Virus record (IMG/VR): IMGVR_UViG_3300029309_000006
Span: 1-64,000 of that record
Source: a virus
Length of the DNA: 64,000 bases
Strand: one strand, 5' to 3'
Positions 1-64,000 of this stretch are shown piece after piece (position 1 is the first letter of the stretch; each line of letters starts with the position of its first letter). Both the position numbers and the translations under genes were made by a program. Under the pieces are notes generated by a model, which saw nothing but the letters and a program-made list of their open reading frames with translations, was not told the origin of the DNA and did not search any database.

Positions 1-300
1 ATGACCTAGGTTACGTAGGCATAAATGAAACGAGCCCTAGCAATAAATTACAAATTTCAGATAGTACAGTAGGAACAGATTCAACAGCAGATGATAGCAA
101 TTTTATAAAATTAACAAACAAAGATATTGGAACAGCAAATGAGGTATGGGGTTTAGGTTTTTCTAGCGAATCAGGTGGAACTGATTACTTAGGTGGCTTT
201 GTTCAAGCGTTAGGCAATTTCGCCAGTAACTTCAACACTTCTTTAATATTTGGAACTAGAGGAACCTCAGGGAATGCCACAGAAAGAATGAGGATAGATA
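1..300 (+). repeat. Direct repeat, copy 1 (fibre segment)
   Basis: Bases 1-167 match 30327-30493 without a mismatch or gap. The match continues to about 300 with scattered substitutions (first at 168, G versus A) and no indel, then falls away except for the short GNVGIG-coding motif. The reading frame is preserved. It may extend left of the window. It is either a duplicated or exchanged fibre domain, or the overlap at which two genomes were joined in assembly. Confidence 0.95.
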
Positions 301-2360
301 GCTCTGGAAACGTAGGAATTGGAGTGTCAAACCCACAAAATTTATTAAGCTTATCTAAAGCCGGTGGTGCTAATATAAGATTTGACAACCCTACCACTAA
401 TAGACATTTTGTAATTGGCGAAGGCGTTGGTTCACCTGATAAATTTTCATTTAGAGGTCTCGGTTACCGAAGCACCGATACAATGACAATTGATTTTACT
501 AATGATCGAGTTGGAATTAGTACTCATTCGCCTGGCAGAAAATTAACTGTAGCTGGTGATGTATCAGGAGATGCAAACAACTTACTTTTATCAAATGAAA
601 ATGATACTAATGGTGATACTGCTAGTATTGGATTTAGTATGCTTAGCAATAATACTTTTGTTAAGTCAGGTATTTTCTTTGAAAGAACAACTACTCAAGG
701 TAGAGGAAGTTTGCATTTAGCTGTTAATAATGAAGCTAATAGCAATAATGTTAGTAAAAGCGATGCAAAATTAACCATTGACACCTCAGGAAATTTATCT
801 CTTGCAACTGCAACATCTTTAGATTTTAATGTAGCTGATTTTGCACAAATTAGATTTAAAGAATCGGCAGCTATAACTATTGATTCAGACAATAATCAAT
901 CAAGTAGAAATTTTCAAATTAAAGATGGTAGTGGCTCAAGTTTATTAACAATATTAGATACAGGGGATGCAACTTTTGCAGGTAACGTAAAAATAGGAAC
1001 TTCAACAACTGGCACACCATCAACAAACGCGGATGATTTAGTTATAGACAAAGGAGCAACTGAATCAGGAATTACTTTAATTTCAACTAATGCTGCTACT
1101 TTAAGATTTGGTGATGCTGCTAATACTTCAATTGGTTTTATAGAATATAATCATAATTCAAATTATATGCGATTTGGCACTAATGCCGCAGAAAGAATGC
1201 GAATAAACAGTTCAGGAAACGTAGGAATTGGTGCTCAATCAGGCGGAACTTTAAATAATATACTACAAGTATCTTCGGGAACAAATGCGGATGGTATTAT
1301 ATTAACAGGTATTGGAGATAGCTCAGGTTTAGCAAATGGAAATTATAGAAGAATAGGTTTTAGATTTGATGAAACAGATGAAAGTTTTGAAAGTGAAATA
1401 AGATTTGTAGTTACAGATCAAAATGCCCACGGCGGTCAAATGCAATTTGTTACTGACAACTCATCTGGAACAAAATCAATAGCAATGACTATTGACAAAA
1501 ATCAAAACGTAGGAATTGGAACTACGATACCCTGGCTTCCCCTTATGATACAAAAAGCATCATCATCTACAAGTCAATCAGCAGATTCATCATTTCGATT
1601 ATGTTTAAGTAACTCTGACCAAACTAATAATAATTATGCTTTAATTTCTTTTATTGATGGTGATGGCAACCCAGGAAGTGCATATATGGGCTGTCAATAT
1701 GTTGACCATACTAATAATTATGGAGATATACTTTTTGGTACAAGAAGTGCATCAGGATTATCAGAAAAAAAGCGTATTACAAGTGCGGGATTCACTAAAG
1801 CAAAAACAGGTGGTAATTATTTTGGTGGTTCTTATCACGAATTTTGTAATAACAATAATGTAAGTGGAGATAGAGTTATGGTACTTGGAAATACAGGAGG
1901 TAGTGCTACAAATAATACCTCAAGTATTGCTTTAACTGTTGCTGATAATGCTAATGATAGATTAAAGATTTTTGGAAATGGTAATGTAGTAAATTTAAAT
2001 AATTCTTATGGTGCAAGTTCAGATATTAAATTAAAAGAAAACATAGTAGATGCTACTTCAAAATTAGATGACTTAATGAAGGTTAAGATTCGTAATTATA
2101 ATTTTATTGGAGATGATAAAAAACAAATTGGCGTAGTTGCTCAAGAATTAGAAGATATATTTCCTAATATGATTGATGAATCTATTGATTATGAATATAA
2201 AAAAATTAAAGATAAAGAGGGTAATATAACTGAAGAAAATATAGATTTAGGAACTACTACAAAATCAGTTAAATATTCCGTATTCGTTCCAATGTTAATA
2301 AAAGCAATACAAGAACTAAAAGCAGAAATTGAAACTTTAAAAACACAAATAAATAAATAA
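3..2360 (+). CDS. Tail fibre with C-terminal S74 chaperone domain (5' partial)
   Basis: The reading frame is open from base 3 to the stop at 2360, so the gene starts outside the window; the first in-frame ATG (288) is internal. The body contains repeated beta-structured fibre segments with the 'SGNVGIG' motif. The last ~110 residues (from 'SDIKLKENI' through 'IGVVAQELE' to a terminal coiled coil) match the peptidase S74 intramolecular chaperone, which trimerises and then cleaves itself off fibres. Bases 1-167 are identical and in frame to 30327-30493 inside another fibre gene, so this is probably the missing 3' part of the fibre starting at 29048. It heads the lysis cassette. Confidence 0.85.
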   Translation, partial: DLGYVGINETSPSNKLQISDSTVGTDSTADDSNFIKLTNKDIGTANEVWGLGFSSESGGTDYLGGFVQALGNFASNFNTSLIFGTRGTSGNATERMRIDSSGNVGIGVSNPQNLLSLSKAGGANIRFDNPTTNRHFVIGEGVGSPDKFSFRGLGYRSTDTMTIDFTNDRVGISTHSPGRKLTVAGDVSGDANNLLLSNENDTNGDTASIGFSMLSNNTFVKSGIFFERTTTQGRGSLHLAVNNEANSNNVSKSDAKLTIDTSGNLSLATATSLDFNVADFAQIRFKESAAITIDSDNNQSSRNFQIKDGSGSSLLTILDTGDATFAGNVKIGTSTTGTPSTNADDLVIDKGATESGITLISTNAATLRFGDAANTSIGFIEYNHNSNYMRFGTNAAERMRINSSGNVGIGAQSGGTLNNILQVSSGTNADGIILTGIGDSSGLANGNYRRIGFRFDETDESFESEIRFVVTDQNAHGGQMQFVTDNSSGTKSIAMTIDKNQNVGIGTTIPWLPLMIQKASSSTSQSADSSFRLCLSNSDQTNNNYALISFIDGDGNPGSAYMGCQYVDHTNNYGDILFGTRSASGLSEKKRITSAGFTKAKTGGNYFGGSYHEFCNNNNVSGDRVMVLGNTGGSATNNTSSIALTVADNANDRLKIFGNGNVVNLNNSYGASSDIKLKENIVDATSKLDDLMKVKIRNYNFIGDDKKQIGVVAQELEDIFPNMIDESIDYEYKKIKDKEGNITEENIDLGTTTKSVKYSVFVPMLIKAIQELKAEIETLKTQINK

Positions 2361-2362
2361 TT

Positions 2363-2686
2363 ATGGCAAATACATACGAATGGCGAATAAACTGTTTAGA
2401 CACTAAAATTAAGCAAGATAAAAAAAGTAATGTAGTATATAACGTACATTGGTCTTACATAGCTAAGGATGATTCAGAAACGCCTTATATGGCAAGTTCT
2501 ATAGGTACTTATGGTGTAACTTATGATAAATCTAATTTTATTACATATTCTAAGCTTACAAAAGAAGATGTGGTAGGTTGGCTTGAAGCAGGGTTAGATG
2601 TAGATTCTATGAAAAAAAGTTTAGATAATCAAATTGAATTACAAAAAAATCCTGTCGATAATCATTTGAAGCCAAACTGGGATTAA
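2363..2686 (+). CDS. Fibre-associated protein, DUF7936-like
   Basis: A 107-residue soluble protein starting 3 bp after the fibre stop. It is homologous by eye to the 118-residue protein at 37357-37713: shared features are the N-terminal 'TY.W.IN', a 'VHW.Y' motif near residue 30, a 'GWLE..LDV' motif and 'SL..NI.LQ' before the C-terminus. Both copies lie immediately downstream of fibre genes, so a role in fibre assembly or the virion is an inference. I recall the family as the phage domain DUF7936; that assignment needs a profile search. Confidence 0.6.
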   Translation: MANTYEWRINCLDTKIKQDKKSNVVYNVHWSYIAKDDSETPYMASSIGTYGVTYDKSNFITYSKLTKEDVVGWLEAGLDVDSMKKSLDNQIELQKNPVDNHLKPNWD

Positions 2687-2712
2687 TTATATTTACATAA
2701 AAAATATATATT

Positions 2713-2961
2713 ATGAAAAATTTAGAAAAAAGCGAACACGATTACATAAAAGGTTTATTTGATGAAAATGCTAAAAACTATATGAGTATTGGTCAAGACC
2801 AAGAAAATATAAAAATATTAGAAGCAAGAATAAACAATACAATAAATAAAAATTTAGAGAACAAAAAAGACCTTGATAAATATTTAAAGAACTTAGAAAC
2901 TAAGTATGGCAAAATAAATATCAATATGCAAGATGGGTCTTATGAAGAAATAGAAGAATAA
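2713..2961 (+). CDS. Small coiled-coil protein of the lysis region
   Basis: An 82-residue, charged, mostly helical protein ending in 'YGKININMQDGSYEEIEE'. The 85-residue protein at 46443-46700 has the same layout and a matching tail ('YGSVNINLTDGTY'), so this is a family conserved between the two phages of the window. No membrane segment. It precedes membrane and lysis genes here and follows the holin-like gene there. Function unknown; a lysis accessory role is suggested only by position. Confidence 0.6.
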   Translation: MKNLEKSEHDYIKGLFDENAKNYMSIGQDQENIKILEARINNTINKNLENKKDLDKYLKNLETKYGKININMQDGSYEEIEE

Positions 2962-3101
2962 TGGGATTAGCAGATATGAAGTTATATATTATTAATACAG
3001 TTGTCTTTGCTGTGACAATGACAGAGATCGAAACGTGGTTAAAAATTATTCTTCTTATCTGCACTATTATTTACACGATAATGAAAATAAAAAAAATGTA
3101 A
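2961..3101 (+). CDS. 46-residue single-span membrane protein
   Basis: The ATG overlaps the previous stop as TAATG. The 46 residues contain a hydrophobic helix (about residues 28-42, 'WLKIILLICTIIYTI') followed by a Lys-rich end. Size and position in the lysis cassette fit a small holin or lysis accessory protein, but no family is recognised. It is followed by another membrane protein after one base. Confidence 0.55.
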   Translation: MGLADMKLYIINTVVFAVTMTEIETWLKIILLICTIIYTIMKIKKM

Positions 3102-3102
3102 A

Positions 3103-3420
3103 ATGGCAACTAAGATAAGTGAAGATACTAACGTACAATTAGATTTAAAAACTATAGGATTAATTATAGGAGGTACTATATCTCTTGCAAGTATGTACTT
3201 TACTTTAAAATCTGACATTGATGCTTTAAATTCTAAAATAGAAAATTTTAGTGGAGATGAATTTGTACAAAAAATGGAATTTCAACTAAAGGATGAATTG
3301 ATTAGAGCAAACGTAATACAGATAGATAAAGCTACAAAAGATTTAAAAGAAGATATAGAAGAAAATAAAGAAGCGATAAAAATTAATTCAGAAAAAATTT
3401 ATGAAAACAAAAGAAGATGA
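3103..3420 (+). CDS. Membrane-anchored coiled-coil protein, lysis region
   Basis: 105 residues: a short N-terminus with 'LDLKTIGLIIGG', one transmembrane helix at about residues 16-37, then a long charged coiled coil. It is a paralogue of the 94-residue protein at 4235-4519, which shares 'LDLKTL.LLIGGI.SL' and the same anchor-plus-coil layout. An N-terminal anchor with a periplasmic coil resembles i-spanins or holin accessory proteins; this is inference. Its stop overlaps the next start (ATGA). Confidence 0.55.
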   Translation: MATKISEDTNVQLDLKTIGLIIGGTISLASMYFTLKSDIDALNSKIENFSGDEFVQKMEFQLKDELIRANVIQIDKATKDLKEDIEENKEAIKINSEKIYENKRR

Positions 3421-3764
3421 AACATTTAATATATGTCCTTTTTGTGTTATTTGCATTTGCAAAAACTAATGCACAAGACTTAACATTATTGCATATAAAT
3501 GCTAAGTGGAATGAAAGCAATAATTACAATTTAAGAGGAATAAAAGGTGCTAAAATACAAATGGCTTATTTAGAAGATCAAAGTTCTTCTATTAAATCAC
3601 AAATTAAATCTGTACCAACTATAATACTTTTAGATAAAAATGGCAAACCAAGAGGTCAATGGAAAGCAGGTTTAAGTTTTGTAATAACAGCAACACAGGA
3701 AGAAATACAAAATCGTATAAATGTAATTATGTTAGAAAACACAAGGCGTAGGTCAACAAATTAA
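3417..3764 (+). CDS. Exported thioredoxin-fold-like protein without CxxC
   Basis: 115 residues with a typical signal peptide (Lys, hydrophobic 'LIYVLFVLFAFA', cleavage after 'TNA'). The mature part has 'SVPTIILLDKNGKPRGQW', the cis-proline strand signature of thioredoxin folds, but no CxxC redox pair. A redox role is therefore unlikely; a binding or chaperone role in the periplasm is possible. It overlaps the upstream gene and lies 6 bp before the endolysin-like gene. Confidence 0.5.
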   Translation: MKHLIYVLFVLFAFAKTNAQDLTLLHINAKWNESNNYNLRGIKGAKIQMAYLEDQSSSIKSQIKSVPTIILLDKNGKPRGQWKAGLSFVITATQEEIQNRINVIMLENTRRRSTN

Positions 3765-3770
3765 TAAATT

Positions 3771-4235
3771 ATGATTAGTCAACATATATCAGAAAAAGAA
3801 GCAACTAAAAGCATTACTGCTTTACGTTTAGGTATTGACAACACCCCAAACGGAGATGCAATAAGTAATATGAAAGAGTTAGCAGAAAAAGTATTTGAAC
3901 CTCTTAGGGCTTGGGTAGGTGGTGCAATAAAGATAAATAGTTTTTATAGATCACCTGCATTAAACGAAGCTATTGGTGGCAGCAGTAGAAGCCAACATTG
4001 TAAAGGACAAGCTATGGATATTGATGACATTTACGGACACAAAACAAATGCAGAAATGTTTAAGTTTATTAAAGATGAACTTAATTATGACCAAATGATA
4101 TGGGAATTTGGAAACGAAGATAATCCTGACTGGGTTCACGTTTCATATGTAAGCGAAGATAAAAATAGAAATAGAATATTAAAAGCTGTTAGAGATGATG
4201 GTAAAACTAAATACATAGATATTACAAATAGCTAA
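3771..4235 (+). CDS. Endolysin-like M15A peptidase
   Basis: 154 residues matching the zinc D,D-/L,D-carboxypeptidase family M15A used by phages to cut peptidoglycan cross-links. Visible features are 'INSFYRSPALN' (residues 55-65), the zinc motif 'SQHCKGQAMD' with His76 and Asp83, and 'WVHVSY' with His123 as the third ligand. No signal peptide, so export depends on a holin. A second copy, roughly 60 percent identical by eye, is at 41165-41629. The stop overlaps the next ATG (TAATG). Confidence 0.85.
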   Translation: MISQHISEKEATKSITALRLGIDNTPNGDAISNMKELAEKVFEPLRAWVGGAIKINSFYRSPALNEAIGGSSRSQHCKGQAMDIDDIYGHKTNAEMFKFIKDELNYDQMIWEFGNEDNPDWVHVSYVSEDKNRNRILKAVRDDGKTKYIDITNS

Positions 4236-4519
4236 TGGGAATAGAGGAGAAAAAAATAGGATTAGATATAGATAGTGACGGAAAGCCTGATCTTAATTTA
4301 GATTTAAAAACATTAATACTTTTGATTGGTGGTATATCTTCATTGATATTTACATATACAACTTTACAATCAGATATAGAATCTGCAAAGCTTTTACCAC
4401 CACAACAAGACATATCTAAAGTAGAACAAAAGGTAGAATTTTTAGAAAACAAAATAGAAAACATAGAAAAACAACACGACAGAAGACTTGATAATATCGA
4501 GAAAAAAGTGTTTAAGTGA
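4235..4519 (+). CDS. Membrane-anchored coiled-coil protein, paralogue of 3103-3420
   Basis: 94 residues: an N-terminal cytoplasmic stretch with 'DIDSDGKPDLNLDLKT', a transmembrane helix at about residues 27-43, and a C-terminal coiled coil ('VEQKVEFLENKIENIEKQ'). It resembles 3103-3420 in sequence around the membrane segment. Two such proteins flank the M15 peptidase, consistent with lysis accessories or spanin-like pairs (inference). It ends in TGA overlapping a GTG start. Confidence 0.55.
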   Translation: MGIEEKKIGLDIDSDGKPDLNLDLKTLILLIGGISSLIFTYTTLQSDIESAKLLPPQQDISKVEQKVEFLENKIENIEKQHDRRLDNIEKKVFK

Positions 4520-4605
4520 GAGATTTATTTGACATATTGTTAAGTTTTTTAATTATAATGATTGCTTTATCTGTCACTATATTACCTTTAATGTTTCAAT
4601 TATGA
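4516..4605 (+). CDS. 29-residue membrane peptide (GTG start)
   Basis: The GTG at 4516 overlaps the upstream stop as GTGA, and the stop overlaps the next ATG as ATGA (4602-4605). The 29-residue product is almost wholly hydrophobic ('LLSFLIIMIALSVTILPLM'). Tight coupling at both ends argues that it is translated. It could be a holin component or antiholin; no homology is claimed. Confidence 0.5.
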   Translation: MRDLFDILLSFLIIMIALSVTILPLMFQL

Positions 4606-5009
4606 AAAATATATTAGCAAAAATATTTGGTGGTGCAGGTGGTGGCATAGCAAACTCTATAAGTGGTATAATAGATAAGCATACATTTAGTAAAGAAGAA
4701 AAAGCTAGGTTTGAAAAAGAAATGACAGAAGTGTTTATTAATGCAGAAGCAGATATGCAACAGAATGTTACTGAAAGGTGGAAAGCAGACCTTGAACACG
4801 GAAACACACTTACTAAATCAGTTAGACCTATAGTGCTTTTGTTTCTTATAATATCTACTGTGCTATTAGTATTTATAGATTCAGGAAGTATAAACTTTAA
4901 CGTAGAAGAAAAATGGACTGATCTATTACAGCTTGTACTAATTACAGTAATTGGTGCATACTTTGGTGGTCGTAGTATAGAAAAAGTAAAAAATGCCAAA
5001 AAAAATTAA
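4602..5009 (+). CDS. Holin-like membrane protein
   Basis: 135 residues: a Gly-rich amphipathic N-terminus ('IFGGAGGGIANS'), a helical charged segment, then two clear transmembrane helices at about residues 75-92 and 106-123. This layout matches the GTA-type 3TM holin group, and a homologue with the same architecture lies at 45975-46427 (150 residues; shared 'R....W..DL' and 'TR.I/M.L.FL..S'). It would permeabilise the inner membrane for the M15 peptidase. Confidence 0.6.
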   Translation: MKNILAKIFGGAGGGIANSISGIIDKHTFSKEEKARFEKEMTEVFINAEADMQQNVTERWKADLEHGNTLTKSVRPIVLLFLIISTVLLVFIDSGSINFNVEEKWTDLLQLVLITVIGAYFGGRSIEKVKNAKKN

Positions 5010-5127
5010 CGTAAGTATATACAAATCCAATGCCAAAAAGCGTAAAGGCATACACGCTAAAAGCAAAAGCAGTAAATTAAAATCAAGCAAAAATTACTTA
5101 AAAAAATATAGAGGTCAAGGTAGATAA
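4993..5127 (+). CDS. 44-residue Lys-rich protein
   Basis: ATG at 4993 inside the end of the holin-like gene; 44 residues, about 40 percent Lys/Arg, ending 'YLKKYRGQGR'. Very basic, Ser/Lys-rich and without hydrophobic segments, so possibly nucleic-acid binding. I recall similar short 'KKYRGQG'-ending proteins in other Bacteroidota phages, but a search is needed. It closes the lysis cassette. Confidence 0.5.
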   Translation: MPKKINVSIYKSNAKKRKGIHAKSKSSKLKSSKNYLKKYRGQGR

Positions 5128-5294
5128 TATTTTTTTTATATATTTGTTTTTGCTTATAGCTAAACTTCAAGAACCTAATAAAGTTGGACACTTGTTGGAA
5201 CAGGTACTACAAATTTTCTTTTTGTAGGCTTTTTCTTTTCTTTTTCTTTGCTTACTTTCTTTTTCTTTTCTTTTAATTATAATACATTTATAGT
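5128..5294. other. Intergenic region with polypyrimidine tract
   Basis: 167 bp between the lysis cassette and the NinG-like gene. It contains TATATTTG (5139-5146, a match to the Bacteroidota -7 element but with no upstream TTTG at the right distance) and a striking run of T and C at about 5214-5274 with only about six purines. No gene is seen. Confidence 0.6.
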
Positions 5295-5699
5295 ATGAGA
5301 AAAATAACTCGTAAAGGACTTATTAAAAGACTAGATACTGTATTTTCAGAATACATAAGAAAGAAAAATGCAGATAGTAGAGGGTATGTTACCTGTATAA
5401 CATCAGGTCGTAAATACCACTACAGCGAAGTAGATGCAGGTCACTTTATATCACGTAAAGAAATGTCTACTAGGTGGCACGAAGACAATGTACACCCACA
5501 ATCAAGATACGATAACAGATACAGATACGGAAAGCAATATGAATACGGACTTGCACTAGATAATAAAAAAAAAGGTCTTGCTAAAAGACTATATAAACTA
5601 TCTAAACAAACTGTAAAGTATTCAGTAAACGACTTACAAGAATTACTAGATAAATACAAAAAACTATTGCACAACGAAAATAAAAGGTTATCTTTGTAG
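5295..5699 (+). CDS. NinG/Rap-like recombination protein with altered zinc site
   Basis: 134 residues. The core 'DAGHFISRKEMSTRWHEDNVHPQ' region (about residues 48-70) is the signature of the lambda NinG/Rap family, structure-specific nucleases that help resolve recombination intermediates. The usual zinc cysteines are mostly absent: family members carry CxxC before the core and QCxxCN after it, while this protein has 'CITSG' and 'PQSRYDN'. It is followed by a terminator. Confidence 0.7.
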   Translation: MRKITRKGLIKRLDTVFSEYIRKKNADSRGYVTCITSGRKYHYSEVDAGHFISRKEMSTRWHEDNVHPQSRYDNRYRYGKQYEYGLALDNKKKGLAKRLYKLSKQTVKYSVNDLQELLDKYKKLLHNENKRLSL

Positions 5700-5733
5700 A
5701 ACTTATCAATCTTTGATATAGTTGTTTTGTTTT

Positions 5734-5765
5734 AAGGGGAGAATTAATTTTTTCCCCTTTTTTTT
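5734..5765 (+). terminator. Rho-independent terminator after NinG-like gene
   Basis: AAGGGGA ... TCCCCTT stem (5734-5740 with 5753-5759) followed by a T run to 5765. It directly abuts the promoter at 5763-5793 and so separates the lysis/NinG transcript from the early operon. Confidence 0.8.
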
Positions 5766-5793
5766 GTTTATTAACATTTTTTAATTATATTTG
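5763..5793 (+). promoter_or_regulatory. Bacteroidota-type host promoter for the early operon
   Basis: TTTG at 5763-5766 and TATATTTG at 5786-5793, spaced 19 bp, match the Bacteroidota housekeeping consensus (TTTG near -33, TAnnTTTG near -7). Transcription would begin near 5800, just before the ATG at 5810. It is the strongest promoter-like site in the window and would let the host polymerase start the replication operon. Confidence 0.8.
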
Positions 5794-5809
5794 TATAAAA
5801 CAAAACATT

Positions 5810-5929
5810 ATGAATAAAGCAAATAAACAATTAATTAAAACTTTACTTAAATGCTACAAAGAAGGTAGTATAGATGCTAAACTTACAGCAGACACAATTT
5901 ATAGAATAATTAAAAACGAAACAAAATGA
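5810..5929 (+). CDS. 39-residue first early-operon protein
   Basis: First ATG after the promoter. 39 residues, helical and mildly basic, with 'LIKTLLKCYKEGSIDA'. Its stop overlaps the next ATG (ATGA). Function unknown; it could be a small host-takeover protein, judged only from being first in the early operon. Confidence 0.55.
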   Translation: MNKANKQLIKTLLKCYKEGSIDAKLTADTIYRIIKNETK

Positions 5930-6063
5930 ATCACTTATTATATGTACCAGACCTACTATCACACGAATGTGTTATGTGTGGCAAACCAATGGAAGATGAA
6001 ACTTATCACAAACAAGGTGGTTACTGTTCATCAAGTTGTTTAACTACAGATATTGAATTATGA
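5926..6063 (+). CDS. 45-residue zinc-ribbon-like protein
   Basis: Coupled by ATGA to the genes on both sides. It carries 'CVMC' (residues 15-18) and 'CSSSC' (34-38), a four-Cys arrangement that suggests a small zinc ribbon, perhaps binding nucleic acid or a host protein. No family is recognised. Confidence 0.55.
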   Translation: MNHLLYVPDLLSHECVMCGKPMEDETYHKQGGYCSSSCLTTDIEL

Positions 6064-6227
6064 ATATGCACTTATCAAAAGAAGATTTCAATAAAGAAAT
6101 TGTAAGACTAAACAACAGAATAGATTTTCTTTGTAAGCATATATCACAACAAGATAAAAAGATAGAAAATTTAGAAATAATTAATAAATTAGTAAAAAAT
6201 AAATACAAGAAACTAAACTCAATATAA
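6060..6227 (+). CDS. 55-residue coiled-coil protein
   Basis: ATG at 6060 overlaps the previous TGA. 55 residues, strongly helical and charged ('IVRLNNRIDFLCKHISQQDKK'), predicted coiled coil without a membrane segment. It precedes the next gene by one base. Function unknown. Confidence 0.5.
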   Translation: MNMHLSKEDFNKEIVRLNNRIDFLCKHISQQDKKIENLEIINKLVKNKYKKLNSI

Positions 6228-6228
6228 A

Positions 6229-6636
6229 ATGAAACACAAAGCACAAATTAAAAAAATATACAAACAAGATAAACCACCATTTGGAGATGGTATCTTAACT
6301 TATAAAATAGAAACAACTAAACATACAGCTTATTATTATACTTCTAAAATATCTTTTAATGAAGGAGATGAAGTTGAATATGATTATCTCCAACAAAAAA
6401 ACGGAGACTATAAATTTAAAGATTTAAAAAAATCAAGTATGTTTAGCAACTATACAAAAGATAAAGATGTTGAATATATAAACAAACAAGACAATAAAGA
6501 AGATAATATACATTTTCAATCTGCAAGGAGAGACTTTGCAATACTAAATCAAGGCAGGGGTTTATCTGCACAAGAAATACACGAAGGTGGACTTGAGATA
6601 TATAAATTACACAAACAAATTAAAAATCAATTATAA
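6229..6636 (+). CDS. Early protein of unknown function
   Basis: 135 residues. The N-terminal ~65 residues look beta-rich (alternating charged and hydrophobic, 'YYYTSKISFNEGDEVEYDY'), possibly a small barrel; the C-terminal half is helical and polar. It sits directly before the SSB-like gene, so a role in DNA metabolism is plausible, but I do not recognise the family. Confidence 0.6.
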   Translation: MKHKAQIKKIYKQDKPPFGDGILTYKIETTKHTAYYYTSKISFNEGDEVEYDYLQQKNGDYKFKDLKKSSMFSNYTKDKDVEYINKQDNKEDNIHFQSARRDFAILNQGRGLSAQEIHEGGLEIYKLHKQIKNQL

Positions 6637-6642
6637 ATAATT

Positions 6643-6978
6643 ATGGAAATAACAGGAACAATAAAACAAATAGGAGAAACTAAAACATTTGGAACAAAAA
6701 ACTTTGAAGTAAGAAAGTTACTTATAGAAACCAAAGAAAAATACCCACAAATGATTGAACTAGACTTTCAGAATAAAAATTGTTATGCACTAGACAATTA
6801 CGCTGTAAACGATGAAGTAAAAGTAGGTTTTAATTTAAGGGGTCGTGAATGGAAAAATAAAGAAGGAGAAACTAAATACTTTAATACAATCGTAGGTTGG
6901 AAGATTGACCTAAATGAAGAAGTTACTTTACAAGATCAAAACGCTGATAGAGAACCAGTAAGTGACTTACCCTTTTGA
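6643..6978 (+). CDS. Single-stranded DNA-binding protein, DUF3127-like
   Basis: 111 residues: an OB-fold-like N-terminus ('ITGTIKQIGETKTFG', 'EVKVGFNLRGREW') and an acidic tail ending 'VSDLPF', the hallmark of SSB C-termini that recruit partner proteins. The layout fits the DUF3127 family of Bacteroidota and their phages. Its TGA stop overlaps the TTG start of the next gene. Confidence 0.75.
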   Translation: MEITGTIKQIGETKTFGTKNFEVRKLLIETKEKYPQMIELDFQNKNCYALDNYAVNDEVKVGFNLRGREWKNKEGETKYFNTIVGWKIDLNEEVTLQDQNADREPVSDLPF

Positions 6979-7193
6979 AAATAAAAACACCTAAATATTA
7001 TAACGGACTTAATAATTATACAGCTCGTGAAGTTGTAGAAAATTTTAGGTTAAACTATAATCTAGGTACAGCTTGTACATATATTCTAAGGGCGTTTAGT
7101 AAACATCCTGACCCAAAAGAAGATATACAAAAAGCAATAGATCATTTAAACTTTGAACTTGAAAGATTAAACAAAACAACTAATGTTAATTAA
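6975..7193 (+). CDS. DUF3310-like protein
   Basis: 72 residues beginning with TTG at 6975, inside a TTGA overlap with the SSB stop; no closer ATG keeps the conserved N-terminus. 'YYNGLNNYTAREVVENF', 'GTACTYILRAFSKH' and 'EDIQKAIDHL' follow the DUF3310 pattern of phage replication regions. Biochemical role uncertain. It overlaps the next gene by 11 bp. Confidence 0.6.
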   Translation: MKIKTPKYYNGLNNYTAREVVENFRLNYNLGTACTYILRAFSKHPDPKEDIQKAIDHLNFELERLNKTTNVN

Positions 7194-8094
7194 TTTTGGA
7201 GATGAATTAGACAAAGTAGACCAAATAAGAAAAGGAATATTAAAAGAAGCTCCTAGAATTGGAATAGATGAAATTGACAATGTTATACGATTCAAAAGAA
7301 ATTTGACTTGTTTTGCAGGTCACGCCAACGTAGGTAAAACTTCTATTATTCTTTATTTTATGATGGTGTTTGCTCAAAAGCATAAAATTAAATTTCTTGT
7401 ATTTTCTTCTGAAAATGAGCCTTACTCAATTATAAGAAAACTTATAGAGTACAAGTCTGCTAAACCAATTAACAAAATATCTAAAACAGAATTACACAAA
7501 CACTCACAGTTTGTAAATAAACATTTTAAATTTATTGACTGCGAAAAGAATTATGATTACTTAGATTTATTATCTTTATGTGAAGTAATGTACGATCAAG
7601 GTCAATTTGATTGTCTTATAATAGACCCTATTAATAGTCTAAGAAAAAATAAAGGTATGATGAAATTTAGTAACGCTTATGAATATCTTTATGAAATGAT
7701 GACAGATTTTAGGATATTTGTAAAAAAGTATAATGTAGGTATGTGGCTTATTATGCACTCAGTAACAGAAGCATTTAGAAAAAGATACGGAGCTAATCAC
7801 GAATATGCAGGACACCCACTTCCACTAGCTATGTCAGATGTTGAAGGTGGTAATGTATATGGAAACAGAACAGATGATTTTTATACAATACATCGTTTAA
7901 CACAACACGAATCTAGGTGGATATATACAGAATTACATTGTAAGAAAATTAAAGACCACGATACAGGCACTAAACCTACAGGGTTTGACAGTCCACTAAT
8001 TTTAGAAAGCATAGCAAACAATGTAGGGTATAAGATGGGAGAACAAACAACAATCAACAAATCAGTAATAGAACAACTTAACTTTCCATTTTGA
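7183..8094 (+). CDS. DnaB-like replicative helicase/RecA-fold ATPase
   Basis: 303 residues. Walker A 'GHANVGKT' at residues 46-53 and Walker B 'LIID' at 145-148, within a RecA-type core of the DnaB/Twinkle class. The N-terminus is short and there is no primase or DnaB N-terminal domain, so it is a core-only helicase that must rely on host primase. It lies between SSB and a sigma-like gene and ends in TGA within TTGA. Confidence 0.75.
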   Translation: MLINFGDELDKVDQIRKGILKEAPRIGIDEIDNVIRFKRNLTCFAGHANVGKTSIILYFMMVFAQKHKIKFLVFSSENEPYSIIRKLIEYKSAKPINKISKTELHKHSQFVNKHFKFIDCEKNYDYLDLLSLCEVMYDQGQFDCLIIDPINSLRKNKGMMKFSNAYEYLYEMMTDFRIFVKKYNVGMWLIMHSVTEAFRKRYGANHEYAGHPLPLAMSDVEGGNVYGNRTDDFYTIHRLTQHESRWIYTELHCKKIKDHDTGTKPTGFDSPLILESIANNVGYKMGEQTTINKSVIEQLNFPF

Positions 8095-8567
8095 AAACAC
8101 CAGTTGAAAAGGCATATCAAAGACACGACAAATGGATAGAGATTGTCAGGTCGTTTGGTGGTCTAAGAGAAACTGAGGTAGAAGACATTGTATCGGAACT
8201 TTATATATTACTTATTAGAAACACACAAAAGGGTGTAGACTTTTCTTTCAATGATGACATAAATTATTATTATTGTTATAGAATACTTAGAGGTTTATAC
8301 GTTGATCTTATAAGAAAAAAAATTAAAGTATCTTTTGTTACTTTAGACAATGTAAAGATTAGCGAGGAGAATACAGTCAATTATGAAGAAGTATTTGAAA
8401 AAATACAAAAAGCATTAAAGGAGATATACTGGTATGATCGCAAAGTTTATGAAATAGTAGATGATGGTATTTCTGTAAGTGAGCTGTCTCGTAAATCACA
8501 AATAAGTTATTACAGTCTTTACAATACTTTGAAGCGAGTAAAAACAAAATTAAAACAATTAATATGA
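8091..8567 (+). CDS. Sigma-factor-like transcription regulator
   Basis: 158 residues from TTG at 8091 (TTGA overlap). The N-terminal half ('EVEDIVSELYILLIR', 'YYYCYRILRGLYVDLIRKK') resembles region 2 of sigma-70-family factors; the C-terminal part ('EIVDDGISVSELSRKSQISYYSLYNTLKRVKTKLKQ') is a region-4-like helix-turn-helix. It probably redirects host RNA polymerase to late genes; the CGATATAT sites before structural genes are candidate targets (inference). It ends in ATGA with the next gene. Confidence 0.6.
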   Translation: MKTPVEKAYQRHDKWIEIVRSFGGLRETEVEDIVSELYILLIRNTQKGVDFSFNDDINYYYCYRILRGLYVDLIRKKIKVSFVTLDNVKISEENTVNYEEVFEKIQKALKEIYWYDRKVYEIVDDGISVSELSRKSQISYYSLYNTLKRVKTKLKQLI

Positions 8568-8728
8568 GACTAGGAGACATAGTAGAAAAAATAATAAACA
8601 TAGTTACATTTGGTACAGGAAAAAAAATAGCTAAATGGATTGCCTATAAATTAGGATATGATGATTGTGGTTGTGATGATAGAAAAGAATTTTTAAATAA
8701 CATATCAAGAAATGGCAAAGCTAAGTAA
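8564..8728 (+). CDS. Small CGC-motif protein
   Basis: 54 residues with 'LGDIVEKI' at the start and 'CGCDDRKEFLN' near residue 35. The 52-residue protein at 45497-45655 has the same layout ('LGDSIEKV' and 'CGCEGRKTFLN'), so this family is shared by both phages. The two Cys could bind metal. It is coupled by ATGA to the sigma-like gene and overlaps the next gene by 17 bp. Confidence 0.6.
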   Translation: MRLGDIVEKIINIVTFGTGKKIAKWIAYKLGYDDCGCDDRKEFLNNISRNGKAK

Positions 8729-8933
8729 AGAAGAATATAAACATTGGACAAACTTCAAGTCTGTAAATAGTAGTACAATAAATATAAGTGAACAAAAACT
8801 TATTGCTAACTTACACAGCAAATATTTTAATCATAAATATTATATACCTTGCTCTTGTAGTCCTAGAATTTGGAACGACTGGATTAAAGATATAAATACT
8901 ATATACGACAATGAAAATAGAAACAGTTCATAA
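8712..8933 (+). CDS. Hypothetical early protein with CSC motif
   Basis: 73 residues. 'LIANLHSKYFNHKYYIPCSCSPRIWNDWIKDIN' is a Cys-containing conserved-looking core (written here as the segment at residues 31-63). No membrane segment. It sits between the CGC protein and a nuclease-like gene and overlaps both. I recall similar proteins in flavophages but cannot assign a function. Confidence 0.5.
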   Translation: MAKLSKEEYKHWTNFKSVNSSTINISEQKLIANLHSKYFNHKYYIPCSCSPRIWNDWIKDINTIYDNENRNSS

Positions 8934-9324
8934 GTTTGAAAGAACAGTAGTTAGGTGGCTTAACGAATTTGAAGGATGGGATTTAAATTGGTGTGGTGGT
9001 AAATTTGAACATTACGACTGTAAAGGCAAAACAAAAAAAGGACACGACTGTGTAATAGAAATGAAGTTCAGAAAAAAATACTATAAAGAAAAGATGCTTG
9101 AAAAATATAAATACGATAAGCTAATGGAAATGGATTCAGAAATAGTTAAATTATATTTTGTATCAGACCCTAAAGGAACTTATTTGTATTGGCTTAATTA
9201 TTTAGAAGTACCAAAGATAAAAGAAATGTATTGCCCTGAGACATCGTTGTGGTCAAAGAAGAAAGTAAAGAAACAGGTTTACTTACTTACAGAAGATATG
9301 GCTAGTATAGTATATAAAGAATAA
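8911..9324 (+). CDS. PD-(D/E)XK nuclease-like protein
   Basis: 137 residues. 'HYDCKG...HDCVIEMKFRKKYY' (about residues 33-58) provides a D-x(n)-E-x-K arrangement on two strands, the catalytic layout of PD-(D/E)XK nucleases, and the size fits resolvase-like or VRR-type members. It may process recombination intermediates. The start at 8911 overlaps the previous gene by 23 bp. Confidence 0.55.
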   Translation: MKIETVHKFERTVVRWLNEFEGWDLNWCGGKFEHYDCKGKTKKGHDCVIEMKFRKKYYKEKMLEKYKYDKLMEMDSEIVKLYFVSDPKGTYLYWLNYLEVPKIKEMYCPETSLWSKKKVKKQVYLLTEDMASIVYKE

Positions 9325-9385
9325 TTATAATTTGTTAATAATTATTAGTATATTGCAAAAGACAAAACAAGAATTATTATCTTCT

Positions 9386-9637
9386 ATGAACGTTAAAGAA
9401 AAACAAAAATACGAAGCGTGTTTTAATTACATAGGCGAAGCTATGACTAAGGCATATGAAAGTGCTGATAAAAAAAGACGAAGTGAAATAAGCTCATATA
9501 TTAAATGCCTTAACAATATGTATGTTTATACAAACAACTTAGAAATAAAATTAATGATAAATGACACAAACAAAAATTCAACTTTTAGACGGAAAAGATT
9601 ACAACAAGAAAGACCTTTTGAAAAAAATGGTAGATGA
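9386..9637 (+). CDS. Small helical protein of the early operon
   Basis: 83 residues from ATG 9386 ('MNVKEKQKYEACFNYIGEAM'). TTG codons at 9332 and 9353 could give longer forms, the first leaving only 7 bp after the previous stop. Helical and basic, with 'KKRRSEISSYIKCLNNMY'. It overlaps the next gene by 77 bp, which is unusually long, so its C-terminus may be dispensable or the overlap real. Function unknown. Confidence 0.45.
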   Translation: MNVKEKQKYEACFNYIGEAMTKAYESADKKRRSEISSYIKCLNNMYVYTNNLEIKLMINDTNKNSTFRRKRLQQERPFEKNGR

Positions 9638-10340
9638 TAGTTTCTACTATGGAGAACTAAATCAATTAGCTTTAAGCAGTTCTTCTTTGAAATTATTATT
9701 ATCAAGTCCTAAAACTTACAAGTATGTTACTAAGTATGGTAATCCTGAAACACAACCATTAAGAGATGGCAGACTTGTACACCTTAGTATATTAGAACCT
9801 AGAAAATTTGAAGCTTTAAACTTTGTAGATGTATCGAGTAAAAACTCTAAAAAATACAGAGAAGCTAAATTAGAATTTGGAGAAGTATATACAAGATCAG
9901 AAAAAGAAAACGCTGAGAAAATAGCAGATGCTTTTTTAAAAAACGAACACGCTTTAAAAACAATTACAAACTGTGCTTTTGAAATACCATCAATAGGAAT
10001 AGTACAGGGCTACCCATTTAGAGGTAAAGCAGATGTACTTACAAATAATGGCATTGTAGATTTAAAAACTTCTACAGACATAAAAGGCTTTCCGTATGCT
10101 GCAAAAAAATACTCTTACGATGTACAATGTTATTTGTATTGCAAACTGTTTGATGTATCACACGAGCAATTTAAGTTTGTAGTGATAGACAAAGGTTCAC
10201 TTGACATTGCGATATGGAAATGTAGTAAAGAGTTCTACGAGGAGGGTAAAAGAAAAACAAAAGAAGCAATAGAAATATTTGAAAAGTTTTTTATAGAAGG
10301 TCAAGACATAGATAACTATATAATAGAAGGATTATTATGA
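9561..10340 (+). CDS. RecE/RecB-like PD-(D/E)XK exonuclease
   Basis: 259 residues. Motifs in order: 'LALSSSSLKLLLSSP' (about residue 36), 'LRDGRLVH..ILEP' (68-78), 'FRGKADVL' with Asp and 'IVDLKTS' with the D-x-K pair (about 150-170), and 'YDVQCYLY'. This is the fold and motif order of the phage exonuclease group related to exodeoxyribonuclease VIII. It would resect DNA ends for recombination with the SSB. The stop overlaps the next ATG (ATGA). Confidence 0.7.
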   Translation: MTQTKIQLLDGKDYNKKDLLKKMVDDSFYYGELNQLALSSSSLKLLLSSPKTYKYVTKYGNPETQPLRDGRLVHLSILEPRKFEALNFVDVSSKNSKKYREAKLEFGEVYTRSEKENAEKIADAFLKNEHALKTITNCAFEIPSIGIVQGYPFRGKADVLTNNGIVDLKTSTDIKGFPYAAKKYSYDVQCYLYCKLFDVSHEQFKFVVIDKGSLDIAIWKCSKEFYEEGKRKTKEAIEIFEKFFIEGQDIDNYIIEGLL

Positions 10341-11473
10341 TTAAAATTAAAAAAGAATTTAAAAGTTTAATACCAAATTTAACTAAAGAAGAATTTAAGC
10401 AATTAGAACAAAACTGTTTAGATGAAGGTATAAGAGAAAAAATACTTGTTTGGAATGGTTTTATTATTGATGGTCATAACAGATATGAGATTTCTTTAAA
10501 GTGGAATTTAGAAATACAAACAGAAACAAAACATTTTAAAGATGAAGAAGCTGTAAAGGAATGGATGATCTTAAACCAATTTGGTAGAAGAAATTTAAGT
10601 AACTATCAAAGAAGTGTTTTAGCATTACAACTTGAAGAAGTGTTTAGTAAAAAGGCTAAAGAAAATCAAGCTATACAATATAAAGGAAGTTCACTTTCGC
10701 AGAATTCTGCAGAAGTGAAACCAATAGAAACAAGAAACGAACTTGCAAAAGTAGCAAACGTATCACACGATACAATAGCTAAAGTAAAAAAAATACAAGC
10801 ACAAGCAAGTGAAGAAGTTAAAGCAAAACTATCTACTGGCGAAGTAAGTATAAATTCAGCTTTCCAAGATATTAAGAAAGAAGAAAAAAAGAAGAATAGG
10901 CTTGAAAAAATAGAGCAAATAAAACAAGAAATTTCTAAAGGTTTGAAAGCTCCAAATGGTTTATATGATGTAATATCTATTGATCCTCCTTGGGAATATT
11001 CAGAACGTGGAGGGAGTAGTCACAATTCATTTGATGCAGTAGGTAATCGAGCAGGTGTTGATTATCCTACTATGACAGTAGAAGAATTAAAAAAAATAAA
11101 TATTCCTGCTAAAAGCGATTGTGTTATGTTTTTGTGGACTACACACGCTTTTTTAAAAGATTCTTTTGATTTGTTAGATGCTTGGGGGTTTAATTATAAA
11201 GCTACTTTGGTGTGGGATAAAGTTAAAATGGGTATGGGTAGAAACATAAGGATGCAAGTAGAATTTTGTTTACTTGCTACCAAAGGAAAACCAATTTTAA
11301 ATGGTAGTGGAGAACGTGATATTATTACTGAACCTAGGAGAGAACACAGCAGAAAACCTGAAGCTTTTTACACTAAAGTTGATAATATGACTGTTGGTTA
11401 TAAATTAGATTATTTTGCAAGAGAACAAAGAAAAAATTGGTTTACATATGGAGCAGAAGTTGGAAAGTTTTAA
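10337..11473 (+). CDS. ParB-like domain fused to MT-A70 adenine methyltransferase
   Basis: 378 residues. The N-terminus has a ParB/Srx-like motif 'IIDGHNRY' (43-50) and a helical partner region with 'VSHDTIAKVKKI'. The C-terminus is an MT-A70-type N6-adenine methyltransferase with 'DPPW' at 216-219, 'FLWTTHAFL' and the 'WDKVKMGMGRNIRM' strand. It probably methylates phage DNA to avoid host restriction. A nuclease-like gene overlaps its end. Confidence 0.8.
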   Translation: MIKIKKEFKSLIPNLTKEEFKQLEQNCLDEGIREKILVWNGFIIDGHNRYEISLKWNLEIQTETKHFKDEEAVKEWMILNQFGRRNLSNYQRSVLALQLEEVFSKKAKENQAIQYKGSSLSQNSAEVKPIETRNELAKVANVSHDTIAKVKKIQAQASEEVKAKLSTGEVSINSAFQDIKKEEKKKNRLEKIEQIKQEISKGLKAPNGLYDVISIDPPWEYSERGGSSHNSFDAVGNRAGVDYPTMTVEELKKINIPAKSDCVMFLWTTHAFLKDSFDLLDAWGFNYKATLVWDKVKMGMGRNIRMQVEFCLLATKGKPILNGSGERDIITEPRREHSRKPEAFYTKVDNMTVGYKLDYFAREQRKNWFTYGAEVGKF

Positions 11474-11927
11474 AAAATTATTAGAATTTGGAGAAGAAGG
11501 AGAAAAAGAGGTCGCTTTAAAATTATTAAATAAAGGTTATACTGTTTTACCTTTATACCAATTTAATAAAGAACATTCTCCTTTCTTGCTTTCAAAACAA
11601 GGTAAAATAACTTTACCTGATTTAGATTGTTATAATGAGAATAAAGAAAGTATTTATATTGAAGTCAAAAGTAAAAGACAATGGAATATTACAAACGGAA
11701 TAATAGAAACAGGTTTTAATTTAAAACAATATAATGAATATAAAATAATACAAGACAAAACACAAAAAAAAGTTTTCATCGTATTCAATCATAAAGGAGA
11801 TCACGAAGGTTTTTATATTACAAGTTTAGACAATATTCATAGAATTTGGTATGGCAAAAATAAAAAAGGAGAAAAAAAATACAAACCACTTGTTTTCTAT
11901 AAAAAAAATAATTTAACAAAAATATAA
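11448..11927 (+). CDS. PD-(D/E)XK endonuclease-like protein next to methyltransferase
   Basis: 159 residues from ATG 11448 (an in-frame ATG at 11415 would lengthen the overlap to 59 bp). 'EEGEKEVALKLLNKGYTVL' is the usual entry helix of restriction-like folds; 'LPDLDCYN' and 'IYIEVKSK' give D...ExK. It could degrade host DNA or act in DNA repair; pairing with a methyltransferase recalls restriction-modification but no target domain is visible. Confidence 0.55.
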   Translation: MEQKLESFKKLLEFGEEGEKEVALKLLNKGYTVLPLYQFNKEHSPFLLSKQGKITLPDLDCYNENKESIYIEVKSKRQWNITNGIIETGFNLKQYNEYKIIQDKTQKKVFIVFNHKGDHEGFYITSLDNIHRIWYGKNKKGEKKYKPLVFYKKNNLTKI

Positions 11928-12341
11928 ATGATAAATAAAGAATTAAAAATAGCACAGCAAATAAATAGGTACACTCAATTAAACCTTTTTGAGAATACAA
12001 GAAAAAGAGAATATGTAGAAGCTAGATCATTACTTTGTGTAATACTCAATAAGTACTTTGATTATGGTTTAAACAAAATATCAAAGTTTTTTAAAGACAA
12101 TAATAAAACAATGCACCACGCTACAGTTCTTCATTTGATAAGATCGTTTGATGTATATAAAAAATACAACAAGAATTTAGATAATTGGTTAAAACAAATT
12201 GTAGATAAAATAGAGGGTGTAAGAAACGAACACAAAAGAACACTCATAAAACACAGAATAAAATATCTTACAAATAAAGACATAGACCAACTAGCAATAA
12301 GAACAGAAGATATGTATAACAAAGTTTTAGAAAACGAATAA
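11928..12341 (+). CDS. DnaA domain IV-like DNA-binding protein
   Basis: 137 residues. 'REYVEARSLLCVILNKYFDYGLNKISKFF' followed by 'KTMHHATVLHLIRSF' (about residues 24-70) resembles the DnaA C-terminal helix-turn-helix, where DHSTV contacts the DnaA box; here the equivalent is HHATV. No ATPase domain is present. It may bind an origin or help packaging initiation, as it is the last gene before TerS. Confidence 0.55.
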   Translation: MINKELKIAQQINRYTQLNLFENTRKREYVEARSLLCVILNKYFDYGLNKISKFFKDNNKTMHHATVLHLIRSFDVYKKYNKNLDNWLKQIVDKIEGVRNEHKRTLIKHRIKYLTNKDIDQLAIRTEDMYNKVLENE

Positions 12342-12365
12342 CATTCAAAAATTAATATTATTTTT

Positions 12366-12373
12366 CGATATAT
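12366..12373 (+). promoter_or_regulatory. CGATATAT motif upstream of TerS
   Basis: Same octamer as before four other phage-A genes. Here the triplet 4 bp downstream is ATA rather than ATG, and the TerS start is at 12414, 40 bp further on. This copy therefore cannot be a start-codon element and supports a transcriptional role. Confidence 0.45.
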
Positions 12374-12413
12374 AGATATACAAAAGATTAATTAATTAAT
12401 TTATATTAATTCT

Positions 12414-12662
12414 ATGGATGGTAGAAAAAACAATGGAGGACACTCTACAAAAGGCAGAGCAGGTAGAAAACCAAAGACAGAAGAAATACAACTTATAGAA
12501 AAACTTACACCTTTAGAACCATTAGCTTTTGCAGCATTGAAAGAAGGATTGAAGAATAAAGACTTTAAGTTTGTACAACTTTATTATAATTATGTAGCAG
12601 GTAAACCAAAAGAAACAAAAGACATTCATATAAACGAAGATGTACCATTATTTATTGATTAA
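12414..12662 (+). CDS. Small terminase subunit (TerS-like)
   Basis: 82 residues with a basic Gly-rich start ('GGHSTKGRAGRKPK'), typical of DNA-binding small terminases, and a helical body ('LAFAALKEGLKNKDFKFVQLYY'). The next gene is the large terminase, overlapping as TAATG. The protein is short for TerS, so the call depends largely on position. Confidence 0.6.
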   Translation: MDGRKNNGGHSTKGRAGRKPKTEEIQLIEKLTPLEPLAFAALKEGLKNKDFKFVQLYYNYVAGKPKETKDIHINEDVPLFID

Positions 12663-13828
12663 TGTTTAACCAAACAAAAGCTGTTAAAAGATTAAGAGAA
12701 TTAAACAATCGTATTCGTATTATTAGAGGAGGTTCATCAGCAGGTAAAACTATTGCTATTCTAATGATACTTATTGACTATGCAATTAAGAATCCTTACA
12801 AAGAAATAAGCGTAGTAGCAGAAAGTATTCCCCACTTACGTAGAGGTGCTTTAAAAGACTTTCTAAACATTCTAAAGGTAACGCTTAGGTACGATGAAAG
12901 AAAGTTTAACAAAAGTACCTTAAAATACGAATTTAGTAATGGTAGTTATATAGAGTTCTTTAGTACAGACCAACCTGATAGACTAAGAGGTGCAAGACGT
13001 ACAGACTTATTTATAAACGAATGTAACAATATAGACTTTGAATCTTATCAACAATTAGCAGTAAGAACATCAGGAGACATTTGGCTTGACTATAATCCTG
13101 CAAACTTATTTTGGGTAGACAAAGAACTTATAGGACAAAAAGATACAGACTTTATTACACTTACTTATAAAGACAATGAAAGCCTACCTGAATCTATAAT
13201 AAAAGAAATAGAGAAAGCAAAAATAAAAGCAAAGACAAGTACATACTGGTCTAACTGGTGGAAAGTATATGGTCTTGGAGAAATAGGAAGTTTGGAGGGT
13301 GTTTGTATTCCTGATTGGAAAAGCATTGATAATATTCCTTATGAAGCTAGATTACTTTGTGGAGGACTTGATTTCGGATTTGCTGTAGACCCTAGCTGTA
13401 TTATTTTTTTATACAAGTGGAACGAAGCATATATATTTGATGAAGTGCTTTATCGAAAAGGAATGTTAAACAGAGACATTAGTAGATTCTTAAAAGACAA
13501 TAACATCACCACCCACCTGTGGGCAGATTCAGCAGAACCAAAAAGTATAAGCGAGATAAGAGCTTACGGACATAAAATAGCAGGGGTTTCAAAAGGTAGA
13601 GATTCAGTAATATATGGTATTAACCTAATAAACCAAAACGAAATATATGTAACCTCCAAATCAAAAAACTTAATAAAAGAATTACAGGGTTATGTATGGG
13701 CAAAAGACAAAGAGGGTAACAACATTCAGAAACCTACAGGGTCGCATCCTGATTGTATTGATGCAGCTCGATATGCTTTAATGATGCAACTACAAAACCC
13801 CAACAGAGGTAAATATGCAATAAGATAA
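12662..13828 (+). CDS. terL: Large terminase subunit (phage A)
   Basis: 388 residues, PBSX-type terminase. Walker A 'GGSSAGKT' at 23-30, Walker B 'LFINE' at 116-120, and the RNase H-like nuclease with 'GLDFGFAVDP' (Asp237, Asp243), 'WADS' (Asp289) and 'HPDCIDAARYA' near the end. It packages DNA into proheads and cuts it to size. Full length for the family. It is unrelated to the second large terminase at 47749-49971. Confidence 0.9.
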   Translation: MFNQTKAVKRLRELNNRIRIIRGGSSAGKTIAILMILIDYAIKNPYKEISVVAESIPHLRRGALKDFLNILKVTLRYDERKFNKSTLKYEFSNGSYIEFFSTDQPDRLRGARRTDLFINECNNIDFESYQQLAVRTSGDIWLDYNPANLFWVDKELIGQKDTDFITLTYKDNESLPESIIKEIEKAKIKAKTSTYWSNWWKVYGLGEIGSLEGVCIPDWKSIDNIPYEARLLCGGLDFGFAVDPSCIIFLYKWNEAYIFDEVLYRKGMLNRDISRFLKDNNITTHLWADSAEPKSISEIRAYGHKIAGVSKGRDSVIYGINLINQNEIYVTSKSKNLIKELQGYVWAKDKEGNNIQKPTGSHPDCIDAARYALMMQLQNPNRGKYAIR

Positions 13829-13853
13829 ATAAATAAAAAAAAAGTTATTAAAT

Positions 13854-13884
13854 TTTGTTAATTAAATAAATAGTTGTATATTAG
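13854..13884 (+). promoter_or_regulatory. Possible Bacteroidota-type promoter
   Basis: TTTG at 13854-13857 and TATATTAG at 13877-13884 with a 19-bp spacer. The -7 element matches TAnnTTTG at 6 of 8 positions. It would serve the three small genes at 13930-14370. Confidence 0.45.
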
Positions 13885-13929
13885 CTATGTAATTAAAACA
13901 AAGTATAACTAAAAACAAAACAAAACAAA

Positions 13930-14034
13930 ATGATAAAGAAATTTTTACAACAAGACCCAAACAACTGGAAATGGCTAATCAGCTTTTATGCAGTTGCTTT
14001 ACTAATAACTATAATACTAACTTTACAAATATGA
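13930..14034 (+). CDS. 34-residue membrane peptide
   Basis: ATG at 13930. A charged N-terminus ('MIKKFLQQDPNNWKWL') is followed by one hydrophobic helix (about residues 17-34). The stop overlaps the next ATG as ATGA. Position between TerL and the tail genes, in its own small unit. Function unknown. Confidence 0.45.
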   Translation: MIKKFLQQDPNNWKWLISFYAVALLITIILTLQI

Positions 14035-14195
14035 CAACAATGAGACAGTTTGGTGTTTTATTAAAAGATATGTTTACAAAACAAGATAAATACTTTTGGA
14101 TAAGAGTTGAAAGAAATCAAGAAACAAAAAAACAAAAAGAGAACTTTATTTATAAAACAATAGAATTATTACAAAACGAAATTAAAATAAAATAA
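14031..14195 (+). CDS. 54-residue basic helical protein
   Basis: Start chosen at ATG 14031 because it couples to the upstream stop (ATGA); an in-frame start at 13971 would overlap the membrane peptide in another frame. 54 residues, 'YFWIRVERNQETKKQKENF', helical and charged. Function unknown. Confidence 0.5.
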   Translation: MTTMRQFGVLLKDMFTKQDKYFWIRVERNQETKKQKENFIYKTIELLQNEIKIK

Positions 14196-14196
14196 T

Positions 14197-14370
14197 ATGG
14201 CACACACACCCAACCCTATAGAAAGTAGACTACATAATGAAGGTAGAATACAACTAAAAGTAAAAGAAATAAAAGAAGCTATACACCTTTTAAAAGATCA
14301 CGGATATACAATTATTGATTTAGAAGGAAACTTTATTAAAAAGCATAGTGAGATAGATGTAGAGGAATAA
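14197..14370 (+). CDS. 57-residue hypothetical protein
   Basis: ATG at 14197, one base after the previous stop. 57 residues with a long helix ('GRIQLKVKEIKEAIHLLKDHGY') and a short beta segment ('IIDLEGNFIKK'). It could be a small regulator. A terminator follows at 14393-14423. Confidence 0.5.
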   Translation: MAHTPNPIESRLHNEGRIQLKVKEIKEAIHLLKDHGYTIIDLEGNFIKKHSEIDVEE

Positions 14371-14392
14371 ATTTATTTTTTTTAATTGCACT

Positions 14393-14423
14393 AAAGAGCG
14401 ATCAGAAATGGTCGCTTTTTTTT
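14393..14423 (+). terminator. Rho-independent terminator before tail genes
   Basis: GCGATC (14398-14403) pairs with GGTCGC (14410-14415) around a 6-nt loop, flanked by AAAGA and a run of eight T. It ends the small-gene unit; the CGATATAT motif of the tail operon follows 29 bp later. Confidence 0.85.
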
Positions 14424-14451
14424 GTTTATAACTAAAATGCTTGATTTATTT

Positions 14452-14459
14452 CGATATAT
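14452..14459 (+). promoter_or_regulatory. CGATATAT motif, 4 bp before tail chaperone start
   Basis: Context TTTATTTCGATATATATATATG. The octamer lies exactly 4 bp from the ATG at 14464, as at 21944, 23749 and 26381. It sits downstream of a terminator, as expected of a promoter or 5'-leader element of a new transcript. Confidence 0.6.
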
Positions 14460-14463
14460 ATAT

Positions 14464-15114
14464 ATGAAAGTAAAAATAAACGTGCCTAATGATTTGTCAG
14501 AAATCAAACTTTGGCAATATCAAAAGTTCTTGAAAATACAAAACGATAATACAGATGAACATTTTATAGCAGCAAAAATGATAGAAATATTTTGTCATAT
14601 AGAATCTAAAGATGTTTTTAAAATGAAAGCAAAAGATATAGCGAAAATAACTAACATAATTGCAGATGTATTTCAGAACAAACCTAAACTAAAGCAAAGA
14701 ATAAAATTAAACAATATTGATTATGGTTTTATACCTAATCTTGATGATATGAGTTTAGGTGAATATATAGATTTAGATACTTATATATCAAAGTGGGATG
14801 AGATTGAAAAAGCTATGGCAGTCCTTTATAGACCTGTTACTCAAACATACAAAGACAAATATAACATAGAGGAATATACAGCAAAAAATGCTGATAAATA
14901 TAAAGACATAACTTTAGATGTAGTATTTGGTAGCATTATTTTTTTTTACCATTTAGGGATAGACTTGTCGAGGGTTATGGCGAATTATTTGGAGGTCAAT
15001 CAGAAAATGAACTTAGCAGAGCAAAACAATTCGGTGAACGCTGGGGATGGTATCAATCAATTTTCGCTCTCTCTCAGGGAGATATTAGAAGATTTGAAAA
15101 TATCACTCAACTAA
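14464..15114 (+). CDS. Tail assembly chaperone, short (0-frame) form
   Basis: 216 residues from ATG 14464; an in-frame TTG at 14422 is rejected because it would place the terminator T-run and the CGATATAT motif inside the gene. The protein is mostly helical. Its position before tail genes and the overlapping -1-frame extension to 15200 identify it as a tail assembly chaperone of the G/GT type. The 0-frame end 'LREILEDLKISLN' is the short form. Confidence 0.65.
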   Translation: MKVKINVPNDLSEIKLWQYQKFLKIQNDNTDEHFIAAKMIEIFCHIESKDVFKMKAKDIAKITNIIADVFQNKPKLKQRIKLNNIDYGFIPNLDDMSLGEYIDLDTYISKWDEIEKAMAVLYRPVTQTYKDKYNIEEYTAKNADKYKDITLDVVFGSIIFFYHLGIDLSRVMANYLEVNQKMNLAEQNNSVNAGDGINQFSLSLREILEDLKISLN

Positions 15115-15200
15115 ATGTACATCAATGTTTAAACTTACTAACATTTATGAAAGAAAAAAGCGATTTAGAAGCACAAGAAATAAAAAGTAAATATAAATGA
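14934..15200 (+). CDS. Tail assembly chaperone, -1-frame extension
   Basis: An open -1 frame with no credible start of its own, encoding about 88 residues, including 'FGERWGWYQSIFALSQGD' and 'LNVHQCLNLLTFMKEKSD', which reads as real protein rather than noise. The stop overlaps the next ATG as ATGA (15197-15200), the coupling expected if ribosomes arrive in this frame. It would form the longer 'GT'-type chaperone joining tail tube subunits to the tape measure. Confidence 0.6.
   Translation, partial: HYFFLPFRDRLVEGYGELFGGQSENELSRAKQFGERWGWYQSIFALSQGDIRRFENITQLNVHQCLNLLTFMKEKSDLEAQEIKSKYK
14940..14946 (+). other. Predicted -1 ribosomal frameshift site (T TTT TTT)
   Basis: A run of nine T (14939-14947) gives the slippery heptamer T_TTT_TTT in the 0 frame (ATT TTT TTT TAC). 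The -1 frame is open from just after the TAG at 14931-14933 to the TGA at 15198-15200, so slippage here fuses both frames. No pseudoknot was evaluated. Confidence 0.55.
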
Positions 15201-15667
15201 GCAGTCAAGGTATAAGAGGTTTTTATCAAGTAACACAAACTATCAAAACAAGTTTGTTAAGTGACCCTAATGTAAATAGTGTAACAACTGGAGATATAAC
15301 AGAAATAGATTTATCTAAGCAAACAATATTCCCTTTATCACATATCATTGTAAATAGTGTGACAACACAAGAACAGGTGTTAGTGTTTAATGTTACTATT
15401 ATGGCTATGGATATTGTTAACGAAAACAAAGAAGACACAACAGATATTTTTACTGGCAATAACAATGAACAGGATGTATTGAATACTCAGCTTGGTGTTT
15501 TAAATAAAATAATAAACTTACTTCGCAGGGGTTCTTTATATACAACTAAATACCAATTAGATGGTGACCCAAGTTGTGAGCCTTTTTATGAAAGGTTTGA
15601 TAATCGTATGGCAGGTTGGGCAGCTACAATGGATATACTAATTGATAATGATTTAACTAATTGCTGA
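15197..15667 (+). CDS. Tail terminator/neck-like protein
   Basis: 156 residues, soluble, alpha/beta, with two long conserved-looking strands ('VLVFNVTIMAMDIV', 'MAGWAATMDILI'). In siphoviruses of this type a tail terminator or completion protein lies near the chaperone; the assignment is from position and fold impression only. The stop overlaps the next ATG (TGATG). Confidence 0.45.
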   Translation: MSSQGIRGFYQVTQTIKTSLLSDPNVNSVTTGDITEIDLSKQTIFPLSHIIVNSVTTQEQVLVFNVTIMAMDIVNENKEDTTDIFTGNNNEQDVLNTQLGVLNKIINLLRRGSLYTTKYQLDGDPSCEPFYERFDNRMAGWAATMDILIDNDLTNC

Positions 15668-16149
15668 TGGAGTACAACGAAACAAAAAAAATATTAAACA
15701 GTTTTGCAAAATATGTTATACAGCAATCAAGGAGTAATTTAACAAAACAAAATAAAAATGTAACTAAAAAATTATATAACTCTTTAGATTATGAGATATT
15801 GTCAGACAACTCAGGTATGATATTACAATTCATAATGGAAGAATATGGTTCATATCAAGATTTAGGAGTTTCAGGAACAAAAAAAAAATATGATACACCT
15901 TTTAAGTACACTAACAAAAGACCACCATCTAAAGCATTTGACAAGTGGACTGTACGTAAAGGTATAGCACCTAGAGAATCAGGCAAATTTGCAAAACGTA
16001 AAGGTCTTAATTATATAATAGCTAAATCAATATTTGAGCAAGGTATAAAGCCTAGCTTATTTTTTACAAAACCATTTGAGAAAAGATTTGAAACTTTACC
16101 AAATAATTTAATAGCATCATTTGTAAACGACTTTGAAAAACAATTATAA
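15667..16149 (+). CDS. HK97 gp10-like head-tail joining protein
   Basis: 160 residues from ATG 15667, which overlaps the previous stop; an in-frame TTG at 15661 is less likely. 'ILQFIMEEYGSYQDLGVSG' and 'PSLFFTKPFEKRF' resemble the HK97 gp10 family ('G.....Y...VE.GT' and 'PFL.PA'), which forms the neck between connector and tail. The stop TAA overlaps the next ATG. Confidence 0.55.
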   Translation: MEYNETKKILNSFAKYVIQQSRSNLTKQNKNVTKKLYNSLDYEILSDNSGMILQFIMEEYGSYQDLGVSGTKKKYDTPFKYTNKRPPSKAFDKWTVRKGIAPRESGKFAKRKGLNYIIAKSIFEQGIKPSLFFTKPFEKRFETLPNNLIASFVNDFEKQL

Positions 16150-17264
16150 TGGCAATAGAAAAAATAAACATAAACAGCCCAGTATATTTAAAAATAGAAA
16201 ACAGTAGCCTTGCTTCTTGTACACTTACATTAGCTATATACACAGGTAATTTCAATGCAAGTCCAAGTATTACTTATGAACTTGTAAAGAACGAAGTTGG
16301 AAATAATAATTTTGTAATATTTGAAATAGGCGAACTTATAAAAGATTATATTACTTATTCATTCTCAGGTTCTTTTGGTAGTAATGGTGTTAATGTATGG
16401 GTACAAACAACAGCAACCCCTAATGATGGGAGTAGTAATTTACCTGCAATATCTACTATAATGTTAGCTTTTGATGGTGTAGGTTATTTTGAAGATGGCT
16501 TTACAATAACAAGTTCTACTAACAGCACGACAACACAAAGCCTAAATAGGTTTAAAGGAAGTGTTACAAAACTAATGAGTAACACAAAGATATTTAGAGA
16601 GAGTCAAGAAATATTACAAATACCTGTACTTGCAAACCTAAGTGTAAACTCAGGCTCAGATGTATTAGCAGGTGCAACAACAGTAAACTTTAAAAACGGA
16701 AACACAACAGTATCAAGTGTAACAGTACCAACAGGCGTATCATCTTCGGCAGGTGCAATAGCTTATGCTGCAAGTACCTCAGCAACACTTACAAGCGTAG
16801 ATATTGTTACAGGGGGTTCAACAGAAACAATTTTAGTAGAAGAACAACCTTGTAATAAGTTTACTAATATGCCTGTAGTTTTTGTTAACAAGTTAGGAGC
16901 ATTACAAAAGGTAAACTTCTTTTTAAAGTCTGTAGAAAGTGTAGCTGTACAAAGAGAAGAATTTAAATCAAATACACTTACAACTGGTGGTACATACTCG
17001 ATAAATGCGCACCAATATAAAAACAGAAACATAAACAGTAGGGAAACTATTATTTTAAATACAGGCTATGTAGATGACAGTTATAATTTAGTAATAGAAG
17101 AAATATTGACTTCTAATAGATGTTGGTTGTTTAAAGATAATTCTTATTTGCCAATCGTACCACAAGATAGTGGAGTAACATTCCAAACAAGCCTTAACGA
17201 TAAACTTGCAAATTATACAATGACATTTAAATATGCCTTTGATAAAATAAATACAATAAGATAA
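16149..17264 (+). CDS. Tail structural protein (distal tail/baseplate region)
   Basis: 371 residues, beta-rich, Ser/Thr-rich, with an Ig-like middle part (about residues 185-235, 'SGSDVLAGATTVNF'). It lies between the neck protein and the 859-residue tail protein, overlapping the latter by one base. No catalytic motif. A distal-tail or tail-tip component is likely from context. Confidence 0.5.
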   Translation: MAIEKININSPVYLKIENSSLASCTLTLAIYTGNFNASPSITYELVKNEVGNNNFVIFEIGELIKDYITYSFSGSFGSNGVNVWVQTTATPNDGSSNLPAISTIMLAFDGVGYFEDGFTITSSTNSTTTQSLNRFKGSVTKLMSNTKIFRESQEILQIPVLANLSVNSGSDVLAGATTVNFKNGNTTVSSVTVPTGVSSSAGAIAYAASTSATLTSVDIVTGGSTETILVEEQPCNKFTNMPVVFVNKLGALQKVNFFLKSVESVAVQREEFKSNTLTTGGTYSINAHQYKNRNINSRETIILNTGYVDDSYNLVIEEILTSNRCWLFKDNSYLPIVPQDSGVTFQTSLNDKLANYTMTFKYAFDKINTIR

Positions 17265-19843
17265 TGAACAATTTAGCATTACTTATTCCTGACATAAAAA
17301 TAGACAATCCCAAGCCTGACCCAGATTTGTGGAATCTTACCACAATCAATTGGGAAAATGCCTTTAGGGTTTGGAATGAGATTAATCTAATAACAGACAT
17401 TGATTATCAAAGATTAGATTTATTTGACGATGAAGAAGTTTCGCTTACACAAACAATACAAGATGTTAGAGATATAGAAAAAATATTTACAGACTTTAGT
17501 AAATCATTTAGTTTACCTGCAAGTAGTAAAAACAATTTATTATTTAGACACTATTACAGAACAGACATTGTAGAAGATAGAGTAAGTGATGCAATATTCA
17601 ACGCTAATACAAAACTAAGAGCAATTATAGAACTAAACTACAAACGCTTTAAAAGTGGGTATATTGTATTAAATGGAGTAAAACTTAAAAACAATAGACC
17701 TGATAGTTATAATATTACATTCTTTGGAGAAACAGTTACATTAAAAGATAAACTAAAAGACAGAATATTATCAAGTTTAGACTTTTCATCTTTTGACCAC
17801 GCTTATAGTGTAGCAAATGTAAAACAAGGTGTAGGAAGTTTTGTTACTGCACTTGGAAATCAAACTGTATCTGTACCACATATTATATACCCTTTAATAT
17901 CTCATACACAGAGGTTTATATATGACACTACAGCAGGTGGTGTATTAACAAGTCAAGACAGATCAAGTACAACAAGGAATTTGTATTTCTCAGGTTCACA
18001 AGCAGATAGTGGTGGGTCAGGTGTAAACCAAAGATTAGGAAGCACAAAGGGTTTTATTTTTAATGATTTAAAACCTGCAATTAGGGTAATTGATGTTATA
18101 AGAATGATAGAGCAAGACCCTGATATTGATTTACAATTTAGTGATGACTTCTTTAAAGAAACAGGATTGTTTGCAGACTTGTATTTGTGGCTACACAGAA
18201 ACAAAGGCATTATAGGTATAACACCAAGTAATGAATCTAATGTCTCTAAAATAATATTAAACAATATTGGAAACTTCTCAGGCGATCTTACAACTTTCTT
18301 TGACCCTAGTCCGTTTGGTAGTTTCCCACAGTTTGATGGTGGTATTTTTAGATTTAGAACTGGTAGACAATTAAGTGGTCAAATAGGTGGTATTGATGAA
18401 ACAATGCAAATATCTTGGACTATAGTACCACAAACAGCAAGTGCAAAATTTACAGCTAAACTTAGGAAAGCAGGTACTGGAGAAATAATAAGCGAAATAC
18501 CATATACCCAAACAGGTAACTTAACACTTGTAGAAAACTTTGTAACAGAAAGCAGTACACAAGCCACGTTTGAACAACATAATGTAGAATTTGTTATTGA
18601 GACAACTGAAACAAGTTTAAACCTTACTTACACGCTTACATTTCAAAGAGATGTACAAGACTTAAATACAGGCTCAGTAACATCAAACTTAACAGCAGGT
18701 TTAGTAGAACCCAATAGTCTAGTAGAAACAATCTATGTAACTGACAATATTCCTGACATTGGTATATTACCATTTTTAACAGGTTTATTTAAAATGTTTA
18801 ATCTTACAGCATTTATTGAAGATGACCCAAGTAATGCAGACTTTGGAAAGGTAGTTGTTAAAACATTAGATAGTTTTTATGCCTCAGGTACAACTAGAGA
18901 CATTACAGACTTTGTAGATACCTCTGAGGGCGAATCAAACTTTAGTGTACCTTTTAATGATGTAGAATTTAAGTTTGCAGACCCATCAACATTTGGTGCT
19001 TTCTTTTTTGAAAAACTAAACAATAGACAACTTGGAAGTGTGAAAGCTAAAGATGCTTCAAATAGTGGTCGTGACCCAAGACTAAACAGGGGTCAAGATT
19101 ATAGAATAGAACTGCCTTTTGAGAAAATGTTTTTTGAGAAACTTAAAAACGTAGCAAATAGTGCTGAAACAACTATTGGGTTTGGATATTTTGTAGATGA
19201 TGACCAAAACCCTACTGTAAAAAATCCTTTAATGTTTTTTAAATCAAGCACAACAGGTACAGGCATACAAATGCAAGATGGTGCAAGTGCAGGTAATCCA
19301 AGTCAATTAACAACTTATAACAGACCCTCTAATTTTAGGGTAGGCACACAAAGCGTAAATATAGCTGTAAGTTCAGGAGAATCAAGTCCTGTAAGTTTTA
19401 GTTATGTAAATCCAAGTACATTTGCAACAGTATCAATTTCTGTAAGCCCTAATACAAATACAGACGTTAACCCTTTAGTTGCAGGTAGTTTACTTAGAAC
19501 ATCTGCTGTAACAAGCGAATCTAATATAACAACTACTTTTGCTACACTTACAACAGGTCAAACAATAAACTTTAGTAATGAGGTTGACCAATTTGTACCT
19601 ACAATAGACAACAATACTTTGTTTGGTAATTTCTACAAAAAGTATATTAGAGATGTATTCAGCTACAATAGAAGACTTGTAAAAGTAAATGCAATATTAC
19701 CACAGAAGTTTTTACTTAGGTATAAATTAAGTGATACTATTGTAATAAACAACACAGAATTTTATATAAATAAAATAAGCACAAACTTACAAACAGGTAA
19801 AAGCACTTTAGAGTTATTAACAAAAATTAATACAATATCATAA
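17264..19843 (+). CDS. Large tail-tip protein
   Basis: 859 residues, beta-rich with no membrane or coiled-coil segments. It starts with 'LLIPDIKIDNPKPDPDLW' and includes 'SFSLPASSKNNLLFRHYY' (about residue 80) and a C-terminal 'KVNAILPQKFLLRYKLSDTIVI' segment that suggests a tail-hub-like domain. Position before the tape measure supports a tail-tip role. It overlaps genes on both sides by one base. Confidence 0.5.
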   Translation: MNNLALLIPDIKIDNPKPDPDLWNLTTINWENAFRVWNEINLITDIDYQRLDLFDDEEVSLTQTIQDVRDIEKIFTDFSKSFSLPASSKNNLLFRHYYRTDIVEDRVSDAIFNANTKLRAIIELNYKRFKSGYIVLNGVKLKNNRPDSYNITFFGETVTLKDKLKDRILSSLDFSSFDHAYSVANVKQGVGSFVTALGNQTVSVPHIIYPLISHTQRFIYDTTAGGVLTSQDRSSTTRNLYFSGSQADSGGSGVNQRLGSTKGFIFNDLKPAIRVIDVIRMIEQDPDIDLQFSDDFFKETGLFADLYLWLHRNKGIIGITPSNESNVSKIILNNIGNFSGDLTTFFDPSPFGSFPQFDGGIFRFRTGRQLSGQIGGIDETMQISWTIVPQTASAKFTAKLRKAGTGEIISEIPYTQTGNLTLVENFVTESSTQATFEQHNVEFVIETTETSLNLTYTLTFQRDVQDLNTGSVTSNLTAGLVEPNSLVETIYVTDNIPDIGILPFLTGLFKMFNLTAFIEDDPSNADFGKVVVKTLDSFYASGTTRDITDFVDTSEGESNFSVPFNDVEFKFADPSTFGAFFFEKLNNRQLGSVKAKDASNSGRDPRLNRGQDYRIELPFEKMFFEKLKNVANSAETTIGFGYFVDDDQNPTVKNPLMFFKSSTTGTGIQMQDGASAGNPSQLTTYNRPSNFRVGTQSVNIAVSSGESSPVSFSYVNPSTFATVSISVSPNTNTDVNPLVAGSLLRTSAVTSESNITTTFATLTTGQTINFSNEVDQFVPTIDNNTLFGNFYKKYIRDVFSYNRRLVKVNAILPQKFLLRYKLSDTIVINNTEFYINKISTNLQTGKSTLELLTKINTIS

Positions 19844-19989
19844 TGTTACAGGGCATATTAGAACTTTTGGAAATGGCAAATGGCGAAACAGAGAACATTC
19901 GTATTGCACAAGGTAAATATAAATTACCAAATAGTTTTAAAGAGGGTTTTAAATTAATTAAAAATGAAATAAAATGGGCAAAGAAGTAA
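19843..19989 (+). CDS. 48-residue tail-region protein
   Basis: ATG at 19843 overlaps the previous stop (TAATG) and the gene overlaps the tape measure start by 16 bp. 48 residues with 'LLEMANGETENIRIAQGKYKLP'. Unusual to find so small a gene between tail tip and tape measure; function unknown. Confidence 0.5.
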   Translation: MLQGILELLEMANGETENIRIAQGKYKLPNSFKEGFKLIKNEIKWAKK

Positions 19990-21911
19990 TAGTAGATGTA
20001 AAAATTACAACTAAACAAGCACAAGAAAATATTGATGAACTCAATAAGTCTCTGATGGCTCAAGAAGACCTAATAGAAAATCTTGAATCTGATCTTAGAG
20101 GGTTTGAGAAACAACTTAGTCAAACCTCAGGAAAAGAATTAGCAAGAAGAAGTGATTTAAATAAAAAAATAACTGAAACTAAAAACAGACTAAACGAGGA
20201 GAAAGCAGGTCTCAAACAAATTAACAAAGAGAGAAAAAGAGCCAACGATCAATTAAAAGATGCTTCTAAAAATACAAAAGACTATAGTGGAGTAATAGGA
20301 ATATTAGATCGCCAAACTGGTGGTCTTATAAGTAGCACCAAAGATTTTACAGGGTCTTTAAGTTCTGCAACTAAAGGAACAAAACTTCTAAGAGTTGCAT
20401 TACTAGCAGTTCCTTTTGTATTAATAGCTACAGCTATAGCATCAATAAGTGCTGCTCTAACATCATCGGAGGAGGGTCAAGACAAATTCACTAAGTTTTT
20501 TACACAAGTTAAAGTAGTAATAGGTAATGTTACCGATCTATTTGCAGATTTTGGTAGTGCATTACTTAAATTTTTTAGTGGAGATCTCAAAGGTGCAAGA
20601 GAGGAGTTTGATAAACTCAGAGAGGGTATCGCTAACTTCGGTGAGGAAACAAAAAAAGAAATAGAACTTGCAGGTAAATTATCAGATAAAAGAGCTAAGG
20701 CTAATAAACTTGAAAGACAATTACTTATAGATCGGGCAAAAGCAGATAGAAAATTTAATGAGTTAAGAGAGAAAGCAGCAGACAAAGAGAATGTATCAAT
20801 TAATGAAAGGATAGCTGCATTGAAAGAAGCAGGTCGTATTGAAGAAGAAATAACTTTAAAAGAAATAGAAGCAGCAAAACTTAGACTAGAAGCTAAAGAG
20901 ACTGAAAACTCTTTAAGTAAATCTACACAACAAGATTTAGATGAGGAAGCACAACTAAGAGCCAAAGTCATAGAGTTAGAATCTTCAAGGCTAAAAAAAC
21001 AAAAAACGTTAACAGCTGAGATTACAACTAATCTTAGAGAGCAAAAAGCAGAGGAGAAAAGATTAGAAGACGAAGCAAATGCAGCTAAAGATGAAGCTGA
21101 TGCAGCACAATTAGAAAAAGAAAAACAACTTGCAGAATTAAAAAAACAAATAAGAGATGCAGAAGCGAGTAGTGAAGATGATAGGAGAGCCTTAGAGCTT
21201 ATAAAAATTGATGAACAATTCCAAGCACTTATAGATAAAGCTAAAGAAAATAACCTTGCAACCCAAGAACTAGAGGATGCACAAAGACAAGCCAAAATAG
21301 ATAAACAAAAACATTTTGATGAAATAGATGAAAAAAGAGAAAAAGAGCATCAAGATAAAATATCTAGTATAAAAAATATAGAAATAGAAACAGAACAAAA
21401 AATTCAACAGGCTAAACTTAGTCTCGCATCACAAACTGGTAATTTGTTAACTCAACTAGCAGGTAAAAATAAAACTGCAGCTATTGCAGGTGTTCTGATA
21501 CAAAAGGCAGCAGCAGTTGGTCAAATAATATCAAATACTGGTATAGCGAACGCTAAGGCAGTAGCTGCAAGTCCAATAACTTTAGGTCAACCATTTGTAA
21601 CAATAAATTCGATAAGTGCTGGTCTATCAATTGCATCATCATTAGCAGAAACTCAAAAAGCAATACAACAAATAAGAAGTGCTGGACCAGGAGCAAGTTC
21701 TGGAACTGGCTCAGCAGGAGGTGGTTCCGTGAATATACCAACACCACAGGCACCTGCTTTTAATATAGTAGGAAGCGATACACAAAATCAATTGGCACAA
21801 ACTATAGCTGAGCAAACACAAAAACCTGTTAAGGCATTTGTAGTTGCAGGAGATGTATCTACAGCACAAAGTTTAGACAGAAACATAATACAAGAAAGTT
21901 CGCTTGGATAA
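19974..21911 (+). CDS. Tape measure protein
   Basis: 645 residues. Long coiled coils at about 15-100 and 230-460 flank a hydrophobic segment at 140-160 ('VALLAVPFVLIATAIASISA'), and the C-terminus is Ala/Gly-rich with further small hydrophobic stretches (about 490-560). Length sets tail length; at the usual ~0.15 nm per residue this implies a tail near 100 nm (rule of thumb). A reverse-strand 272-codon frame inside it is a shadow. Confidence 0.8.
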   Translation: MGKEVIVDVKITTKQAQENIDELNKSLMAQEDLIENLESDLRGFEKQLSQTSGKELARRSDLNKKITETKNRLNEEKAGLKQINKERKRANDQLKDASKNTKDYSGVIGILDRQTGGLISSTKDFTGSLSSATKGTKLLRVALLAVPFVLIATAIASISAALTSSEEGQDKFTKFFTQVKVVIGNVTDLFADFGSALLKFFSGDLKGAREEFDKLREGIANFGEETKKEIELAGKLSDKRAKANKLERQLLIDRAKADRKFNELREKAADKENVSINERIAALKEAGRIEEEITLKEIEAAKLRLEAKETENSLSKSTQQDLDEEAQLRAKVIELESSRLKKQKTLTAEITTNLREQKAEEKRLEDEANAAKDEADAAQLEKEKQLAELKKQIRDAEASSEDDRRALELIKIDEQFQALIDKAKENNLATQELEDAQRQAKIDKQKHFDEIDEKREKEHQDKISSIKNIEIETEQKIQQAKLSLASQTGNLLTQLAGKNKTAAIAGVLIQKAAAVGQIISNTGIANAKAVAASPITLGQPFVTINSISAGLSIASSLAETQKAIQQIRSAGPGASSGTGSAGGGSVNIPTPQAPAFNIVGSDTQNQLAQTIAEQTQKPVKAFVVAGDVSTAQSLDRNIIQESSLG

Positions 21912-21931
21912 ACAAAATAAATAATAAAATA

Positions 21932-21939
21932 CGATATAT
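21932..21939 (+). promoter_or_regulatory. CGATATAT motif, 4 bp before protease start
   Basis: Context AAAATACGATATATAATTATG; octamer to ATG (21944) spacing is 4 bp, identical to three other copies. The preceding intergenic is only 32 bp and shows no terminator. Confidence 0.6.
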
Positions 21940-21943
21940 AATT

Positions 21944-23566
21944 ATGAAGATAGTAGAATTAATTTTAGATGACAACGAAGATTTAGCAGGAATAGAAGCT
22001 ATAAGCATTGTTGAAAATCCTGCAATAGAAGAAGACTTTGTAGCATTAAAGAATGAACAGGTTATACAACTTGCAGAAGTTGACAAAGAAAAGAAAATAC
22101 TATTAGGTGCTTTACTTGTACCCAATAAACCTATATATAGAAAAAATGCACAGGAAGAATATTATATATATTTTTCTAGGGAAACTGTAAGAAAAGCATC
22201 ACAGGTATATTTACAAAAAGGAAATCAAAACAATTCTACCTTAGAACACAAACATACATTATCAGGTCTTTCGCTAGTAGAATCTTGGATTGTAGAAGAC
22301 CCTAAAAAAGATAAAATAGCTTTATATGGTTTAGACTACCCAGTTGGTACTTGGGTAGGTGCTGTCAAAGTAAACAACGATAAAATTTGGGATGAATATG
22401 TAAAGACAGGCAAAGTAAAAGGGTTTAGTATTGAAGGATATTTTGCTGACAAAGCAGATAGACCACAAGACCAAACAATAAACGACCTTGCAGAAATAGA
22501 AGAAGAAGAAGCACAAGAACTTTTATCACAAGTAAAAGGAATAATAAGAAACGATAAAAGGTATAAACAAGGCAGAAGACTTATATTTGAGAGTTTTAGC
22601 GATTACCCTAATGCAGTAAAGAACAATGCAAAAAGAGGTATTGAATTAAACGACAAAGTAAACAATAAGTGTGCAACAGATGTTGGTAAAATAAGAGCAC
22701 AGCAGTTAGCAAATGGTAGACCTATAAGCGAACAAACAATAAAAAGGATGTATTCTTTTCTATCAAGAGCAGAGGAGTTTTATAACCCTGACAATAAAGA
22801 AGCGTGTGGAACTATATCATATTTACTTTGGGGAGGTCTAGCTGCAAAAAGATATGCAGAAAGTAAACTAAAAGAATTAGGTAAATTTAATTTCTTTAGT
22901 CAAAAAGTAAATGATGATTTTGCTATAATTAATGATAGGCTAGGATATGCAACAAGAGCAATGGCTGAAAAGATTGCAAAAGACATAGGTTGTAATGGTA
23001 TTCATACACACGATTTTGAAGATCAAATATGGTATATGCCTTGCGAGAAACACGCTTTAAATGAAGAAGAATTTAAAAAGTATAAATGTCCAAAAGGATA
23101 TTATAAAGATTATCAAAAACATAAGTGTGTAAAAAAAAAAGATAACTATGCAGAGATAGGAGAAAGAGGAGGTATAAGAAAAAGCCCAAAAGCTCCAAAG
23201 TCAGGAACACCAAATCCAAACCCTAAAGGACAAGGTACAGCAAAAGGAGATGCAAGTACAAGCAGGGGTGCAAAAGTATCACAAAAAGATTTAGCATCAT
23301 TACAGAAAAAGTCTGATGACTTTAACGAAAGGTATAAAAGCAAACTAGGATATGGTGTAACAGTAGGACAATTAAAGGCAGTATTTCAAAGGGGTCTCGG
23401 TGCTTTTAACGTATCACACAGTCCAAGAATACAATCTCCTACAGCTTGGGCACAAGCACGAGTAAATGCCTATTTATATTTAGTTAGAAACGGAAGACCT
23501 CAGAACCCTAAATACACAGGTGACTTTGATCTTCTACCAAAAGGACACCCAAAAAGTAATAAATGA
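21944..23566 (+). CDS. XkdF-type capsid protease fused to accessory domains
   Basis: 540 residues. N-terminal ~190: XkdF-like capsid maturation protease ('SIVENPAIEEDFVAL', 'STLEHKHTLSGLSLVESWIV', 'KGFSIEGYF'). Middle (about 210-310): 'YPNAVKNNAKRGIELN' and 'YLLWGGLAAKRYAESKL', a domain I recall from other flavophage head proteins. C-terminus (about 460-540): 'GAFNVSHSPRIQSPTAWAQARVN', DUF5824-like. A Cys pair lies in a linker. It should cleave scaffold and process the prohead. Confidence 0.7.
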   Translation: MKIVELILDDNEDLAGIEAISIVENPAIEEDFVALKNEQVIQLAEVDKEKKILLGALLVPNKPIYRKNAQEEYYIYFSRETVRKASQVYLQKGNQNNSTLEHKHTLSGLSLVESWIVEDPKKDKIALYGLDYPVGTWVGAVKVNNDKIWDEYVKTGKVKGFSIEGYFADKADRPQDQTINDLAEIEEEEAQELLSQVKGIIRNDKRYKQGRRLIFESFSDYPNAVKNNAKRGIELNDKVNNKCATDVGKIRAQQLANGRPISEQTIKRMYSFLSRAEEFYNPDNKEACGTISYLLWGGLAAKRYAESKLKELGKFNFFSQKVNDDFAIINDRLGYATRAMAEKIAKDIGCNGIHTHDFEDQIWYMPCEKHALNEEEFKKYKCPKGYYKDYQKHKCVKKKDNYAEIGERGGIRKSPKAPKSGTPNPNPKGQGTAKGDASTSRGAKVSQKDLASLQKKSDDFNERYKSKLGYGVTVGQLKAVFQRGLGAFNVSHSPRIQSPTAWAQARVNAYLYLVRNGRPQNPKYTGDFDLLPKGHPKSNK

Positions 23567-23712
23567 TAAACAGAGACTACATACCAAGCTATTCAAGCCC
23601 AAAAGGTGGGCGTAGGGCGTGTTTATGCAAAGATGAACTAACTTATAAAATAGAATGTTGTACAGGCGAATTACACGCTCAAGGCATAGGAAATATTACA
23701 AGAATAACCTAA
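23563..23712 (+). CDS. 49-residue Cys-rich protein
   Basis: ATG at 23563 overlaps the protease stop (ATGA). 'ACLCKDELTYKIECCTGELHAQGIGNI' region carries four Cys (CLC and CC), perhaps a small metal site or disulfide knot. I recall comparable short proteins ending 'AQGIG' next to head genes of flavophages. Possibly a minor virion protein. Confidence 0.55.
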   Translation: MINRDYIPSYSSPKGGRRACLCKDELTYKIECCTGELHAQGIGNITRIT

Positions 23713-23736
23713 AAATGCAAAATTAATTTTAAAATC

Positions 23737-23744
23737 CGATATAT
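23737..23744 (+). promoter_or_regulatory. CGATATAT motif, 4 bp before scaffold start
   Basis: Context AAAATCCGATATATTATTATG; 4 bp to the ATG at 23749. It lies in a 36-bp gap after the Cys-rich protein. Confidence 0.6.
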
Positions 23745-23748
23745 TATT

Positions 23749-24339
23749 ATGAAAGCTACAGAAATGTTAAATCAAGTAAAAAATCTATTAGGAGTAGAGC
23801 TGACTGACATACAGTTGGCAGAACTCAAATTACAAAACGGAACAGTGATAGAAGCTGAAAGTTTTGAAACAGGTAAAGAAGTTTTTATTAAAACTGAAGA
23901 TGAAAATGTTGCACTTCCAGTTGGAGAATACGAACTAGAAGATAATCAAATCTTAGTTGTTGAAGAAGAAGGTGTTATTAAAGAAATTAAAGCACAAGAA
24001 GAAAAAGAAGATGAAGAAGAAGACAAAGAAGAAATGAGATATGTAACTAGAGAGGAGTTCAGAAAAGAAATGGACGAACTAAAAGATATGGTACAAAAGA
24101 TGATGAAGCCTGAAGACAAAGAAGAAATGTCAGCAGAAGAAGTGTCTTTAGCTGTAACAGAAGTTTTAAATAAAGAAGCAGAAGAAAAAGAAATTCTAAA
24201 AGAAGAATTATCTAAACCTGCATCTGAACCTATTAAACATAATCCAGAGCAAGAAAAAACTGTGAACAGATTTAAGTTTGCTCAAAACAGAAATAAATCT
24301 ACTCTAGACAGAGTAATGGAAACTTTAAGTAATAAATAA
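23749..24339 (+). CDS. Capsid scaffold-like protein
   Basis: 196 residues: a small beta N-terminus ('ELTDIQLAELKLQNGTVIEAE'), an extremely acidic middle (residues ~83-97), a coiled coil ('REEFRKEMDELKDMVQKMM') and a basic C-terminus ('VNRFKFAQNRNKSTLDRV'). This acidic coiled coil plus basic tail is characteristic of scaffolds that bind capsid protein. Position just before decoration and capsid genes agrees. Confidence 0.65.
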   Translation: MKATEMLNQVKNLLGVELTDIQLAELKLQNGTVIEAESFETGKEVFIKTEDENVALPVGEYELEDNQILVVEEEGVIKEIKAQEEKEDEEEDKEEMRYVTREEFRKEMDELKDMVQKMMKPEDKEEMSAEEVSLAVTEVLNKEAEEKEILKEELSKPASEPIKHNPEQEKTVNRFKFAQNRNKSTLDRVMETLSNK

Positions 24340-24358
24340 ATAAATAAAAATAATAATT

Positions 24359-24775
24359 ATGGCAGTATTAACTCACGTTAGTGACGATGTAATGAGAATT
24401 TTCGATGATTACGAAACAGTAACAGCATCAGGCTCACTAAGTCTTGCAGATTCAGGAAAAGTATTTAAGATTTCTGGAACTGGATATACATTAACATTAC
24501 CTGCACCTACAGCAGGTTGGAAAGCAAAGTTTATTGTATCAGCAGCATTTTCAACTGATTTCGTTGTACAAACACCTGCAGATAACAGAGATGTTATGAA
24601 TGGTGGAGTGATTGTTAACGGAGCAATCGTTGAAGCAGATGCAGTAGATAGAGTAACATTTGAAGATGACGCTGAAAGCATTGGCGATCACATTGAAATT
24701 CATTCTGATGGTACAAACTACTATTTGAGTGGAAACGGAAATGCAGCATCTTCTATAACAGTTGGAGAATTATAA
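24359..24775 (+). CDS. Capsid decoration-like protein
   Basis: 138 residues, beta-rich, with 'GYTLTLPAPTAGWKAKFIVSAAF' and 'DHIEIHSDGTNYYLSGNG', a pattern seen in small capsid-surface proteins. It lies between scaffold and major capsid genes. No enzyme motif. Assigned from fold impression and position. Confidence 0.55.
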   Translation: MAVLTHVSDDVMRIFDDYETVTASGSLSLADSGKVFKISGTGYTLTLPAPTAGWKAKFIVSAAFSTDFVVQTPADNRDVMNGGVIVNGAIVEADAVDRVTFEDDAESIGDHIEIHSDGTNYYLSGNGNAASSITVGEL

Positions 24776-24799
24776 TAATTAAATAAATAAAAAAAAGAT

Positions 24800-25696
24800 A
24801 TGGCTACTACTACTTCAATTACTACTTCTTACCAAGGGGAATTTGCAGGTGATTACATCGCTGCAGCACTTCTTTCAGGGGTGACTTTATCACAAGGAGG
24901 AGTAACAATAAAACCAAATATTAAATTTAAAGAGGTTTTGAAAAAACTCTCAATGGATTCAATTCTAAAGGATGCTTCCTGTGACTTTGACCCATCGAGT
25001 AACGTAACTTTAACTGAAAGGATTCTACAACCAGAAGAATTTCAAGTTAACTTACAATTATGTAAAAAAGATTTCAGACAAGATTGGGAAGCTAACTCAA
25101 TGGGATTCAGTCAATATGACAATCTACCGAGTAAGTTTTCAGACTTTTTAATTGCACAAGTTGCAGCTAAAGTTGCTGAAAAAGTAGAACAAAACATTTG
25201 GCAGGGTGCTACTGCAAATGCAGGAGAATTTAACGGATTCCAAGCATTACTTGCAGCAGACGGAGACGTTGTTGATGTTTCAGGTACTACACTTTCGGCT
25301 TCAAACATCGTTGCTGAGATTTCAAAAGTTGTTGATGCAATTCCTAGCGGGGTCTATAATAAAGAAGATTTAAAAATCTATATTCCTACAAGTGCTGCTA
25401 AGTTTTATATTCAAGCACAAGCAGCTTTAGGTTATAGAGAACTATATAACGTAGGTAAAACTGAAATGAATTTCCAAGGTATTCCATTATTTACTGCACC
25501 TGGATTAGGAGCAGATAAAATGGTTGCAGCACAATCAAGCAATCTTTACTTCGGTACAGGTCTATTAAATGACTGGCAAGAAGTTAAGCTTATTGATATG
25601 GCTGATATTGACGGAAGTCAAAATGTAAGAGTTGTACTAAGAGGATCTGCAGGTGTAAATCACGGAATAGGTGCAGATATAGTACTTTATTCTTAA
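24800..25696 (+). CDS. Major capsid protein (phage A)
   Basis: 298 residues. The layout fits an HK97-fold capsid protein: N-terminal arm, 'ILQPEEFQVNLQLCKKDF', 'AEKVEQNIWQGA' long helix (about residue 125-137), 'IYIPTSAAKFYIQAQA' and a C-terminal 'VRVVLRGSAGVNHGIG'. It follows scaffold and decoration genes and is followed by a strong terminator, typical for the most highly expressed gene. Confidence 0.75.
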   Translation: MATTTSITTSYQGEFAGDYIAAALLSGVTLSQGGVTIKPNIKFKEVLKKLSMDSILKDASCDFDPSSNVTLTERILQPEEFQVNLQLCKKDFRQDWEANSMGFSQYDNLPSKFSDFLIAQVAAKVAEKVEQNIWQGATANAGEFNGFQALLAADGDVVDVSGTTLSASNIVAEISKVVDAIPSGVYNKEDLKIYIPTSAAKFYIQAQAALGYRELYNVGKTEMNFQGIPLFTAPGLGADKMVAAQSSNLYFGTGLLNDWQEVKLIDMADIDGSQNVRVVLRGSAGVNHGIGADIVLYS

Positions 25697-25710
25697 TAAT
25701 TGTTTAACAT

Positions 25711-25748
25711 AAAAGGGTAGGTGGGTTTTACCTACTTACCTTTTTTTT
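25711..25748 (+). terminator. Terminator after major capsid gene A
   Basis: GTAGGT (25717-25722) pairs with ACCTAC (25730-25735) around a 7-nt loop, with flanking A and an eight-T tract from 25741. Confidence 0.85.
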
Positions 25749-25762
25749 AAAAATATATATAT

Positions 25763-26287
25763 ATGGCGTGTACACTTACAAAAGGGCGTGAACTACCTTG
25801 CAAATCAGGGGTTGGTGGAATAAAAAGTATAACATTTGCTGACTTTAATACTTTAGGAGCTTTAACTGTTGCAAATGACATAATTACTGATTTCGGTGGA
25901 AGTCCTACATTTATGAAGTTTGATGTAAAGGGTAATTCTACAATGGACACTACTGTAACATCATCAAGAGAAAACGGAACTACTTTTTATGAAACAACAG
26001 TAGTAATGAATTTAATCTTCCAAGAGGAAAAAACACAAGCAGAAATTAAATTACTTGCTGTTTCAAGACCTCATATTATAGTAGAAGATTATAACGGAAA
26101 CTTTAGACTTGTTGGAAAAGATCACGGATGCGAATTAACAACTGGGACATTTTCAAATGGAGCTGCGATGGGAGACCTTTATGGCTACTCACTTACATTT
26201 GTTTCACAAGAAACAGAAGCACCTGACTTTGTTGCTACAGCAGCTTACAATGCTGAAAGTCAAGGAACACAAATTGACGTAAATTAA
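25763..26287 (+). CDS. Major tail tube protein
   Basis: 174 residues, beta-rich. 'CTLTKGRELPCKSGVGGIKSI' at the start and 'GDLYGYSLTFVSQETEAPDFV' near the C-terminus fit tail tube proteins of Bacteroidota siphophages. It is isolated between two terminators (25711-25748 and 26311-26340), as expected for an abundant structural protein. Confidence 0.6.
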   Translation: MACTLTKGRELPCKSGVGGIKSITFADFNTLGALTVANDIITDFGGSPTFMKFDVKGNSTMDTTVTSSRENGTTFYETTVVMNLIFQEEKTQAEIKLLAVSRPHIIVEDYNGNFRLVGKDHGCELTTGTFSNGAAMGDLYGYSLTFVSQETEAPDFVATAAYNAESQGTQIDVN

Positions 26288-26310
26288 GAATAGTTTGTTC
26301 TTGTTATTGG

Positions 26311-26340
26311 AAAAGGGGGTTTTATACCTCCTTTTTTTTT
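26311..26340 (+). terminator. Terminator after tail tube gene
   Basis: AAAAGGGGG (26311-26319) pairs with CCTCCTTTT (26327-26335) through one wobble around TTTTATA, with T extending to 26340. Confidence 0.85.
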
Positions 26341-26368
26341 GCTTTATTACAAAATCACTATATTATTT

Positions 26369-26376
26369 CGATATAT
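26369..26376 (+). promoter_or_regulatory. CGATATAT motif, 4 bp before 26381 start
   Basis: Context TATTATTTCGATATATTAATATG; 4 bp to ATG 26381 and 28 bp after a terminator, so new transcription must begin in this gap. This arrangement repeats that at 14452. Confidence 0.65.
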
Positions 26377-26380
26377 TAAT

Positions 26381-26746
26381 ATGAAAGTATTGACTACAAG
26401 TAGTTCAGCACAAACTTTAGATGTAGTTCCTAGAACTTATATTTCTAGCTATACAATGAAACTTAGAGATACAAGCAAAAATAAAGAAGTATTTAGTTCA
26501 TCTGTAACTGGAATTACAAATGGTAATTTTAAAAGAATATCTGCAACTATAAGCCCTATATTAAAAGAGGGTAGGTATTATGATTTAACTTTACTAAATG
26601 GAGCTACAGTAGTATATAGAGATAAAATATTTTGCACAGATCAAACTATAAATCAGAACAACAATGATTATTACGAAATAAATTCAGGTCAATATACTTT
26701 TGATGAAACAGCAGGGTCACACGATAACGATTATATAATAGTATGA
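26381..26746 (+). CDS. Small virion protein upstream of portal
   Basis: 121 residues from ATG 26381; the frame is open further upstream but only through the terminator and motif. Beta-rich ('YTMKLRDTSKNKEVFSSS', 'YYDLTLLNGATVVYRDKIF'), resembling a small Ig- or sheath-like domain. The stop overlaps the portal start (ATGA). Likely a minor head or tail protein; function unknown. Confidence 0.55.
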   Translation: MKVLTTSSSAQTLDVVPRTYISSYTMKLRDTSKNKEVFSSSVTGITNGNFKRISATISPILKEGRYYDLTLLNGATVVYRDKIFCTDQTINQNNNDYYEINSGQYTFDETAGSHDNDYIIV

Positions 26747-28482
26747 ACGATTTAAGAGTTTTAAATTTAAGCAGTTACACAACACCAAAAGTAACAGAAC
26801 AAAAAAATAGAGATTGGATTGGGTATGGAGAGGATAACAATTACTTTAAATATCTAATTGACAGATACAACGGAAGTCCTACCAATAACGCTATTATAAA
26901 CGCTGTTTCTGCGATGATCTATGGTAAAGGATTAGATGCTACCGATTCAAATAAAAAGCCTGAACAGTACGCTAAAATGGTTTCTTTGTTTAACAAGGAC
27001 TGCACAAGAAAACTTTGTTACGATTTAAAACTTATGGGTCAATGTTCAATGCAAGTAATATATTCAAAGGATAGAAAAACAATAGCACAGATAGAACACT
27101 TTCCTGTAGAAACATTAAGAGCAGAAAAAGCAAATGAAAAAGGAGATATAGAAGCTTATTATTATTTTTCAGATTGGTCTAATTTTAAATCTACAAGTAA
27201 AGCAAAAAGAATACCTGCTTTTGGAATGAGTAAGGAATCTATAGAAATACTTTATGTTAAACCTTATAGAGCAGGATTTTATTATTATAGTCCAGTAGAC
27301 TACCAAGGTGGCTTACAATATAGCGAACTAGAAGAAGAAGTAGGAAACTTCCATTTAAATAATATTATGAATGGTATGTCTCCAAGTATGTTAATTAATT
27401 TTAACAATGGTACACCAACAGAAGAAGAAAGAGAAAGAATAGAACATCGTATAATGCAAAAGTTTTCAGGCAGTAGTAATGCAGGTAAATTTATATTAGC
27501 ATTTAACGACAATGCAGATACAGCAGCAAGTATAGACCCAGTACAATTATCAGATGCACACCAACAATATCAGTTTCTAAGTGAAGAAAGTACAAGAAAG
27601 ATAATGGTATCTCACAGAATTGTATCTCCAATGCTTATAGGTATTAAAGATCAATCAGGACTTGGAAACAATGCTGATGAATTAAAAACAGCATCTATAT
27701 TACTTGACAATACAGTTATTAGACCTTTTCAGCATTTGCTTATAGAAGCATTTGACCAAATATTAGCTTATAATAAAATATCGCTTAACCTATACTTTAA
27801 AACTTTACAACCATTAGAATTTACAGACCTAACAAATGTAGAAGATGAAGAAACTAAAGAAGAAGAAACAGGTGTAAAATTAAGTGAAGATGTATGTAAT
27901 CATAATCATTTTAATTTAAGCGAAGATGAAATGACTACAATAGCAGATGATATTATTTCAAAAGGAGAAGATATAGGGGATGATTGGGAGTTGTTAAATG
28001 AAACACCTGCTCTAAATGATGAAACTGAAATAAAAGATTATTTTGAGTTTGCAAGGGTTGTAAGTGGAGATGCAAGAAAAAAAGACGAACAAGACACAAG
28101 TCTATTTAGAATAAGGTATAAATATACAGCAGGAAGATCAACCAAAGGAGAATCTAGGGAATTTTGTAAAAAAATGTTAGCTGCAAATAAAGTTTACAGA
28201 ATGGAAGATTTAGATAAACAAAGTACAGCAAATAGTGAACTTGCAGCAAAAGGCGAAAACAGCTACAATATCTGGCTTTTTAAGGGCGGAGTGAACTGCT
28301 CCCATTATTGGATGCGACAAATATATCTTAAAAAAGGTAACAAAAAAATATCAGTAGGCAGAGCAAGAAGTATAATAAGTGCTTTACCTAGAAACGAAAG
28401 AAAAGATGCAAGGTTTGAAACAAACCCACCTGAGGTTTCTCAAATAGCATCAGCAAGAAATAATTATTGGAGAAAAAATTAA
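26743..28482 (+). CDS. Portal protein (phage A) with extra C-terminal domain
   Basis: 579 residues. The first ~370 are a portal body ('GSPTNNAIINAVSAMIYGKGL', 'HFPVETLRAEKAN', 'RIVSPMLIGIKDQSGLGNNADEL'). An acidic linker leads to a separate C-terminal domain (about 430-579) with 'TKGESREFCKKMLAANKVYR', 'NIWLFKGGVNCSHYWMRQIYL' and a NPPEV motif, which I recall from flavophage head proteins. It forms the dodecameric DNA gate. Confidence 0.75.
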   Translation: MNDLRVLNLSSYTTPKVTEQKNRDWIGYGEDNNYFKYLIDRYNGSPTNNAIINAVSAMIYGKGLDATDSNKKPEQYAKMVSLFNKDCTRKLCYDLKLMGQCSMQVIYSKDRKTIAQIEHFPVETLRAEKANEKGDIEAYYYFSDWSNFKSTSKAKRIPAFGMSKESIEILYVKPYRAGFYYYSPVDYQGGLQYSELEEEVGNFHLNNIMNGMSPSMLINFNNGTPTEEERERIEHRIMQKFSGSSNAGKFILAFNDNADTAASIDPVQLSDAHQQYQFLSEESTRKIMVSHRIVSPMLIGIKDQSGLGNNADELKTASILLDNTVIRPFQHLLIEAFDQILAYNKISLNLYFKTLQPLEFTDLTNVEDEETKEEETGVKLSEDVCNHNHFNLSEDEMTTIADDIISKGEDIGDDWELLNETPALNDETEIKDYFEFARVVSGDARKKDEQDTSLFRIRYKYTAGRSTKGESREFCKKMLAANKVYRMEDLDKQSTANSELAAKGENSYNIWLFKGGVNCSHYWMRQIYLKKGNKKISVGRARSIISALPRNERKDARFETNPPEVSQIASARNNYWRKN

Positions 28483-28483
28483 A

Positions 28484-28993
28484 ATGGCAACAGCATTATT
28501 CATAAAACCGATTGACTTAAAAAGAAACTCTATAATAGACGGAAACGTAGATGTTGACCACTTCCTTGGCTTTCTAAAGATCGCACAGGAAATTCACATT
28601 AGAAACTATCTAGGAACGGATTTATACAATAAAATAAGCACAGACATAATTGGTACTGGTGGAGCATCGCTAACAGGTAATTATTTAAACCTTGTAAACG
28701 ACTATATACAGCCTATGCTTATACACTTTGCTATGGTTGATTATTTGCCTTTTGCAAGTTACAGGCTTAAAAATGGTGGACTTAGTAAACCAACAAGTGA
28801 AAACAGCGAATCTGTTACAAAAGAAGAAGTGGACTATTTAGTACAAAAACACAGAAATATAGCAGAATATTATACAACAAGATTTATAGACTATATGAGT
28901 TTTAATCAAAGTTTATTTCCTGAGTATAATACTAATACAAATGATGATATTCATCCTGATAAAGATGCTCTATTCAATGGTTGGGTATTATGA
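28484..28993 (+). CDS. Head-tail adaptor, DUF6712-like
   Basis: 169 residues: 'FIKPIDLKRNSIIDGNVDVDHF' and 'KIAQEIHIRNYLGTDLYNKI' match the pattern of the DUF6712/gp6-like connector that binds under the portal. It follows the portal by one base. Mostly helical with a C-terminal 'YYTTRFIDYM' helix. Confidence 0.65.
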   Translation: MATALFIKPIDLKRNSIIDGNVDVDHFLGFLKIAQEIHIRNYLGTDLYNKISTDIIGTGGASLTGNYLNLVNDYIQPMLIHFAMVDYLPFASYRLKNGGLSKPTSENSESVTKEEVDYLVQKHRNIAEYYTTRFIDYMSFNQSLFPEYNTNTNDDIHPDKDALFNGWVL

Positions 28994-29112
28994 AGTATAA
29001 AGTAAAGAAAAAAAATATTGACAAATTATTAACATATTTAAAGAGTAATGGCAACATTAACAAACACACAAATATCGGTAACGTATGTAGGGTTATTAAA
29101 GACAAGTGCTAG
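28990..29112 (+). CDS. Possible 40-residue basic peptide
   Basis: ATG at 28990 overlaps the adaptor stop (ATGA) and the frame runs to a TAG at 29112, overlapping the fibre start by 65 bp. The first half ('KYKVKKKNIDKLLTYLKS') is plausible protein; the second half lies inside the fibre gene. The long overlap makes translation doubtful. Confidence 0.3.
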   Translation: MKYKVKKKNIDKLLTYLKSNGNINKHTNIGNVCRVIKDKC

Positions 29113-32107
29113 TACAGTACTAAGTTCTACTGCTCAACAAATTACTGATGGTTCAGGCAATAATAGTATTTTATTTCTATCTACAGCAGGAGTTGGAATA
29201 GGTGGTGCTGCTAGTGCAGGTAAAGAATTTGAAGTTACAGGTAACGCTAAAATTACAGGAGACCTTATAGTAGATAACATAAAGATAGATGCCAATACTA
29301 TTTCTGCTGAAACTGGTGTTGTTACTCTAGCAGATGGTGCTATTGCTACAACTCAAAGTGCAAGTGATAATTCTACTAAAATTGCTACGACTGCATATGT
29401 AGATGCTCAGGTTACTGCTCAGGACTTAGATTTTAGTGGTACATCAGGCACAGGTTCAGTTGATTTAGATTCTCAAACATTTGCTGTAGTAGGTACTGCT
29501 AATGAAATTGAAACATCTGCAGGTAGCCAACAGTTACAAATAGGACTTCCCAATGATGTGACAATAAGTAATAAATTAACTGTTAATACTAACTTAGAAA
29601 TAGAAGATAATCACATTAACCAAACGACTGGTCAACTTAAAATAGAATCAGCAGATAGTATAGTATTAGATGCTACTGGTGATATTGTTTTTAAAGATAA
29701 TAATCAACAGTTTGCAAAGTTTGTAAACACTAATGGTATTTTATCAATTGAATCTACCCTAAAAAAACAAGCAAGTTTTGCTGACACAGGAGTTGAATTA
29801 TATGCAAATGATGTTAAAAAATTAGAAACCGAAGATGCAGGAGTTACAATAATTGGTGCTTTAAATGTTGATAGTGTGACTTCTACAGGTGGTGCAACTT
29901 TTGGAGGAACAGTAACTACTTCACAAATAACTAGCAGTGGTAATTTTACTATTGATTCAGCATTACAAATTATACTTGATGGTGCTGATGATGGTTCAAT
30001 ACAATTAAAAGATGATGGCACTCTATATGGTCTTATATATTCAACTTCAGATGACTTTTATATTAAATCAACAGTTTCTGATGGAGATATTATTTTTCAG
30101 GGTAATGATGGGGGTGTAGGTAAAACAGTTTTAACGTTGGATATGTCTGAAAATGGCAATGCAACTTTTGCAGGTGAGGTAAAATTGCAGTCAAGTAATG
30201 CTTTTACAACATTAAGAACTGGTAATGATTTTGGTTGGAGTATATATGCTAATTCAAGTAATTTTTTAACTTTTGGAACTGGAGCAGCAGCTAATACAAA
30301 AGCAACAGATTGGGTGACCATTCGAGATGACCTAGGTTACGTAGGCATAAATGAAACGAGCCCTAGCAATAAATTACAAATTTCAGATAGTACAGTAGGA
30401 ACAGATTCAACAGCAGATGATAGCAATTTTATAAAATTAACAAACAAAGATATTGGAACAGCAAATGAGGTATGGGGTTTAGGTTTTTCTAGCAAATCAG
30501 GTGCAACTGATTACTTAGGTGCCTTTGTTCAAGCGTTAGGCAATTTCACTAGTAACTTCAACACTTCTTTAATATTTGGAACTAGAGGAACCTCAGGGAA
30601 TGCCACCGAAAGAATGCGAATTAACAGTTCTGGAAAAGTAGGAATCGGAGAAACAGCACCTGCCGCTAAACTAGATGTTAAAGTTGCTTCAAATGAACAT
30701 TTTTTAGTTAGTGATTCTTTATCTACTGTATCATTAAAAGCTACTAATGATGCCGCTGCTGCTTACGTTCCAATGTCAATTAATGGTTCAGCTTTAACTA
30801 TAAATGCTGATTCTGGTGGAAACGTCGGGATTGGAACTGCTTCGCCTGGTTATAGACTTTCAGTAGCTAATGCATCAACTAGAATTGTATCAATAAATTA
30901 TCAAGATAGTATAAATACAATTATGTCTCATGCGGGTTCACCTAATTATGGTTTAGAAGCATTAACTATTAGAGGAGATTATATAGCTTTTTATACAGAT
31001 TATGACGTTAGTCATTATCAAGGTGTTGAAAGAATGCGTATAACATCTGCAGGACAAGTTAATATACATCCTATAAACGATACAAGTGAGACACTTAGAG
31101 TTTTTAGAGGTACTGGTGCATTTGCTTCTCAATCAATTTCTATTGATGCAAAAAGTGGTGATGCAAATATTAGATTACTTGCAACTGATACTGCAAGGTC
31201 AACTGTATTTTATAGGTCATCAGATGGAGGTAGTAATTTTACAGAAAGTATGCGTATAGGCAGTAATGGAAATATTGCTCAAGCAAATACAAGTCCAATA
31301 GCTGACCCTTTTGTCAATGGTGCAGAACAATGGATGACTTACCAAATTGGAAAAGCAGGAGTATTAGGTGCATACAAAAATAATAATGAAAGTATGTTTG
31401 GTTTTAATACATATTTTTCAGCACCAAGTGGAGTAAATAAAGCAATAGTTTCTGGTTTAGATGGAACTGCAACAAGATATTATGCTGATAGAATTACATT
31501 TAATACTTTAACAAGTTCTGGAACTACTCAAACGCAAACAGAAAGAATGCGTATTACATCTGGGGGTAACATTAACATAGGTTCTGGTGGTTTAACACAA
31601 ACTGCATATCAATTAAGAGTAGATTCTGATTTTGATAATGGTATTTATTTGAGTGCAGCTTCAGGAAACGATAGTGCATTGTATATTGATAATGGAGCTG
31701 GAACTGCAGAATTATTTATAGTTAGAGGAGATGGAAATATAAAAATACCTGGAATTGGTGTTACTACTGGTGCTACTGCTGTTGGAGTAGATTCAAGTGG
31801 TTTTATTAGAAAGTTATCATCATCAAAAAGATATAAAAAAGATATTGAGTCAATTGATATAGGTTTAGATTTTATAAATTCTTTAAGTCCAGTTAAGTTT
31901 AAAATGAAAGAAGATGATGTTGAAAGTGTTGGATTAATTGCTGAAGATATGATTGACAATAGGTTTGTTACATATTCACAAATTGATATGAAAGATGAAT
32001 CTAAAGGTTTGCAAGTCGAGGGGGTTAATTATCAAGCACTAATAGCACCATTAATTAAATCAATCCAAGAACTAAAAGCAGAAATAGAATTATTGAAAAG
32101 TAAATAA
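29048..32107 (+). CDS. Tail fibre with S74 chaperone domain, probable A/B hybrid frame
   Basis: 1,019 residues: an N-terminal virion-binding part ('SVTYVGLLKTSASTVL'), repeated fibre segments, and a C-terminal S74 chaperone ('SSKRYKKDIESIDIGLDF', 'VGLIAEDMIDNRFV', terminal coiled coil). Codons 427-482 are encoded by bases identical to 3-167 of the window. The gene is intact, but if the window is a join, the 5' part is phage A's and the 3' part phage B's. In A the true continuation would be 168-2360. Confidence 0.75.
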   Translation: MATLTNTQISVTYVGLLKTSASTVLSSTAQQITDGSGNNSILFLSTAGVGIGGAASAGKEFEVTGNAKITGDLIVDNIKIDANTISAETGVVTLADGAIATTQSASDNSTKIATTAYVDAQVTAQDLDFSGTSGTGSVDLDSQTFAVVGTANEIETSAGSQQLQIGLPNDVTISNKLTVNTNLEIEDNHINQTTGQLKIESADSIVLDATGDIVFKDNNQQFAKFVNTNGILSIESTLKKQASFADTGVELYANDVKKLETEDAGVTIIGALNVDSVTSTGGATFGGTVTTSQITSSGNFTIDSALQIILDGADDGSIQLKDDGTLYGLIYSTSDDFYIKSTVSDGDIIFQGNDGGVGKTVLTLDMSENGNATFAGEVKLQSSNAFTTLRTGNDFGWSIYANSSNFLTFGTGAAANTKATDWVTIRDDLGYVGINETSPSNKLQISDSTVGTDSTADDSNFIKLTNKDIGTANEVWGLGFSSKSGATDYLGAFVQALGNFTSNFNTSLIFGTRGTSGNATERMRINSSGKVGIGETAPAAKLDVKVASNEHFLVSDSLSTVSLKATNDAAAAYVPMSINGSALTINADSGGNVGIGTASPGYRLSVANASTRIVSINYQDSINTIMSHAGSPNYGLEALTIRGDYIAFYTDYDVSHYQGVERMRITSAGQVNIHPINDTSETLRVFRGTGAFASQSISIDAKSGDANIRLLATDTARSTVFYRSSDGGSNFTESMRIGSNGNIAQANTSPIADPFVNGAEQWMTYQIGKAGVLGAYKNNNESMFGFNTYFSAPSGVNKAIVSGLDGTATRYYADRITFNTLTSSGTTQTQTERMRITSGGNINIGSGGLTQTAYQLRVDSDFDNGIYLSAASGNDSALYIDNGAGTAELFIVRGDGNIKIPGIGVTTGATAVGVDSSGFIRKLSSSKRYKKDIESIDIGLDFINSLSPVKFKMKEDDVESVGLIAEDMIDNRFVTYSQIDMKDESKGLQVEGVNYQALIAPLIKSIQELKAEIELLKSK
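30327..30626 (+). repeat. Direct repeat, copy 2 (fibre segment)
   Basis: Bases 30327-30493 are identical to 1-167; similarity continues to about 30626 with scattered substitutions and no gaps. The segment encodes part of the fibre shaft including 'SPSNKLQISDSTVG'. Confidence 0.95.
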
Positions 32108-34522
32108 ATGGCAAATTTATCTAATATTAATGATTTATTTGAGGTTGAAAGTACTGGTGCTATTAAATTCAGTAATCAATCAGGTACTTCTGGGCAAGTA
32201 TTAAAATCAAATGGTAATGCAGCTCCAACGTGGGTAAATGCTTCAACTGTTATAGGTGGACCATATTTACCTTTAACAGGTGGTACGCTTACAGGTAATT
32301 TAGCAATAAACGGTTCTAATAGTTTAACAGTTGGTGGAGCTTTATCAGGAAGCACTGCAACCTTTTCAGGTAACGTAGGAATTGGAGTTGCTGCTCATGG
32401 TACCGCTTCTTTAAATATTACAAACGCCAATCAACATATACGATTAAATAATGGCTCAGAACTTGGAGTTATATCTCTTTTATCAACTGGTGAATTAGAT
32501 ATTTGGGGACATGGCACTAATGAAACAATTAATTTTAGAACTGGAACTGGAAGTGGTACTGTTGCTTTAGATATAACTGGAGTTAACTCAACTTTTGCAG
32601 GAAACGTAGGAATAGGTCGTTCTCCAGTGGCTTATGGTTCTTTTAAGGTTTTAAATTTAGCAGGTTCTTCAGGTGCAATACAAAAATTAATACACACAGG
32701 AAATACTGTTGAATTACAATCTTTTGCATCAGCTTCAGTTGGCGCTATTGGTACAGCGACAAATCATTCTTTATTGTTAACAACAGGTGACGTAACTGCT
32801 TTAACCATAGATACACATCAACAGATTTCATTAAACGGAGTAGGTGGAAGTGATGGATTCACTGTGCCTTTTTACAATGACCCAGGCTACAGTAATATGA
32901 CAGCAGGTGGGTTTGGCATATTGTTTAGAAATAATTATGATTCTTATGTAACCAATAATGCTTATTATGTTGCCGATCCTGGTGGACAATGGAGATCAAA
33001 ATACACCACTAGAGCTGCAAGTGTTTTATCAATGCTAGATGGTAAATTTGGCTTTTCTACCGCAGCTGCAAATACAACTTCTCCTTATGGGCTTGCTTTT
33101 AGTGAGGTCATGACTATTTTACAAAACGGAAACGTAGGAATTGGAACTACTAACCCTATATTATATAGTAGTGGGTGGGGAAAAGCTTTGGGAATAAAAG
33201 CAGCAAGCGGATATGCCGTAATACAAGTTGCTGGTAGTAATGGAAATGGAGGAGAGGTAGACTTAGGAGATGCTTCTATACGTCACGCTGCTATTGCTTC
33301 TTTAACTGGCTCTAAATTGGCATTTTATACTAACGGTTCAAATTCTGGGTCTACTGTCTTACAAAGAATGACTATTGACGGTTCTGGAAAAGTAGGAATC
33401 GGAACGGCTTCGCCTGTGGCTAAATTTCATGTATCAGGTGATACTGGCGGTACTGATTCAATAGCAAGATTTCAAAACACAAATTCAGCTAAAGTTACAA
33501 AAATACAATTATTAGATAGTTCAGGTACTGTAGGAGATGCTCTTATAGCGTACGATCATTCAAATGCAAGTTCAGGTTTACATTATTTAGGAATGGGTGT
33601 TAATAATATCACAACTTTAGTTATAAACAATAATGACAATGTAGGAATCGGGACGACTTCACCTAATAAAAAATTAACAGTATATGGCGGTAATGATAAT
33701 GGTATATGGATAGATAGTCAAGGTGCTCAATATACTTCATTAGCTTTTGGTAACAATGGAACTGAAAAAGCTAATATAGCGTGGGATAATACCAATGGAT
33801 ATACTAATATAAGCACTTATTCAAATGGTCATTTAGCTATGTCTACAGGTGGTTCAATAAATGCATTTCTTAACTCTAGTGGTAATTTTGGAATAGGGCT
33901 TACAATTCCTAGTGCTAAATTACATGTTCAAGGAAAAGTAAAAATTAATAGTGCTACAGCACCTGCAGGTAATGCAGAATTAAACATAGGCTACGTAGGT
34001 GGCGGAGAAACTAGGTCAATAGATATACATGGTGGCTGGACTGGAAATGAAAGTAAATCAATAACTTTTACACACGGTACTTCGCTTGCTGACATAGTTG
34101 GTCAAATTAATGTTCAACATACTAGTCCAGGTTCTAGAATAAGATGGGGAAAATTATTCCATAGTGGTAATTCTAGCACTTATACAATGACATTGACATC
34201 AACATCAACAACAACAGCAGATCTAACTGTCGCGGGCAATATAACTGCTTCAGCCGATGTAGTAGCTTATTCTGATAAACGATTAAAATCAAATATAAAA
34301 ACACTTGACGGGTCAAAAGTATTAAAAATGCGTGGTGTGTCATTTGATAAAGAAGGCCAAAAAGGTAGTGGGGTTATAGCTCAAGAGTTAGAAAAAATTG
34401 CACCTGAGTTAGTAAATAATGATAATGAATATAAAGGAGTTGCATATGGTAATTTAACTGGTTATCTTATTGAAGCTATAAAAGAATTAGAAGCTAGAGT
34501 AAAAGAATTAGAAAACAAATAA
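32108..34522 (+). CDS. Tail fibre 2 with S74 chaperone domain
   Basis: 804 residues starting immediately after the previous stop. N-terminus 'MANLSNINDLFEVESTGAIKF' then repeated segments with 'GNVGIG' motifs (for example near residues 93, 170, 340 and 515), ending with an S74 domain ('SDKRLKSNIKTLDGSKVL', 'GVIAQELEKIAPEL', coiled coil 'IKELEARVKELE'). The start differs from the other fibres, so it may attach at another site. Autocleavage is expected from the family. Confidence 0.75.
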   Translation: MANLSNINDLFEVESTGAIKFSNQSGTSGQVLKSNGNAAPTWVNASTVIGGPYLPLTGGTLTGNLAINGSNSLTVGGALSGSTATFSGNVGIGVAAHGTASLNITNANQHIRLNNGSELGVISLLSTGELDIWGHGTNETINFRTGTGSGTVALDITGVNSTFAGNVGIGRSPVAYGSFKVLNLAGSSGAIQKLIHTGNTVELQSFASASVGAIGTATNHSLLLTTGDVTALTIDTHQQISLNGVGGSDGFTVPFYNDPGYSNMTAGGFGILFRNNYDSYVTNNAYYVADPGGQWRSKYTTRAASVLSMLDGKFGFSTAAANTTSPYGLAFSEVMTILQNGNVGIGTTNPILYSSGWGKALGIKAASGYAVIQVAGSNGNGGEVDLGDASIRHAAIASLTGSKLAFYTNGSNSGSTVLQRMTIDGSGKVGIGTASPVAKFHVSGDTGGTDSIARFQNTNSAKVTKIQLLDSSGTVGDALIAYDHSNASSGLHYLGMGVNNITTLVINNNDNVGIGTTSPNKKLTVYGGNDNGIWIDSQGAQYTSLAFGNNGTEKANIAWDNTNGYTNISTYSNGHLAMSTGGSINAFLNSSGNFGIGLTIPSAKLHVQGKVKINSATAPAGNAELNIGYVGGGETRSIDIHGGWTGNESKSITFTHGTSLADIVGQINVQHTSPGSRIRWGKLFHSGNSSTYTMTLTSTSTTTADLTVAGNITASADVVAYSDKRLKSNIKTLDGSKVLKMRGVSFDKEGQKGSGVIAQELEKIAPELVNNDNEYKGVAYGNLTGYLIEAIKELEARVKELENK

Positions 34523-34523
34523 T

Positions 34524-36848
34524 ATGGCATTATTACATGAAATAAATAACGGATCAGAAAGATTTTCAGTAGACGAAGTAGGAGCAGTAAAAATAAACAA
34601 TGCTTTTACTTTACCCACTGTAGCAGGTGTAAATGGTTATGTGTTAACATCAAATGGTTCTGGTGCTTCTGCTTGGCAAGCATCTACAGGAGGAGTTGGT
34701 GGCGCTGGTACTGGTCAAAAAGTAGCAAAGTTTGCTGGAACAGGTACTTCATCTACTCTAGGAGATGGCCCAATAACTTTTTCAACTAATGATTCAGCTT
34801 TTGCAGGTGCAATAGCAACATCTGGTAATATAACAGCTACTGCATCGAACGCTACAATTTCAGCTGCTGAAAGCGGTGGTGCTACAACAAAAATAATGGG
34901 TGCTAGTGTGGGTAGAGTTGGTACATCTAGTAATCATAACCTTGAAATTTTATCAAATAACACAGCAGCAATAACCATAGACACTTCACAAAACGCAACT
35001 TTTGCAGGGAATATTTCAACAACAGGTGATATAAATATTAACGGGGGAACGAGTTACAATGATAAAAGTAATCTTTATCTGTCTAATGGTAGGACTTTAA
35101 TACAATCTGATATTGTAAATGCAACCGCTAACGGTGACACAAGTTTAGATTTTCAAACAAGAAGCGCAGGTTCATTAGCTTCAGCTATGTTTATTGATGA
35201 ATTTAGAAAAATAGGAATCGGAACTACTTCGCCTGATTGGGCTTTAGATATTGAAGCTGTAAGCACTGGAGTTCAATTGCAAATAGGTAGAACTACTACT
35301 AGTGCAGGCTCTACTTGGATGGGTTCTGATTCAAATGGCTTTCATTTAGGCGTTGGGGCGTATGGTGGTGGAAACTCTGTTTCTGATCCTAATGGTTTTA
35401 CTGTAGATACTTCTGGAAACGTTGGAATTAAAACAACTCCTAGTACTAGGCTACATGTGTCTGGAAGTTTTGATCCTGATGATGCACTGGGATATGCTTT
35501 AATCGAAAACACTAGTACAGCTGGCGCATCTGCTGAAAACTCAGCTATTAATGTTAAAAATTATCGTGGCACTTCTCAATTTATGCAGTGGGAAGGAAAT
35601 GGATTAAGGATTGGTAGTAGAATTTTAACTAATAGCGGCGTAGGTGATGTTTATTTTACAGCTGGAGCAGATAGTGTTAAAATGGTTGTAAAAGCTGGCG
35701 GAAACGTAGGAATCGGAACCACAAACCCTAATTTTAAACTTCACTTAGCAAGTACTGGTGCTGATACTCTTTTACGACTTGAAAATACTACTACTAATAG
35801 ATACCCTAATCTAAGATTCACAGCGGCAGGTGCAGAATATGACATAGGTGTTGGAGGTACTGGAACAGCAACAGGGTATGTACATAATTTTTATATTTAC
35901 GACATAACTAATTCTGCGCCTCGTATTACTTTAACTCAAGCAGGAAACGTAGGAATAGGAACAACTGTGCCTAACGCTAGGTTAGAAGTTTTAACCTCTA
36001 CTGCAGGGTTTAGCAGTATTATTAGAAACACAAACGCAAATAATGACTCTAATGGGTTATTAGTTAAAGCTGGTACTCAAGGTACTGAATATGCTCTTAA
36101 AGTTAGTAACACTAATGATACTCAAAACTTTATGTCTATAAAAGGAAGTGGAAACGTAGGAATTGGAACAACTTCACCTTCTTCTACTTTTCAAATTGGT
36201 GGTGGAACTGCTAATGTTTTACAAAAAATACATGGTAGTGGAACAGCTGGTATTCAAATATTTACAAATTCACCCTCTACTGGTACTAAAATAGCCTCTT
36301 TAGAACAATATTTTTCAAACGAAGGGTTTTTAGGGTTGTATTATAATGGTAGTCAAACAGTTAGATTTAGAGCAAATGGCAAATCTTTTATTAATGGAGG
36401 GTTTGTAGGAATCGGAACAACAAATCCTTATTATGAGTTAGAAGTTCAAGGGCAAGGATATTTTAGCTCACATTTATATGCACACTGTTTAGGTGTTGGA
36501 GCAGCTACACCAAATTCTTTAGGAGTTATCAGAGCAGCTGGAGATGTTATTGCATATTATTCATCAGACAAAAGGTTAAAAGATAATATTGTAAAAATAG
36601 AAAAGCCTTTAGAAAAGCTTGATAAAATTAACGGATATGAGTTTGATTGGAATAACAAACAAGAGCTTTATAAAGGACATGACATAGGAGTTGTTGCTCA
36701 AGAAGTAGAACAAGTATATCCAGAACTAGTAGAGACTCGCAAAAGTGGATATAAAGCTGTTAAATATGAAAAATTAGTACCTTTACTTGTAGAAAGTATA
36801 AAAGAATTAAAAACTGAAATAGAACAACTTAAAAAACAAATTAAATAA
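34524..36848 (+). CDS. Tail fibre 3 with S74 chaperone domain
   Basis: 774 residues beginning one base after the previous stop. N-terminus 'MALLHEINNGSERFSVDEVGAV'; the shaft holds at least six 'NVGIGTT' repeats; the C-terminal S74 domain contains 'SDKRLKDNIVKIEKPLEKL', 'DIGVVAQEVEQVYPELV' and a final coiled coil. Three S74 fibres in a row suggest a branched or exchangeable receptor-binding apparatus. Stop overlaps the next ATG (TAATG). Confidence 0.75.
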   Translation: MALLHEINNGSERFSVDEVGAVKINNAFTLPTVAGVNGYVLTSNGSGASAWQASTGGVGGAGTGQKVAKFAGTGTSSTLGDGPITFSTNDSAFAGAIATSGNITATASNATISAAESGGATTKIMGASVGRVGTSSNHNLEILSNNTAAITIDTSQNATFAGNISTTGDININGGTSYNDKSNLYLSNGRTLIQSDIVNATANGDTSLDFQTRSAGSLASAMFIDEFRKIGIGTTSPDWALDIEAVSTGVQLQIGRTTTSAGSTWMGSDSNGFHLGVGAYGGGNSVSDPNGFTVDTSGNVGIKTTPSTRLHVSGSFDPDDALGYALIENTSTAGASAENSAINVKNYRGTSQFMQWEGNGLRIGSRILTNSGVGDVYFTAGADSVKMVVKAGGNVGIGTTNPNFKLHLASTGADTLLRLENTTTNRYPNLRFTAAGAEYDIGVGGTGTATGYVHNFYIYDITNSAPRITLTQAGNVGIGTTVPNARLEVLTSTAGFSSIIRNTNANNDSNGLLVKAGTQGTEYALKVSNTNDTQNFMSIKGSGNVGIGTTSPSSTFQIGGGTANVLQKIHGSGTAGIQIFTNSPSTGTKIASLEQYFSNEGFLGLYYNGSQTVRFRANGKSFINGGFVGIGTTNPYYELEVQGQGYFSSHLYAHCLGVGAATPNSLGVIRAAGDVIAYYSSDKRLKDNIVKIEKPLEKLDKINGYEFDWNNKQELYKGHDIGVVAQEVEQVYPELVETRKSGYKAVKYEKLVPLLVESIKELKTEIEQLKKQIK

Positions 36849-37333
36849 TGGCATTACCAAGTTCAGGACAAATAAGTGCAAGTCAAATAAACGCAGAGGT
36901 ACCGGGTAGATCAGCTACAGCTCAAGCTCCTTTGTCTGGAACTAGCTCTACTCCACAAGCAGGGTCATTAGTAAAGTTATACGCTACAGCTTCACCACCT
37001 GTAAATCAATCAGCTCCACACGCGTATTCTGAGTTTTATGGAAGAAGCTTTGTGTCTTTAACAAGTTTTTTAGTTGGAGCGGGTATAGTAGAAAGTGGTA
37101 ATACTGCGTGTAGTACACTAGGTTCTTCTTTTACATATTATCATGACGGAAGTGGAACTTATCCTGCTGTAGGAGATAAAGTGTATACTAATTCTAGTGG
37201 AACAACTCCGGCATCAGGAGGCACAGGAACAAACTATGCTGTATTTGCAGCTGGACCACCAGCACCACCAGTTAGATATTTTAGACTAACAGGAAGTACA
37301 GGAACTGTACAAGCAACAAGTACATGTCCTTAA
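36848..37333 (+). CDS. Fibre-tip or short tail-fibre-like protein
   Basis: 161 residues. 'ALPSSGQISASQINAEVPGRS' and 'PHAYSEFYGRSFV' follow the pattern of small virion proteins found after fibres in marine phages ('LP.SG.IS.S.IN.E', 'A.SEFYG'). The C-terminal ~80 residues hold an Ig/galactose-binding-like part with two Cys. It probably sits at a fibre or baseplate tip; inference. Confidence 0.5.
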   Translation: MALPSSGQISASQINAEVPGRSATAQAPLSGTSSTPQAGSLVKLYATASPPVNQSAPHAYSEFYGRSFVSLTSFLVGAGIVESGNTACSTLGSSFTYYHDGSGTYPAVGDKVYTNSSGTTPASGGTGTNYAVFAAGPPAPPVRYFRLTGSTGTVQATSTCP

Positions 37334-37356
37334 TTAATAAATTAAAACAATAAAAA

Positions 37357-37713
37357 ATGGCAATAACTTATAAATGGATAATTAACCAAATGAACGCACA
37401 TATCCAAGCCGAAGGCGAAGATAATGTAATATATACAGTACACTGGACTTATTTAGGTTCTGAAGAACACGAAGGTAAAACATACAGCGCTTCACAAATA
37501 GGTGCGCAAGGTTTTACTTATGTAGCTGGAGAACCTTTTGTACCATATGCTGATACAGAAGATTTTGAAAAAGTAGTAATAGGATGGCTTGAAGATGTTT
37601 TAGATGTACCAGCAATGGCTAAGTCTCTAGAAGATAATATTAAACTACAAATTACACCTGTAAATGAAGATTTATACTTTACATGGCAAAATCCAACACC
37701 ACCAGCAGAATAG
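37357..37713 (+). CDS. Fibre-associated protein, DUF7936-like (copy 2)
   Basis: 118 residues, homologous to 2363-2686 (shared 'VHWTY', 'GWLEDVLDV', 'SLEDNIKLQ'). Again downstream of fibre genes. The extra C-terminal 'WQNPTPPAE' is disordered. This supports a fixed link between this family and fibres. Confidence 0.6.
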   Translation: MAITYKWIINQMNAHIQAEGEDNVIYTVHWTYLGSEEHEGKTYSASQIGAQGFTYVAGEPFVPYADTEDFEKVVIGWLEDVLDVPAMAKSLEDNIKLQITPVNEDLYFTWQNPTPPAE

Positions 37714-37753
37714 TGTAAGTTTTTAAAAAAACAAGTGATACTATAATATAACC

Positions 37754-37772
37754 TATATTGCTTTGCAATATA
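37754..37772 (+). other. Perfect 8-bp inverted repeat
   Basis: TATATTGC-TTT-GCAATATA, located 34 bp before the ATG at 37807. There is no T-run after it, so it is not a classical terminator; RNA processing, attenuation or a protein site are possible. Confidence 0.55.
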
Positions 37773-37806
37773 ACCAAAATATGTTTAACCTTTAAAACCA
37801 ATAAAA

Positions 37807-38115
37807 ATGACTTATTTTTATTATAAAACCAACACTTGGGGTAACTCCGACCAACAAGTGTCCGAAGATACCAGAAATACCTGGGAATTTTTTGCTAAAA
37901 AGAAAAACTGGAGAATTGTACAACTTCCTAATGGTTATTATCAAACAGAGTGTCAAAGCTTAACTGCTGATAACAAACCTAGTGGTGAATGGACTGATAT
38001 TACTAGAAGAGAAACTATTGAAGCAGCCGAAGCTGCAATCGACGCTAGTATTGAACATTATCAAAAACGTTTAGAATACGCTAAAGGTCCTAAAGTTGTA
38101 AAAACATTTAAATAA
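37807..38115 (+). CDS. Hypothetical protein upstream of groEL
   Basis: 102 residues, soluble, with 'EDTRNTWEFFAKKKNWRIVQLPNGYYQTEC' region and a helical C-terminus ('IEAAEAAIDASIEHYQKRLEY'). It sits between the DUF7936-like gene and groEL, preceded by an inverted repeat. Codon 2 begins a Tyr-rich N-terminus. Family not recognised; I recall similar proteins in marine phages. Confidence 0.55.
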   Translation: MTYFYYKTNTWGNSDQQVSEDTRNTWEFFAKKKNWRIVQLPNGYYQTECQSLTADNKPSGEWTDITRRETIEAAEAAIDASIEHYQKRLEYAKGPKVVKTFK

Positions 38116-38137
38116 TCAAATAAAATTAAATCAAATT

Positions 38138-39697
38138 ATGTCAAACGCGATTGTTAAAAATCTGAACTTTGGTTCGGATGCTAGAGACAAAGTGTTTGCC
38201 GGTATTACAAAACTTACACAAGCTGTTAGCTCCACATTAGGAGCTAGCGGTAAGTGTGTTATGCTTGAAAACAATACTGGTAAACCTATTATAACCAAAG
38301 ATGGAGTTACTGTAGCTGAGTCAATAACGTTGTTAGATCCTGTAGAAAACATGGGCGCAACGTTACTAAAAGAAGCAGCTAGCAAAACAGTAAAAGAAGC
38401 TGGAGATGGTACTACAACAGCAACAGTACTAGCTCATGCTATTTTAAAAGAAGCTTATAGTTTACATGTAGAAGAAGATGTAAGAACAATAAAAGAAGGT
38501 ATAAAAAAAGCAACTAAAAACGTAATAAAATATTTAGAATCAATATCTATACCTGTAGATGGTGATATGATAGATCAAGTTGCAACTATATCAACAAATA
38601 ATGATGCTAAGCTTGGAAAAATAATAGCTGATGCTTTTAGAGCAGCTGGTAATAACGGAGTCGTTATGTTAGAGCCAACTGACTTACCTCAAACCACGTA
38701 TGAACTGATTGACGGAGTTCCTTATGAAAGAGGTTTAAAAAATATACATTTTGTAACTAATCAAGATAAAAAAACTTCTGAACTAGATAAACCTTTGGTT
38801 TTGTTAGTTGAATCAGAAGTTGAAAATGTAAGAAAAATACAAAGTGTTTTAGAGTATGCTATAAAGCATAATAGATCTTTGCTTATTATAGCAGATGTAG
38901 ACAAACAAGTAATGTCTGCTTTAGCTATGAATAAAATAAAAGGTAATATAAAAGTAAATGTAATTGATGCACCTATTTATGGTGTAAGTAAAAAAGAAAC
39001 ATTAGATGATTTAGCTTTACTTACGGGTGCAACTATTATAAATGAGGATTTAGGAGACGATATAGATTTAATTGGGCCTGAACATTTAGGTGAGTGTTTA
39101 AAAAGTGTTACAGATCAAAACGAAACTATATTACAACTAGAAAAAACCTCAGATGCTGTAAAAGAAGTAATCGCTGAGCTAGAAATAAAACTAACTAAAA
39201 CTAAAGATCCTAATATGGTTATTAAGTTAGAAAAAAGATTAGCTAGGTTATCGGCAAAAGTAGCCATTGTTAAAGTTGGTGCAAATTCAGAAGTAGAATT
39301 AAAAGAAAAACAAGCTAGAGTTGAAGATGCTATATGCGCTACCAAAGCTGCTATAAAACAAGGTATTGTTTCAGGCGGTGGTATTGCTCTTTTAAATGCA
39401 GTTGAAAATGTGTCAGCTTCTTCACCAGGAGAAGAAATATTATTAAGAGCTATAGAAGCTCCATTTAATACTATTTTACAAAATGCAGGTATTCATGAAT
39501 CAAGAGTTAATGCTGCAGCTGGAGAAGGATTAGACGTGGTTACAGGACAAAATGTAAATATGATAGAGCAAGGTATTGTAGATCCTTTGCTTGTTACAAA
39601 AAGTGCTTTACAAAATGCTTCATCAGTAGCAACTACAATATTATCTACTGATTGTGTTATTAACAATTTAAGAGTTGGTGATGAAAGCAATAGGTAA
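38138..39697 (+). CDS. groEL: Phage-encoded GroEL chaperonin
   Basis: 519 residues along the full length of GroEL. 'TLGASGK' and 'ITKDGVTV' (residues 33-59), nucleotide motif 'GDGTTTATV' (89-97), the C-terminal equatorial 'KEKQARVEDAICATKAA' with the Asp that activates water in bacterial GroEL, and 'GIVSGGGIALL' (about 408). The GGM tail is absent. It probably folds a virion protein. Overlaps groES by 17 bp. Confidence 0.95.
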   Translation: MSNAIVKNLNFGSDARDKVFAGITKLTQAVSSTLGASGKCVMLENNTGKPIITKDGVTVAESITLLDPVENMGATLLKEAASKTVKEAGDGTTTATVLAHAILKEAYSLHVEEDVRTIKEGIKKATKNVIKYLESISIPVDGDMIDQVATISTNNDAKLGKIIADAFRAAGNNGVVMLEPTDLPQTTYELIDGVPYERGLKNIHFVTNQDKKTSELDKPLVLLVESEVENVRKIQSVLEYAIKHNRSLLIIADVDKQVMSALAMNKIKGNIKVNVIDAPIYGVSKKETLDDLALLTGATIINEDLGDDIDLIGPEHLGECLKSVTDQNETILQLEKTSDAVKEVIAELEIKLTKTKDPNMVIKLEKRLARLSAKVAIVKVGANSEVELKEKQARVEDAICATKAAIKQGIVSGGGIALLNAVENVSASSPGEEILLRAIEAPFNTILQNAGIHESRVNAAAGEGLDVVTGQNVNMIEQGIVDPLLVTKSALQNASSVATTILSTDCVINNLRVGDESNR

Positions 39698-39941
39698 AAA
39701 CTTAGTAGTTAGTTTAGTAAAACAAGGTATTGCTAAAACTAAAGGTGGTTTGTTATTAGGAGAAAAACAAAGAGAAGATACAAGATACACAGAAGGTGTT
39801 GTAGTGTCTGTAGGTAATGATGTTGTTGGAATAAAAGCAAACGATGTTATTTATTTTGATAAAAATAATGCACACCAAATAGAAGTTAAAAAAGAAATAT
39901 ACACTGTTGTTAATATGAGTAGTGTAGTTATTGTGTTGTGA
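39681..39941 (+). CDS. groES: Phage-encoded GroES co-chaperonin
   Basis: 86 residues from ATG 39681 (an in-frame TTG at 39675 is rejected). The pattern matches GroES: N-terminal strand 'AIGKNLVVSLV', a mobile-loop region around 'IAKTKGGLLLGEKQ' (17-30), 'EGVVVSVGND' (38-47), 'IKANDVIYFDK' (51-61) and the C-terminal strand. It overlaps the groEL 3' end, the reverse of the bacterial groES-groEL order. It caps the GroEL cage. Confidence 0.8.
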   Translation: MKAIGKNLVVSLVKQGIAKTKGGLLLGEKQREDTRYTEGVVVSVGNDVVGIKANDVIYFDKNNAHQIEVKKEIYTVVNMSSVVIVL

Positions 39942-40399
39942 GAATAGAGCCAAGTGACATTAGAAAGTTAAACTTATTAAAACATTATAGGGTTATACGA
40001 AAATGGGCTTGTAAAAATCACAACTTAAATGATGCAGATTTAGAACTACTTATTTATTTAGACTGTATAGAATTATTTACTAAGCACGATTTTAAAATCG
40101 GTACTTATGCTTATAGCTGGGACAACAGGCGCTGGAACAGATTACTTAAAGAAGGTTGGATAACGGTTTGGAGAATTAGAAACAGGACAACCCAAAAGTA
40201 TAATATCTATAAAGTTTCATTTAAGTGTAAACAGCTAATAAGTAGAATGTACCGTATTATGCTTGGTAAAGAAGATATACCTACAAGCACTCATAGAAAT
40301 AAAATAATGAAAGGTAAAACTTATATGGACAAGGTTTTGCAAACATCGATTAAACATGCTAACAAAGATAAAAACAATAATTATGGCAAAAAAATCTAA
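39938..40399 (+). CDS. Winged-helix-like DNA-binding protein
   Basis: 153 residues from GTG 39938 (GTGA overlap with groES). 'DADLELLIYLDCIELFTKHDF' and 'WNRLLKEGWITVWRIRNRTTQKYNIY' look like a winged-helix: helix pair then a wing. The C-terminal 50 residues are basic and probably disordered. It may regulate late genes or act in packaging. Confidence 0.55.
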   Translation: MRIEPSDIRKLNLLKHYRVIRKWACKNHNLNDADLELLIYLDCIELFTKHDFKIGTYAYSWDNRRWNRLLKEGWITVWRIRNRTTQKYNIYKVSFKCKQLISRMYRIMLGKEDIPTSTHRNKIMKGKTYMDKVLQTSIKHANKDKNNNYGKKI

Positions 40400-40487
40400 A
40401 AAAGAAGAAGTAAAAGAAGTTTCTTCTATCGACAAAAAAATAGCTAAACTAGAAGCAGTTATAAAAAAGCTAAAAGCTAAAAAATGA
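40383..40487 (+). CDS. 34-residue Lys-rich coiled-coil peptide
   Basis: ATG at 40383 within the end of the previous gene; stop overlaps the next ATG (ATGA). 'IDKKIAKLEAVIKKLKAKK' is a short amphipathic coil. Tight coupling supports translation; function unknown. Confidence 0.45.
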   Translation: MAKKSKKEEVKEVSSIDKKIAKLEAVIKKLKAKK

Positions 40488-40984
40488 GCGATAAACAAAA
40501 ATTAAAAAAAATATCTGCTGAATTAAAAAAAGCTGTTAAAATGCACACTAGTCAGCACGAAAGACTAGATAAAATGGCAAAAGGGCCAAGTATGATGATA
40601 CCTAATGTAGCTGGCAGTTTAAAAAACAATATGAAAGTTCAAGAAATAGGTAATAATCTTTTTCAAGGTGAACAGCTTGCAGAGCAAATGCAACAACGTA
40701 GAACAGATGATCCTGTAATGCCTCCAACGCCAGATCAAATGGCGCCTTTGTATATGGATAAAACTAAATACAAAGCTGTTAACGTTCAAGACTTACAAGA
40801 TATGGGCGCGGTAAAGTCTGATAAAAAAGGCCAATATGTTGTAAACGAAAATCCAAAATCAGTAAGAGATACTTTAAGATTTCCAAAAGGTACTAGGCAT
40901 TATTCAGGTAAGAAATATGTAACAGGTCAGTTAATAGATGAATCTGATTTTGAAGATATTATAAAAAAAGTAAATAAATCATAA
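40484..40984 (+). CDS. Hypothetical protein, possible virion component
   Basis: 166 residues: a basic helical N-terminus, a Met/Pro-rich disordered centre ('PVMPPTPDQMAPLYM') and a C-terminus with 'FPKGTRHYSGKKYVTGQ'. No enzyme or membrane features. Composition resembles minor internal virion proteins of this gene cluster. Confidence 0.5.
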   Translation: MSDKQKLKKISAELKKAVKMHTSQHERLDKMAKGPSMMIPNVAGSLKNNMKVQEIGNNLFQGEQLAEQMQQRRTDDPVMPPTPDQMAPLYMDKTKYKAVNVQDLQDMGAVKSDKKGQYVVNENPKSVRDTLRFPKGTRHYSGKKYVTGQLIDESDFEDIIKKVNKS

Positions 40985-40987
40985 ATT

Positions 40988-41152
40988 ATGGCAAAAAATC
41001 CAGGACAAACAGGAGCTGATGCAGTATGGGGTGGACCTCATACACCATCAAATTTAAAAAAAGGTAATCCAAGATATGGTATGGATCCTATGCAGGTGTT
41101 AAAAGCTGATACACCTTATAAGGCTGGACCTATAACACAGCTGGCTAAGTAA
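40988..41152 (+). CDS. 54-residue Gly/Pro-rich protein
   Basis: ATG at 40988, 3 bp after the previous stop. Residues 'GADAVWGGPHTPSNLKKGNP' point to an extended, unstructured polypeptide. It precedes the M15 peptidase by 12 bp. Function unknown. Confidence 0.45.
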   Translation: MAKNPGQTGADAVWGGPHTPSNLKKGNPRYGMDPMQVLKADTPYKAGPITQLAK

Positions 41153-41164
41153 AAACTCACTATA

Positions 41165-41629
41165 ATGAGTGATAGAATAAGTGAACATATATCGCTTAAG
41201 GAAGCTATTAAATCACACACTGCTACTCGGTTAGGTATTGAAAATATTCCCAGAGAGCAAGATTTAATAAATATGAAAACTATTGCTGAAAAAGTTTTTG
41301 AACCTCTACGTAAGTTTGTAGGTGGTCCAATAGCTATAAATAGTTTCTATCGCTCACCAAAATTAAACTCTGCTATCGGCGGAAGCACATCCTCTCAACA
41401 TTGCATTGGTTGTGCTATTGATATTGACGATACTTACGGACATGCTTCTAATGCTGAAATGTTTAATTGGATTAAAGCTAATTTAGATTACGATCAGATG
41501 ATATGGGAGTTTGGTACAGAAACAAATCCAAATTGGGTTCATGTAAGCTACGTTTCTGAAGAAGCAAATAGAAATAGATGTTTAGAAGCTTATAAAGAAA
41601 AAGGTAAAACTAAATACAAAGTAATATAA
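41165..41629 (+). CDS. Endolysin-like M15A peptidase (copy 2)
   Basis: 154 residues, closely related to 3771-4235 (both share 'INSFYRSP', 'SQHC.G.A.DIDD.YGH' and 'WVHVSYVSE'). Zinc ligands would be His79, Asp86 and His126. No signal peptide. Unlike copy 1, its holin-like partner is 4.3 kb downstream (45975). The stop overlaps the next ATG (TAATG). Confidence 0.85.
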   Translation: MSDRISEHISLKEAIKSHTATRLGIENIPREQDLINMKTIAEKVFEPLRKFVGGPIAINSFYRSPKLNSAIGGSTSSQHCIGCAIDIDDTYGHASNAEMFNWIKANLDYDQMIWEFGTETNPNWVHVSYVSEEANRNRCLEAYKEKGKTKYKVI

Positions 41630-41799
41630 TGGCAATAAAAGCAAAAGAAACACCTTTAGAAGGTAAAATTAGTCCAGCTTGTAAAACTGCTGCAAAGAAA
41701 AAATTTAAAGTATGGCCAAGTGCTTATGCTTCTGGTTGGGGAGTAAGATGTACTAAAGCTGGTGGACCTGGTAAAATGGGTAAATCAAAAAAGAAGTAA
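41629..41799 (+). CDS. 56-residue basic protein, DUF5872-like
   Basis: ATG at 41629 overlaps the peptidase stop; its own stop overlaps the next start. 'VWPSAYASGWGVRCTKAGG' (residues 28-46) recalls the DUF5872 family of marine phages. Lys-rich ends suggest DNA or RNA binding. One of six small basic proteins in a row. Confidence 0.55.
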   Translation: MAIKAKETPLEGKISPACKTAAKKKFKVWPSAYASGWGVRCTKAGGPGKMGKSKKK

Positions 41800-42041
41800 T
41801 GGCTAAAAAAAGACCAGAGTGGAAAGACAGTAAATATGCTGATGCAAAAGGTAAGTTTAAAGATTTATCTTGTGATGCTCTTGCTAGTTGGCTTATTAAA
41901 AGTAGAAAAGGTAATAAAAAAGCTATTGTAGGTAGTTTAAATCAGCAAATAGTTTTTAATCGTAAAAAAAATCCTAGCTATGCTAGCAAAATGAAATGTG
42001 CTAGAAATAAAGCTATGAAAAAACTAGGCAAAGATGCCTAA
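41799..42041 (+). CDS. 80-residue Lys-rich protein
   Basis: 80 residues, about 28 percent Lys/Arg: 'LSCDALASWLIKSRKGNKKAIVGSLNQQIVFNRKKNP' is given here as the helical core (residues 23-59). It may bind DNA inside the head. It overlaps its neighbours by one and eight bases. Confidence 0.5.
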   Translation: MAKKRPEWKDSKYADAKGKFKDLSCDALASWLIKSRKGNKKAIVGSLNQQIVFNRKKNPSYASKMKCARNKAMKKLGKDA

Positions 42042-42198
42042 AGCTTATAGAGGAGTTTTAAAAGCCCGAATAAATAAATTATATGGAGGTGATGTGACTT
42101 GTGGTAAAGTGAAAAAACTAAAGTCACGACCAGGAGCTACAAAAAGAGACGTGCAGTTGGCTAACTGGTTTATCAATATGCACGGCTGTAAAAGATGA
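42034..42198 (+). CDS. 54-residue basic protein
   Basis: ATG at 42034, overlapping the previous gene by 8 bp; stop overlaps the next ATG (ATGA). Two Cys ('TCGKVKKLKSRPG' and 'MHGCKR') and many Lys/Arg. Possible nucleic-acid-binding peptide; no family recognised. Confidence 0.5.
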   Translation: MPKAYRGVLKARINKLYGGDVTCGKVKKLKSRPGATKRDVQLANWFINMHGCKR

Positions 42199-42758
42199 AT
42201 ATATTTGATGATTTTAATTTAATTAAATTTAAAAATCAAAAACCACCAACTGATAATTCTTTAACAACTTTAAAAGAAATAAAAGAAATTGATAACTTAA
42301 AAATAGATGTAAGTTTTGTTAAGTATTATGACGAAGTTTATGACGTTTTTAAAAAGATAATAGAAAAAAATGGTTATGAGTTTCCTTCTGATTTAGTTAA
42401 GTATTTAATAAATAACAGTAGAGAAACAATATTAAATTTAAAAAATTATCATAAAAGATCAAGACCTAACGAAATAGCTAAAAACTATAATATAAACTTA
42501 GATGTTGTAGATTTAAAATCTGCTAAAACAAAAGCTTACCCTTCAGGTCACTCAGCTCAAGCTGAATTAATAGGATTAGTATTAAGTGATATATATCCTA
42601 ACTTAAGATCTCAAATAATGAAAGAAGCTAACAATATATCTTTAAGTAGAAATATAGGTAGATTACATTACGCTTCTGATAGCCAAAACGGTTTAGATTT
42701 AGGTAAAGCAATGTATCAACATTATAAAACAAAAGCAAATGCCTTATATACAAAATAA
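42195..42758 (+). CDS. PAP2-type acid phosphatase-like protein
   Basis: 187 residues with the full three-part PAP2 signature: K-x6-RP (Lys83 to Pro91), 'PSGHS' (116-120) and S-R-x5-H-x3-D (Ser151 to Asp162). These residues form the vanadium-haloperoxidase/acid phosphatase active site, with the His in PSGH and SR..H as catalytic pair. There is no signal peptide or membrane helix, so it looks like a soluble class A-type enzyme acting on a cytoplasmic or released substrate that is unknown. Confidence 0.75.
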   Translation: MNIFDDFNLIKFKNQKPPTDNSLTTLKEIKEIDNLKIDVSFVKYYDEVYDVFKKIIEKNGYEFPSDLVKYLINNSRETILNLKNYHKRSRPNEIAKNYNINLDVVDLKSAKTKAYPSGHSAQAELIGLVLSDIYPNLRSQIMKEANNISLSRNIGRLHYASDSQNGLDLGKAMYQHYKTKANALYTK

Positions 42759-43095
42759 TCCACTGTCATGCTGGCAAGGTTATAAAAGAAAACCTGGTAC
42801 AAAAGAGTTTTCAAAAGGTAGTTGCGTAAAAGTTTCTGATTCACCGGCTACAAAACAAAAAGGAGGAGGCACAACAAAAACCTGTTTACCTGCTTCTAAA
42901 ATAAAAAGCATGTCTAAAGAAAAAAGAAAAGAATTAGTAAATGCTAAAAAATCTGCCGGTGCTAAAGGTAAATATAAAAGATCATCAAAAACAAATGTAA
43001 AAGGTGCTAGAAAAAAAGGTGCTACATTAAGAGACTGGTTTGAAAAAGAAGACTGGAGAAGAGTTGATGATCCTAGTAAAAAATGCGGAGAATAA
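42739..43095 (+). CDS. Lys-rich protein, DUF5872-like
   Basis: 118 residues overlapping the PAP2 gene by 20 bp. 'LSCWQGYKRKPGTKEFSKGSC' at the start, a Lys/Gly-rich disordered middle, and 'GATLRDWFEKEDWRRVDDP' near the end. Basic and probably DNA associated. The related basic genes around it suggest a head-internal set. Confidence 0.5.
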   Translation: MPYIQNNPLSCWQGYKRKPGTKEFSKGSCVKVSDSPATKQKGGGTTKTCLPASKIKSMSKEKRKELVNAKKSAGAKGKYKRSSKTNVKGARKKGATLRDWFEKEDWRRVDDPSKKCGE

Positions 43096-43097
43096 TT

Positions 43098-43385
43098 ATG
43101 GCTAGTAAATCACCAAACAATATAAAAGAAAAAGCTTACGAAAAGCAAAATCGCGCAATGCGGGCTAAACATAAAAGAGAAACAGGAAAAACTCTTGGAA
43201 CTAGACAAACATCTGGGACAGGTAAACGTAGAGTTTCTTTTGCATGTAGGTTTGCTGGTATGGCTGGAGCATTAAAAGATGCTAAAGGTGAACCAACTAA
43301 ACTTAAAATGGCTCTTAAAAAATGGGGTTTTGGTAGTAAAGAAGCTGCTAGAAACTTTTGTAATAAAAACAAAAATAAAAAATAA
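43098..43385 (+). CDS. DUF6321-like basic protein
   Basis: 95 residues from ATG 43098 (the frame is open to 43083). 'GKRRVSFACRFAGMAGAL' and 'LALKKWGFGSKEAARNFC'-like sequence (as 'MALKKWGFGSKEAARNFC') match a family known to me from T4-type marine phages as DUF6321. Function unknown; very basic. Confidence 0.6.
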   Translation: MASKSPNNIKEKAYEKQNRAMRAKHKRETGKTLGTRQTSGTGKRRVSFACRFAGMAGALKDAKGEPTKLKMALKKWGFGSKEAARNFCNKNKNKK

Positions 43386-43391
43386 AAAAAA

Positions 43392-43910
43392 ATGATTAGA
43401 AATTATTACACAGAAGCTTATAGTTCTGCAGTGGTGCCATCAGTAAGTGATACACTGCTTATAGACGGAAGAACTAAAAGCACTACACCTCAAGGTGCTT
43501 GGAAACAATACAATTTATATGTTGGTGACTCCCCAGCTACATTACCTGTAACTACAACTACAGATAATACAGCTGTTAACAACTCTACAGCGGTTGGTTT
43601 AAAATCACCTAATCCACTTATAAAAGCTGGTATGATAGTAAAAGGTGCAGGTTTACCAGACGCTGGCTTAACAATTGCAGCTGTTGTAGATGCTAGCAAC
43701 TATACTTTATCTCAAGCAGATACTATAGCCGCTGATGCTACATTAACATACACATACGCTGCTAGTTCAAAATTAAAAGTATTAACTGTAAATAATGAAA
43801 CTGTAACGTTTCACAATCCAGTTAAAGGAGAAATACTACCAGTAAGCGTAGTACAAGTGTTTGCCACAGGCACGGAAGGTGGCGTAGAAAATTTAGTTGC
43901 ATTAAGTTAA
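43392..43910 (+). CDS. Virion structural protein with Ig-like domain
   Basis: 172 residues, beta-rich. 'PLIKAGMIVKGAGLPDAGLTIAA' and 'ASNYTLSQADTIAADATL' follow a pattern also seen in 56937-58361 and 58364-62389 (GM.V.G, V.L/TLS). Likely a capsid or tail surface protein. The start follows a 6-bp gap. Confidence 0.5.
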   Translation: MIRNYYTEAYSSAVVPSVSDTLLIDGRTKSTTPQGAWKQYNLYVGDSPATLPVTTTTDNTAVNNSTAVGLKSPNPLIKAGMIVKGAGLPDAGLTIAAVVDASNYTLSQADTIAADATLTYTYAASSKLKVLTVNNETVTFHNPVKGEILPVSVVQVFATGTEGGVENLVALS

Positions 43911-43920
43911 AAATATAGTT

Positions 43921-44295
43921 ATGCCAAATCCAAAGAAAAAAGCAGCAAAGTATTTAAAGTCTATTAAAAAAGATCCTAAAAGAGAACAAAAATTAGATTC
44001 AATACAAAAAAGATATTATAAGCAATTTGATCAATTTGACATGGGTAGTAAAGTTGATGGTGGAGAAAAAGATTTTGATAAAAATTATAATATATTAAAA
44101 AAAGCCGGTAAAGATACTATATTCGGTATGAAACAACCATTAAAAAAAGAAAAAATGGATAAAAATTTAAAAAAAGAAGCAAAATACGATGCTAAAGAAG
44201 CATACAATAAAAATCTATCTGGTAAAGCAAGATTACATTATTTAGAAAATAATATTGCTGACAGATCATGGATGTCAAAACATTCTAAATCTTAA
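43921..44295 (+). CDS. Hypothetical Lys-rich protein
   Basis: 124 residues, highly charged, with 'SIQKRYYKQFDQFDMGSKV' and 'KARLHYLENNIADRSWMSKHSK'. Predicted helical and soluble. It ends 4 bp before the Met-rich repeat protein and is probably co-expressed. Function unknown. Confidence 0.5.
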   Translation: MPNPKKKAAKYLKSIKKDPKREQKLDSIQKRYYKQFDQFDMGSKVDGGEKDFDKNYNILKKAGKDTIFGMKQPLKKEKMDKNLKKEAKYDAKEAYNKNLSGKARLHYLENNIADRSWMSKHSKS

Positions 44296-44299
44296 AATC

Positions 44300-45142
44300 A
44301 TGTTGTTTAAAAAAACAAGAGAAGAAAGGATAGCTAAAAGACAAAACAGAAGAACTTCAAGAATTGATAAAAGAGAAAAATTAAGAGAAACTAGATTTAA
44401 AGCAAGAGATCATAATAAAGAAAAAGAGTACAAAGAAAAAAGAGGTACTGATGTAGGTAACTTTGTTAGAAGATTAGATAAAGTTTTTTTACAATCTAAT
44501 CCTAGTAGTTCTGATCACAAACAAAACCTTGTAGATACAGCTGTAGATTCAGATTATATTGCAAGGCAGCAGGCGCTTACAGATAATTTCAATCAACAAT
44601 TAGAAGAATTAAAAAGCTATAAAGTTCCAAAAGTTTTTCAAGATATAGACCACACAACAGTAAAATTATCAGATCCAACTTCTAAAACACCAGCATCAAA
44701 ATTAAAAAACCCAATAAAAAAATATAGTAAAATGGCAGAATCAGCAAAACAAGAAAAAAAGAACTTAATGAAAGACATGCCTGTCGACGAAAGAGCAGGT
44801 ATGACTATGAAAAAAGGTATGTTTCAAATGAAAAAAGGACCTTTTCAAATGAAACCAGGAACTTCAAAAAGAGGTCCCTTAGATAAACAACTAAAAGGTA
44901 ATCAACACAAATTACCAGATCATTTAAAGAAAGCAATAGAAGCTGCTCCTGAAATGAAAGATCCAATGAAAATGAAAGAGCCTATGAAAATGAAAGATCC
45001 GATGAAGATGAAGGATCCGATGAAGATGAAAGATCCTATGAAGATGAAAGATCCAATGCAAATGCAAAATCCTCCTTTAAAAGCTTATGGCAAAAAACCT
45101 TTAAAAATGAAGGAGCCAATGAAAATGAAATATAAACAGTAG
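44300..45142 (+). CDS. Met/Lys-rich repeat protein
   Basis: 280 residues from ATG 44300 (the in-frame ATG at 44255 would overlap the previous gene). A very basic N-terminus, a helical middle, then Met-rich segments: 'KKGMFQMKKGPFQMKPG' and six tandem 6-residue units MKDPMK-like (44954-45061), with one unit repeated near the end. It lacks hydrophobic helices. Possible roles are metal binding or an internal virion filament; function is not known. Confidence 0.55.
   Translation: MLFKKTREERIAKRQNRRTSRIDKREKLRETRFKARDHNKEKEYKEKRGTDVGNFVRRLDKVFLQSNPSSSDHKQNLVDTAVDSDYIARQQALTDNFNQQLEELKSYKVPKVFQDIDHTTVKLSDPTSKTPASKLKNPIKKYSKMAESAKQEKKNLMKDMPVDERAGMTMKKGMFQMKKGPFQMKPGTSKRGPLDKQLKGNQHKLPDHLKKAIEAAPEMKDPMKMKEPMKMKDPMKMKDPMKMKDPMKMKDPMQMQNPPLKAYGKKPLKMKEPMKMKYKQ
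44954..45061 (+). repeat. 18-bp tandem repeat encoding MK(D/E)PMK
   Basis: Six units of 18 bp beginning at 44954, 44972, 44990, 45008, 45026 and 45044. The sequence differs only at wobble positions and at one D/E codon, so copy number could change by slippage. In frame with the Met-rich protein. Confidence 0.9.
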
Positions 45143-45209
45143 AGTCTGTAAAAAACTCACCCATAAATACATTAACAACAATCATTAACAAAAATCAAAA
45201 ATCAAAGTT

Positions 45210-45497
45210 ATGGCAAAATTTATCGAAGTTCATTCATCTGGCTCAGGCCTTAATGGTGGGAACGTATTAATCGGAGTAGACAACATCGTAGGTGTTGACG
45301 CAGCTCTAGGAACATCAACAATTATTAAATTTAACGGAGGTGTAATTGATGAGTGTACAATTACTCACACAAGCACAGGTACAACTCCGTCTGTAAGAGA
45401 TGCTATTAATTATGCATTAACAGCTAATCCAGGAGGAGTAAAAGCAAAAGTACAGCTTCCTACAGGAATTACAGTTTCAGACGTTGTTTGGTCGTAA
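45210..45497 (+). CDS. Small virion-like protein
   Basis: 95 residues, beta-rich: 'GGNVLIGVDNIVGVDAALG' and 'KVQLPTGITVSDVVWS'. It is preceded by a 67-bp AT-rich gap with no clear promoter. The stop overlaps the ATG of the CGC protein (TAATG). A small decoration or tail protein is possible. Confidence 0.5.
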   Translation: MAKFIEVHSSGSGLNGGNVLIGVDNIVGVDAALGTSTIIKFNGGVIDECTITHTSTGTTPSVRDAINYALTANPGGVKAKVQLPTGITVSDVVWS

Positions 45498-45655
45498 TGA
45501 AATCTAGAGGCTTAGGAGACAGTATTGAAAAAGTAACCAAAGCAACTGGTATTAAAAAGTTGGTTGACACAGTATCACAGGGTTTAAATATACCCTGTGG
45601 CTGTGAAGGCCGAAAAACTTTTTTAAATAAAATGTTTCCTTATAAACAAAATTAA
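45497..45655 (+). CDS. Small CGC-motif protein (copy 2)
   Basis: 52 residues: 'GLGDSIEKVTKATGIKKL' then 'CGCEGRKTFLNKMFPY'. Homologous to 8564-8728. It overlaps its neighbours on both sides as TAATG. The same family lies in the early operon of A but among virion-like genes here, so expression timing is not conserved. Confidence 0.65.
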   Translation: MKSRGLGDSIEKVTKATGIKKLVDTVSQGLNIPCGCEGRKTFLNKMFPYKQN

Positions 45656-45969
45656 TGGCTTTTAAAATAAAACAACCTTTCCCTATAGACAACACTCCAG
45701 TTTATAATGTTCCATTAGAAGACGGTGTAGTTGGTAAAGCTGATAAAAATGGAGCTATTTTAGTTGATAAAGATGTTAATAGCCCTATTGAACGTAAAGA
45801 AGTTATCAAACATGAAATGGTACACATAGATCAAATGAAAAGAGGTGATCTTAGTTATGACGATAAAAATGTGTATTGGAAAGGTAAAGTTTACTCAAGA
45901 TCTAAAATGAATGAAGGAGCTAAAAGTCTTCCTTGGGAAAAAGAAGCTTGGAGTGTATATAAAAAATAA
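45655..45969 (+). CDS. Zincin-like metallopeptidase
   Basis: 104 residues with 'VIKHEMVHIDQ' in which HEMVH (53-57) is the HExxH zinc motif; a third ligand may be the Glu near 'EGAKSLPWEKEAW' (about residues 87-99). Small soluble zincins of this type are found in several phages; the substrate is unknown. It precedes the holin-like gene by 5 bp, so a link to lysis is possible. Confidence 0.6.
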   Translation: MAFKIKQPFPIDNTPVYNVPLEDGVVGKADKNGAILVDKDVNSPIERKEVIKHEMVHIDQMKRGDLSYDDKNVYWKGKVYSRSKMNEGAKSLPWEKEAWSVYKK

Positions 45970-45974
45970 ACAAT

Positions 45975-46427
45975 ATGTCAAAACCTAAAAAAAAATTTAA
46001 AGAAACGAAGGTTGGAAAATTCCTTCTAGGTAAATCCGGTATTATAAATGTAATAGGAGATATATTGCCTGACAAAGGTGCACTAGGTATGGTTAAAAAC
46101 TTAATAGACAAAGATCAAGACCTACCACCTCAGGACAAAGAAACAGCTCTTAAATTATTAGAGCAAGATATAATAGAAATGCAAGAAATATCAAAACGTT
46201 GGGACAGCGATATGAAATCAGATAGTTGGCTAAGTAAAAATACAAGGCCTATGACTTTAATATTCCTAACAGTATCTCTTGTTGTTTTTATATTACTAGA
46301 TGGGTTTGATATTTCATTTGGAATTGATTCTGGATGGATAGACCTTTTAAAATCCCTTTTGATAACCGTTTATGTTGCCTATTTTGGTTCTCGAGGGGCT
46401 GAAAAATTTAAATCAATAGGCAAATAA
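45975..46427 (+). CDS. Holin-like membrane protein (copy 2)
   Basis: 150 residues. A charged N-terminal half, then two transmembrane helices at about residues 94-111 and 120-140 ('LIFLTVSLVVFILLDG', 'LLKSLLITVYVAYFGSRG'). Same architecture as 4602-5009, including 'YFGxR' after the last helix. It should release the M15 peptidase at 41165. Confidence 0.6.
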   Translation: MSKPKKKFKETKVGKFLLGKSGIINVIGDILPDKGALGMVKNLIDKDQDLPPQDKETALKLLEQDIIEMQEISKRWDSDMKSDSWLSKNTRPMTLIFLTVSLVVFILLDGFDISFGIDSGWIDLLKSLLITVYVAYFGSRGAEKFKSIGK

Positions 46428-46442
46428 TTAAATTAAATTAAA

Positions 46443-46700
46443 ATGAGTGAACCAAACAAAATCAAAGAAGACCAATTAAAAAAGATTCAAGACTTTCAAA
46501 AAGAGTTAAATCAACTTTTAAATGAAACAGGTATCTTAGAAGTCCAAAAAACCGCAGTATTAGCGAAATTTCATGAGGTTAATAAATCTACTGAAGAGTT
46601 TAAAAAAGAACTTGAAGAAGAGTATGGATCAGTAAATATTAATTTAACTGATGGTACATATACACCAATTGAAAAAGAAGAGGATAAAAAAGAAGAATAA
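46443..46700 (+). CDS. Small coiled-coil protein (copy 2)
   Basis: 85 residues, homologous to 2713-2961 with the same 'YG..NINL.DG.Y..IE' tail. It lies immediately after the holin-like gene, as its relative lies in A's lysis cassette. Stop overlaps the next ATG (TAATG). Confidence 0.6.
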   Translation: MSEPNKIKEDQLKKIQDFQKELNQLLNETGILEVQKTAVLAKFHEVNKSTEEFKKELEEEYGSVNINLTDGTYTPIEKEEDKKEE

Positions 46701-46927
46701 TGTCGTCAGTTATCAGAAAAATCAGTATCGGTTCTGATTACAAAACCGATGCAATGCATTATTCTGTTGGTCAGTCTGTTTATGGTGGTCATGTAATATC
46801 CCATATAATATCTGAACAAAAAGACAATTCTTATAACATTTTTATCAAAAAAAACAATGAGGTATTGCCGTGGAAGAAATTTAATTCTAACATGGCAATA
46901 TCCGTTGAATATGATTTAGAATATTAA
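46700..46927 (+). CDS. 75-residue hypothetical protein
   Basis: 75 residues, alpha/beta: 'KISIGSDYKTDAMHYSVGQSV' and 'YNIFIKKNNEVLPWKKFN'. Both ends overlap neighbours by one base (TAATG). I recall similar proteins before the terminase of marine Bacteroidota phages; function unknown. Confidence 0.55.
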   Translation: MSSVIRKISIGSDYKTDAMHYSVGQSVYGGHVISHIISEQKDNSYNIFIKKNNEVLPWKKFNSNMAISVEYDLEY

Positions 46928-47532
46928 TGAACAGCTTGTTTGATTTTATTGTTGAGCCTTATGGTCAGCGATATAATAATAAAATTAAGTTAGGTGACAA
47001 AAGCTTAATAATTAACACAAAGCTAGAAAGTTTTAAATCTGTTAATAATATAGCAAAAGTAGTTGCTATACCTTTAGCTTATAAAACAGTTGTAAAACAA
47101 GGTGATTTAATTATGATTCATCATAATGTTTTTAGAAGGTTTTATGATATTAGAGGTGACGAAAAAAATAGTAGATCATTTTTTAAAGATAACTTATATT
47201 TTGTTCAGCCAGATCAAATATATTTATATAAAAATAATAAAAAATGGAAAGCTTTTGGTAATAGGTGTTTTATTGCACCCTTAAAAAACAAAGATGAAAT
47301 AAACGCTTCTTTGGAACAAAGGCTTGTTGGTATACTAAAATACGGTAATAATGCGTTAGAAGCGCTAGGAATAACCGAGGGAGACGTTGTAGGTTATACT
47401 CCATACGGAGAATATGATTTTATTGTTGATAACAAGCGTCTTTACTGTATGAAATCTAATGATATTGTAATTAAATATGAACGTCAAGGAAACGAAGAAG
47501 AATATAATCCAAGCTGGGCAAAAAGCAGTTGA
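46927..47532 (+). CDS. Tandem GroES-like protein (putative)
   Basis: 201 residues that read like two GroES-type barrels. First half: 'NIAKVVAIPLAYKTVVKQGDLIMIHHN' (strand, then 'GD.I'); second half: 'LVGILKYGNNALEALGITEGDVVGYTP' and 'DFIVDNKRLYCMKSNDIVIKY', which has the G.V..G...I..GD.V and M...DI..K signature of GroES. It could be a second cap for the phage GroEL or a virion protein. Similarity is by eye only. Confidence 0.45.
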   Translation: MNSLFDFIVEPYGQRYNNKIKLGDKSLIINTKLESFKSVNNIAKVVAIPLAYKTVVKQGDLIMIHHNVFRRFYDIRGDEKNSRSFFKDNLYFVQPDQIYLYKNNKKWKAFGNRCFIAPLKNKDEINASLEQRLVGILKYGNNALEALGITEGDVVGYTPYGEYDFIVDNKRLYCMKSNDIVIKYERQGNEEEYNPSWAKSS

Positions 47533-47749
47533 TGAGTTAATTAAGGTTGCAAAAGAACCTATAGTGGATTCAGAAGATGATATATCTGCTGACAGACTAA
47601 AAAATGCAGCTGCTACTAAAAAACTAGCTATATTTGATGCTTTTGAAATATTGACACGTATTGAAGAAGAAAAAAATATTTTAGAAAACAAACCTACAGA
47701 AAAAAAAGAAAACACTTTTAGTGGATTTGCTGAAAGAAGATCTAAGTAA
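47477..47749 (+). CDS. Small terminase-like protein (putative)
   Basis: 90 residues, fully helical: 'AGQKAVDELIKVAKEPI' and 'SADRLKNAAATKKLAIFDAFEILTRIEEEK'. It lies directly before the large terminase, overlapping it by one base, and overlaps the previous gene by 56 bp. Position and helical content fit TerS; no DNA-binding motif is obvious. Confidence 0.5.
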   Translation: MNVKETKKNIIQAGQKAVDELIKVAKEPIVDSEDDISADRLKNAAATKKLAIFDAFEILTRIEEEKNILENKPTEKKENTFSGFAERRSK

Positions 47750-49971
47750 TGTATAAACAAACATTATATAAAATAGTAGAACCTATTAAAGACCATTTAA
47801 TAAAAAGTTTTAATAAAAACAAAAAATGGGAATATGGATATAATAAAGATTATGATATTATAGTTATATCTAAAACTGGTAAAATAGGTGAAATATACGA
47901 AATACAAAACCTACGAATAGCTTTACCTTTACAAGAAAAAGTATACAAAAGATCTAATAAAAAGCTAGAACAATACTGGGAAGTATTTAAACATAGGCCA
48001 GAGTTAAAAAAAATAAAAACTATATTTGACTGGAAAGCATATCCCGACACATTTAAAAAAGATTTACACGGTTACATAGATGAAGAATTTAGAAGAAGGG
48101 AAGAAGGCTTTTGGTTTTACAACAAAGGTGTTCCTACATATATTACTGGTACTCACTACATGTATTTGCAGTGGTCAAAGATTGATGTTGGGCAAGCAGA
48201 ATTTAGGGAAGCAAACAGATTATTCTTTATATTCTGGGAAGCTTGCAAAGCAGACGCACGATCATACGGGATGTGTTATCTTAAGAATAGACGTTCAGGA
48301 TTCTCTTTTATGGCGTCAGGCGAAACTGTTAACATGGCCACAATATCAAGCGATGCTAGATTCGGTGTCTTATCAAAGTCAGGGGCTGATGCTAAAAAAA
48401 TGTTTACAGACAAGATCGTACCAATATCGGTCAACTACCCGTTCTTCTTTAAACCAATACAAGACGGGATGGATAGGCCGAAAACAGAACTTGCTTATAG
48501 AGTACCGGCGTCGAGATTCACTCGTAAAAAAATGGATAACAACGAGAAGCTTGAGGAAATTATCGGACTCGACACAACGATCGATTGGAAAAACACAGGA
48601 GACAATTCGTATGACGGGGAAAAACTCGCGCTATTGGTTCATGATGAAGCGGGTAAATGGGAAAAGCCAGAAAATATACTCAACAACTGGAGGGTCACAA
48701 AAACAACGTTAAGATTAGGTAGTAGAATTATCGGTAAATGCATGATGGGATCTACCTCTAATGCTTTAGATAAAGGAGGTAGAAACTATAAAAAAATATA
48801 TTATGACTCAGATGTTACCAAAAGAAACCGCAATGGACAGACTAGCTCAGGATTATATTCTTTGTTCATACCTATGGAATGGAACTACGAAGGATACATT
48901 GATGCTTATGGACACCCTGTCTTTGAAACTCCAGAACAAGGAGTTAAAGGAATCGATGGTCAAAAGATTGAAATCGGTGTCATTGAGCACTGGGATAATG
49001 AAGTAGAAGGCCTTAAGAACGATCCAGACGCACTTAATGAATTATATAGACAGTTTCCACGTACTGAAAAACACGCGTTCAGAGATGAAACTAAAAAATC
49101 TTTGTTTAATTTAACTAAAATTTACGAACAAATTGATTATAACGAAGATTTAAAAAGACAAGGTGTAATAACTCAAGGTAATTTTCAATGGGAAGATGGG
49201 ATTAAAGATACAAGCGTTAGATTTTTTCCTAATAAAAACGGAAGGTTTTTAATTTCATGGGTACCTGATGTACATCAACAAAATAGATATATTGTAAAAA
49301 ATGGAAAAAAATACCCGGCTAATGAGCATATGGGTGCGTTTGGTTGTGATAGTTACGATATATCAGGAACGGTAGACGGTAGAGGATCTAAAGGTTCTCT
49401 TCATGGTTTAACAAAATTTACTATGGATAATTGTCCACCTAATTTATTTTTTTTAGAATATGTTGCTAGGCCTCAAACTGCTGAAACTTTTTTTGAAGAT
49501 GTTTTAATGGCTTTGTATTTTTATGGCATGCCATTATTAGCAGAAAATAATAAACCTAGATTATTATATTATTTAAAAAGAAGAGGTTATAGAGGTTACT
49601 CTATGAATAGGCCAGATAAAACATTATATAAATTATCTGTTGCTGAAAAAGAAATAGGTGGAATACCTAATTCAAGCGAAGATATAAAACAAGCGCACGC
49701 TGCAGCTATTGAATCTTATATTGAAAGTTTTGTAGGTTACAACAACGAACAATATGGAACAATGTATTTTCAAAGAACATTAGAAGATTGGGCTGCTTTC
49801 GATATAAACAATAGAACAAAACATGATGCTTCAATAAGTTCAGGTTTAGCTATTATGGCTTGTAATAAAAATAAATACAGACCAGTTGCTGAAATTATAA
49901 AAGAAAAAGTAAATTTAAATTTTTCTAAATATGATAACAGAGGTTATAAATCAAAAATAATTAATAAATGA
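47749..49971 (+). CDS. terL: Large terminase subunit (phage B, crAss-like type)
   Basis: 740 residues, nearly twice the length of the phage A terminase. ATPase features: 'LKNRRSGFSF' (178-187) in the P-loop position and 'LLVHDEAG' (295-302) as Walker B. The C-terminus has 'MGAFGCDSYD' (nuclease Asp) and 'RTKHDASISSGLAIMA'. Size and motifs match the TerL of crAss-like and Cellulophaga podoviruses. A forward 210-codon frame inside it is a shadow. Confidence 0.85.
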   Translation: MYKQTLYKIVEPIKDHLIKSFNKNKKWEYGYNKDYDIIVISKTGKIGEIYEIQNLRIALPLQEKVYKRSNKKLEQYWEVFKHRPELKKIKTIFDWKAYPDTFKKDLHGYIDEEFRRREEGFWFYNKGVPTYITGTHYMYLQWSKIDVGQAEFREANRLFFIFWEACKADARSYGMCYLKNRRSGFSFMASGETVNMATISSDARFGVLSKSGADAKKMFTDKIVPISVNYPFFFKPIQDGMDRPKTELAYRVPASRFTRKKMDNNEKLEEIIGLDTTIDWKNTGDNSYDGEKLALLVHDEAGKWEKPENILNNWRVTKTTLRLGSRIIGKCMMGSTSNALDKGGRNYKKIYYDSDVTKRNRNGQTSSGLYSLFIPMEWNYEGYIDAYGHPVFETPEQGVKGIDGQKIEIGVIEHWDNEVEGLKNDPDALNELYRQFPRTEKHAFRDETKKSLFNLTKIYEQIDYNEDLKRQGVITQGNFQWEDGIKDTSVRFFPNKNGRFLISWVPDVHQQNRYIVKNGKKYPANEHMGAFGCDSYDISGTVDGRGSKGSLHGLTKFTMDNCPPNLFFLEYVARPQTAETFFEDVLMALYFYGMPLLAENNKPRLLYYLKRRGYRGYSMNRPDKTLYKLSVAEKEIGGIPNSSEDIKQAHAAAIESYIESFVGYNNEQYGTMYFQRTLEDWAAFDINNRTKHDASISSGLAIMACNKNKYRPVAEIIKEKVNLNFSKYDNRGYKSKIINK

Positions 49972-52349
49972 TTGAAACAAGTACTTATAGTTCGTTTCCA
50001 AGTCAGGTGGTACCTCTCGCGGAAAAGCTTAGTTTAGAGTATGGGCTTAAAGTTGGACAAGCCATTGAATATGAATGGTTTAGAGGCGGTAAAGTTAATA
50101 TGGGTAAATGGCAAACTGGCTATCAAAACTTTAATAGACTAAGACTATATGCTAGAGGAGAACAATCTGTACAAAAATATAAAGATGAATTATCAATAAA
50201 TGGTGATTTATCTTATTTAAATTTAGACTGGAAACCTGTACCTATTATACCAAAATTTGTTGACATAGTAGTAAACGGTATATCTTCAAAAGATTATGAA
50301 ATAAAAGCTTTTGCTCAAGATCCTTTTTCTACTAAACAAAGAACTAATTATGCAAACTCTTTGATGAGAGATATGATGAGTAAACCTTTGTTAGATAACA
50401 TACAACAAAATTTAGGAGTAAATATATATAGCTCTCTAGATCCAGATAATTTACCACAAAGTAAAGAAGAGCTTGAAGTACATATGCAGCTTAATTATAA
50501 ACAGTCTATAGAAATAGCTGAAGAAGAAGTAATTAACAATGTTTTAGATTTTAATAAGTATAATTTAACTAACAAGAGAGTTGTTGAAGATATAGTTACT
50601 ATAGGTATTGGAGCAGTAAAAACAAGTTTTAATAAATCAGAAGGAGTTGTAATTGATTATGTAAACCCAGCAAATTTAGTTTGGTCTTATACAAATGATC
50701 CTAATTTTCAAGATATATATTATGTAGGTGAAATAAAATCTATAACAATAGCTGAGCTTAAAAAAGAGTTTCCTAATCTTACTAACGAAGAACTTAAAAT
50801 GATACAAAAATATCCTGGTAGAGAAGGATATTTAAGAGGGCCTTATAATAAAGACTTAGTTCAAGTTTTGTATTTTGAATATAAAACATATATAGATCAA
50901 GTATTTAAAATAAAACAAACAGAACAAGGTTTAGAAAAAGCATTAGAAAAGCCTGACTTTTTTAATCCCCCACCTAGCGATAATTTCGACAGAGTATCAA
51001 GATCTATAGAAGTTTTATTTAGTGGTGCTAAAGTTTTAGGAGTACAACAAATGTTAAGATGGGAAATGTGTAAAAACATGACTAGACCTAAAAGTGATTT
51101 AACAAAGGTTAACATGAATTACAACATGGTAGCTCCTCATATGTATCAAGGTAGAATTGATTCACTTGTAAACCGTATAACTGGTTTTGCTGACATGATA
51201 CAATTAACTTCATTAAAATTACAACAAGTAATTGCTAGGATGGTGCCAGATGGTGTTTTTGTAGATGTAGATGGTTTAGCTGAAGTTGATTTAGGTAATG
51301 GAACTAACTACAACCCGCAAGAAGCATTAAACATGTATTTTCAAACGGGTAGTATAGTTGGTAGATCTTTAACTCAAGATGGTGATCCTAATAGAGGTAA
51401 AGTTCCTATTCAAGAACTACAAACTTCTAGTGCTAACGGTAAAATAGGTTCTTTAATAAATACTTATCAGTATTATTTACAAATGATTAGAGATGTAACC
51501 GGGTTAAATGAAGCAAGAGATGGTAGTTTACCAGATAAAAATGCTTTAGTTGGTTTACAAAAAATGGCTGCAAACGCGTCAAACACGGCAACTAAACATA
51601 TACTAAACGGAGCTTTATATTTAACACTAAGAACTTGTGAAAATATTTCATTAAGAATATCTGATATGTTAGACTTTGCTTTAACAAATGATTCACTAAA
51701 AGCTAGTATAGGTAAATTTAATGTAGCTACTCTTAATGAAATGGATGATTTACATTTGTATGATTTTGGTGTTTTTTTAGAATTAGAACCTGAAGAAGAA
51801 GAAAAAGCAATGCTTGAGCAAAATATTCAAATGGCTCTTCAGCAAAATCAAATATTTCTTGAAGACGCTATTGACATTAGAGAAATTAAAAACTTACAAT
51901 TAGCAAATCAAGTATTAAAATATAAACGAGTTAAAAAACAAAAAGCAGATCAAGAAGCACAAATGGCCAATATACAGGCTCAAACAGAATCTAATAGTAG
52001 ATCTGCGGAAAATGCAGCTATGGCTGATGTGCAAAAAGCTCAGGCATTATCTGAAACAGAAGTTCAAATAGAAAAAGCTAAATCAGATTTTGAAATACAA
52101 AGAATGCAAACAGAAGCTCAAATACAAAAAGAAATAATGGCTAAAAAATTTGAGTATGATATGAAGCTTAAAGATGCAGAATTAAAATCTCAAACAACAA
52201 AAGAAAAACAAATAGAAGATCGTAAAGACGAAAGAACTAGAATACAAGCTAGTCAACAGTCTCAATTAATAAATCAAAGACAAAATGATTTACTACCAAC
52301 TGATTTTGAAATGCAATCAGTTAATAAAGAAATAGAAGAAATTTCTTAA
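49968..52349 (+). CDS. Portal protein (phage B)
   Basis: 793 residues overlapping TerL by 4 bp (ATGA). The body contains 'GYQNFNRLRLYARGEQSV', 'IPKFVDIVVNGISSKDYEIKA' and 'LQMIRDVTGLNEARDGSLPDKN', typical of large podovirus portals. The last ~150 residues are a long charged coiled coil (alpha-helical barrel region, 'AEAQIQKEIMAKKFEYDMK'-like). Forms the packaging gate and tail attachment. Confidence 0.8.
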   Translation: MIETSTYSSFPSQVVPLAEKLSLEYGLKVGQAIEYEWFRGGKVNMGKWQTGYQNFNRLRLYARGEQSVQKYKDELSINGDLSYLNLDWKPVPIIPKFVDIVVNGISSKDYEIKAFAQDPFSTKQRTNYANSLMRDMMSKPLLDNIQQNLGVNIYSSLDPDNLPQSKEELEVHMQLNYKQSIEIAEEEVINNVLDFNKYNLTNKRVVEDIVTIGIGAVKTSFNKSEGVVIDYVNPANLVWSYTNDPNFQDIYYVGEIKSITIAELKKEFPNLTNEELKMIQKYPGREGYLRGPYNKDLVQVLYFEYKTYIDQVFKIKQTEQGLEKALEKPDFFNPPPSDNFDRVSRSIEVLFSGAKVLGVQQMLRWEMCKNMTRPKSDLTKVNMNYNMVAPHMYQGRIDSLVNRITGFADMIQLTSLKLQQVIARMVPDGVFVDVDGLAEVDLGNGTNYNPQEALNMYFQTGSIVGRSLTQDGDPNRGKVPIQELQTSSANGKIGSLINTYQYYLQMIRDVTGLNEARDGSLPDKNALVGLQKMAANASNTATKHILNGALYLTLRTCENISLRISDMLDFALTNDSLKASIGKFNVATLNEMDDLHLYDFGVFLELEPEEEEKAMLEQNIQMALQQNQIFLEDAIDIREIKNLQLANQVLKYKRVKKQKADQEAQMANIQAQTESNSRSAENAAMADVQKAQALSETEVQIEKAKSDFEIQRMQTEAQIQKEIMAKKFEYDMKLKDAELKSQTTKEKQIEDRKDERTRIQASQQSQLINQRQNDLLPTDFEMQSVNKEIEEIS

Positions 52350-52374
52350 TTATTAATTTTTATTATATTATATT

Positions 52375-53574
52375 ATGTCAGAAATACAAGAAAAAGCTGG
52401 AAAGCTTAAGGTTAAAAAACCTAAAAAACTAGTTAAAACAGATGAGCCTATAAAAGTAGATTTATCTAAAAAAGTTGAAACAACAGAAGAATTAAAAGAA
52501 CAAACAGATGCCGTTCAAACACAAAAGACAGATGATAGCGATGCTATTGTCAAGAAGCCCGAAGACAGTAGCGACAGCAAAGAAGTGGCTGAAGAAGTAC
52601 GGCCCGCCGAAGAAGAAGTAAAACCTATTATTGAAGAAATAGTTGAAGAAAAAGAAAAAGAAGAAGAAATAATAGAAATAGGCGAAAAAATGGAAACACA
52701 AGATAAACCAGAAGCGGTTATATCTCAAGATGTTCCAAAAGAAAATATAACTACGTTGCCAGAAAACATTGTTAAAGTTGTAGACTTTATGAATGAAACT
52801 GGAGGCACATTAGAAGATTATGTAAGATTAAATCATGATTATTCTAACGTAGACAATGATACTTTATTAAGAGAGTATTATAAACAAACGAAATCACATT
52901 TAAATCAAGAAGAAATTAATTTCTTAATAGAAGATAATTTTGGATGGGATGAAGATGTAGATGAACCGCGAGCAGTGCGTAAAGCAAAGCTTGCGTATAA
53001 AGAAGAAGTTGCAAAAGCTAAACAGCATTTAGAAGGTTTAAAGAGTAAGTATTATCAGGAAATCAAGTTGAAGCCCGGTGTTACTCAAGAACAACAAAAA
53101 GCTGTAGACTTTTTCAACCGCTACAACGAAGAACAACAAGTAGCTAAACAACAACATAAAACATTTATAGACAACACTAAAAGTTATTTTGGTCCCGAGT
53201 TCAAAGGTTTTGATTTTTCGGTTGGAGAAAAAAAGTTTAGATATGGAATTAAAAATGTAAACGATGTTGCTGATAGTCAGTCAAATATTTCTAACACCAT
53301 TAAGAAGTTCTTAGATAACGAAGGAAATGTTAAAGACGTTAAAGGTTATCATAAAGCTATGTATGCCGCTAATAATGCTGACACAATAGCGCAACACTTT
53401 TATGAGCAAGGTAAAGCTGATGCTGTAAAAGATATTGCTGCTAAATCTAAAAACGTTAGTACAGATTCAAGAGCAACTGCTCCAGAAGATGTATTTGTTG
53501 GAGGTTTAAAAGTCAGAGCTGTAAGTGGTATGGATTCTTCAAAATTAAAAATCAAAACACGTAAATTTAACTAA
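52375..53574 (+). CDS. Scaffold-like acidic protein (phage B)
   Basis: 399 residues. The first ~115 are Glu/Lys-rich low-complexity sequence; the centre has helical 'LEDYVRLNHDYSNVDNDTLL' and 'HLNQEEINFLIEDNFGWDED'; the C-terminus is basic ('SSKLKIKTRKFN'). This acidic-helical-basic design before the capsid gene is that of a scaffold. It may be removed on maturation. Confidence 0.6.
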   Translation: MSEIQEKAGKLKVKKPKKLVKTDEPIKVDLSKKVETTEELKEQTDAVQTQKTDDSDAIVKKPEDSSDSKEVAEEVRPAEEEVKPIIEEIVEEKEKEEEIIEIGEKMETQDKPEAVISQDVPKENITTLPENIVKVVDFMNETGGTLEDYVRLNHDYSNVDNDTLLREYYKQTKSHLNQEEINFLIEDNFGWDEDVDEPRAVRKAKLAYKEEVAKAKQHLEGLKSKYYQEIKLKPGVTQEQQKAVDFFNRYNEEQQVAKQQHKTFIDNTKSYFGPEFKGFDFSVGEKKFRYGIKNVNDVADSQSNISNTIKKFLDNEGNVKDVKGYHKAMYAANNADTIAQHFYEQGKADAVKDIAAKSKNVSTDSRATAPEDVFVGGLKVRAVSGMDSSKLKIKTRKFN

Positions 53575-53590
53575 AAATTTTTAAATTATT

Positions 53591-55045
53591 ATGGGATCAA
53601 TTAATCCAGTTTTCGGGGCGATCGTACCGTCTCCAAAACAACAAACTTTGCAAAATAATTATTTGGCTTTCAATGGTGGAGCAAATGATTTCGCTCAACA
53701 ATATCTTCCTGAGATATATGAGCAAGAAGTTGAAAGATATGGTAATAGAACCTTATCTGGATTCTTAAGAATGGTTGGCGCTGAAATGCCAATGACATCT
53801 GACCAAGTAATTTGGTCTGAACAAAACAGATTACACATATCTTATGATGGTGTAAACTTAGTCGGCCCAGGTGCTGCTACTGACATTTTCAACGTACCAA
53901 CAAACGCTGGAACTATACAAAATGCTGTTGCACCTAACGATACTATAGTTGTTATGAACCCTACTACAGGAGTAACAATTAAAGGTATTGTTGGAGCAGT
54001 TGCTGCTGGAGCTGGTAATACTACTAACCTAACTTGTTATCCTTTTTCACAAAATGACTGGGATGCTTTAGGTATTAATAATAGTGGATTAAAGCTATTT
54101 GTTTATGGTTCTTTATTTGCTAAAGGAACTGGAAGTGGAAGTTTTTCTATTGAGCCACAATTTACTCAATTTTCAAACCAGCCAATCATCATCAAAGATA
54201 GATATGCTATCAATGGATCTGATATGGCACAAATTGGTTGGGTAGAAGTTGCTACAGAAGACGGAACATCTGGTTACTTATGGTATTTAAAATCTGAGTC
54301 TGAAACAAGATTAAGATTTGATGACTATTTAGAAATGGCAATGATTGAATCAGAAAAAGCTGCTGCTGCTGCAGGTAAAAACTTTGCTGCTCAAGCTGCA
54401 AACGTTCCAGGCTTCTCTGCTTCTATTAATGCACATGGTTCTGAAGGTTTATTTGCTGCTATTGAAGCAAGAGGTAACGTATTTAGCGGATTCGCTGGAG
54501 CAACAGGTATCTCTGACTTTGACTCAGTACTTAAAAACCTTGACACACAAGGAGCTATTGAAGAAAACATGTTATTCTTGAATAGAGATATGGATTTAGA
54601 ATTTGATGACATGCTAGCACAAATTTCATCTGGATTATCAGGTGGAGTTGCTTATGGTTTGTTTGAAAACTCTGAAGATATGGCTTTAAATTTAGGTTTC
54701 TCTGGATTTAGAAGAGGTTCTTATGACTTCTATAAAACTAGCTGGAAATACTTAAATGATGCTTCAACAAGAGGTGCTGTTGCTGTAAATAACATCGACG
54801 GTGTCTTAATACCTGCTGGAACTTCAACTGTTTATGACCAAATTTTAGGTACAAACATTAGAAGACCTTTCTTGCACGTAAGATATAGAGCTTCACAATC
54901 TGACGATAGAAGATATAAAAACTGGGTTACTGGTACTGCTGGTGGCGCGTTTACATCTGAAATCGATGAGATGGTTGTTAACTTCTTATCTGAAAGATGT
55001 CTTGTTGTACAAGCTGCGAATAATTTCGTATTATTCAAAAACTAA
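53591..55045 (+). CDS. Major capsid protein (phage B)
   Basis: 484 residues. 'FAQQYLPEIYEQEVERYGNRTLSGFLRMVGAEMPM' (residues 34-68) and 'LRFDDYLEMAMIESEKAAAAAG' followed by 'FLHVRYRASQSDDRRYKNWV' fit the large HK97-fold capsid proteins of crAss-like podoviruses. Followed by a strong terminator. Unrelated to 24800-25696. Confidence 0.8.
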   Translation: MGSINPVFGAIVPSPKQQTLQNNYLAFNGGANDFAQQYLPEIYEQEVERYGNRTLSGFLRMVGAEMPMTSDQVIWSEQNRLHISYDGVNLVGPGAATDIFNVPTNAGTIQNAVAPNDTIVVMNPTTGVTIKGIVGAVAAGAGNTTNLTCYPFSQNDWDALGINNSGLKLFVYGSLFAKGTGSGSFSIEPQFTQFSNQPIIIKDRYAINGSDMAQIGWVEVATEDGTSGYLWYLKSESETRLRFDDYLEMAMIESEKAAAAAGKNFAAQAANVPGFSASINAHGSEGLFAAIEARGNVFSGFAGATGISDFDSVLKNLDTQGAIEENMLFLNRDMDLEFDDMLAQISSGLSGGVAYGLFENSEDMALNLGFSGFRRGSYDFYKTSWKYLNDASTRGAVAVNNIDGVLIPAGTSTVYDQILGTNIRRPFLHVRYRASQSDDRRYKNWVTGTAGGAFTSEIDEMVVNFLSERCLVVQAANNFVLFKN

Positions 55046-55056
55046 GATTACTTATT

Positions 55057-55096
55057 AAAAGCACAGGGGCCTTCGGGTCCCTAGGCTTTTATTTTT
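55057..55096 (+). terminator. Terminator after major capsid gene B
   Basis: GGGGCC-TTCG-GGTCCC (55066-55081) is a stable TTCG tetraloop hairpin, extended by AAAAGC/GCTTTT, with a T-rich stretch to 55096. Confidence 0.9.
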
Positions 55097-55115
55097 TATT
55101 AAATTATATTATATC

Positions 55116-55889
55116 ATGGCAAAATTAAAAACAAAAGAAGCTCCAGCTAAAACAGGCTGGGAAATCAAGGATAGAACTTATTTTTTATTACATAATGAGT
55201 CTCCTTTAACATACAGACTATCATCAAGACATTCAACAAGGTATCCTTTACTATGGTTTGATGAAGTAAAAAATGAACAAAGAGAATTAAGATATGCAAC
55301 TAATCAAAACTCACCATTTGTAGATGAACAAAAAGGTGAGGCTACAATGGGGCATATAGTCTTTGAAAACGGGGTTTTAAACGTACCCAAAGAACAACAA
55401 AACTTACAAAAGCTTTTATCATTATATCACCCAAGAAAAGAAGCTACATATACAGAGTTTGAACCTACAGTTCAAGCAGAAACTGAAGTTGATAAATTAG
55501 AAGCTGAAATAAACGCTTTAATGGTAGCTAAAGAAATAGATATAGATCATGCTGAAGCTATATTACGAGTTGAAAAAGGATCATCTGTTTCTTCTATGAC
55601 TTCAAAAGAAATAAAAAGAGATTTACTTTTGATGGCTAAGAAAAACCCATCAAGCTTTATGTCTATTGTAAATGATGAAAATGTAGGTTTAAGAAATACT
55701 GCTATCAGAGCAACTGAACAAAACATAATTAAGCTTTCTCAAGATCAAAGAAGTTTCCATTGGGGATCAAATGATAGAAAACTTATGACTGTTCCTTTTG
55801 ATGAAAATCCATATTCAGCTTTAGCTGCTTGGTTTAAAACCGATGAAGGTGTTCAAGTTTTTAAAACGATAGAGAAAAAGTTACAATAA
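55116..55889 (+). CDS. Head-associated protein (phage B)
   Basis: 257 residues. 'YFLLHNESPLTYRLSSRHSTRYPLLWFDE' near the N-terminus, a coiled region ('EVDKLEAEINALMVAKEID'), and a C-terminal part with 'WGSNDRKLMTVPFDENPYSALAAWF'. Between terminator and hairpin, so separately regulated. Homologues follow the capsid gene in crAss-like phages as I recall; structural role inferred. Confidence 0.5.
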   Translation: MAKLKTKEAPAKTGWEIKDRTYFLLHNESPLTYRLSSRHSTRYPLLWFDEVKNEQRELRYATNQNSPFVDEQKGEATMGHIVFENGVLNVPKEQQNLQKLLSLYHPRKEATYTEFEPTVQAETEVDKLEAEINALMVAKEIDIDHAEAILRVEKGSSVSSMTSKEIKRDLLLMAKKNPSSFMSIVNDENVGLRNTAIRATEQNIIKLSQDQRSFHWGSNDRKLMTVPFDENPYSALAAWFKTDEGVQVFKTIEKKLQ

Positions 55890-55905
55890 CGTGTAACTAT
55901 AATTA

Positions 55906-55938
55906 TAGTGAAGGGTCACTACGTGGCCCTAATCACTA
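55906..55938 (+). promoter_or_regulatory. Strong hairpin without T-tract
   Basis: Outer TAGTGA (55906-55911) pairs with TCACTA (55933-55938); inner AGGGTCAC (55912-55919) pairs with GTGGCCCT (55923-55930) around TAC. No run of T follows. It may be an RNA-processing or stability element between the head gene and the connector genes. Confidence 0.6.
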
Positions 55939-55955
55939 CAACTTAAAATATTAAA

Positions 55956-56930
55956 ATGGCAATAAACGTAAACACTGTATATCAAACCGTTTTATTAATA
56001 CTAAACAAAGAACAAAGAGGTTATATGACGCCTTTAGAGTTTAATAAAATAGGTGGACAATCTCAATTAGAAATATTTGAAACATATTTCGATACTTTAA
56101 ACCAACAGTTACGTGTGCCTCAACCTAGCGCTGATTACGCTGATAGAGTTATAAATCTTGACGAAAAAATATCTATATTTAAAGATCACGGAAACGCTAC
56201 ATCAATATCTTCAAGTAACGTTTTTAACTTACCCGAACAATTAGGACATAACAGCGGTAAAGCTTCTGTTATAGGGATGGTAACTGCTCCAACTGCTACA
56301 GCTGGCGGCACAACTCAATATGCTATTGGAAATAATGCTAATGGTATAACTGTTACTTCTGCTCAAATTCAAGATGGTGTTGTTGAAGTGTTTGGTGATG
56401 GTAGACTTATAAGCCCATCAGAATATAATATAAGTGGTTTAAATATAAATTTTCATTCACAACCTATAACTGGTTTAACATTATTAGTAAATTATTATCC
56501 TAAACAATTTTACAGATTAGGACAGGTTTTATTTCAAGTAGGTGCTTTACCTACAGAAGAGCTACAAAGAGTTGATAGAGGCGAGCTATATCACTTATTA
56601 AGCTCTAATTTAACTAAACCTACAACTACTAATCCAATTTACACTTACGAAAACAACCAAATAACAGTTTATCCAGCTAGTATTACTAATGGATTATCTG
56701 TAAGCTATATAAGAAAACCTATACCTCCAGTATGGAATTACAGCTCTGGATCTAACAATTCATATGTTTTCAACGCAAGCACTTCTTTTAATTTTGAATT
56801 ACACCCAGCAGAACAAACAGAGTTAATATTAAAAATATTATTATATGCTGGAGTTGTTGTAAAAAATCCTGAAATAATTCAAGTTGCTGCATCACAGATA
56901 CAACAAGAAAATATAAATCAAAAAAGTTAA
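55956..56930 (+). CDS. Connector/ring-like structural protein
   Basis: 324 residues: 'INVNTVYQTVLLILNKEQRGYMTPLEFNKIGGQSQLEIFETYFD' (residues 3-46) is a helical adaptor-like N-terminus, then a beta-rich middle and a helical C-terminus ('LHPAEQTELILKILLYAGVVV'). Such proteins form rings under the portal in crAss-like phages. It is followed by the next gene after 6 bp. Confidence 0.55.
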   Translation: MAINVNTVYQTVLLILNKEQRGYMTPLEFNKIGGQSQLEIFETYFDTLNQQLRVPQPSADYADRVINLDEKISIFKDHGNATSISSSNVFNLPEQLGHNSGKASVIGMVTAPTATAGGTTQYAIGNNANGITVTSAQIQDGVVEVFGDGRLISPSEYNISGLNINFHSQPITGLTLLVNYYPKQFYRLGQVLFQVGALPTEELQRVDRGELYHLLSSNLTKPTTTNPIYTYENNQITVYPASITNGLSVSYIRKPIPPVWNYSSGSNNSYVFNASTSFNFELHPAEQTELILKILLYAGVVVKNPEIIQVAASQIQQENINQKS

Positions 56931-56936
56931 TAAACT

Positions 56937-58361
56937 ATGCCTATACCTAATGGTGGTTTAATCACCGAAACTAATAGACAGTATTACGCTGGTGCTCAGC
57001 AGTTTACAATAACATCAACAGGTGTTGGACAGACTTTTACTAGTACATTTGATACAAGTTTAGTTTTTGGTAATTCTGATCCTGCTACTAATGATTATAA
57101 TTTAAACAATTTTAAAATATTTACTAGTCCTGACGCTAATAATTGGACAGAGTTAAACCCAACTTCTGCTATAGCTTCTACAACTGGTACAAATACAGCT
57201 GCACCTGTTAACGTAGGTAATCCAACAAGTATTCCTTTAACTGTTACTAATGCAAACATTTTAAAAGACATGGTTGTTGTAGATGCTAACACAGGTGTAT
57301 TATACGGAACAGTATTAGTAGATCTTCCTGTTGGAAACACTAACGTAAGCTGTAGTATAACAACTCAAATACCACCTTCTACATCATTAAGGTTTCAATT
57401 TGCAAGCCCTTGGACAGAAGCAAATAATATAGTAACTGTTAATGCAAAATTAACATCTGGTAATTATTTAAAAATACAATTAAACGAAGATACTGTTTGG
57501 GATTCACATGGTAGTTATGAGTATGTTAAAATTGAAGATATAGTTAATAACTTTTTAATAGCTTATGTTGGCCAAGGTAAACTTATTCCAAGTGTAAATA
57601 GAAATGATGTTATATTTCACGTTAAAAGAGGTTTACAAGAGTTTAGTTATGATACTTTAAAAAGTGTTAGATCACAAGAATTAACAGTTCCGCCTAATTT
57701 ATCTATAATAATGCCACAAGACTACGTTAACTACGTTAGACTTTCGTTTATAGATACTCAAGGAGTACAACACACGATTTACCCTGCAAATAAGTTAACA
57801 TTAAGACCTTATGCAACCCCGCTGCAAGACAGCGAAGGTGTTCCAACACAAGACAGTGTTAACACTAATTTACAAGGCACTTCAAGAACAACTAAAGCTT
57901 GGGACGAAAATAATCCTAAAAATATTAGTGGCGCTTATATAAATGATTACGAAATAGCAGATGTATATTGGAAAACTTATTATGATGGTGCTTTAGGTCA
58001 AAGATATGGTTTAAACCCTGAAACAAGCCAAAGAAACGGTTGGTTTATAATAGATGATAGAAAAGGTGTTTTTGCTTTTTCAAATGATTTAAAAGAAAAA
58101 CTAATAATATTAGAATATATATCAGACGGTAATGCTTATGGTTTAGATCAAAGAATACCAAAAATGGCTGAAGAAGCTTTATATGCACATGTTTTATATT
58201 CTATATTGTCAACAAGCGTTGGTGTACAAGAATATATAGTTCAAAGGTTTAAAAAAGAAAAAAGTGCTAAATTAAGAAATGCTAAAATTAGATTATCAAA
58301 CATTAAACTTGACCAAATAGTTCAGGTTATGAGAAATAAATCTAAATGGATTAAATATTAA
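56937..58361 (+). CDS. Tail/connector protein
   Basis: 474 residues: an Ig-like N-terminal half ('TVTNANILKDMVVVDANTGVL') and a C-terminal helical-beta half with 'KLIPSVNRNDVIFHVKRGLQEFSYDTL' and 'KMAEEALYAHVLYSILST'. Likely ring or tail-hub component. A reverse-strand frame inside is a shadow. Confidence 0.55.
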   Translation: MPIPNGGLITETNRQYYAGAQQFTITSTGVGQTFTSTFDTSLVFGNSDPATNDYNLNNFKIFTSPDANNWTELNPTSAIASTTGTNTAAPVNVGNPTSIPLTVTNANILKDMVVVDANTGVLYGTVLVDLPVGNTNVSCSITTQIPPSTSLRFQFASPWTEANNIVTVNAKLTSGNYLKIQLNEDTVWDSHGSYEYVKIEDIVNNFLIAYVGQGKLIPSVNRNDVIFHVKRGLQEFSYDTLKSVRSQELTVPPNLSIIMPQDYVNYVRLSFIDTQGVQHTIYPANKLTLRPYATPLQDSEGVPTQDSVNTNLQGTSRTTKAWDENNPKNISGAYINDYEIADVYWKTYYDGALGQRYGLNPETSQRNGWFIIDDRKGVFAFSNDLKEKLIILEYISDGNAYGLDQRIPKMAEEALYAHVLYSILSTSVGVQEYIVQRFKKEKSAKLRNAKIRLSNIKLDQIVQVMRNKSKWIKY

Positions 58362-58363
58362 AT

Positions 58364-61300
58364 ATGGCTGAAATAAAAAATAGTTTCTTAAAGTCCAAGA
58401 TGAATAAAGACTTGGACGATAGGTTAATACCTAACGGTGAATATCGCGATGCGCAGAATATATCTGTAGGTAAATCAGAAGCCGATGATATAGGTGCTCT
58501 TGAAACTATTAGAGGTAATGAATTAGTTTTAGATTTTGGATTAAGTCATACCGATGTAGAAGTTATAGGCTACAAAAGTATTGATTCAAGAAATATTATA
58601 GTAGTTTATTTAACTAATAATACAGATCATTACATATATAGTTATACACCTGGCCAAAATAATGCAACGCTTTTAGTTACAGGATCTTTTTTAAATTTTT
58701 CAAAAGATAGTCCTATAACAGGTATAAATATTATAGAAAGCTTATTGTTTTGGACAGACAACAGAAATCAACCTAGAAAAATTAATTTAGATTTAACGGC
58801 AAACGGAACATATTATACTGAAGAAAACCACATTTCAGTAGCTAAATATAATCCTTATCAACCAATAAGCTTATTAAAAAAAATAAGTAAAACAACAACT
58901 TCAACAAGTCCTACATCTACATTATTAATAGCTGATACTAGTGGAATAGAAAAAGGTATGGCTGTTGTAGAATATGGAAACGCTGCTATAGAACCTCAAG
59001 ACTATATATATGTAACAAATATAGTTGCAAACACTTCTGTTACTTTAAGCTCATCAGTTACAGGTGTAGCTAGCGGAGATACAATACACTTCTTGTCTAC
59101 GACTATGACTGGAGAAGAAATAACTTTTAATTTTAACAATGGAAGCCCTGCTACATGGCCTGGAGATCCTGATTTTTTAGAAACAAAATTTGTAAGATTA
59201 AGCTATAGGTTTGAGTTTGATGATGGAGAATATTCTTTAATGGCTCCGTTTACTCAAATAGCATTTATACCTAAACAAAAAGGTTATTTTTTAGAAGGTC
59301 AAGAAAAAGATTCATTTAGAAGTACTGTAGTTGATTTTATGGAAAATGGTGTACAAAATATAGAACTACTTATTCCTTTTCCAGACACATTAAATAAAGT
59401 TCAACCATCAGTAGGAGCTTCTTACAAAATAAAAGCATTAGATATACTTTATAAAGAGTCAGATTCTACAGCTGTAAAAGTGGTAGATACTATTGATTAT
59501 GATGATGCAGATGAAGCTGGTAATAATTGGACAGCTACTAGCACTACAAATATTTACACTTACAATTATCAATCAAGAAAACCATTTAGAACTTTACCTT
59601 CTGCTCAAACAACTAGAGTTTATGACAAAGTACCTGTTAAAGCTTTAGCTCAAGAAAGTTCAGGTAATAGAATTATATATGGTAATTTTTTAGATAAATA
59701 TAGTCCACCTGCTTTTTTAAACTATATAGTAGGCGTTGGTCCTAAATCTCAAACTATAGATTATTATAACTGGGTTGAATATCCTAATCACTCTGTTAAG
59801 CAAAACAGAAACTATCAAGTTGGTTTTGTTTTAATAGATAAGTTTGGTAGACAATCAGATGTTGTGTTATCACAAGTTAAAACAGCAACAACCACTACAG
59901 ATGGTGTTGTGTATGGTGGTGATACAATATATAGCCCTTATAATACTAGTGCAAATCAAGGATCTATAAGAAACTGGTTTGGAGATGCTTTAAAAATAGA
60001 TTTACGCGAACCAATAACTTCAGTTGTTAATTCTTCACAAGGAACTCCTGGTTTATATGCTGTACAAATAGGAGACGGGTATAATACTTTTCAATCATCA
60101 GCAAGTGACCAACCAACTATTTCAGGAAATACTTACGTTTTTAAGTTAGCTGCTAACCAAACAGATATTCCAGCTTTAAACTCAAGCTTAGAAGGAGAAT
60201 TTACAGACTATGTAAAAGTAACAAACGTACAGGTAAACACTCCTACTGCTGGAAAATATACAATTACAACAGATGGACAAGTAAGCTCTAATTATTTACA
60301 ACAATTACCTTCAGGTCCTGATGTAAAATATTCTTACAATATAAACTCTAAAGGCTGGTATTCTTATAAAATAGTAGTAAAACAAACAGAGCAAGATTAC
60401 TATAATGTTTATTTACCTGGTATTTTAGCTGGTTATCCTGGCCAACCATTACCTACAACAACAACTGAAAACCAAGCCTCAAATAGTTTTTATTTAAATT
60501 TAGGTGGAGGAACAAAAGACAATGATTTAATACAAGTAGGCATGGTTGCCACGAGTGATGATCCTGCTGAAATAGTAGATAACCCAACAATTGTTACAAA
60601 AAAAGATGCCTCTAACTATACATTTAGCACAACGCAAAGCATAGGCGTAGATGAGTTATTTTTTTACAGGATGCCAGGAGATTTAGCTTTATTTCCAAGC
60701 GATGAAGTAGGTAAAACAGCTAATATAGTACTTTTAAATGACAATATAAATAAAGTTCCGAGAGATTTAGTTGAAATAGGCCCTGAACAAAGACAATTTA
60801 GAAGTTCTGTTAAGCTTTACGGTAGAGTGTCTAACGATTTTATTGAAAGCAATAGACAATATTATCCAGGAATTAATAATCATTTAGCTATTAGTATTTC
60901 TACAGCTAGTGATTCAAACTTTAAACAAGAAACTATTTTAGATCAAAACTATCAAAGTTTATATCAATTTGATACTAACCCTTTAATAGCTAGATTAGAA
61001 GTAAACACAGAGCTTTCAACAATAGCAACATCTTCTAACTCACCAGCAGCAGGCGCAGCACAAAACTTAACTATATCAAGCGCTCCAACAGTTCCAGTTG
61101 AAGTTGGTATGATAGTAACCTGTAACGGAGGAGACTCAACAGGTATAGCAGTAGGTACTGTTTATGGAGTAGTAACAGCTATAATAAGTGATACTTCTTT
61201 TACATGTGATTTGTCTGTAGGTCCTAATGGTAACCCTAGTTTAAAGTTTATTAAAACAATAGGTTCTCCTAATGGTAGATCTAGAGTACAAGATTTTACT

Positions 61301-62389
61301 TTAATGAAACCAACTTTAGCTATATATGAAACAGAAGCTACAGAATCTTTGTTAGATATATTTTGGGAAACAACTAGTGTAGGCTTAATATCTACATTAA
61401 ACGATGCTGTAAACACAAGTTATGAAGGCGCTACAGGTTGGTCATCTCATAATTCTTCAGCTTTTACTGAAGCAATGTCTGGTAATTTTTTAACTGGATT
61501 ATCGCCTGTAGATCAGCTAGGTAATAACTTAACTAACACTTCTTCTTCTGCTTTAACAGCATTAGATGGTGCTGGAAATGATGTTTCAAATCAGTTTTCA
61601 ATAACAAGAATAGGTGGTTCGCCTCCATATACATATAACATAGCAAAAGTAGGTGATAATTTTGTTTACAACGAAAATGCTAGCTTAAGAACTTATACGC
61701 TTTCTGCTTCAATAACAAACTTAGCTAACAATGTTGTATCAGGAGCTTTAAACATAAACGTTTCTTTACAAAATGTTCAACCTGTTATAAATGGTGGTGT
61801 TGCTTTATCACCAATAACAAATGTAAACCAAGCTTTTACAGGAGCTTTAACTACTATAACTGGTGTAAACGGTGCTGCTAATGCCACATTAAAATTACAA
61901 GAATTAAAGTTTAGTATATCTGCAGGTAACTCAGGTAATTATTTTAGTATAAATGAAACAACAGGTGTTTTATCAAAAATAAATGGAACATCAAACTCAG
62001 TAGGAACACATAATTTAACTATAAAACTAGAAGATGCTAATGGTAATACTTCTAGTGGTTCGTTAAGTGCTACAGCTACTCAACAAATTGTTGTAAACTC
62101 CAGTATTATTGGTAATGCTTTTACTGCTTCTGATCCAGGTGTTTTTAATCAAACTTGTAATATTAATGGAGCTGTAAATGCTACATGTGGAACTGTTACA
62201 TATTATAACCAAACTAGTTTATCTCCTAGCCTTAATGATATAATAAGAACTGGCCCTAATGGTGCTAGCTCACCTTTAGCATCTGCAGGATATTATTCAT
62301 ATGCTTGTGGTCAAACAGGTGTTGGAAACAGAAGGTTCTTTAGAATAGCTGGAAATGATGGTAAAATAACACAGGTAAGTACTTGTTAA
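58364..62389 (+). CDS. Large tail 'muzzle'/stabilisation-like protein
   Basis: 1,341 residues. 'DDRLIPNGEYRDAQNISVGKSEADDIGALE' (N-terminus, residues 17-46) is a signature I recall for tail muzzle/stabilisation proteins of podoviruses; 'VYGNFLDKYSPPAF'-like sequence and 'YQVGFVLIDKFGRQSD' continue it. The C-terminal ~350 residues have Ig/cadherin-like repeats. It extrudes from the tail knob and may bind the host surface. Confidence 0.6.
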   Translation: MAEIKNSFLKSKMNKDLDDRLIPNGEYRDAQNISVGKSEADDIGALETIRGNELVLDFGLSHTDVEVIGYKSIDSRNIIVVYLTNNTDHYIYSYTPGQNNATLLVTGSFLNFSKDSPITGINIIESLLFWTDNRNQPRKINLDLTANGTYYTEENHISVAKYNPYQPISLLKKISKTTTSTSPTSTLLIADTSGIEKGMAVVEYGNAAIEPQDYIYVTNIVANTSVTLSSSVTGVASGDTIHFLSTTMTGEEITFNFNNGSPATWPGDPDFLETKFVRLSYRFEFDDGEYSLMAPFTQIAFIPKQKGYFLEGQEKDSFRSTVVDFMENGVQNIELLIPFPDTLNKVQPSVGASYKIKALDILYKESDSTAVKVVDTIDYDDADEAGNNWTATSTTNIYTYNYQSRKPFRTLPSAQTTRVYDKVPVKALAQESSGNRIIYGNFLDKYSPPAFLNYIVGVGPKSQTIDYYNWVEYPNHSVKQNRNYQVGFVLIDKFGRQSDVVLSQVKTATTTTDGVVYGGDTIYSPYNTSANQGSIRNWFGDALKIDLREPITSVVNSSQGTPGLYAVQIGDGYNTFQSSASDQPTISGNTYVFKLAANQTDIPALNSSLEGEFTDYVKVTNVQVNTPTAGKYTITTDGQVSSNYLQQLPSGPDVKYSYNINSKGWYSYKIVVKQTEQDYYNVYLPGILAGYPGQPLPTTTTENQASNSFYLNLGGGTKDNDLIQVGMVATSDDPAEIVDNPTIVTKKDASNYTFSTTQSIGVDELFFYRMPGDLALFPSDEVGKTANIVLLNDNINKVPRDLVEIGPEQRQFRSSVKLYGRVSNDFIESNRQYYPGINNHLAISISTASDSNFKQETILDQNYQSLYQFDTNPLIARLEVNTELSTIATSSNSPAAGAAQNLTISSAPTVPVEVGMIVTCNGGDSTGIAVGTVYGVVTAIISDTSFTCDLSVGPNGNPSLKFIKTIGSPNGRSRVQDFTLMKPTLAIYETEATESLLDIFWETTSVGLISTLNDAVNTSYEGATGWSSHNSSAFTEAMSGNFLTGLSPVDQLGNNLTNTSSSALTALDGAGNDVSNQFSITRIGGSPPYTYNIAKVGDNFVYNENASLRTYTLSASITNLANNVVSGALNINVSLQNVQPVINGGVALSPITNVNQAFTGALTTITGVNGAANATLKLQELKFSISAGNSGNYFSINETTGVLSKINGTSNSVGTHNLTIKLEDANGNTSSGSLSATATQQIVVNSSIIGNAFTASDPGVFNQTCNINGAVNATCGTVTYYNQTSLSPSLNDIIRTGPNGASSPLASAGYYSYACGQTGVGNRRFFRIAGNDGKITQVSTC

Positions 62390-62407
62390 AATAAGTGATA
62401 ATAAAAT

Positions 62408-63988
62408 ATGGCTGTAATAGAAGTAAAATACTTTAATACTTTTTTAATTAAAAAGATAGCTAATGTTGTTGCTGCAAGCCCGCAGCCTACAGCACCGTTT
62501 GCTGATGTTCCAGGCTCTTATAGTGCTAATACTGTTGAAGACTGGTATGTAGAAGAATCAAGGATAAAAGGTGGTTATAATAACACTACTGTTGACTTTG
62601 GTGTTAAGGCTTATTTAGATGAAGAACATCCTCTTCAACAACATAGATTTAACACGTTAATATATTCTGGAATATATAATTCAAGAACAGGTGTAAACAA
62701 TACTAATCAATTTTCTGTAGCAGAAGACATTACAAGATCTGTAGATCCTGTAAACGGAAGTATTCAAAAGCTATATGCAGAAGATACTAACTTAATAATT
62801 TTTCAAGAAGATAAAGTAAGTAGAGCTTTAATAGATAAAGATGCTATTTATTCAGCAGAAGGCAACGCAACAGTTACTTCAGCTAGATTAGTAATAGGTC
62901 AAATAGTTCCTTACGCTGGAGAATATGGTATAAGTACTGATCCATTTAGTTTTGCTGTTTATGGTTATAGAAAATATTTTACAGACAAAAAAAGAGGATG
63001 CGTACTAAGGCTTTCTAGTGGAGGAGATATTATAGAAATATCTGGTTATGGTATGCATGATTTTTTTAGAGATGAATTAAAAGATGCTACAAGAATAGTT
63101 GGTGGTTGGGATTCATATACTAAAAACTACGTTTTATCTTTACAGAACACACAATATAGAACTGGAACTGGTCAAGTTGCTCAAACAAACAATGATGTAA
63201 CTAATACTGGCAATAACGTGCCTTTAATACTTAACGCTGGTAACACTAATATAGTTCCAGGTATGCGTATATATTCTTATACACCGAGTGGTCAAGTAAC
63301 TGGAACTTTATACGGAGAAGTTGTTTCTGTAATACAAACAACCAACCCTGCTAAATTTACTTGTAATATAGGTACTGAAATACCTGGTAATCAACCAGTT
63401 ATATTTTGGACTCAAACAGGTGGTTTTAAAACATTATCATTTGATGAAAGTGTTTTAGGTTGGACTAGCTTTTATAGCTATGAACCTGTTTTTATAACTA
63501 GCCTAGTAAGTGATTTTTACAGTTTTTATAACACTAGAATATACAAGCAAAATACCGGTAATTATGGCCAATATTATGGTATTTGTTATGACTCAGATGT
63601 TACTGTAGTTTTAAACAGTGATCCATCTTTAGTAAAAAACTTTAAAACTCTTAATTATGAAGGTGATGATGGTTGGCAAGTTGAATCTATGGTCGCTAGT
63701 TCAGGTGATACTATATTCCCTATACCTAGATATACTTTTCAACAAACACTAATAGATTTAGAAAATAGTATGTTTTCTACATCATTTAAGAAAAAAGAAA
63801 ACAAATACTTTGCAAATTTAATAAATAATTCAACTGTAACAGAAGGTGAAATTATATTTGGCCAAGACTCTTCTGGTATTAAAGGGTTTTTCTCTACAGT
63901 GGTACTAAAATTAAACAATGTGAATTACAAAACAATAAAAAAAGAATTATTTGCGGTGTCTAGTGATGTCGTAGAATCATCGTATTAA
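62408..63988 (+). CDS. Tail muzzle C-terminal-like protein
   Basis: 526 residues. 'QFSVAEDITRSVDPVNGSIQKLYAED' and 'IIFQEDKVSRALIDKDAIYSAEGN' followed by 'GYGMHDFFRDELKDATRIVGGWDSY' resemble the continuation of muzzle/stabilisation proteins that in other phages are part of one polypeptide with the preceding gene. Here the two are separate, 18 bp apart. The gene ends just before the window edge. Confidence 0.55.
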   Translation: MAVIEVKYFNTFLIKKIANVVAASPQPTAPFADVPGSYSANTVEDWYVEESRIKGGYNNTTVDFGVKAYLDEEHPLQQHRFNTLIYSGIYNSRTGVNNTNQFSVAEDITRSVDPVNGSIQKLYAEDTNLIIFQEDKVSRALIDKDAIYSAEGNATVTSARLVIGQIVPYAGEYGISTDPFSFAVYGYRKYFTDKKRGCVLRLSSGGDIIEISGYGMHDFFRDELKDATRIVGGWDSYTKNYVLSLQNTQYRTGTGQVAQTNNDVTNTGNNVPLILNAGNTNIVPGMRIYSYTPSGQVTGTLYGEVVSVIQTTNPAKFTCNIGTEIPGNQPVIFWTQTGGFKTLSFDESVLGWTSFYSYEPVFITSLVSDFYSFYNTRIYKQNTGNYGQYYGICYDSDVTVVLNSDPSLVKNFKTLNYEGDDGWQVESMVASSGDTIFPIPRYTFQQTLIDLENSMFSTSFKKKENKYFANLINNSTVTEGEIIFGQDSSGIKGFFSTVVLKLNNVNYKTIKKELFAVSSDVVESSY

Positions 63989-64000
63989 TAAATTAATTAT

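What the first reader, a model, noticed from the sequence alone, without database searches (positions are those of the whole stretch)
1..30626. Bases 1-30,326 close into a circle: the window is probably two phage genomes joined at a shared fibre segment
Seen: 1-167 is identical to 30327-30493, in the same reading frame, with similarity to about 300. Two unrelated TerL, portal, capsid, M15, holin and scaffold genes are present, which no single phage carries. Joining 30493 to 168 gives one intact fibre ORF of about 1,212 codons and a 30.3-kb genome with a full siphovirus gene set. Inference: an assembly join (or a rare cointegrate) of phage A and phage B at a fibre segment both share.
Basis: partly seen in the sequence, partly recalled or inferred. 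Interest (0 to 1): 0.75.

Follow-up and report, generated by a model that had tools for sequence, protein, structure and literature searches.

The report
Two phage genomes misjoined in assembly
The sequence is almost certainly not one virus but two unrelated marine phages that the assembly software glued together at a short piece of tail-fibre gene both carry; the join is an artefact, while the shared fibre piece is real but of a known kind.

Summary
The window is bases 1-64,000 of a 95,752-base metagenomic virus record. The repeat is real: 1-167 equals 30327-30493 exactly, in frame, falling to 92% over 168-300 and ending near 324. Phage A (1-30326) closes on itself: relatives in several other metagenomes run without a break from 29.0-29.3 kb through a fibre to 2.3 kb. 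Phage B (30327-95752, 65.4 kb) is also about one genome: two relatives of 64.5 and 65.8 kb have 127-base identical ends, a relative (MW202828) is deposited as circular at 60.9 kb, and two further contigs run from the 84-91 kb genes through fibres into 31-38 kb genes. The record stops inside a B fibre whose N-terminus (MANLSNIN) matches the next B fibre, so ORF 29048-32107 joins an A head to a B tail. The joining module occurs naturally in an A-like and a B-like contig, 97% identical over 521 bases, so its sharing is real and the fusion is best explained as an assembly path through a shared segment. Reads were not available. Verdict: artefact; ordinary cross-phage sharing of a fibre module.

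The parts
1..30326 (+). Phage A, one whole genome opened inside its tail-fibre gene (about 30.3 kb, circular by inference)
   Evidence: Relatives L007, L008, L009, L030 and G003 are continuous across the closure (29.0-29.3 kb -> fibre -> 2.3-3.1 kb)
30327..64000 (+). First part of phage B (continues to 95752 in the record; 65.4 kb in all)
   Evidence: Record length 95,752; relatives G005 64.5 kb and G006 65.8 kb with 127-nt identical ends, G009 68.9 kb, MW202828 60.9 kb circular
1..167 (+). Segment R, copy 1: identical to copy 2; the record begins with it; in A it continues into 168
30327..30493 (+). Segment R, copy 2: the point where phage A passes into phage B
   Evidence: step from 100% to 91.7% identity at 167/168
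168..324 (+). A's version of the rest of the shared fibre module
   Evidence: 91.7% to B, 97.7% to the A-like contig L186 over 168-300
30494..30650 (+). B's version of the rest of the shared fibre module
   Evidence: The B-like contig L187 carries this module followed by sequence matching 31028-31251 (94%) and 31707-31862 (87%)
29048..30493 (+). N-terminal part of A's tail fibre
   Evidence: Start conserved in A relatives to about 29292-29400; joined to 168 it gives 1,212 codons
168..2360 (+). C-terminal part of A's tail fibre, ending in a Peptidase_S74 chaperone domain
   Evidence: PF13884 E=2.2e-10
30494..32107 (+). C-terminal part of a B tail fibre with Peptidase_S74; its N-terminal part is inferred to be 95313-95752 of the record, beyond the window
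   Evidence: PF13884; 95313 ORF starts MANLSNIN like the fibre at 32108; 146 + 593 aa plus a gap compares with 804 and 774 aa for the two neighbours
29048..32107 (+). Chimeric ORF: A fibre head fused to B fibre tail, not expected to exist in nature
32108..34522 (+). B tail fibre 2 (Peptidase_S74)
34524..36848 (+). B tail fibre 3 (Peptidase_S74)
12662..13828 (+). A terminase large subunit
   Evidence: PF04466/PF17288, phrog_2
26743..28482 (+). A portal protein
   Evidence: phrog_33693 E=8e-126
47749..49971 (+). B terminase large subunit
   Evidence: phrog_6681 E=8e-164
49968..52349 (+). B portal protein
   Evidence: phrog_6547 E=2e-148
3103..4519 (+). A lysis-type cassette (two one-TM proteins, an exported protein that looks thioredoxin-like by eye, an M15 endolysin), homologous to B genes at 73331-74262 (outside the window) and 41165-41629
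   Evidence: 53-69% aa identity; PF08291
41165..41629 (+). B M15 endolysin, homologue of A's 3771-4235
   Evidence: 69% aa; PF08291

Best explanation
The record is a chimeric metagenomic contig. Two complete, unrelated Bacteroidota-type phages, A (about 30.3 kb) and B (about 65.4 kb plus a small gap), each circular or circularly permuted, carry a nearly identical tail-fibre module acquired by horizontal exchange. The assembler represented the identical stretch (R, 167 bases) once. It started at R, went round all of A, re-entered R, and then left by the B exit instead of closing A. It ran round B and stopped just before it would have reached B's own R. Shown: the R-A-R-B layout, closure of A and order of B in relatives, and natural occurrence of the module in both lineages. 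Inferred: that the assembler and not a cell made the join, and that a shared graph edge is why the exact match is 167 bases.
For: R-A-R-B layout with R at the record's first base. A closes in L007/L008/L009/L030/G003. B-type genomes are about 61-69 kb, two with 127-nt end repeats and one deposited as circular. G009 runs from homologues of 91057 and 91727 straight to homologues of 37807 and GroEL (38138); L187 runs from homologues of the 84-90.7 kb genes through the module to 31.9 kb. The record ends inside a B fibre beginning MANLSNIN like B's next fibre, and the C-terminal half sits at 30327-32107. The module is shared at 96.7% over 521 nt between A-like L186 and B-like L187. Identity drops abruptly from 100% to 91.7% at base 168; 167 identical bases at that divergence has probability about 5e-7. 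Chimeric contigs are known in virome assembly: usually under 5% of contigs of 10 kb or more in a benchmark (PMC5610896).
Against: No reads or assembly graph could be examined. The record's end (95752) does not reach R, so B's closure is inferred from relatives and is missing a stretch whose length is 2 modulo 3 if the fibre is intact. The assembler and k-mer size for this record are unknown; 167 is not a standard k, so a shared graph edge longer than k, or a recent real exchange, must be assumed.
Confidence: 0.94

Rival explanations
1. A real cointegrate: phages A and B recombined at the shared fibre module in a co-infected cell, giving a physical 95-kb molecule.
For: The two lineages do exchange DNA: shared fibre module and homologous lysis genes, so they probably meet in the same hosts. 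Homologous recombination at R would give this same layout.
Against: No A-like contig above 33.7 kb or B-like contig above 68.9 kb among the best 80 of each. The molecule would be far over either head's normal load and carry duplicate, incompatible morphogenesis sets (general phage knowledge). The end at 95752 does not return to R.
Confidence: 0.03
2. A single large phage genome with two structural gene sets.
For: One uninterrupted ORF (29048-32107) crosses the join.
Against: Each half alone matches the whole genome of independent relatives, in circular order; two TerL/portal sets without similarity.
Confidence: 0.01
3. B does not truly carry R; the second copy (30327-30493) is simply A's own sequence running into a B contig end by a loose overlap.
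Against: 30494-30650 is itself a 92% version of the same module, and the B-like L187 has the module followed by B's downstream sequence, so B does carry the module; only the exact bases of B's first 167 are uncertain.
Confidence: 0.02

Closest known systems
Chimeric contigs in viral metagenome assembly (benchmarked in PMC5610896; modular phage genomes and repeats noted as causes in PMC10563150)
   Same: Two genomes joined at a stretch that both carry; repeat at the contig start and at the junction
   Different: Unusually clear: two whole genomes in series, with the joining module seen natively in both lineages
Tail-fibre modules shared by distantly related phages (Alteromonas phages A5, V22, P24; PMC10579305)
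   Same: Unrelated phages carry a homologous receptor-binding segment
   Different: Here a 300-520-base internal module of an S74-chaperoned fibre rather than a whole fibre plus chaperone gene set; hosts unknown
Nonlabens phage P12024S/L (genus Inhavirus), for phage A
   Same: Portal 36% aa over 97% of its length, DUF3127 SSB-like gene, similar genome size (35.7 kb)
   Different: Only distant protein similarity; not the same genus by any measure taken here
Podoviridae sp. ctfjg026 (MW202828) and Flavobacterium 'elemo' podoviruses, for phage B
   Same: TerL 64% and 45% aa; MW202828 also has GroEL, Cpn10, M15, TerL and P22-like portal in the same order
   Different: B is 65 kb with a cluster of S74 fibres; the MW202828 fibre region was not compared

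Membership tests
Chimeric metagenomic contig | Sequence from two genomes that exist separately elsewhere | tested here: met
   A-type and B-type relatives occur separately in many other records
Chimeric metagenomic contig | A stretch identical in both, long enough to merge in a k-mer graph, at the junction | tested here: met
   167 identical bases at the contig start and at the junction; 127-nt overlaps in related records suggest k=127 in comparable assemblies
Chimeric metagenomic contig | Reads support separate closure and not the junction; coverage step | not testable with these tools
   No reads or assembly graph available
Shared tail-fibre module between unrelated phages | Near-identical fibre segment in phages without other close DNA similarity | tested here: met
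   L186 vs L187: a single 521-nt block at 96.7%, no other blastn match; A vs B: 324 nt at 95.7%, longest other matches about 70%
Shared tail-fibre module between unrelated phages | Change of host range with the module | not testable with these tools
   No isolates; hosts inferred only from distant relatives among Flavobacteriia phages
Inhavirus (phage A) | Genome-wide DNA similarity to P12024S/L | tested here: not met
   In the first 8 kb of A only a 265-base match at 67%; portal 36% aa
Cointegrate phage | Same junction, or an over-length A+B molecule, seen in another record | tested here: not met
   No exact hit of the R 43-mer in other viral contigs and no over-length A-like or B-like contig among the best 80 each

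The most novel reading that the evidence does not exclude
A real A-B cointegrate formed by recombination at the shared fibre module, captured as a 95-kb molecule: a direct snapshot of how unrelated phages swap fibre modules.
Probability: 0.03. Interest if true: 0.6.

Novelty: not a real feature. Interest (0 to 1): 0.2.

Why it matters
The record should be split before use: counted as one 95-kb phage it gives a false genome, a false double-capsid phage and a false 1,019-aa fibre. What is real is modest but useful: two unrelated phage lineages that share a fibre module at 97% identity (L186/L187) and homologous lysis genes, pointing to overlapping hosts and to fibre modules as places where virome assemblies misjoin.

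Tried and rejected
Exact search for a 43-base piece of R in viral contigs gave nothing. Direct abutment of 95752 to 30327 is out of frame and hits a stop, so B is not closed end to end in the record. The trinucleotide profile along the record showed no clean step at 30.3 kb and is not used as evidence. GC content likewise shows no clear step. No tRNA genes were found. The first Pfam scan used a wrong frame for the last ORF and was redone.

Full report
Observation. Bases 1-167 equal 30327-30493 exactly; over 168-300 the two copies are 122/133 identical, and similarity ends near 324/30650. Every repeated 31-mer in the whole record falls in this segment. The shared frame and the 1,212-codon ORF obtained by joining 30493 to 168 are correct.

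Setting. The window is the first 64,000 bases of a linear virus record of 95,752 bases. The remaining 31,752 bases were fetched. So A is 30,326 bases and the rest, B, is 65,426.

A is a whole genome. The A portal has many relatives. In L007, L008 and L009 (93-96% portal identity, different metagenomes) the sequence runs from A's 22-24 kb genes to 29.28-29.29 kb, through a divergent fibre, and straight into A's 2.30 kb and onward. L030 and G003 show the same order at lower identity; G002 (33.7 kb) is opened in the fibre just as this record is. None of the best 80 A-like contigs is longer than 33.7 kb.

B is a whole genome bar a small gap. G005 (64.5 kb) and G006 (65.8 kb) have identical 127-base ends, the usual mark of a circular assembly; MW202828 is deposited as circular, 60.9 kb, with GroEL, Cpn10, M15, TerL and portal in B's order. 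G009 carries homologues of 91057 and 91727 at 19.8-23 kb directly before homologues of 37807 and GroEL at 26.7-27.0 kb. L187 runs from homologues of B's 84-90.7 kb genes through a fibre holding the R module to matches of 31028-31251 (94%) and 31707-31862 (87%). The record's last ORF (95313-95752, open) begins MANLSNIN, like B's fibre at 32108. Its 146 residues plus the 593 at 30327-32107 plus a gap make a fibre of the size of its neighbours (804, 774 aa). The join stays open only if the gap is 2 modulo 3. Apart from those first residues the two fibre starts align no better than shuffled sequence, so this point rests on the N-terminal identity alone.

The join. ORF 29048-32107 is therefore an A fibre head on a B fibre tail. 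The module at the join is native to both lineages: L186 has an A-type portal and fibre start and then the module; L187 is B-type; the two share one 521-base block at 96.7% and nothing else. Weaker copies sit in L188-L190 (74-84% DNA). In L008, an A-like fibre holds a block 77% identical to B's 33384-33640 beside one 82% identical to A's 801-947, so modules move between the two groups more than once.

Why assembly and not biology. The record starts at the first base of R, passes all of A, meets R again and leaves into B. The exact identity stops abruptly at 167 inside the module, whereas the rest of the module is 8% diverged; at that divergence 167 identical bases would have probability about 5e-7. 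This is what a shared graph edge used twice would give (inference; the 127-base ends of G005/G006 suggest k=127 in comparable data). A recent exchange limited to this stretch is possible but does not itself argue for a fused molecule. Chimeric contigs are a documented minority product of virome assembly (PMC5610896), and phage modularity and repeats are documented causes (PMC10563150).

TerL, portal and structural proteins of A and B have no detectable similarity by blastp, but the M15 endolysins (69%), two one-TM proteins (65%, 53%), an exported thioredoxin-like protein (63%; fold judged by eye) and DUF7936 genes after the fibres (41%) are homologous. This suggests overlapping hosts, probably Flavobacteriia given the named relatives; that is inference.

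Verdict. The fused genome is not real (0.94). The shared fibre module is real and of a known kind (compare Alteromonas phages A5, V22 and P24, PMC10579305).

Noticed in passing
window 38138-39697, 39675-39941 and 46927-47532: Phage B carries GroEL, a Cpn10 protein next to it, and a second, longer protein (201 aa) matching a PHROG named co-chaperonin GroES: possibly two co-chaperonins for one phage chaperonin.
   Followed up: partly
window 3103-4519; record 73331-74262 and window 41165-41629: A lysis-type cassette is shared by A and B at 53-69% aa: two one-TM coiled-coil proteins, an exported protein with a thioredoxin-like look, and M15 peptidase.
   Followed up: partly
L186 3963-4483 and L187 9779-10299: A 521-base fibre block 96.7% identical between an A-type and a B-type phage from other metagenomes, with no other DNA similarity: a recent cross-lineage exchange.
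   Followed up: yes
window 44954-45136: In-frame 18-base repeats in ORF 44255-45142 coding for MKDPMK-type units; no Pfam match.
   Followed up: no
G006 55135-56685 and G010 3951-5489: The search output counts stop codons inside the matched stretch of the phage GroEL homologues in these two records.
   Followed up: no
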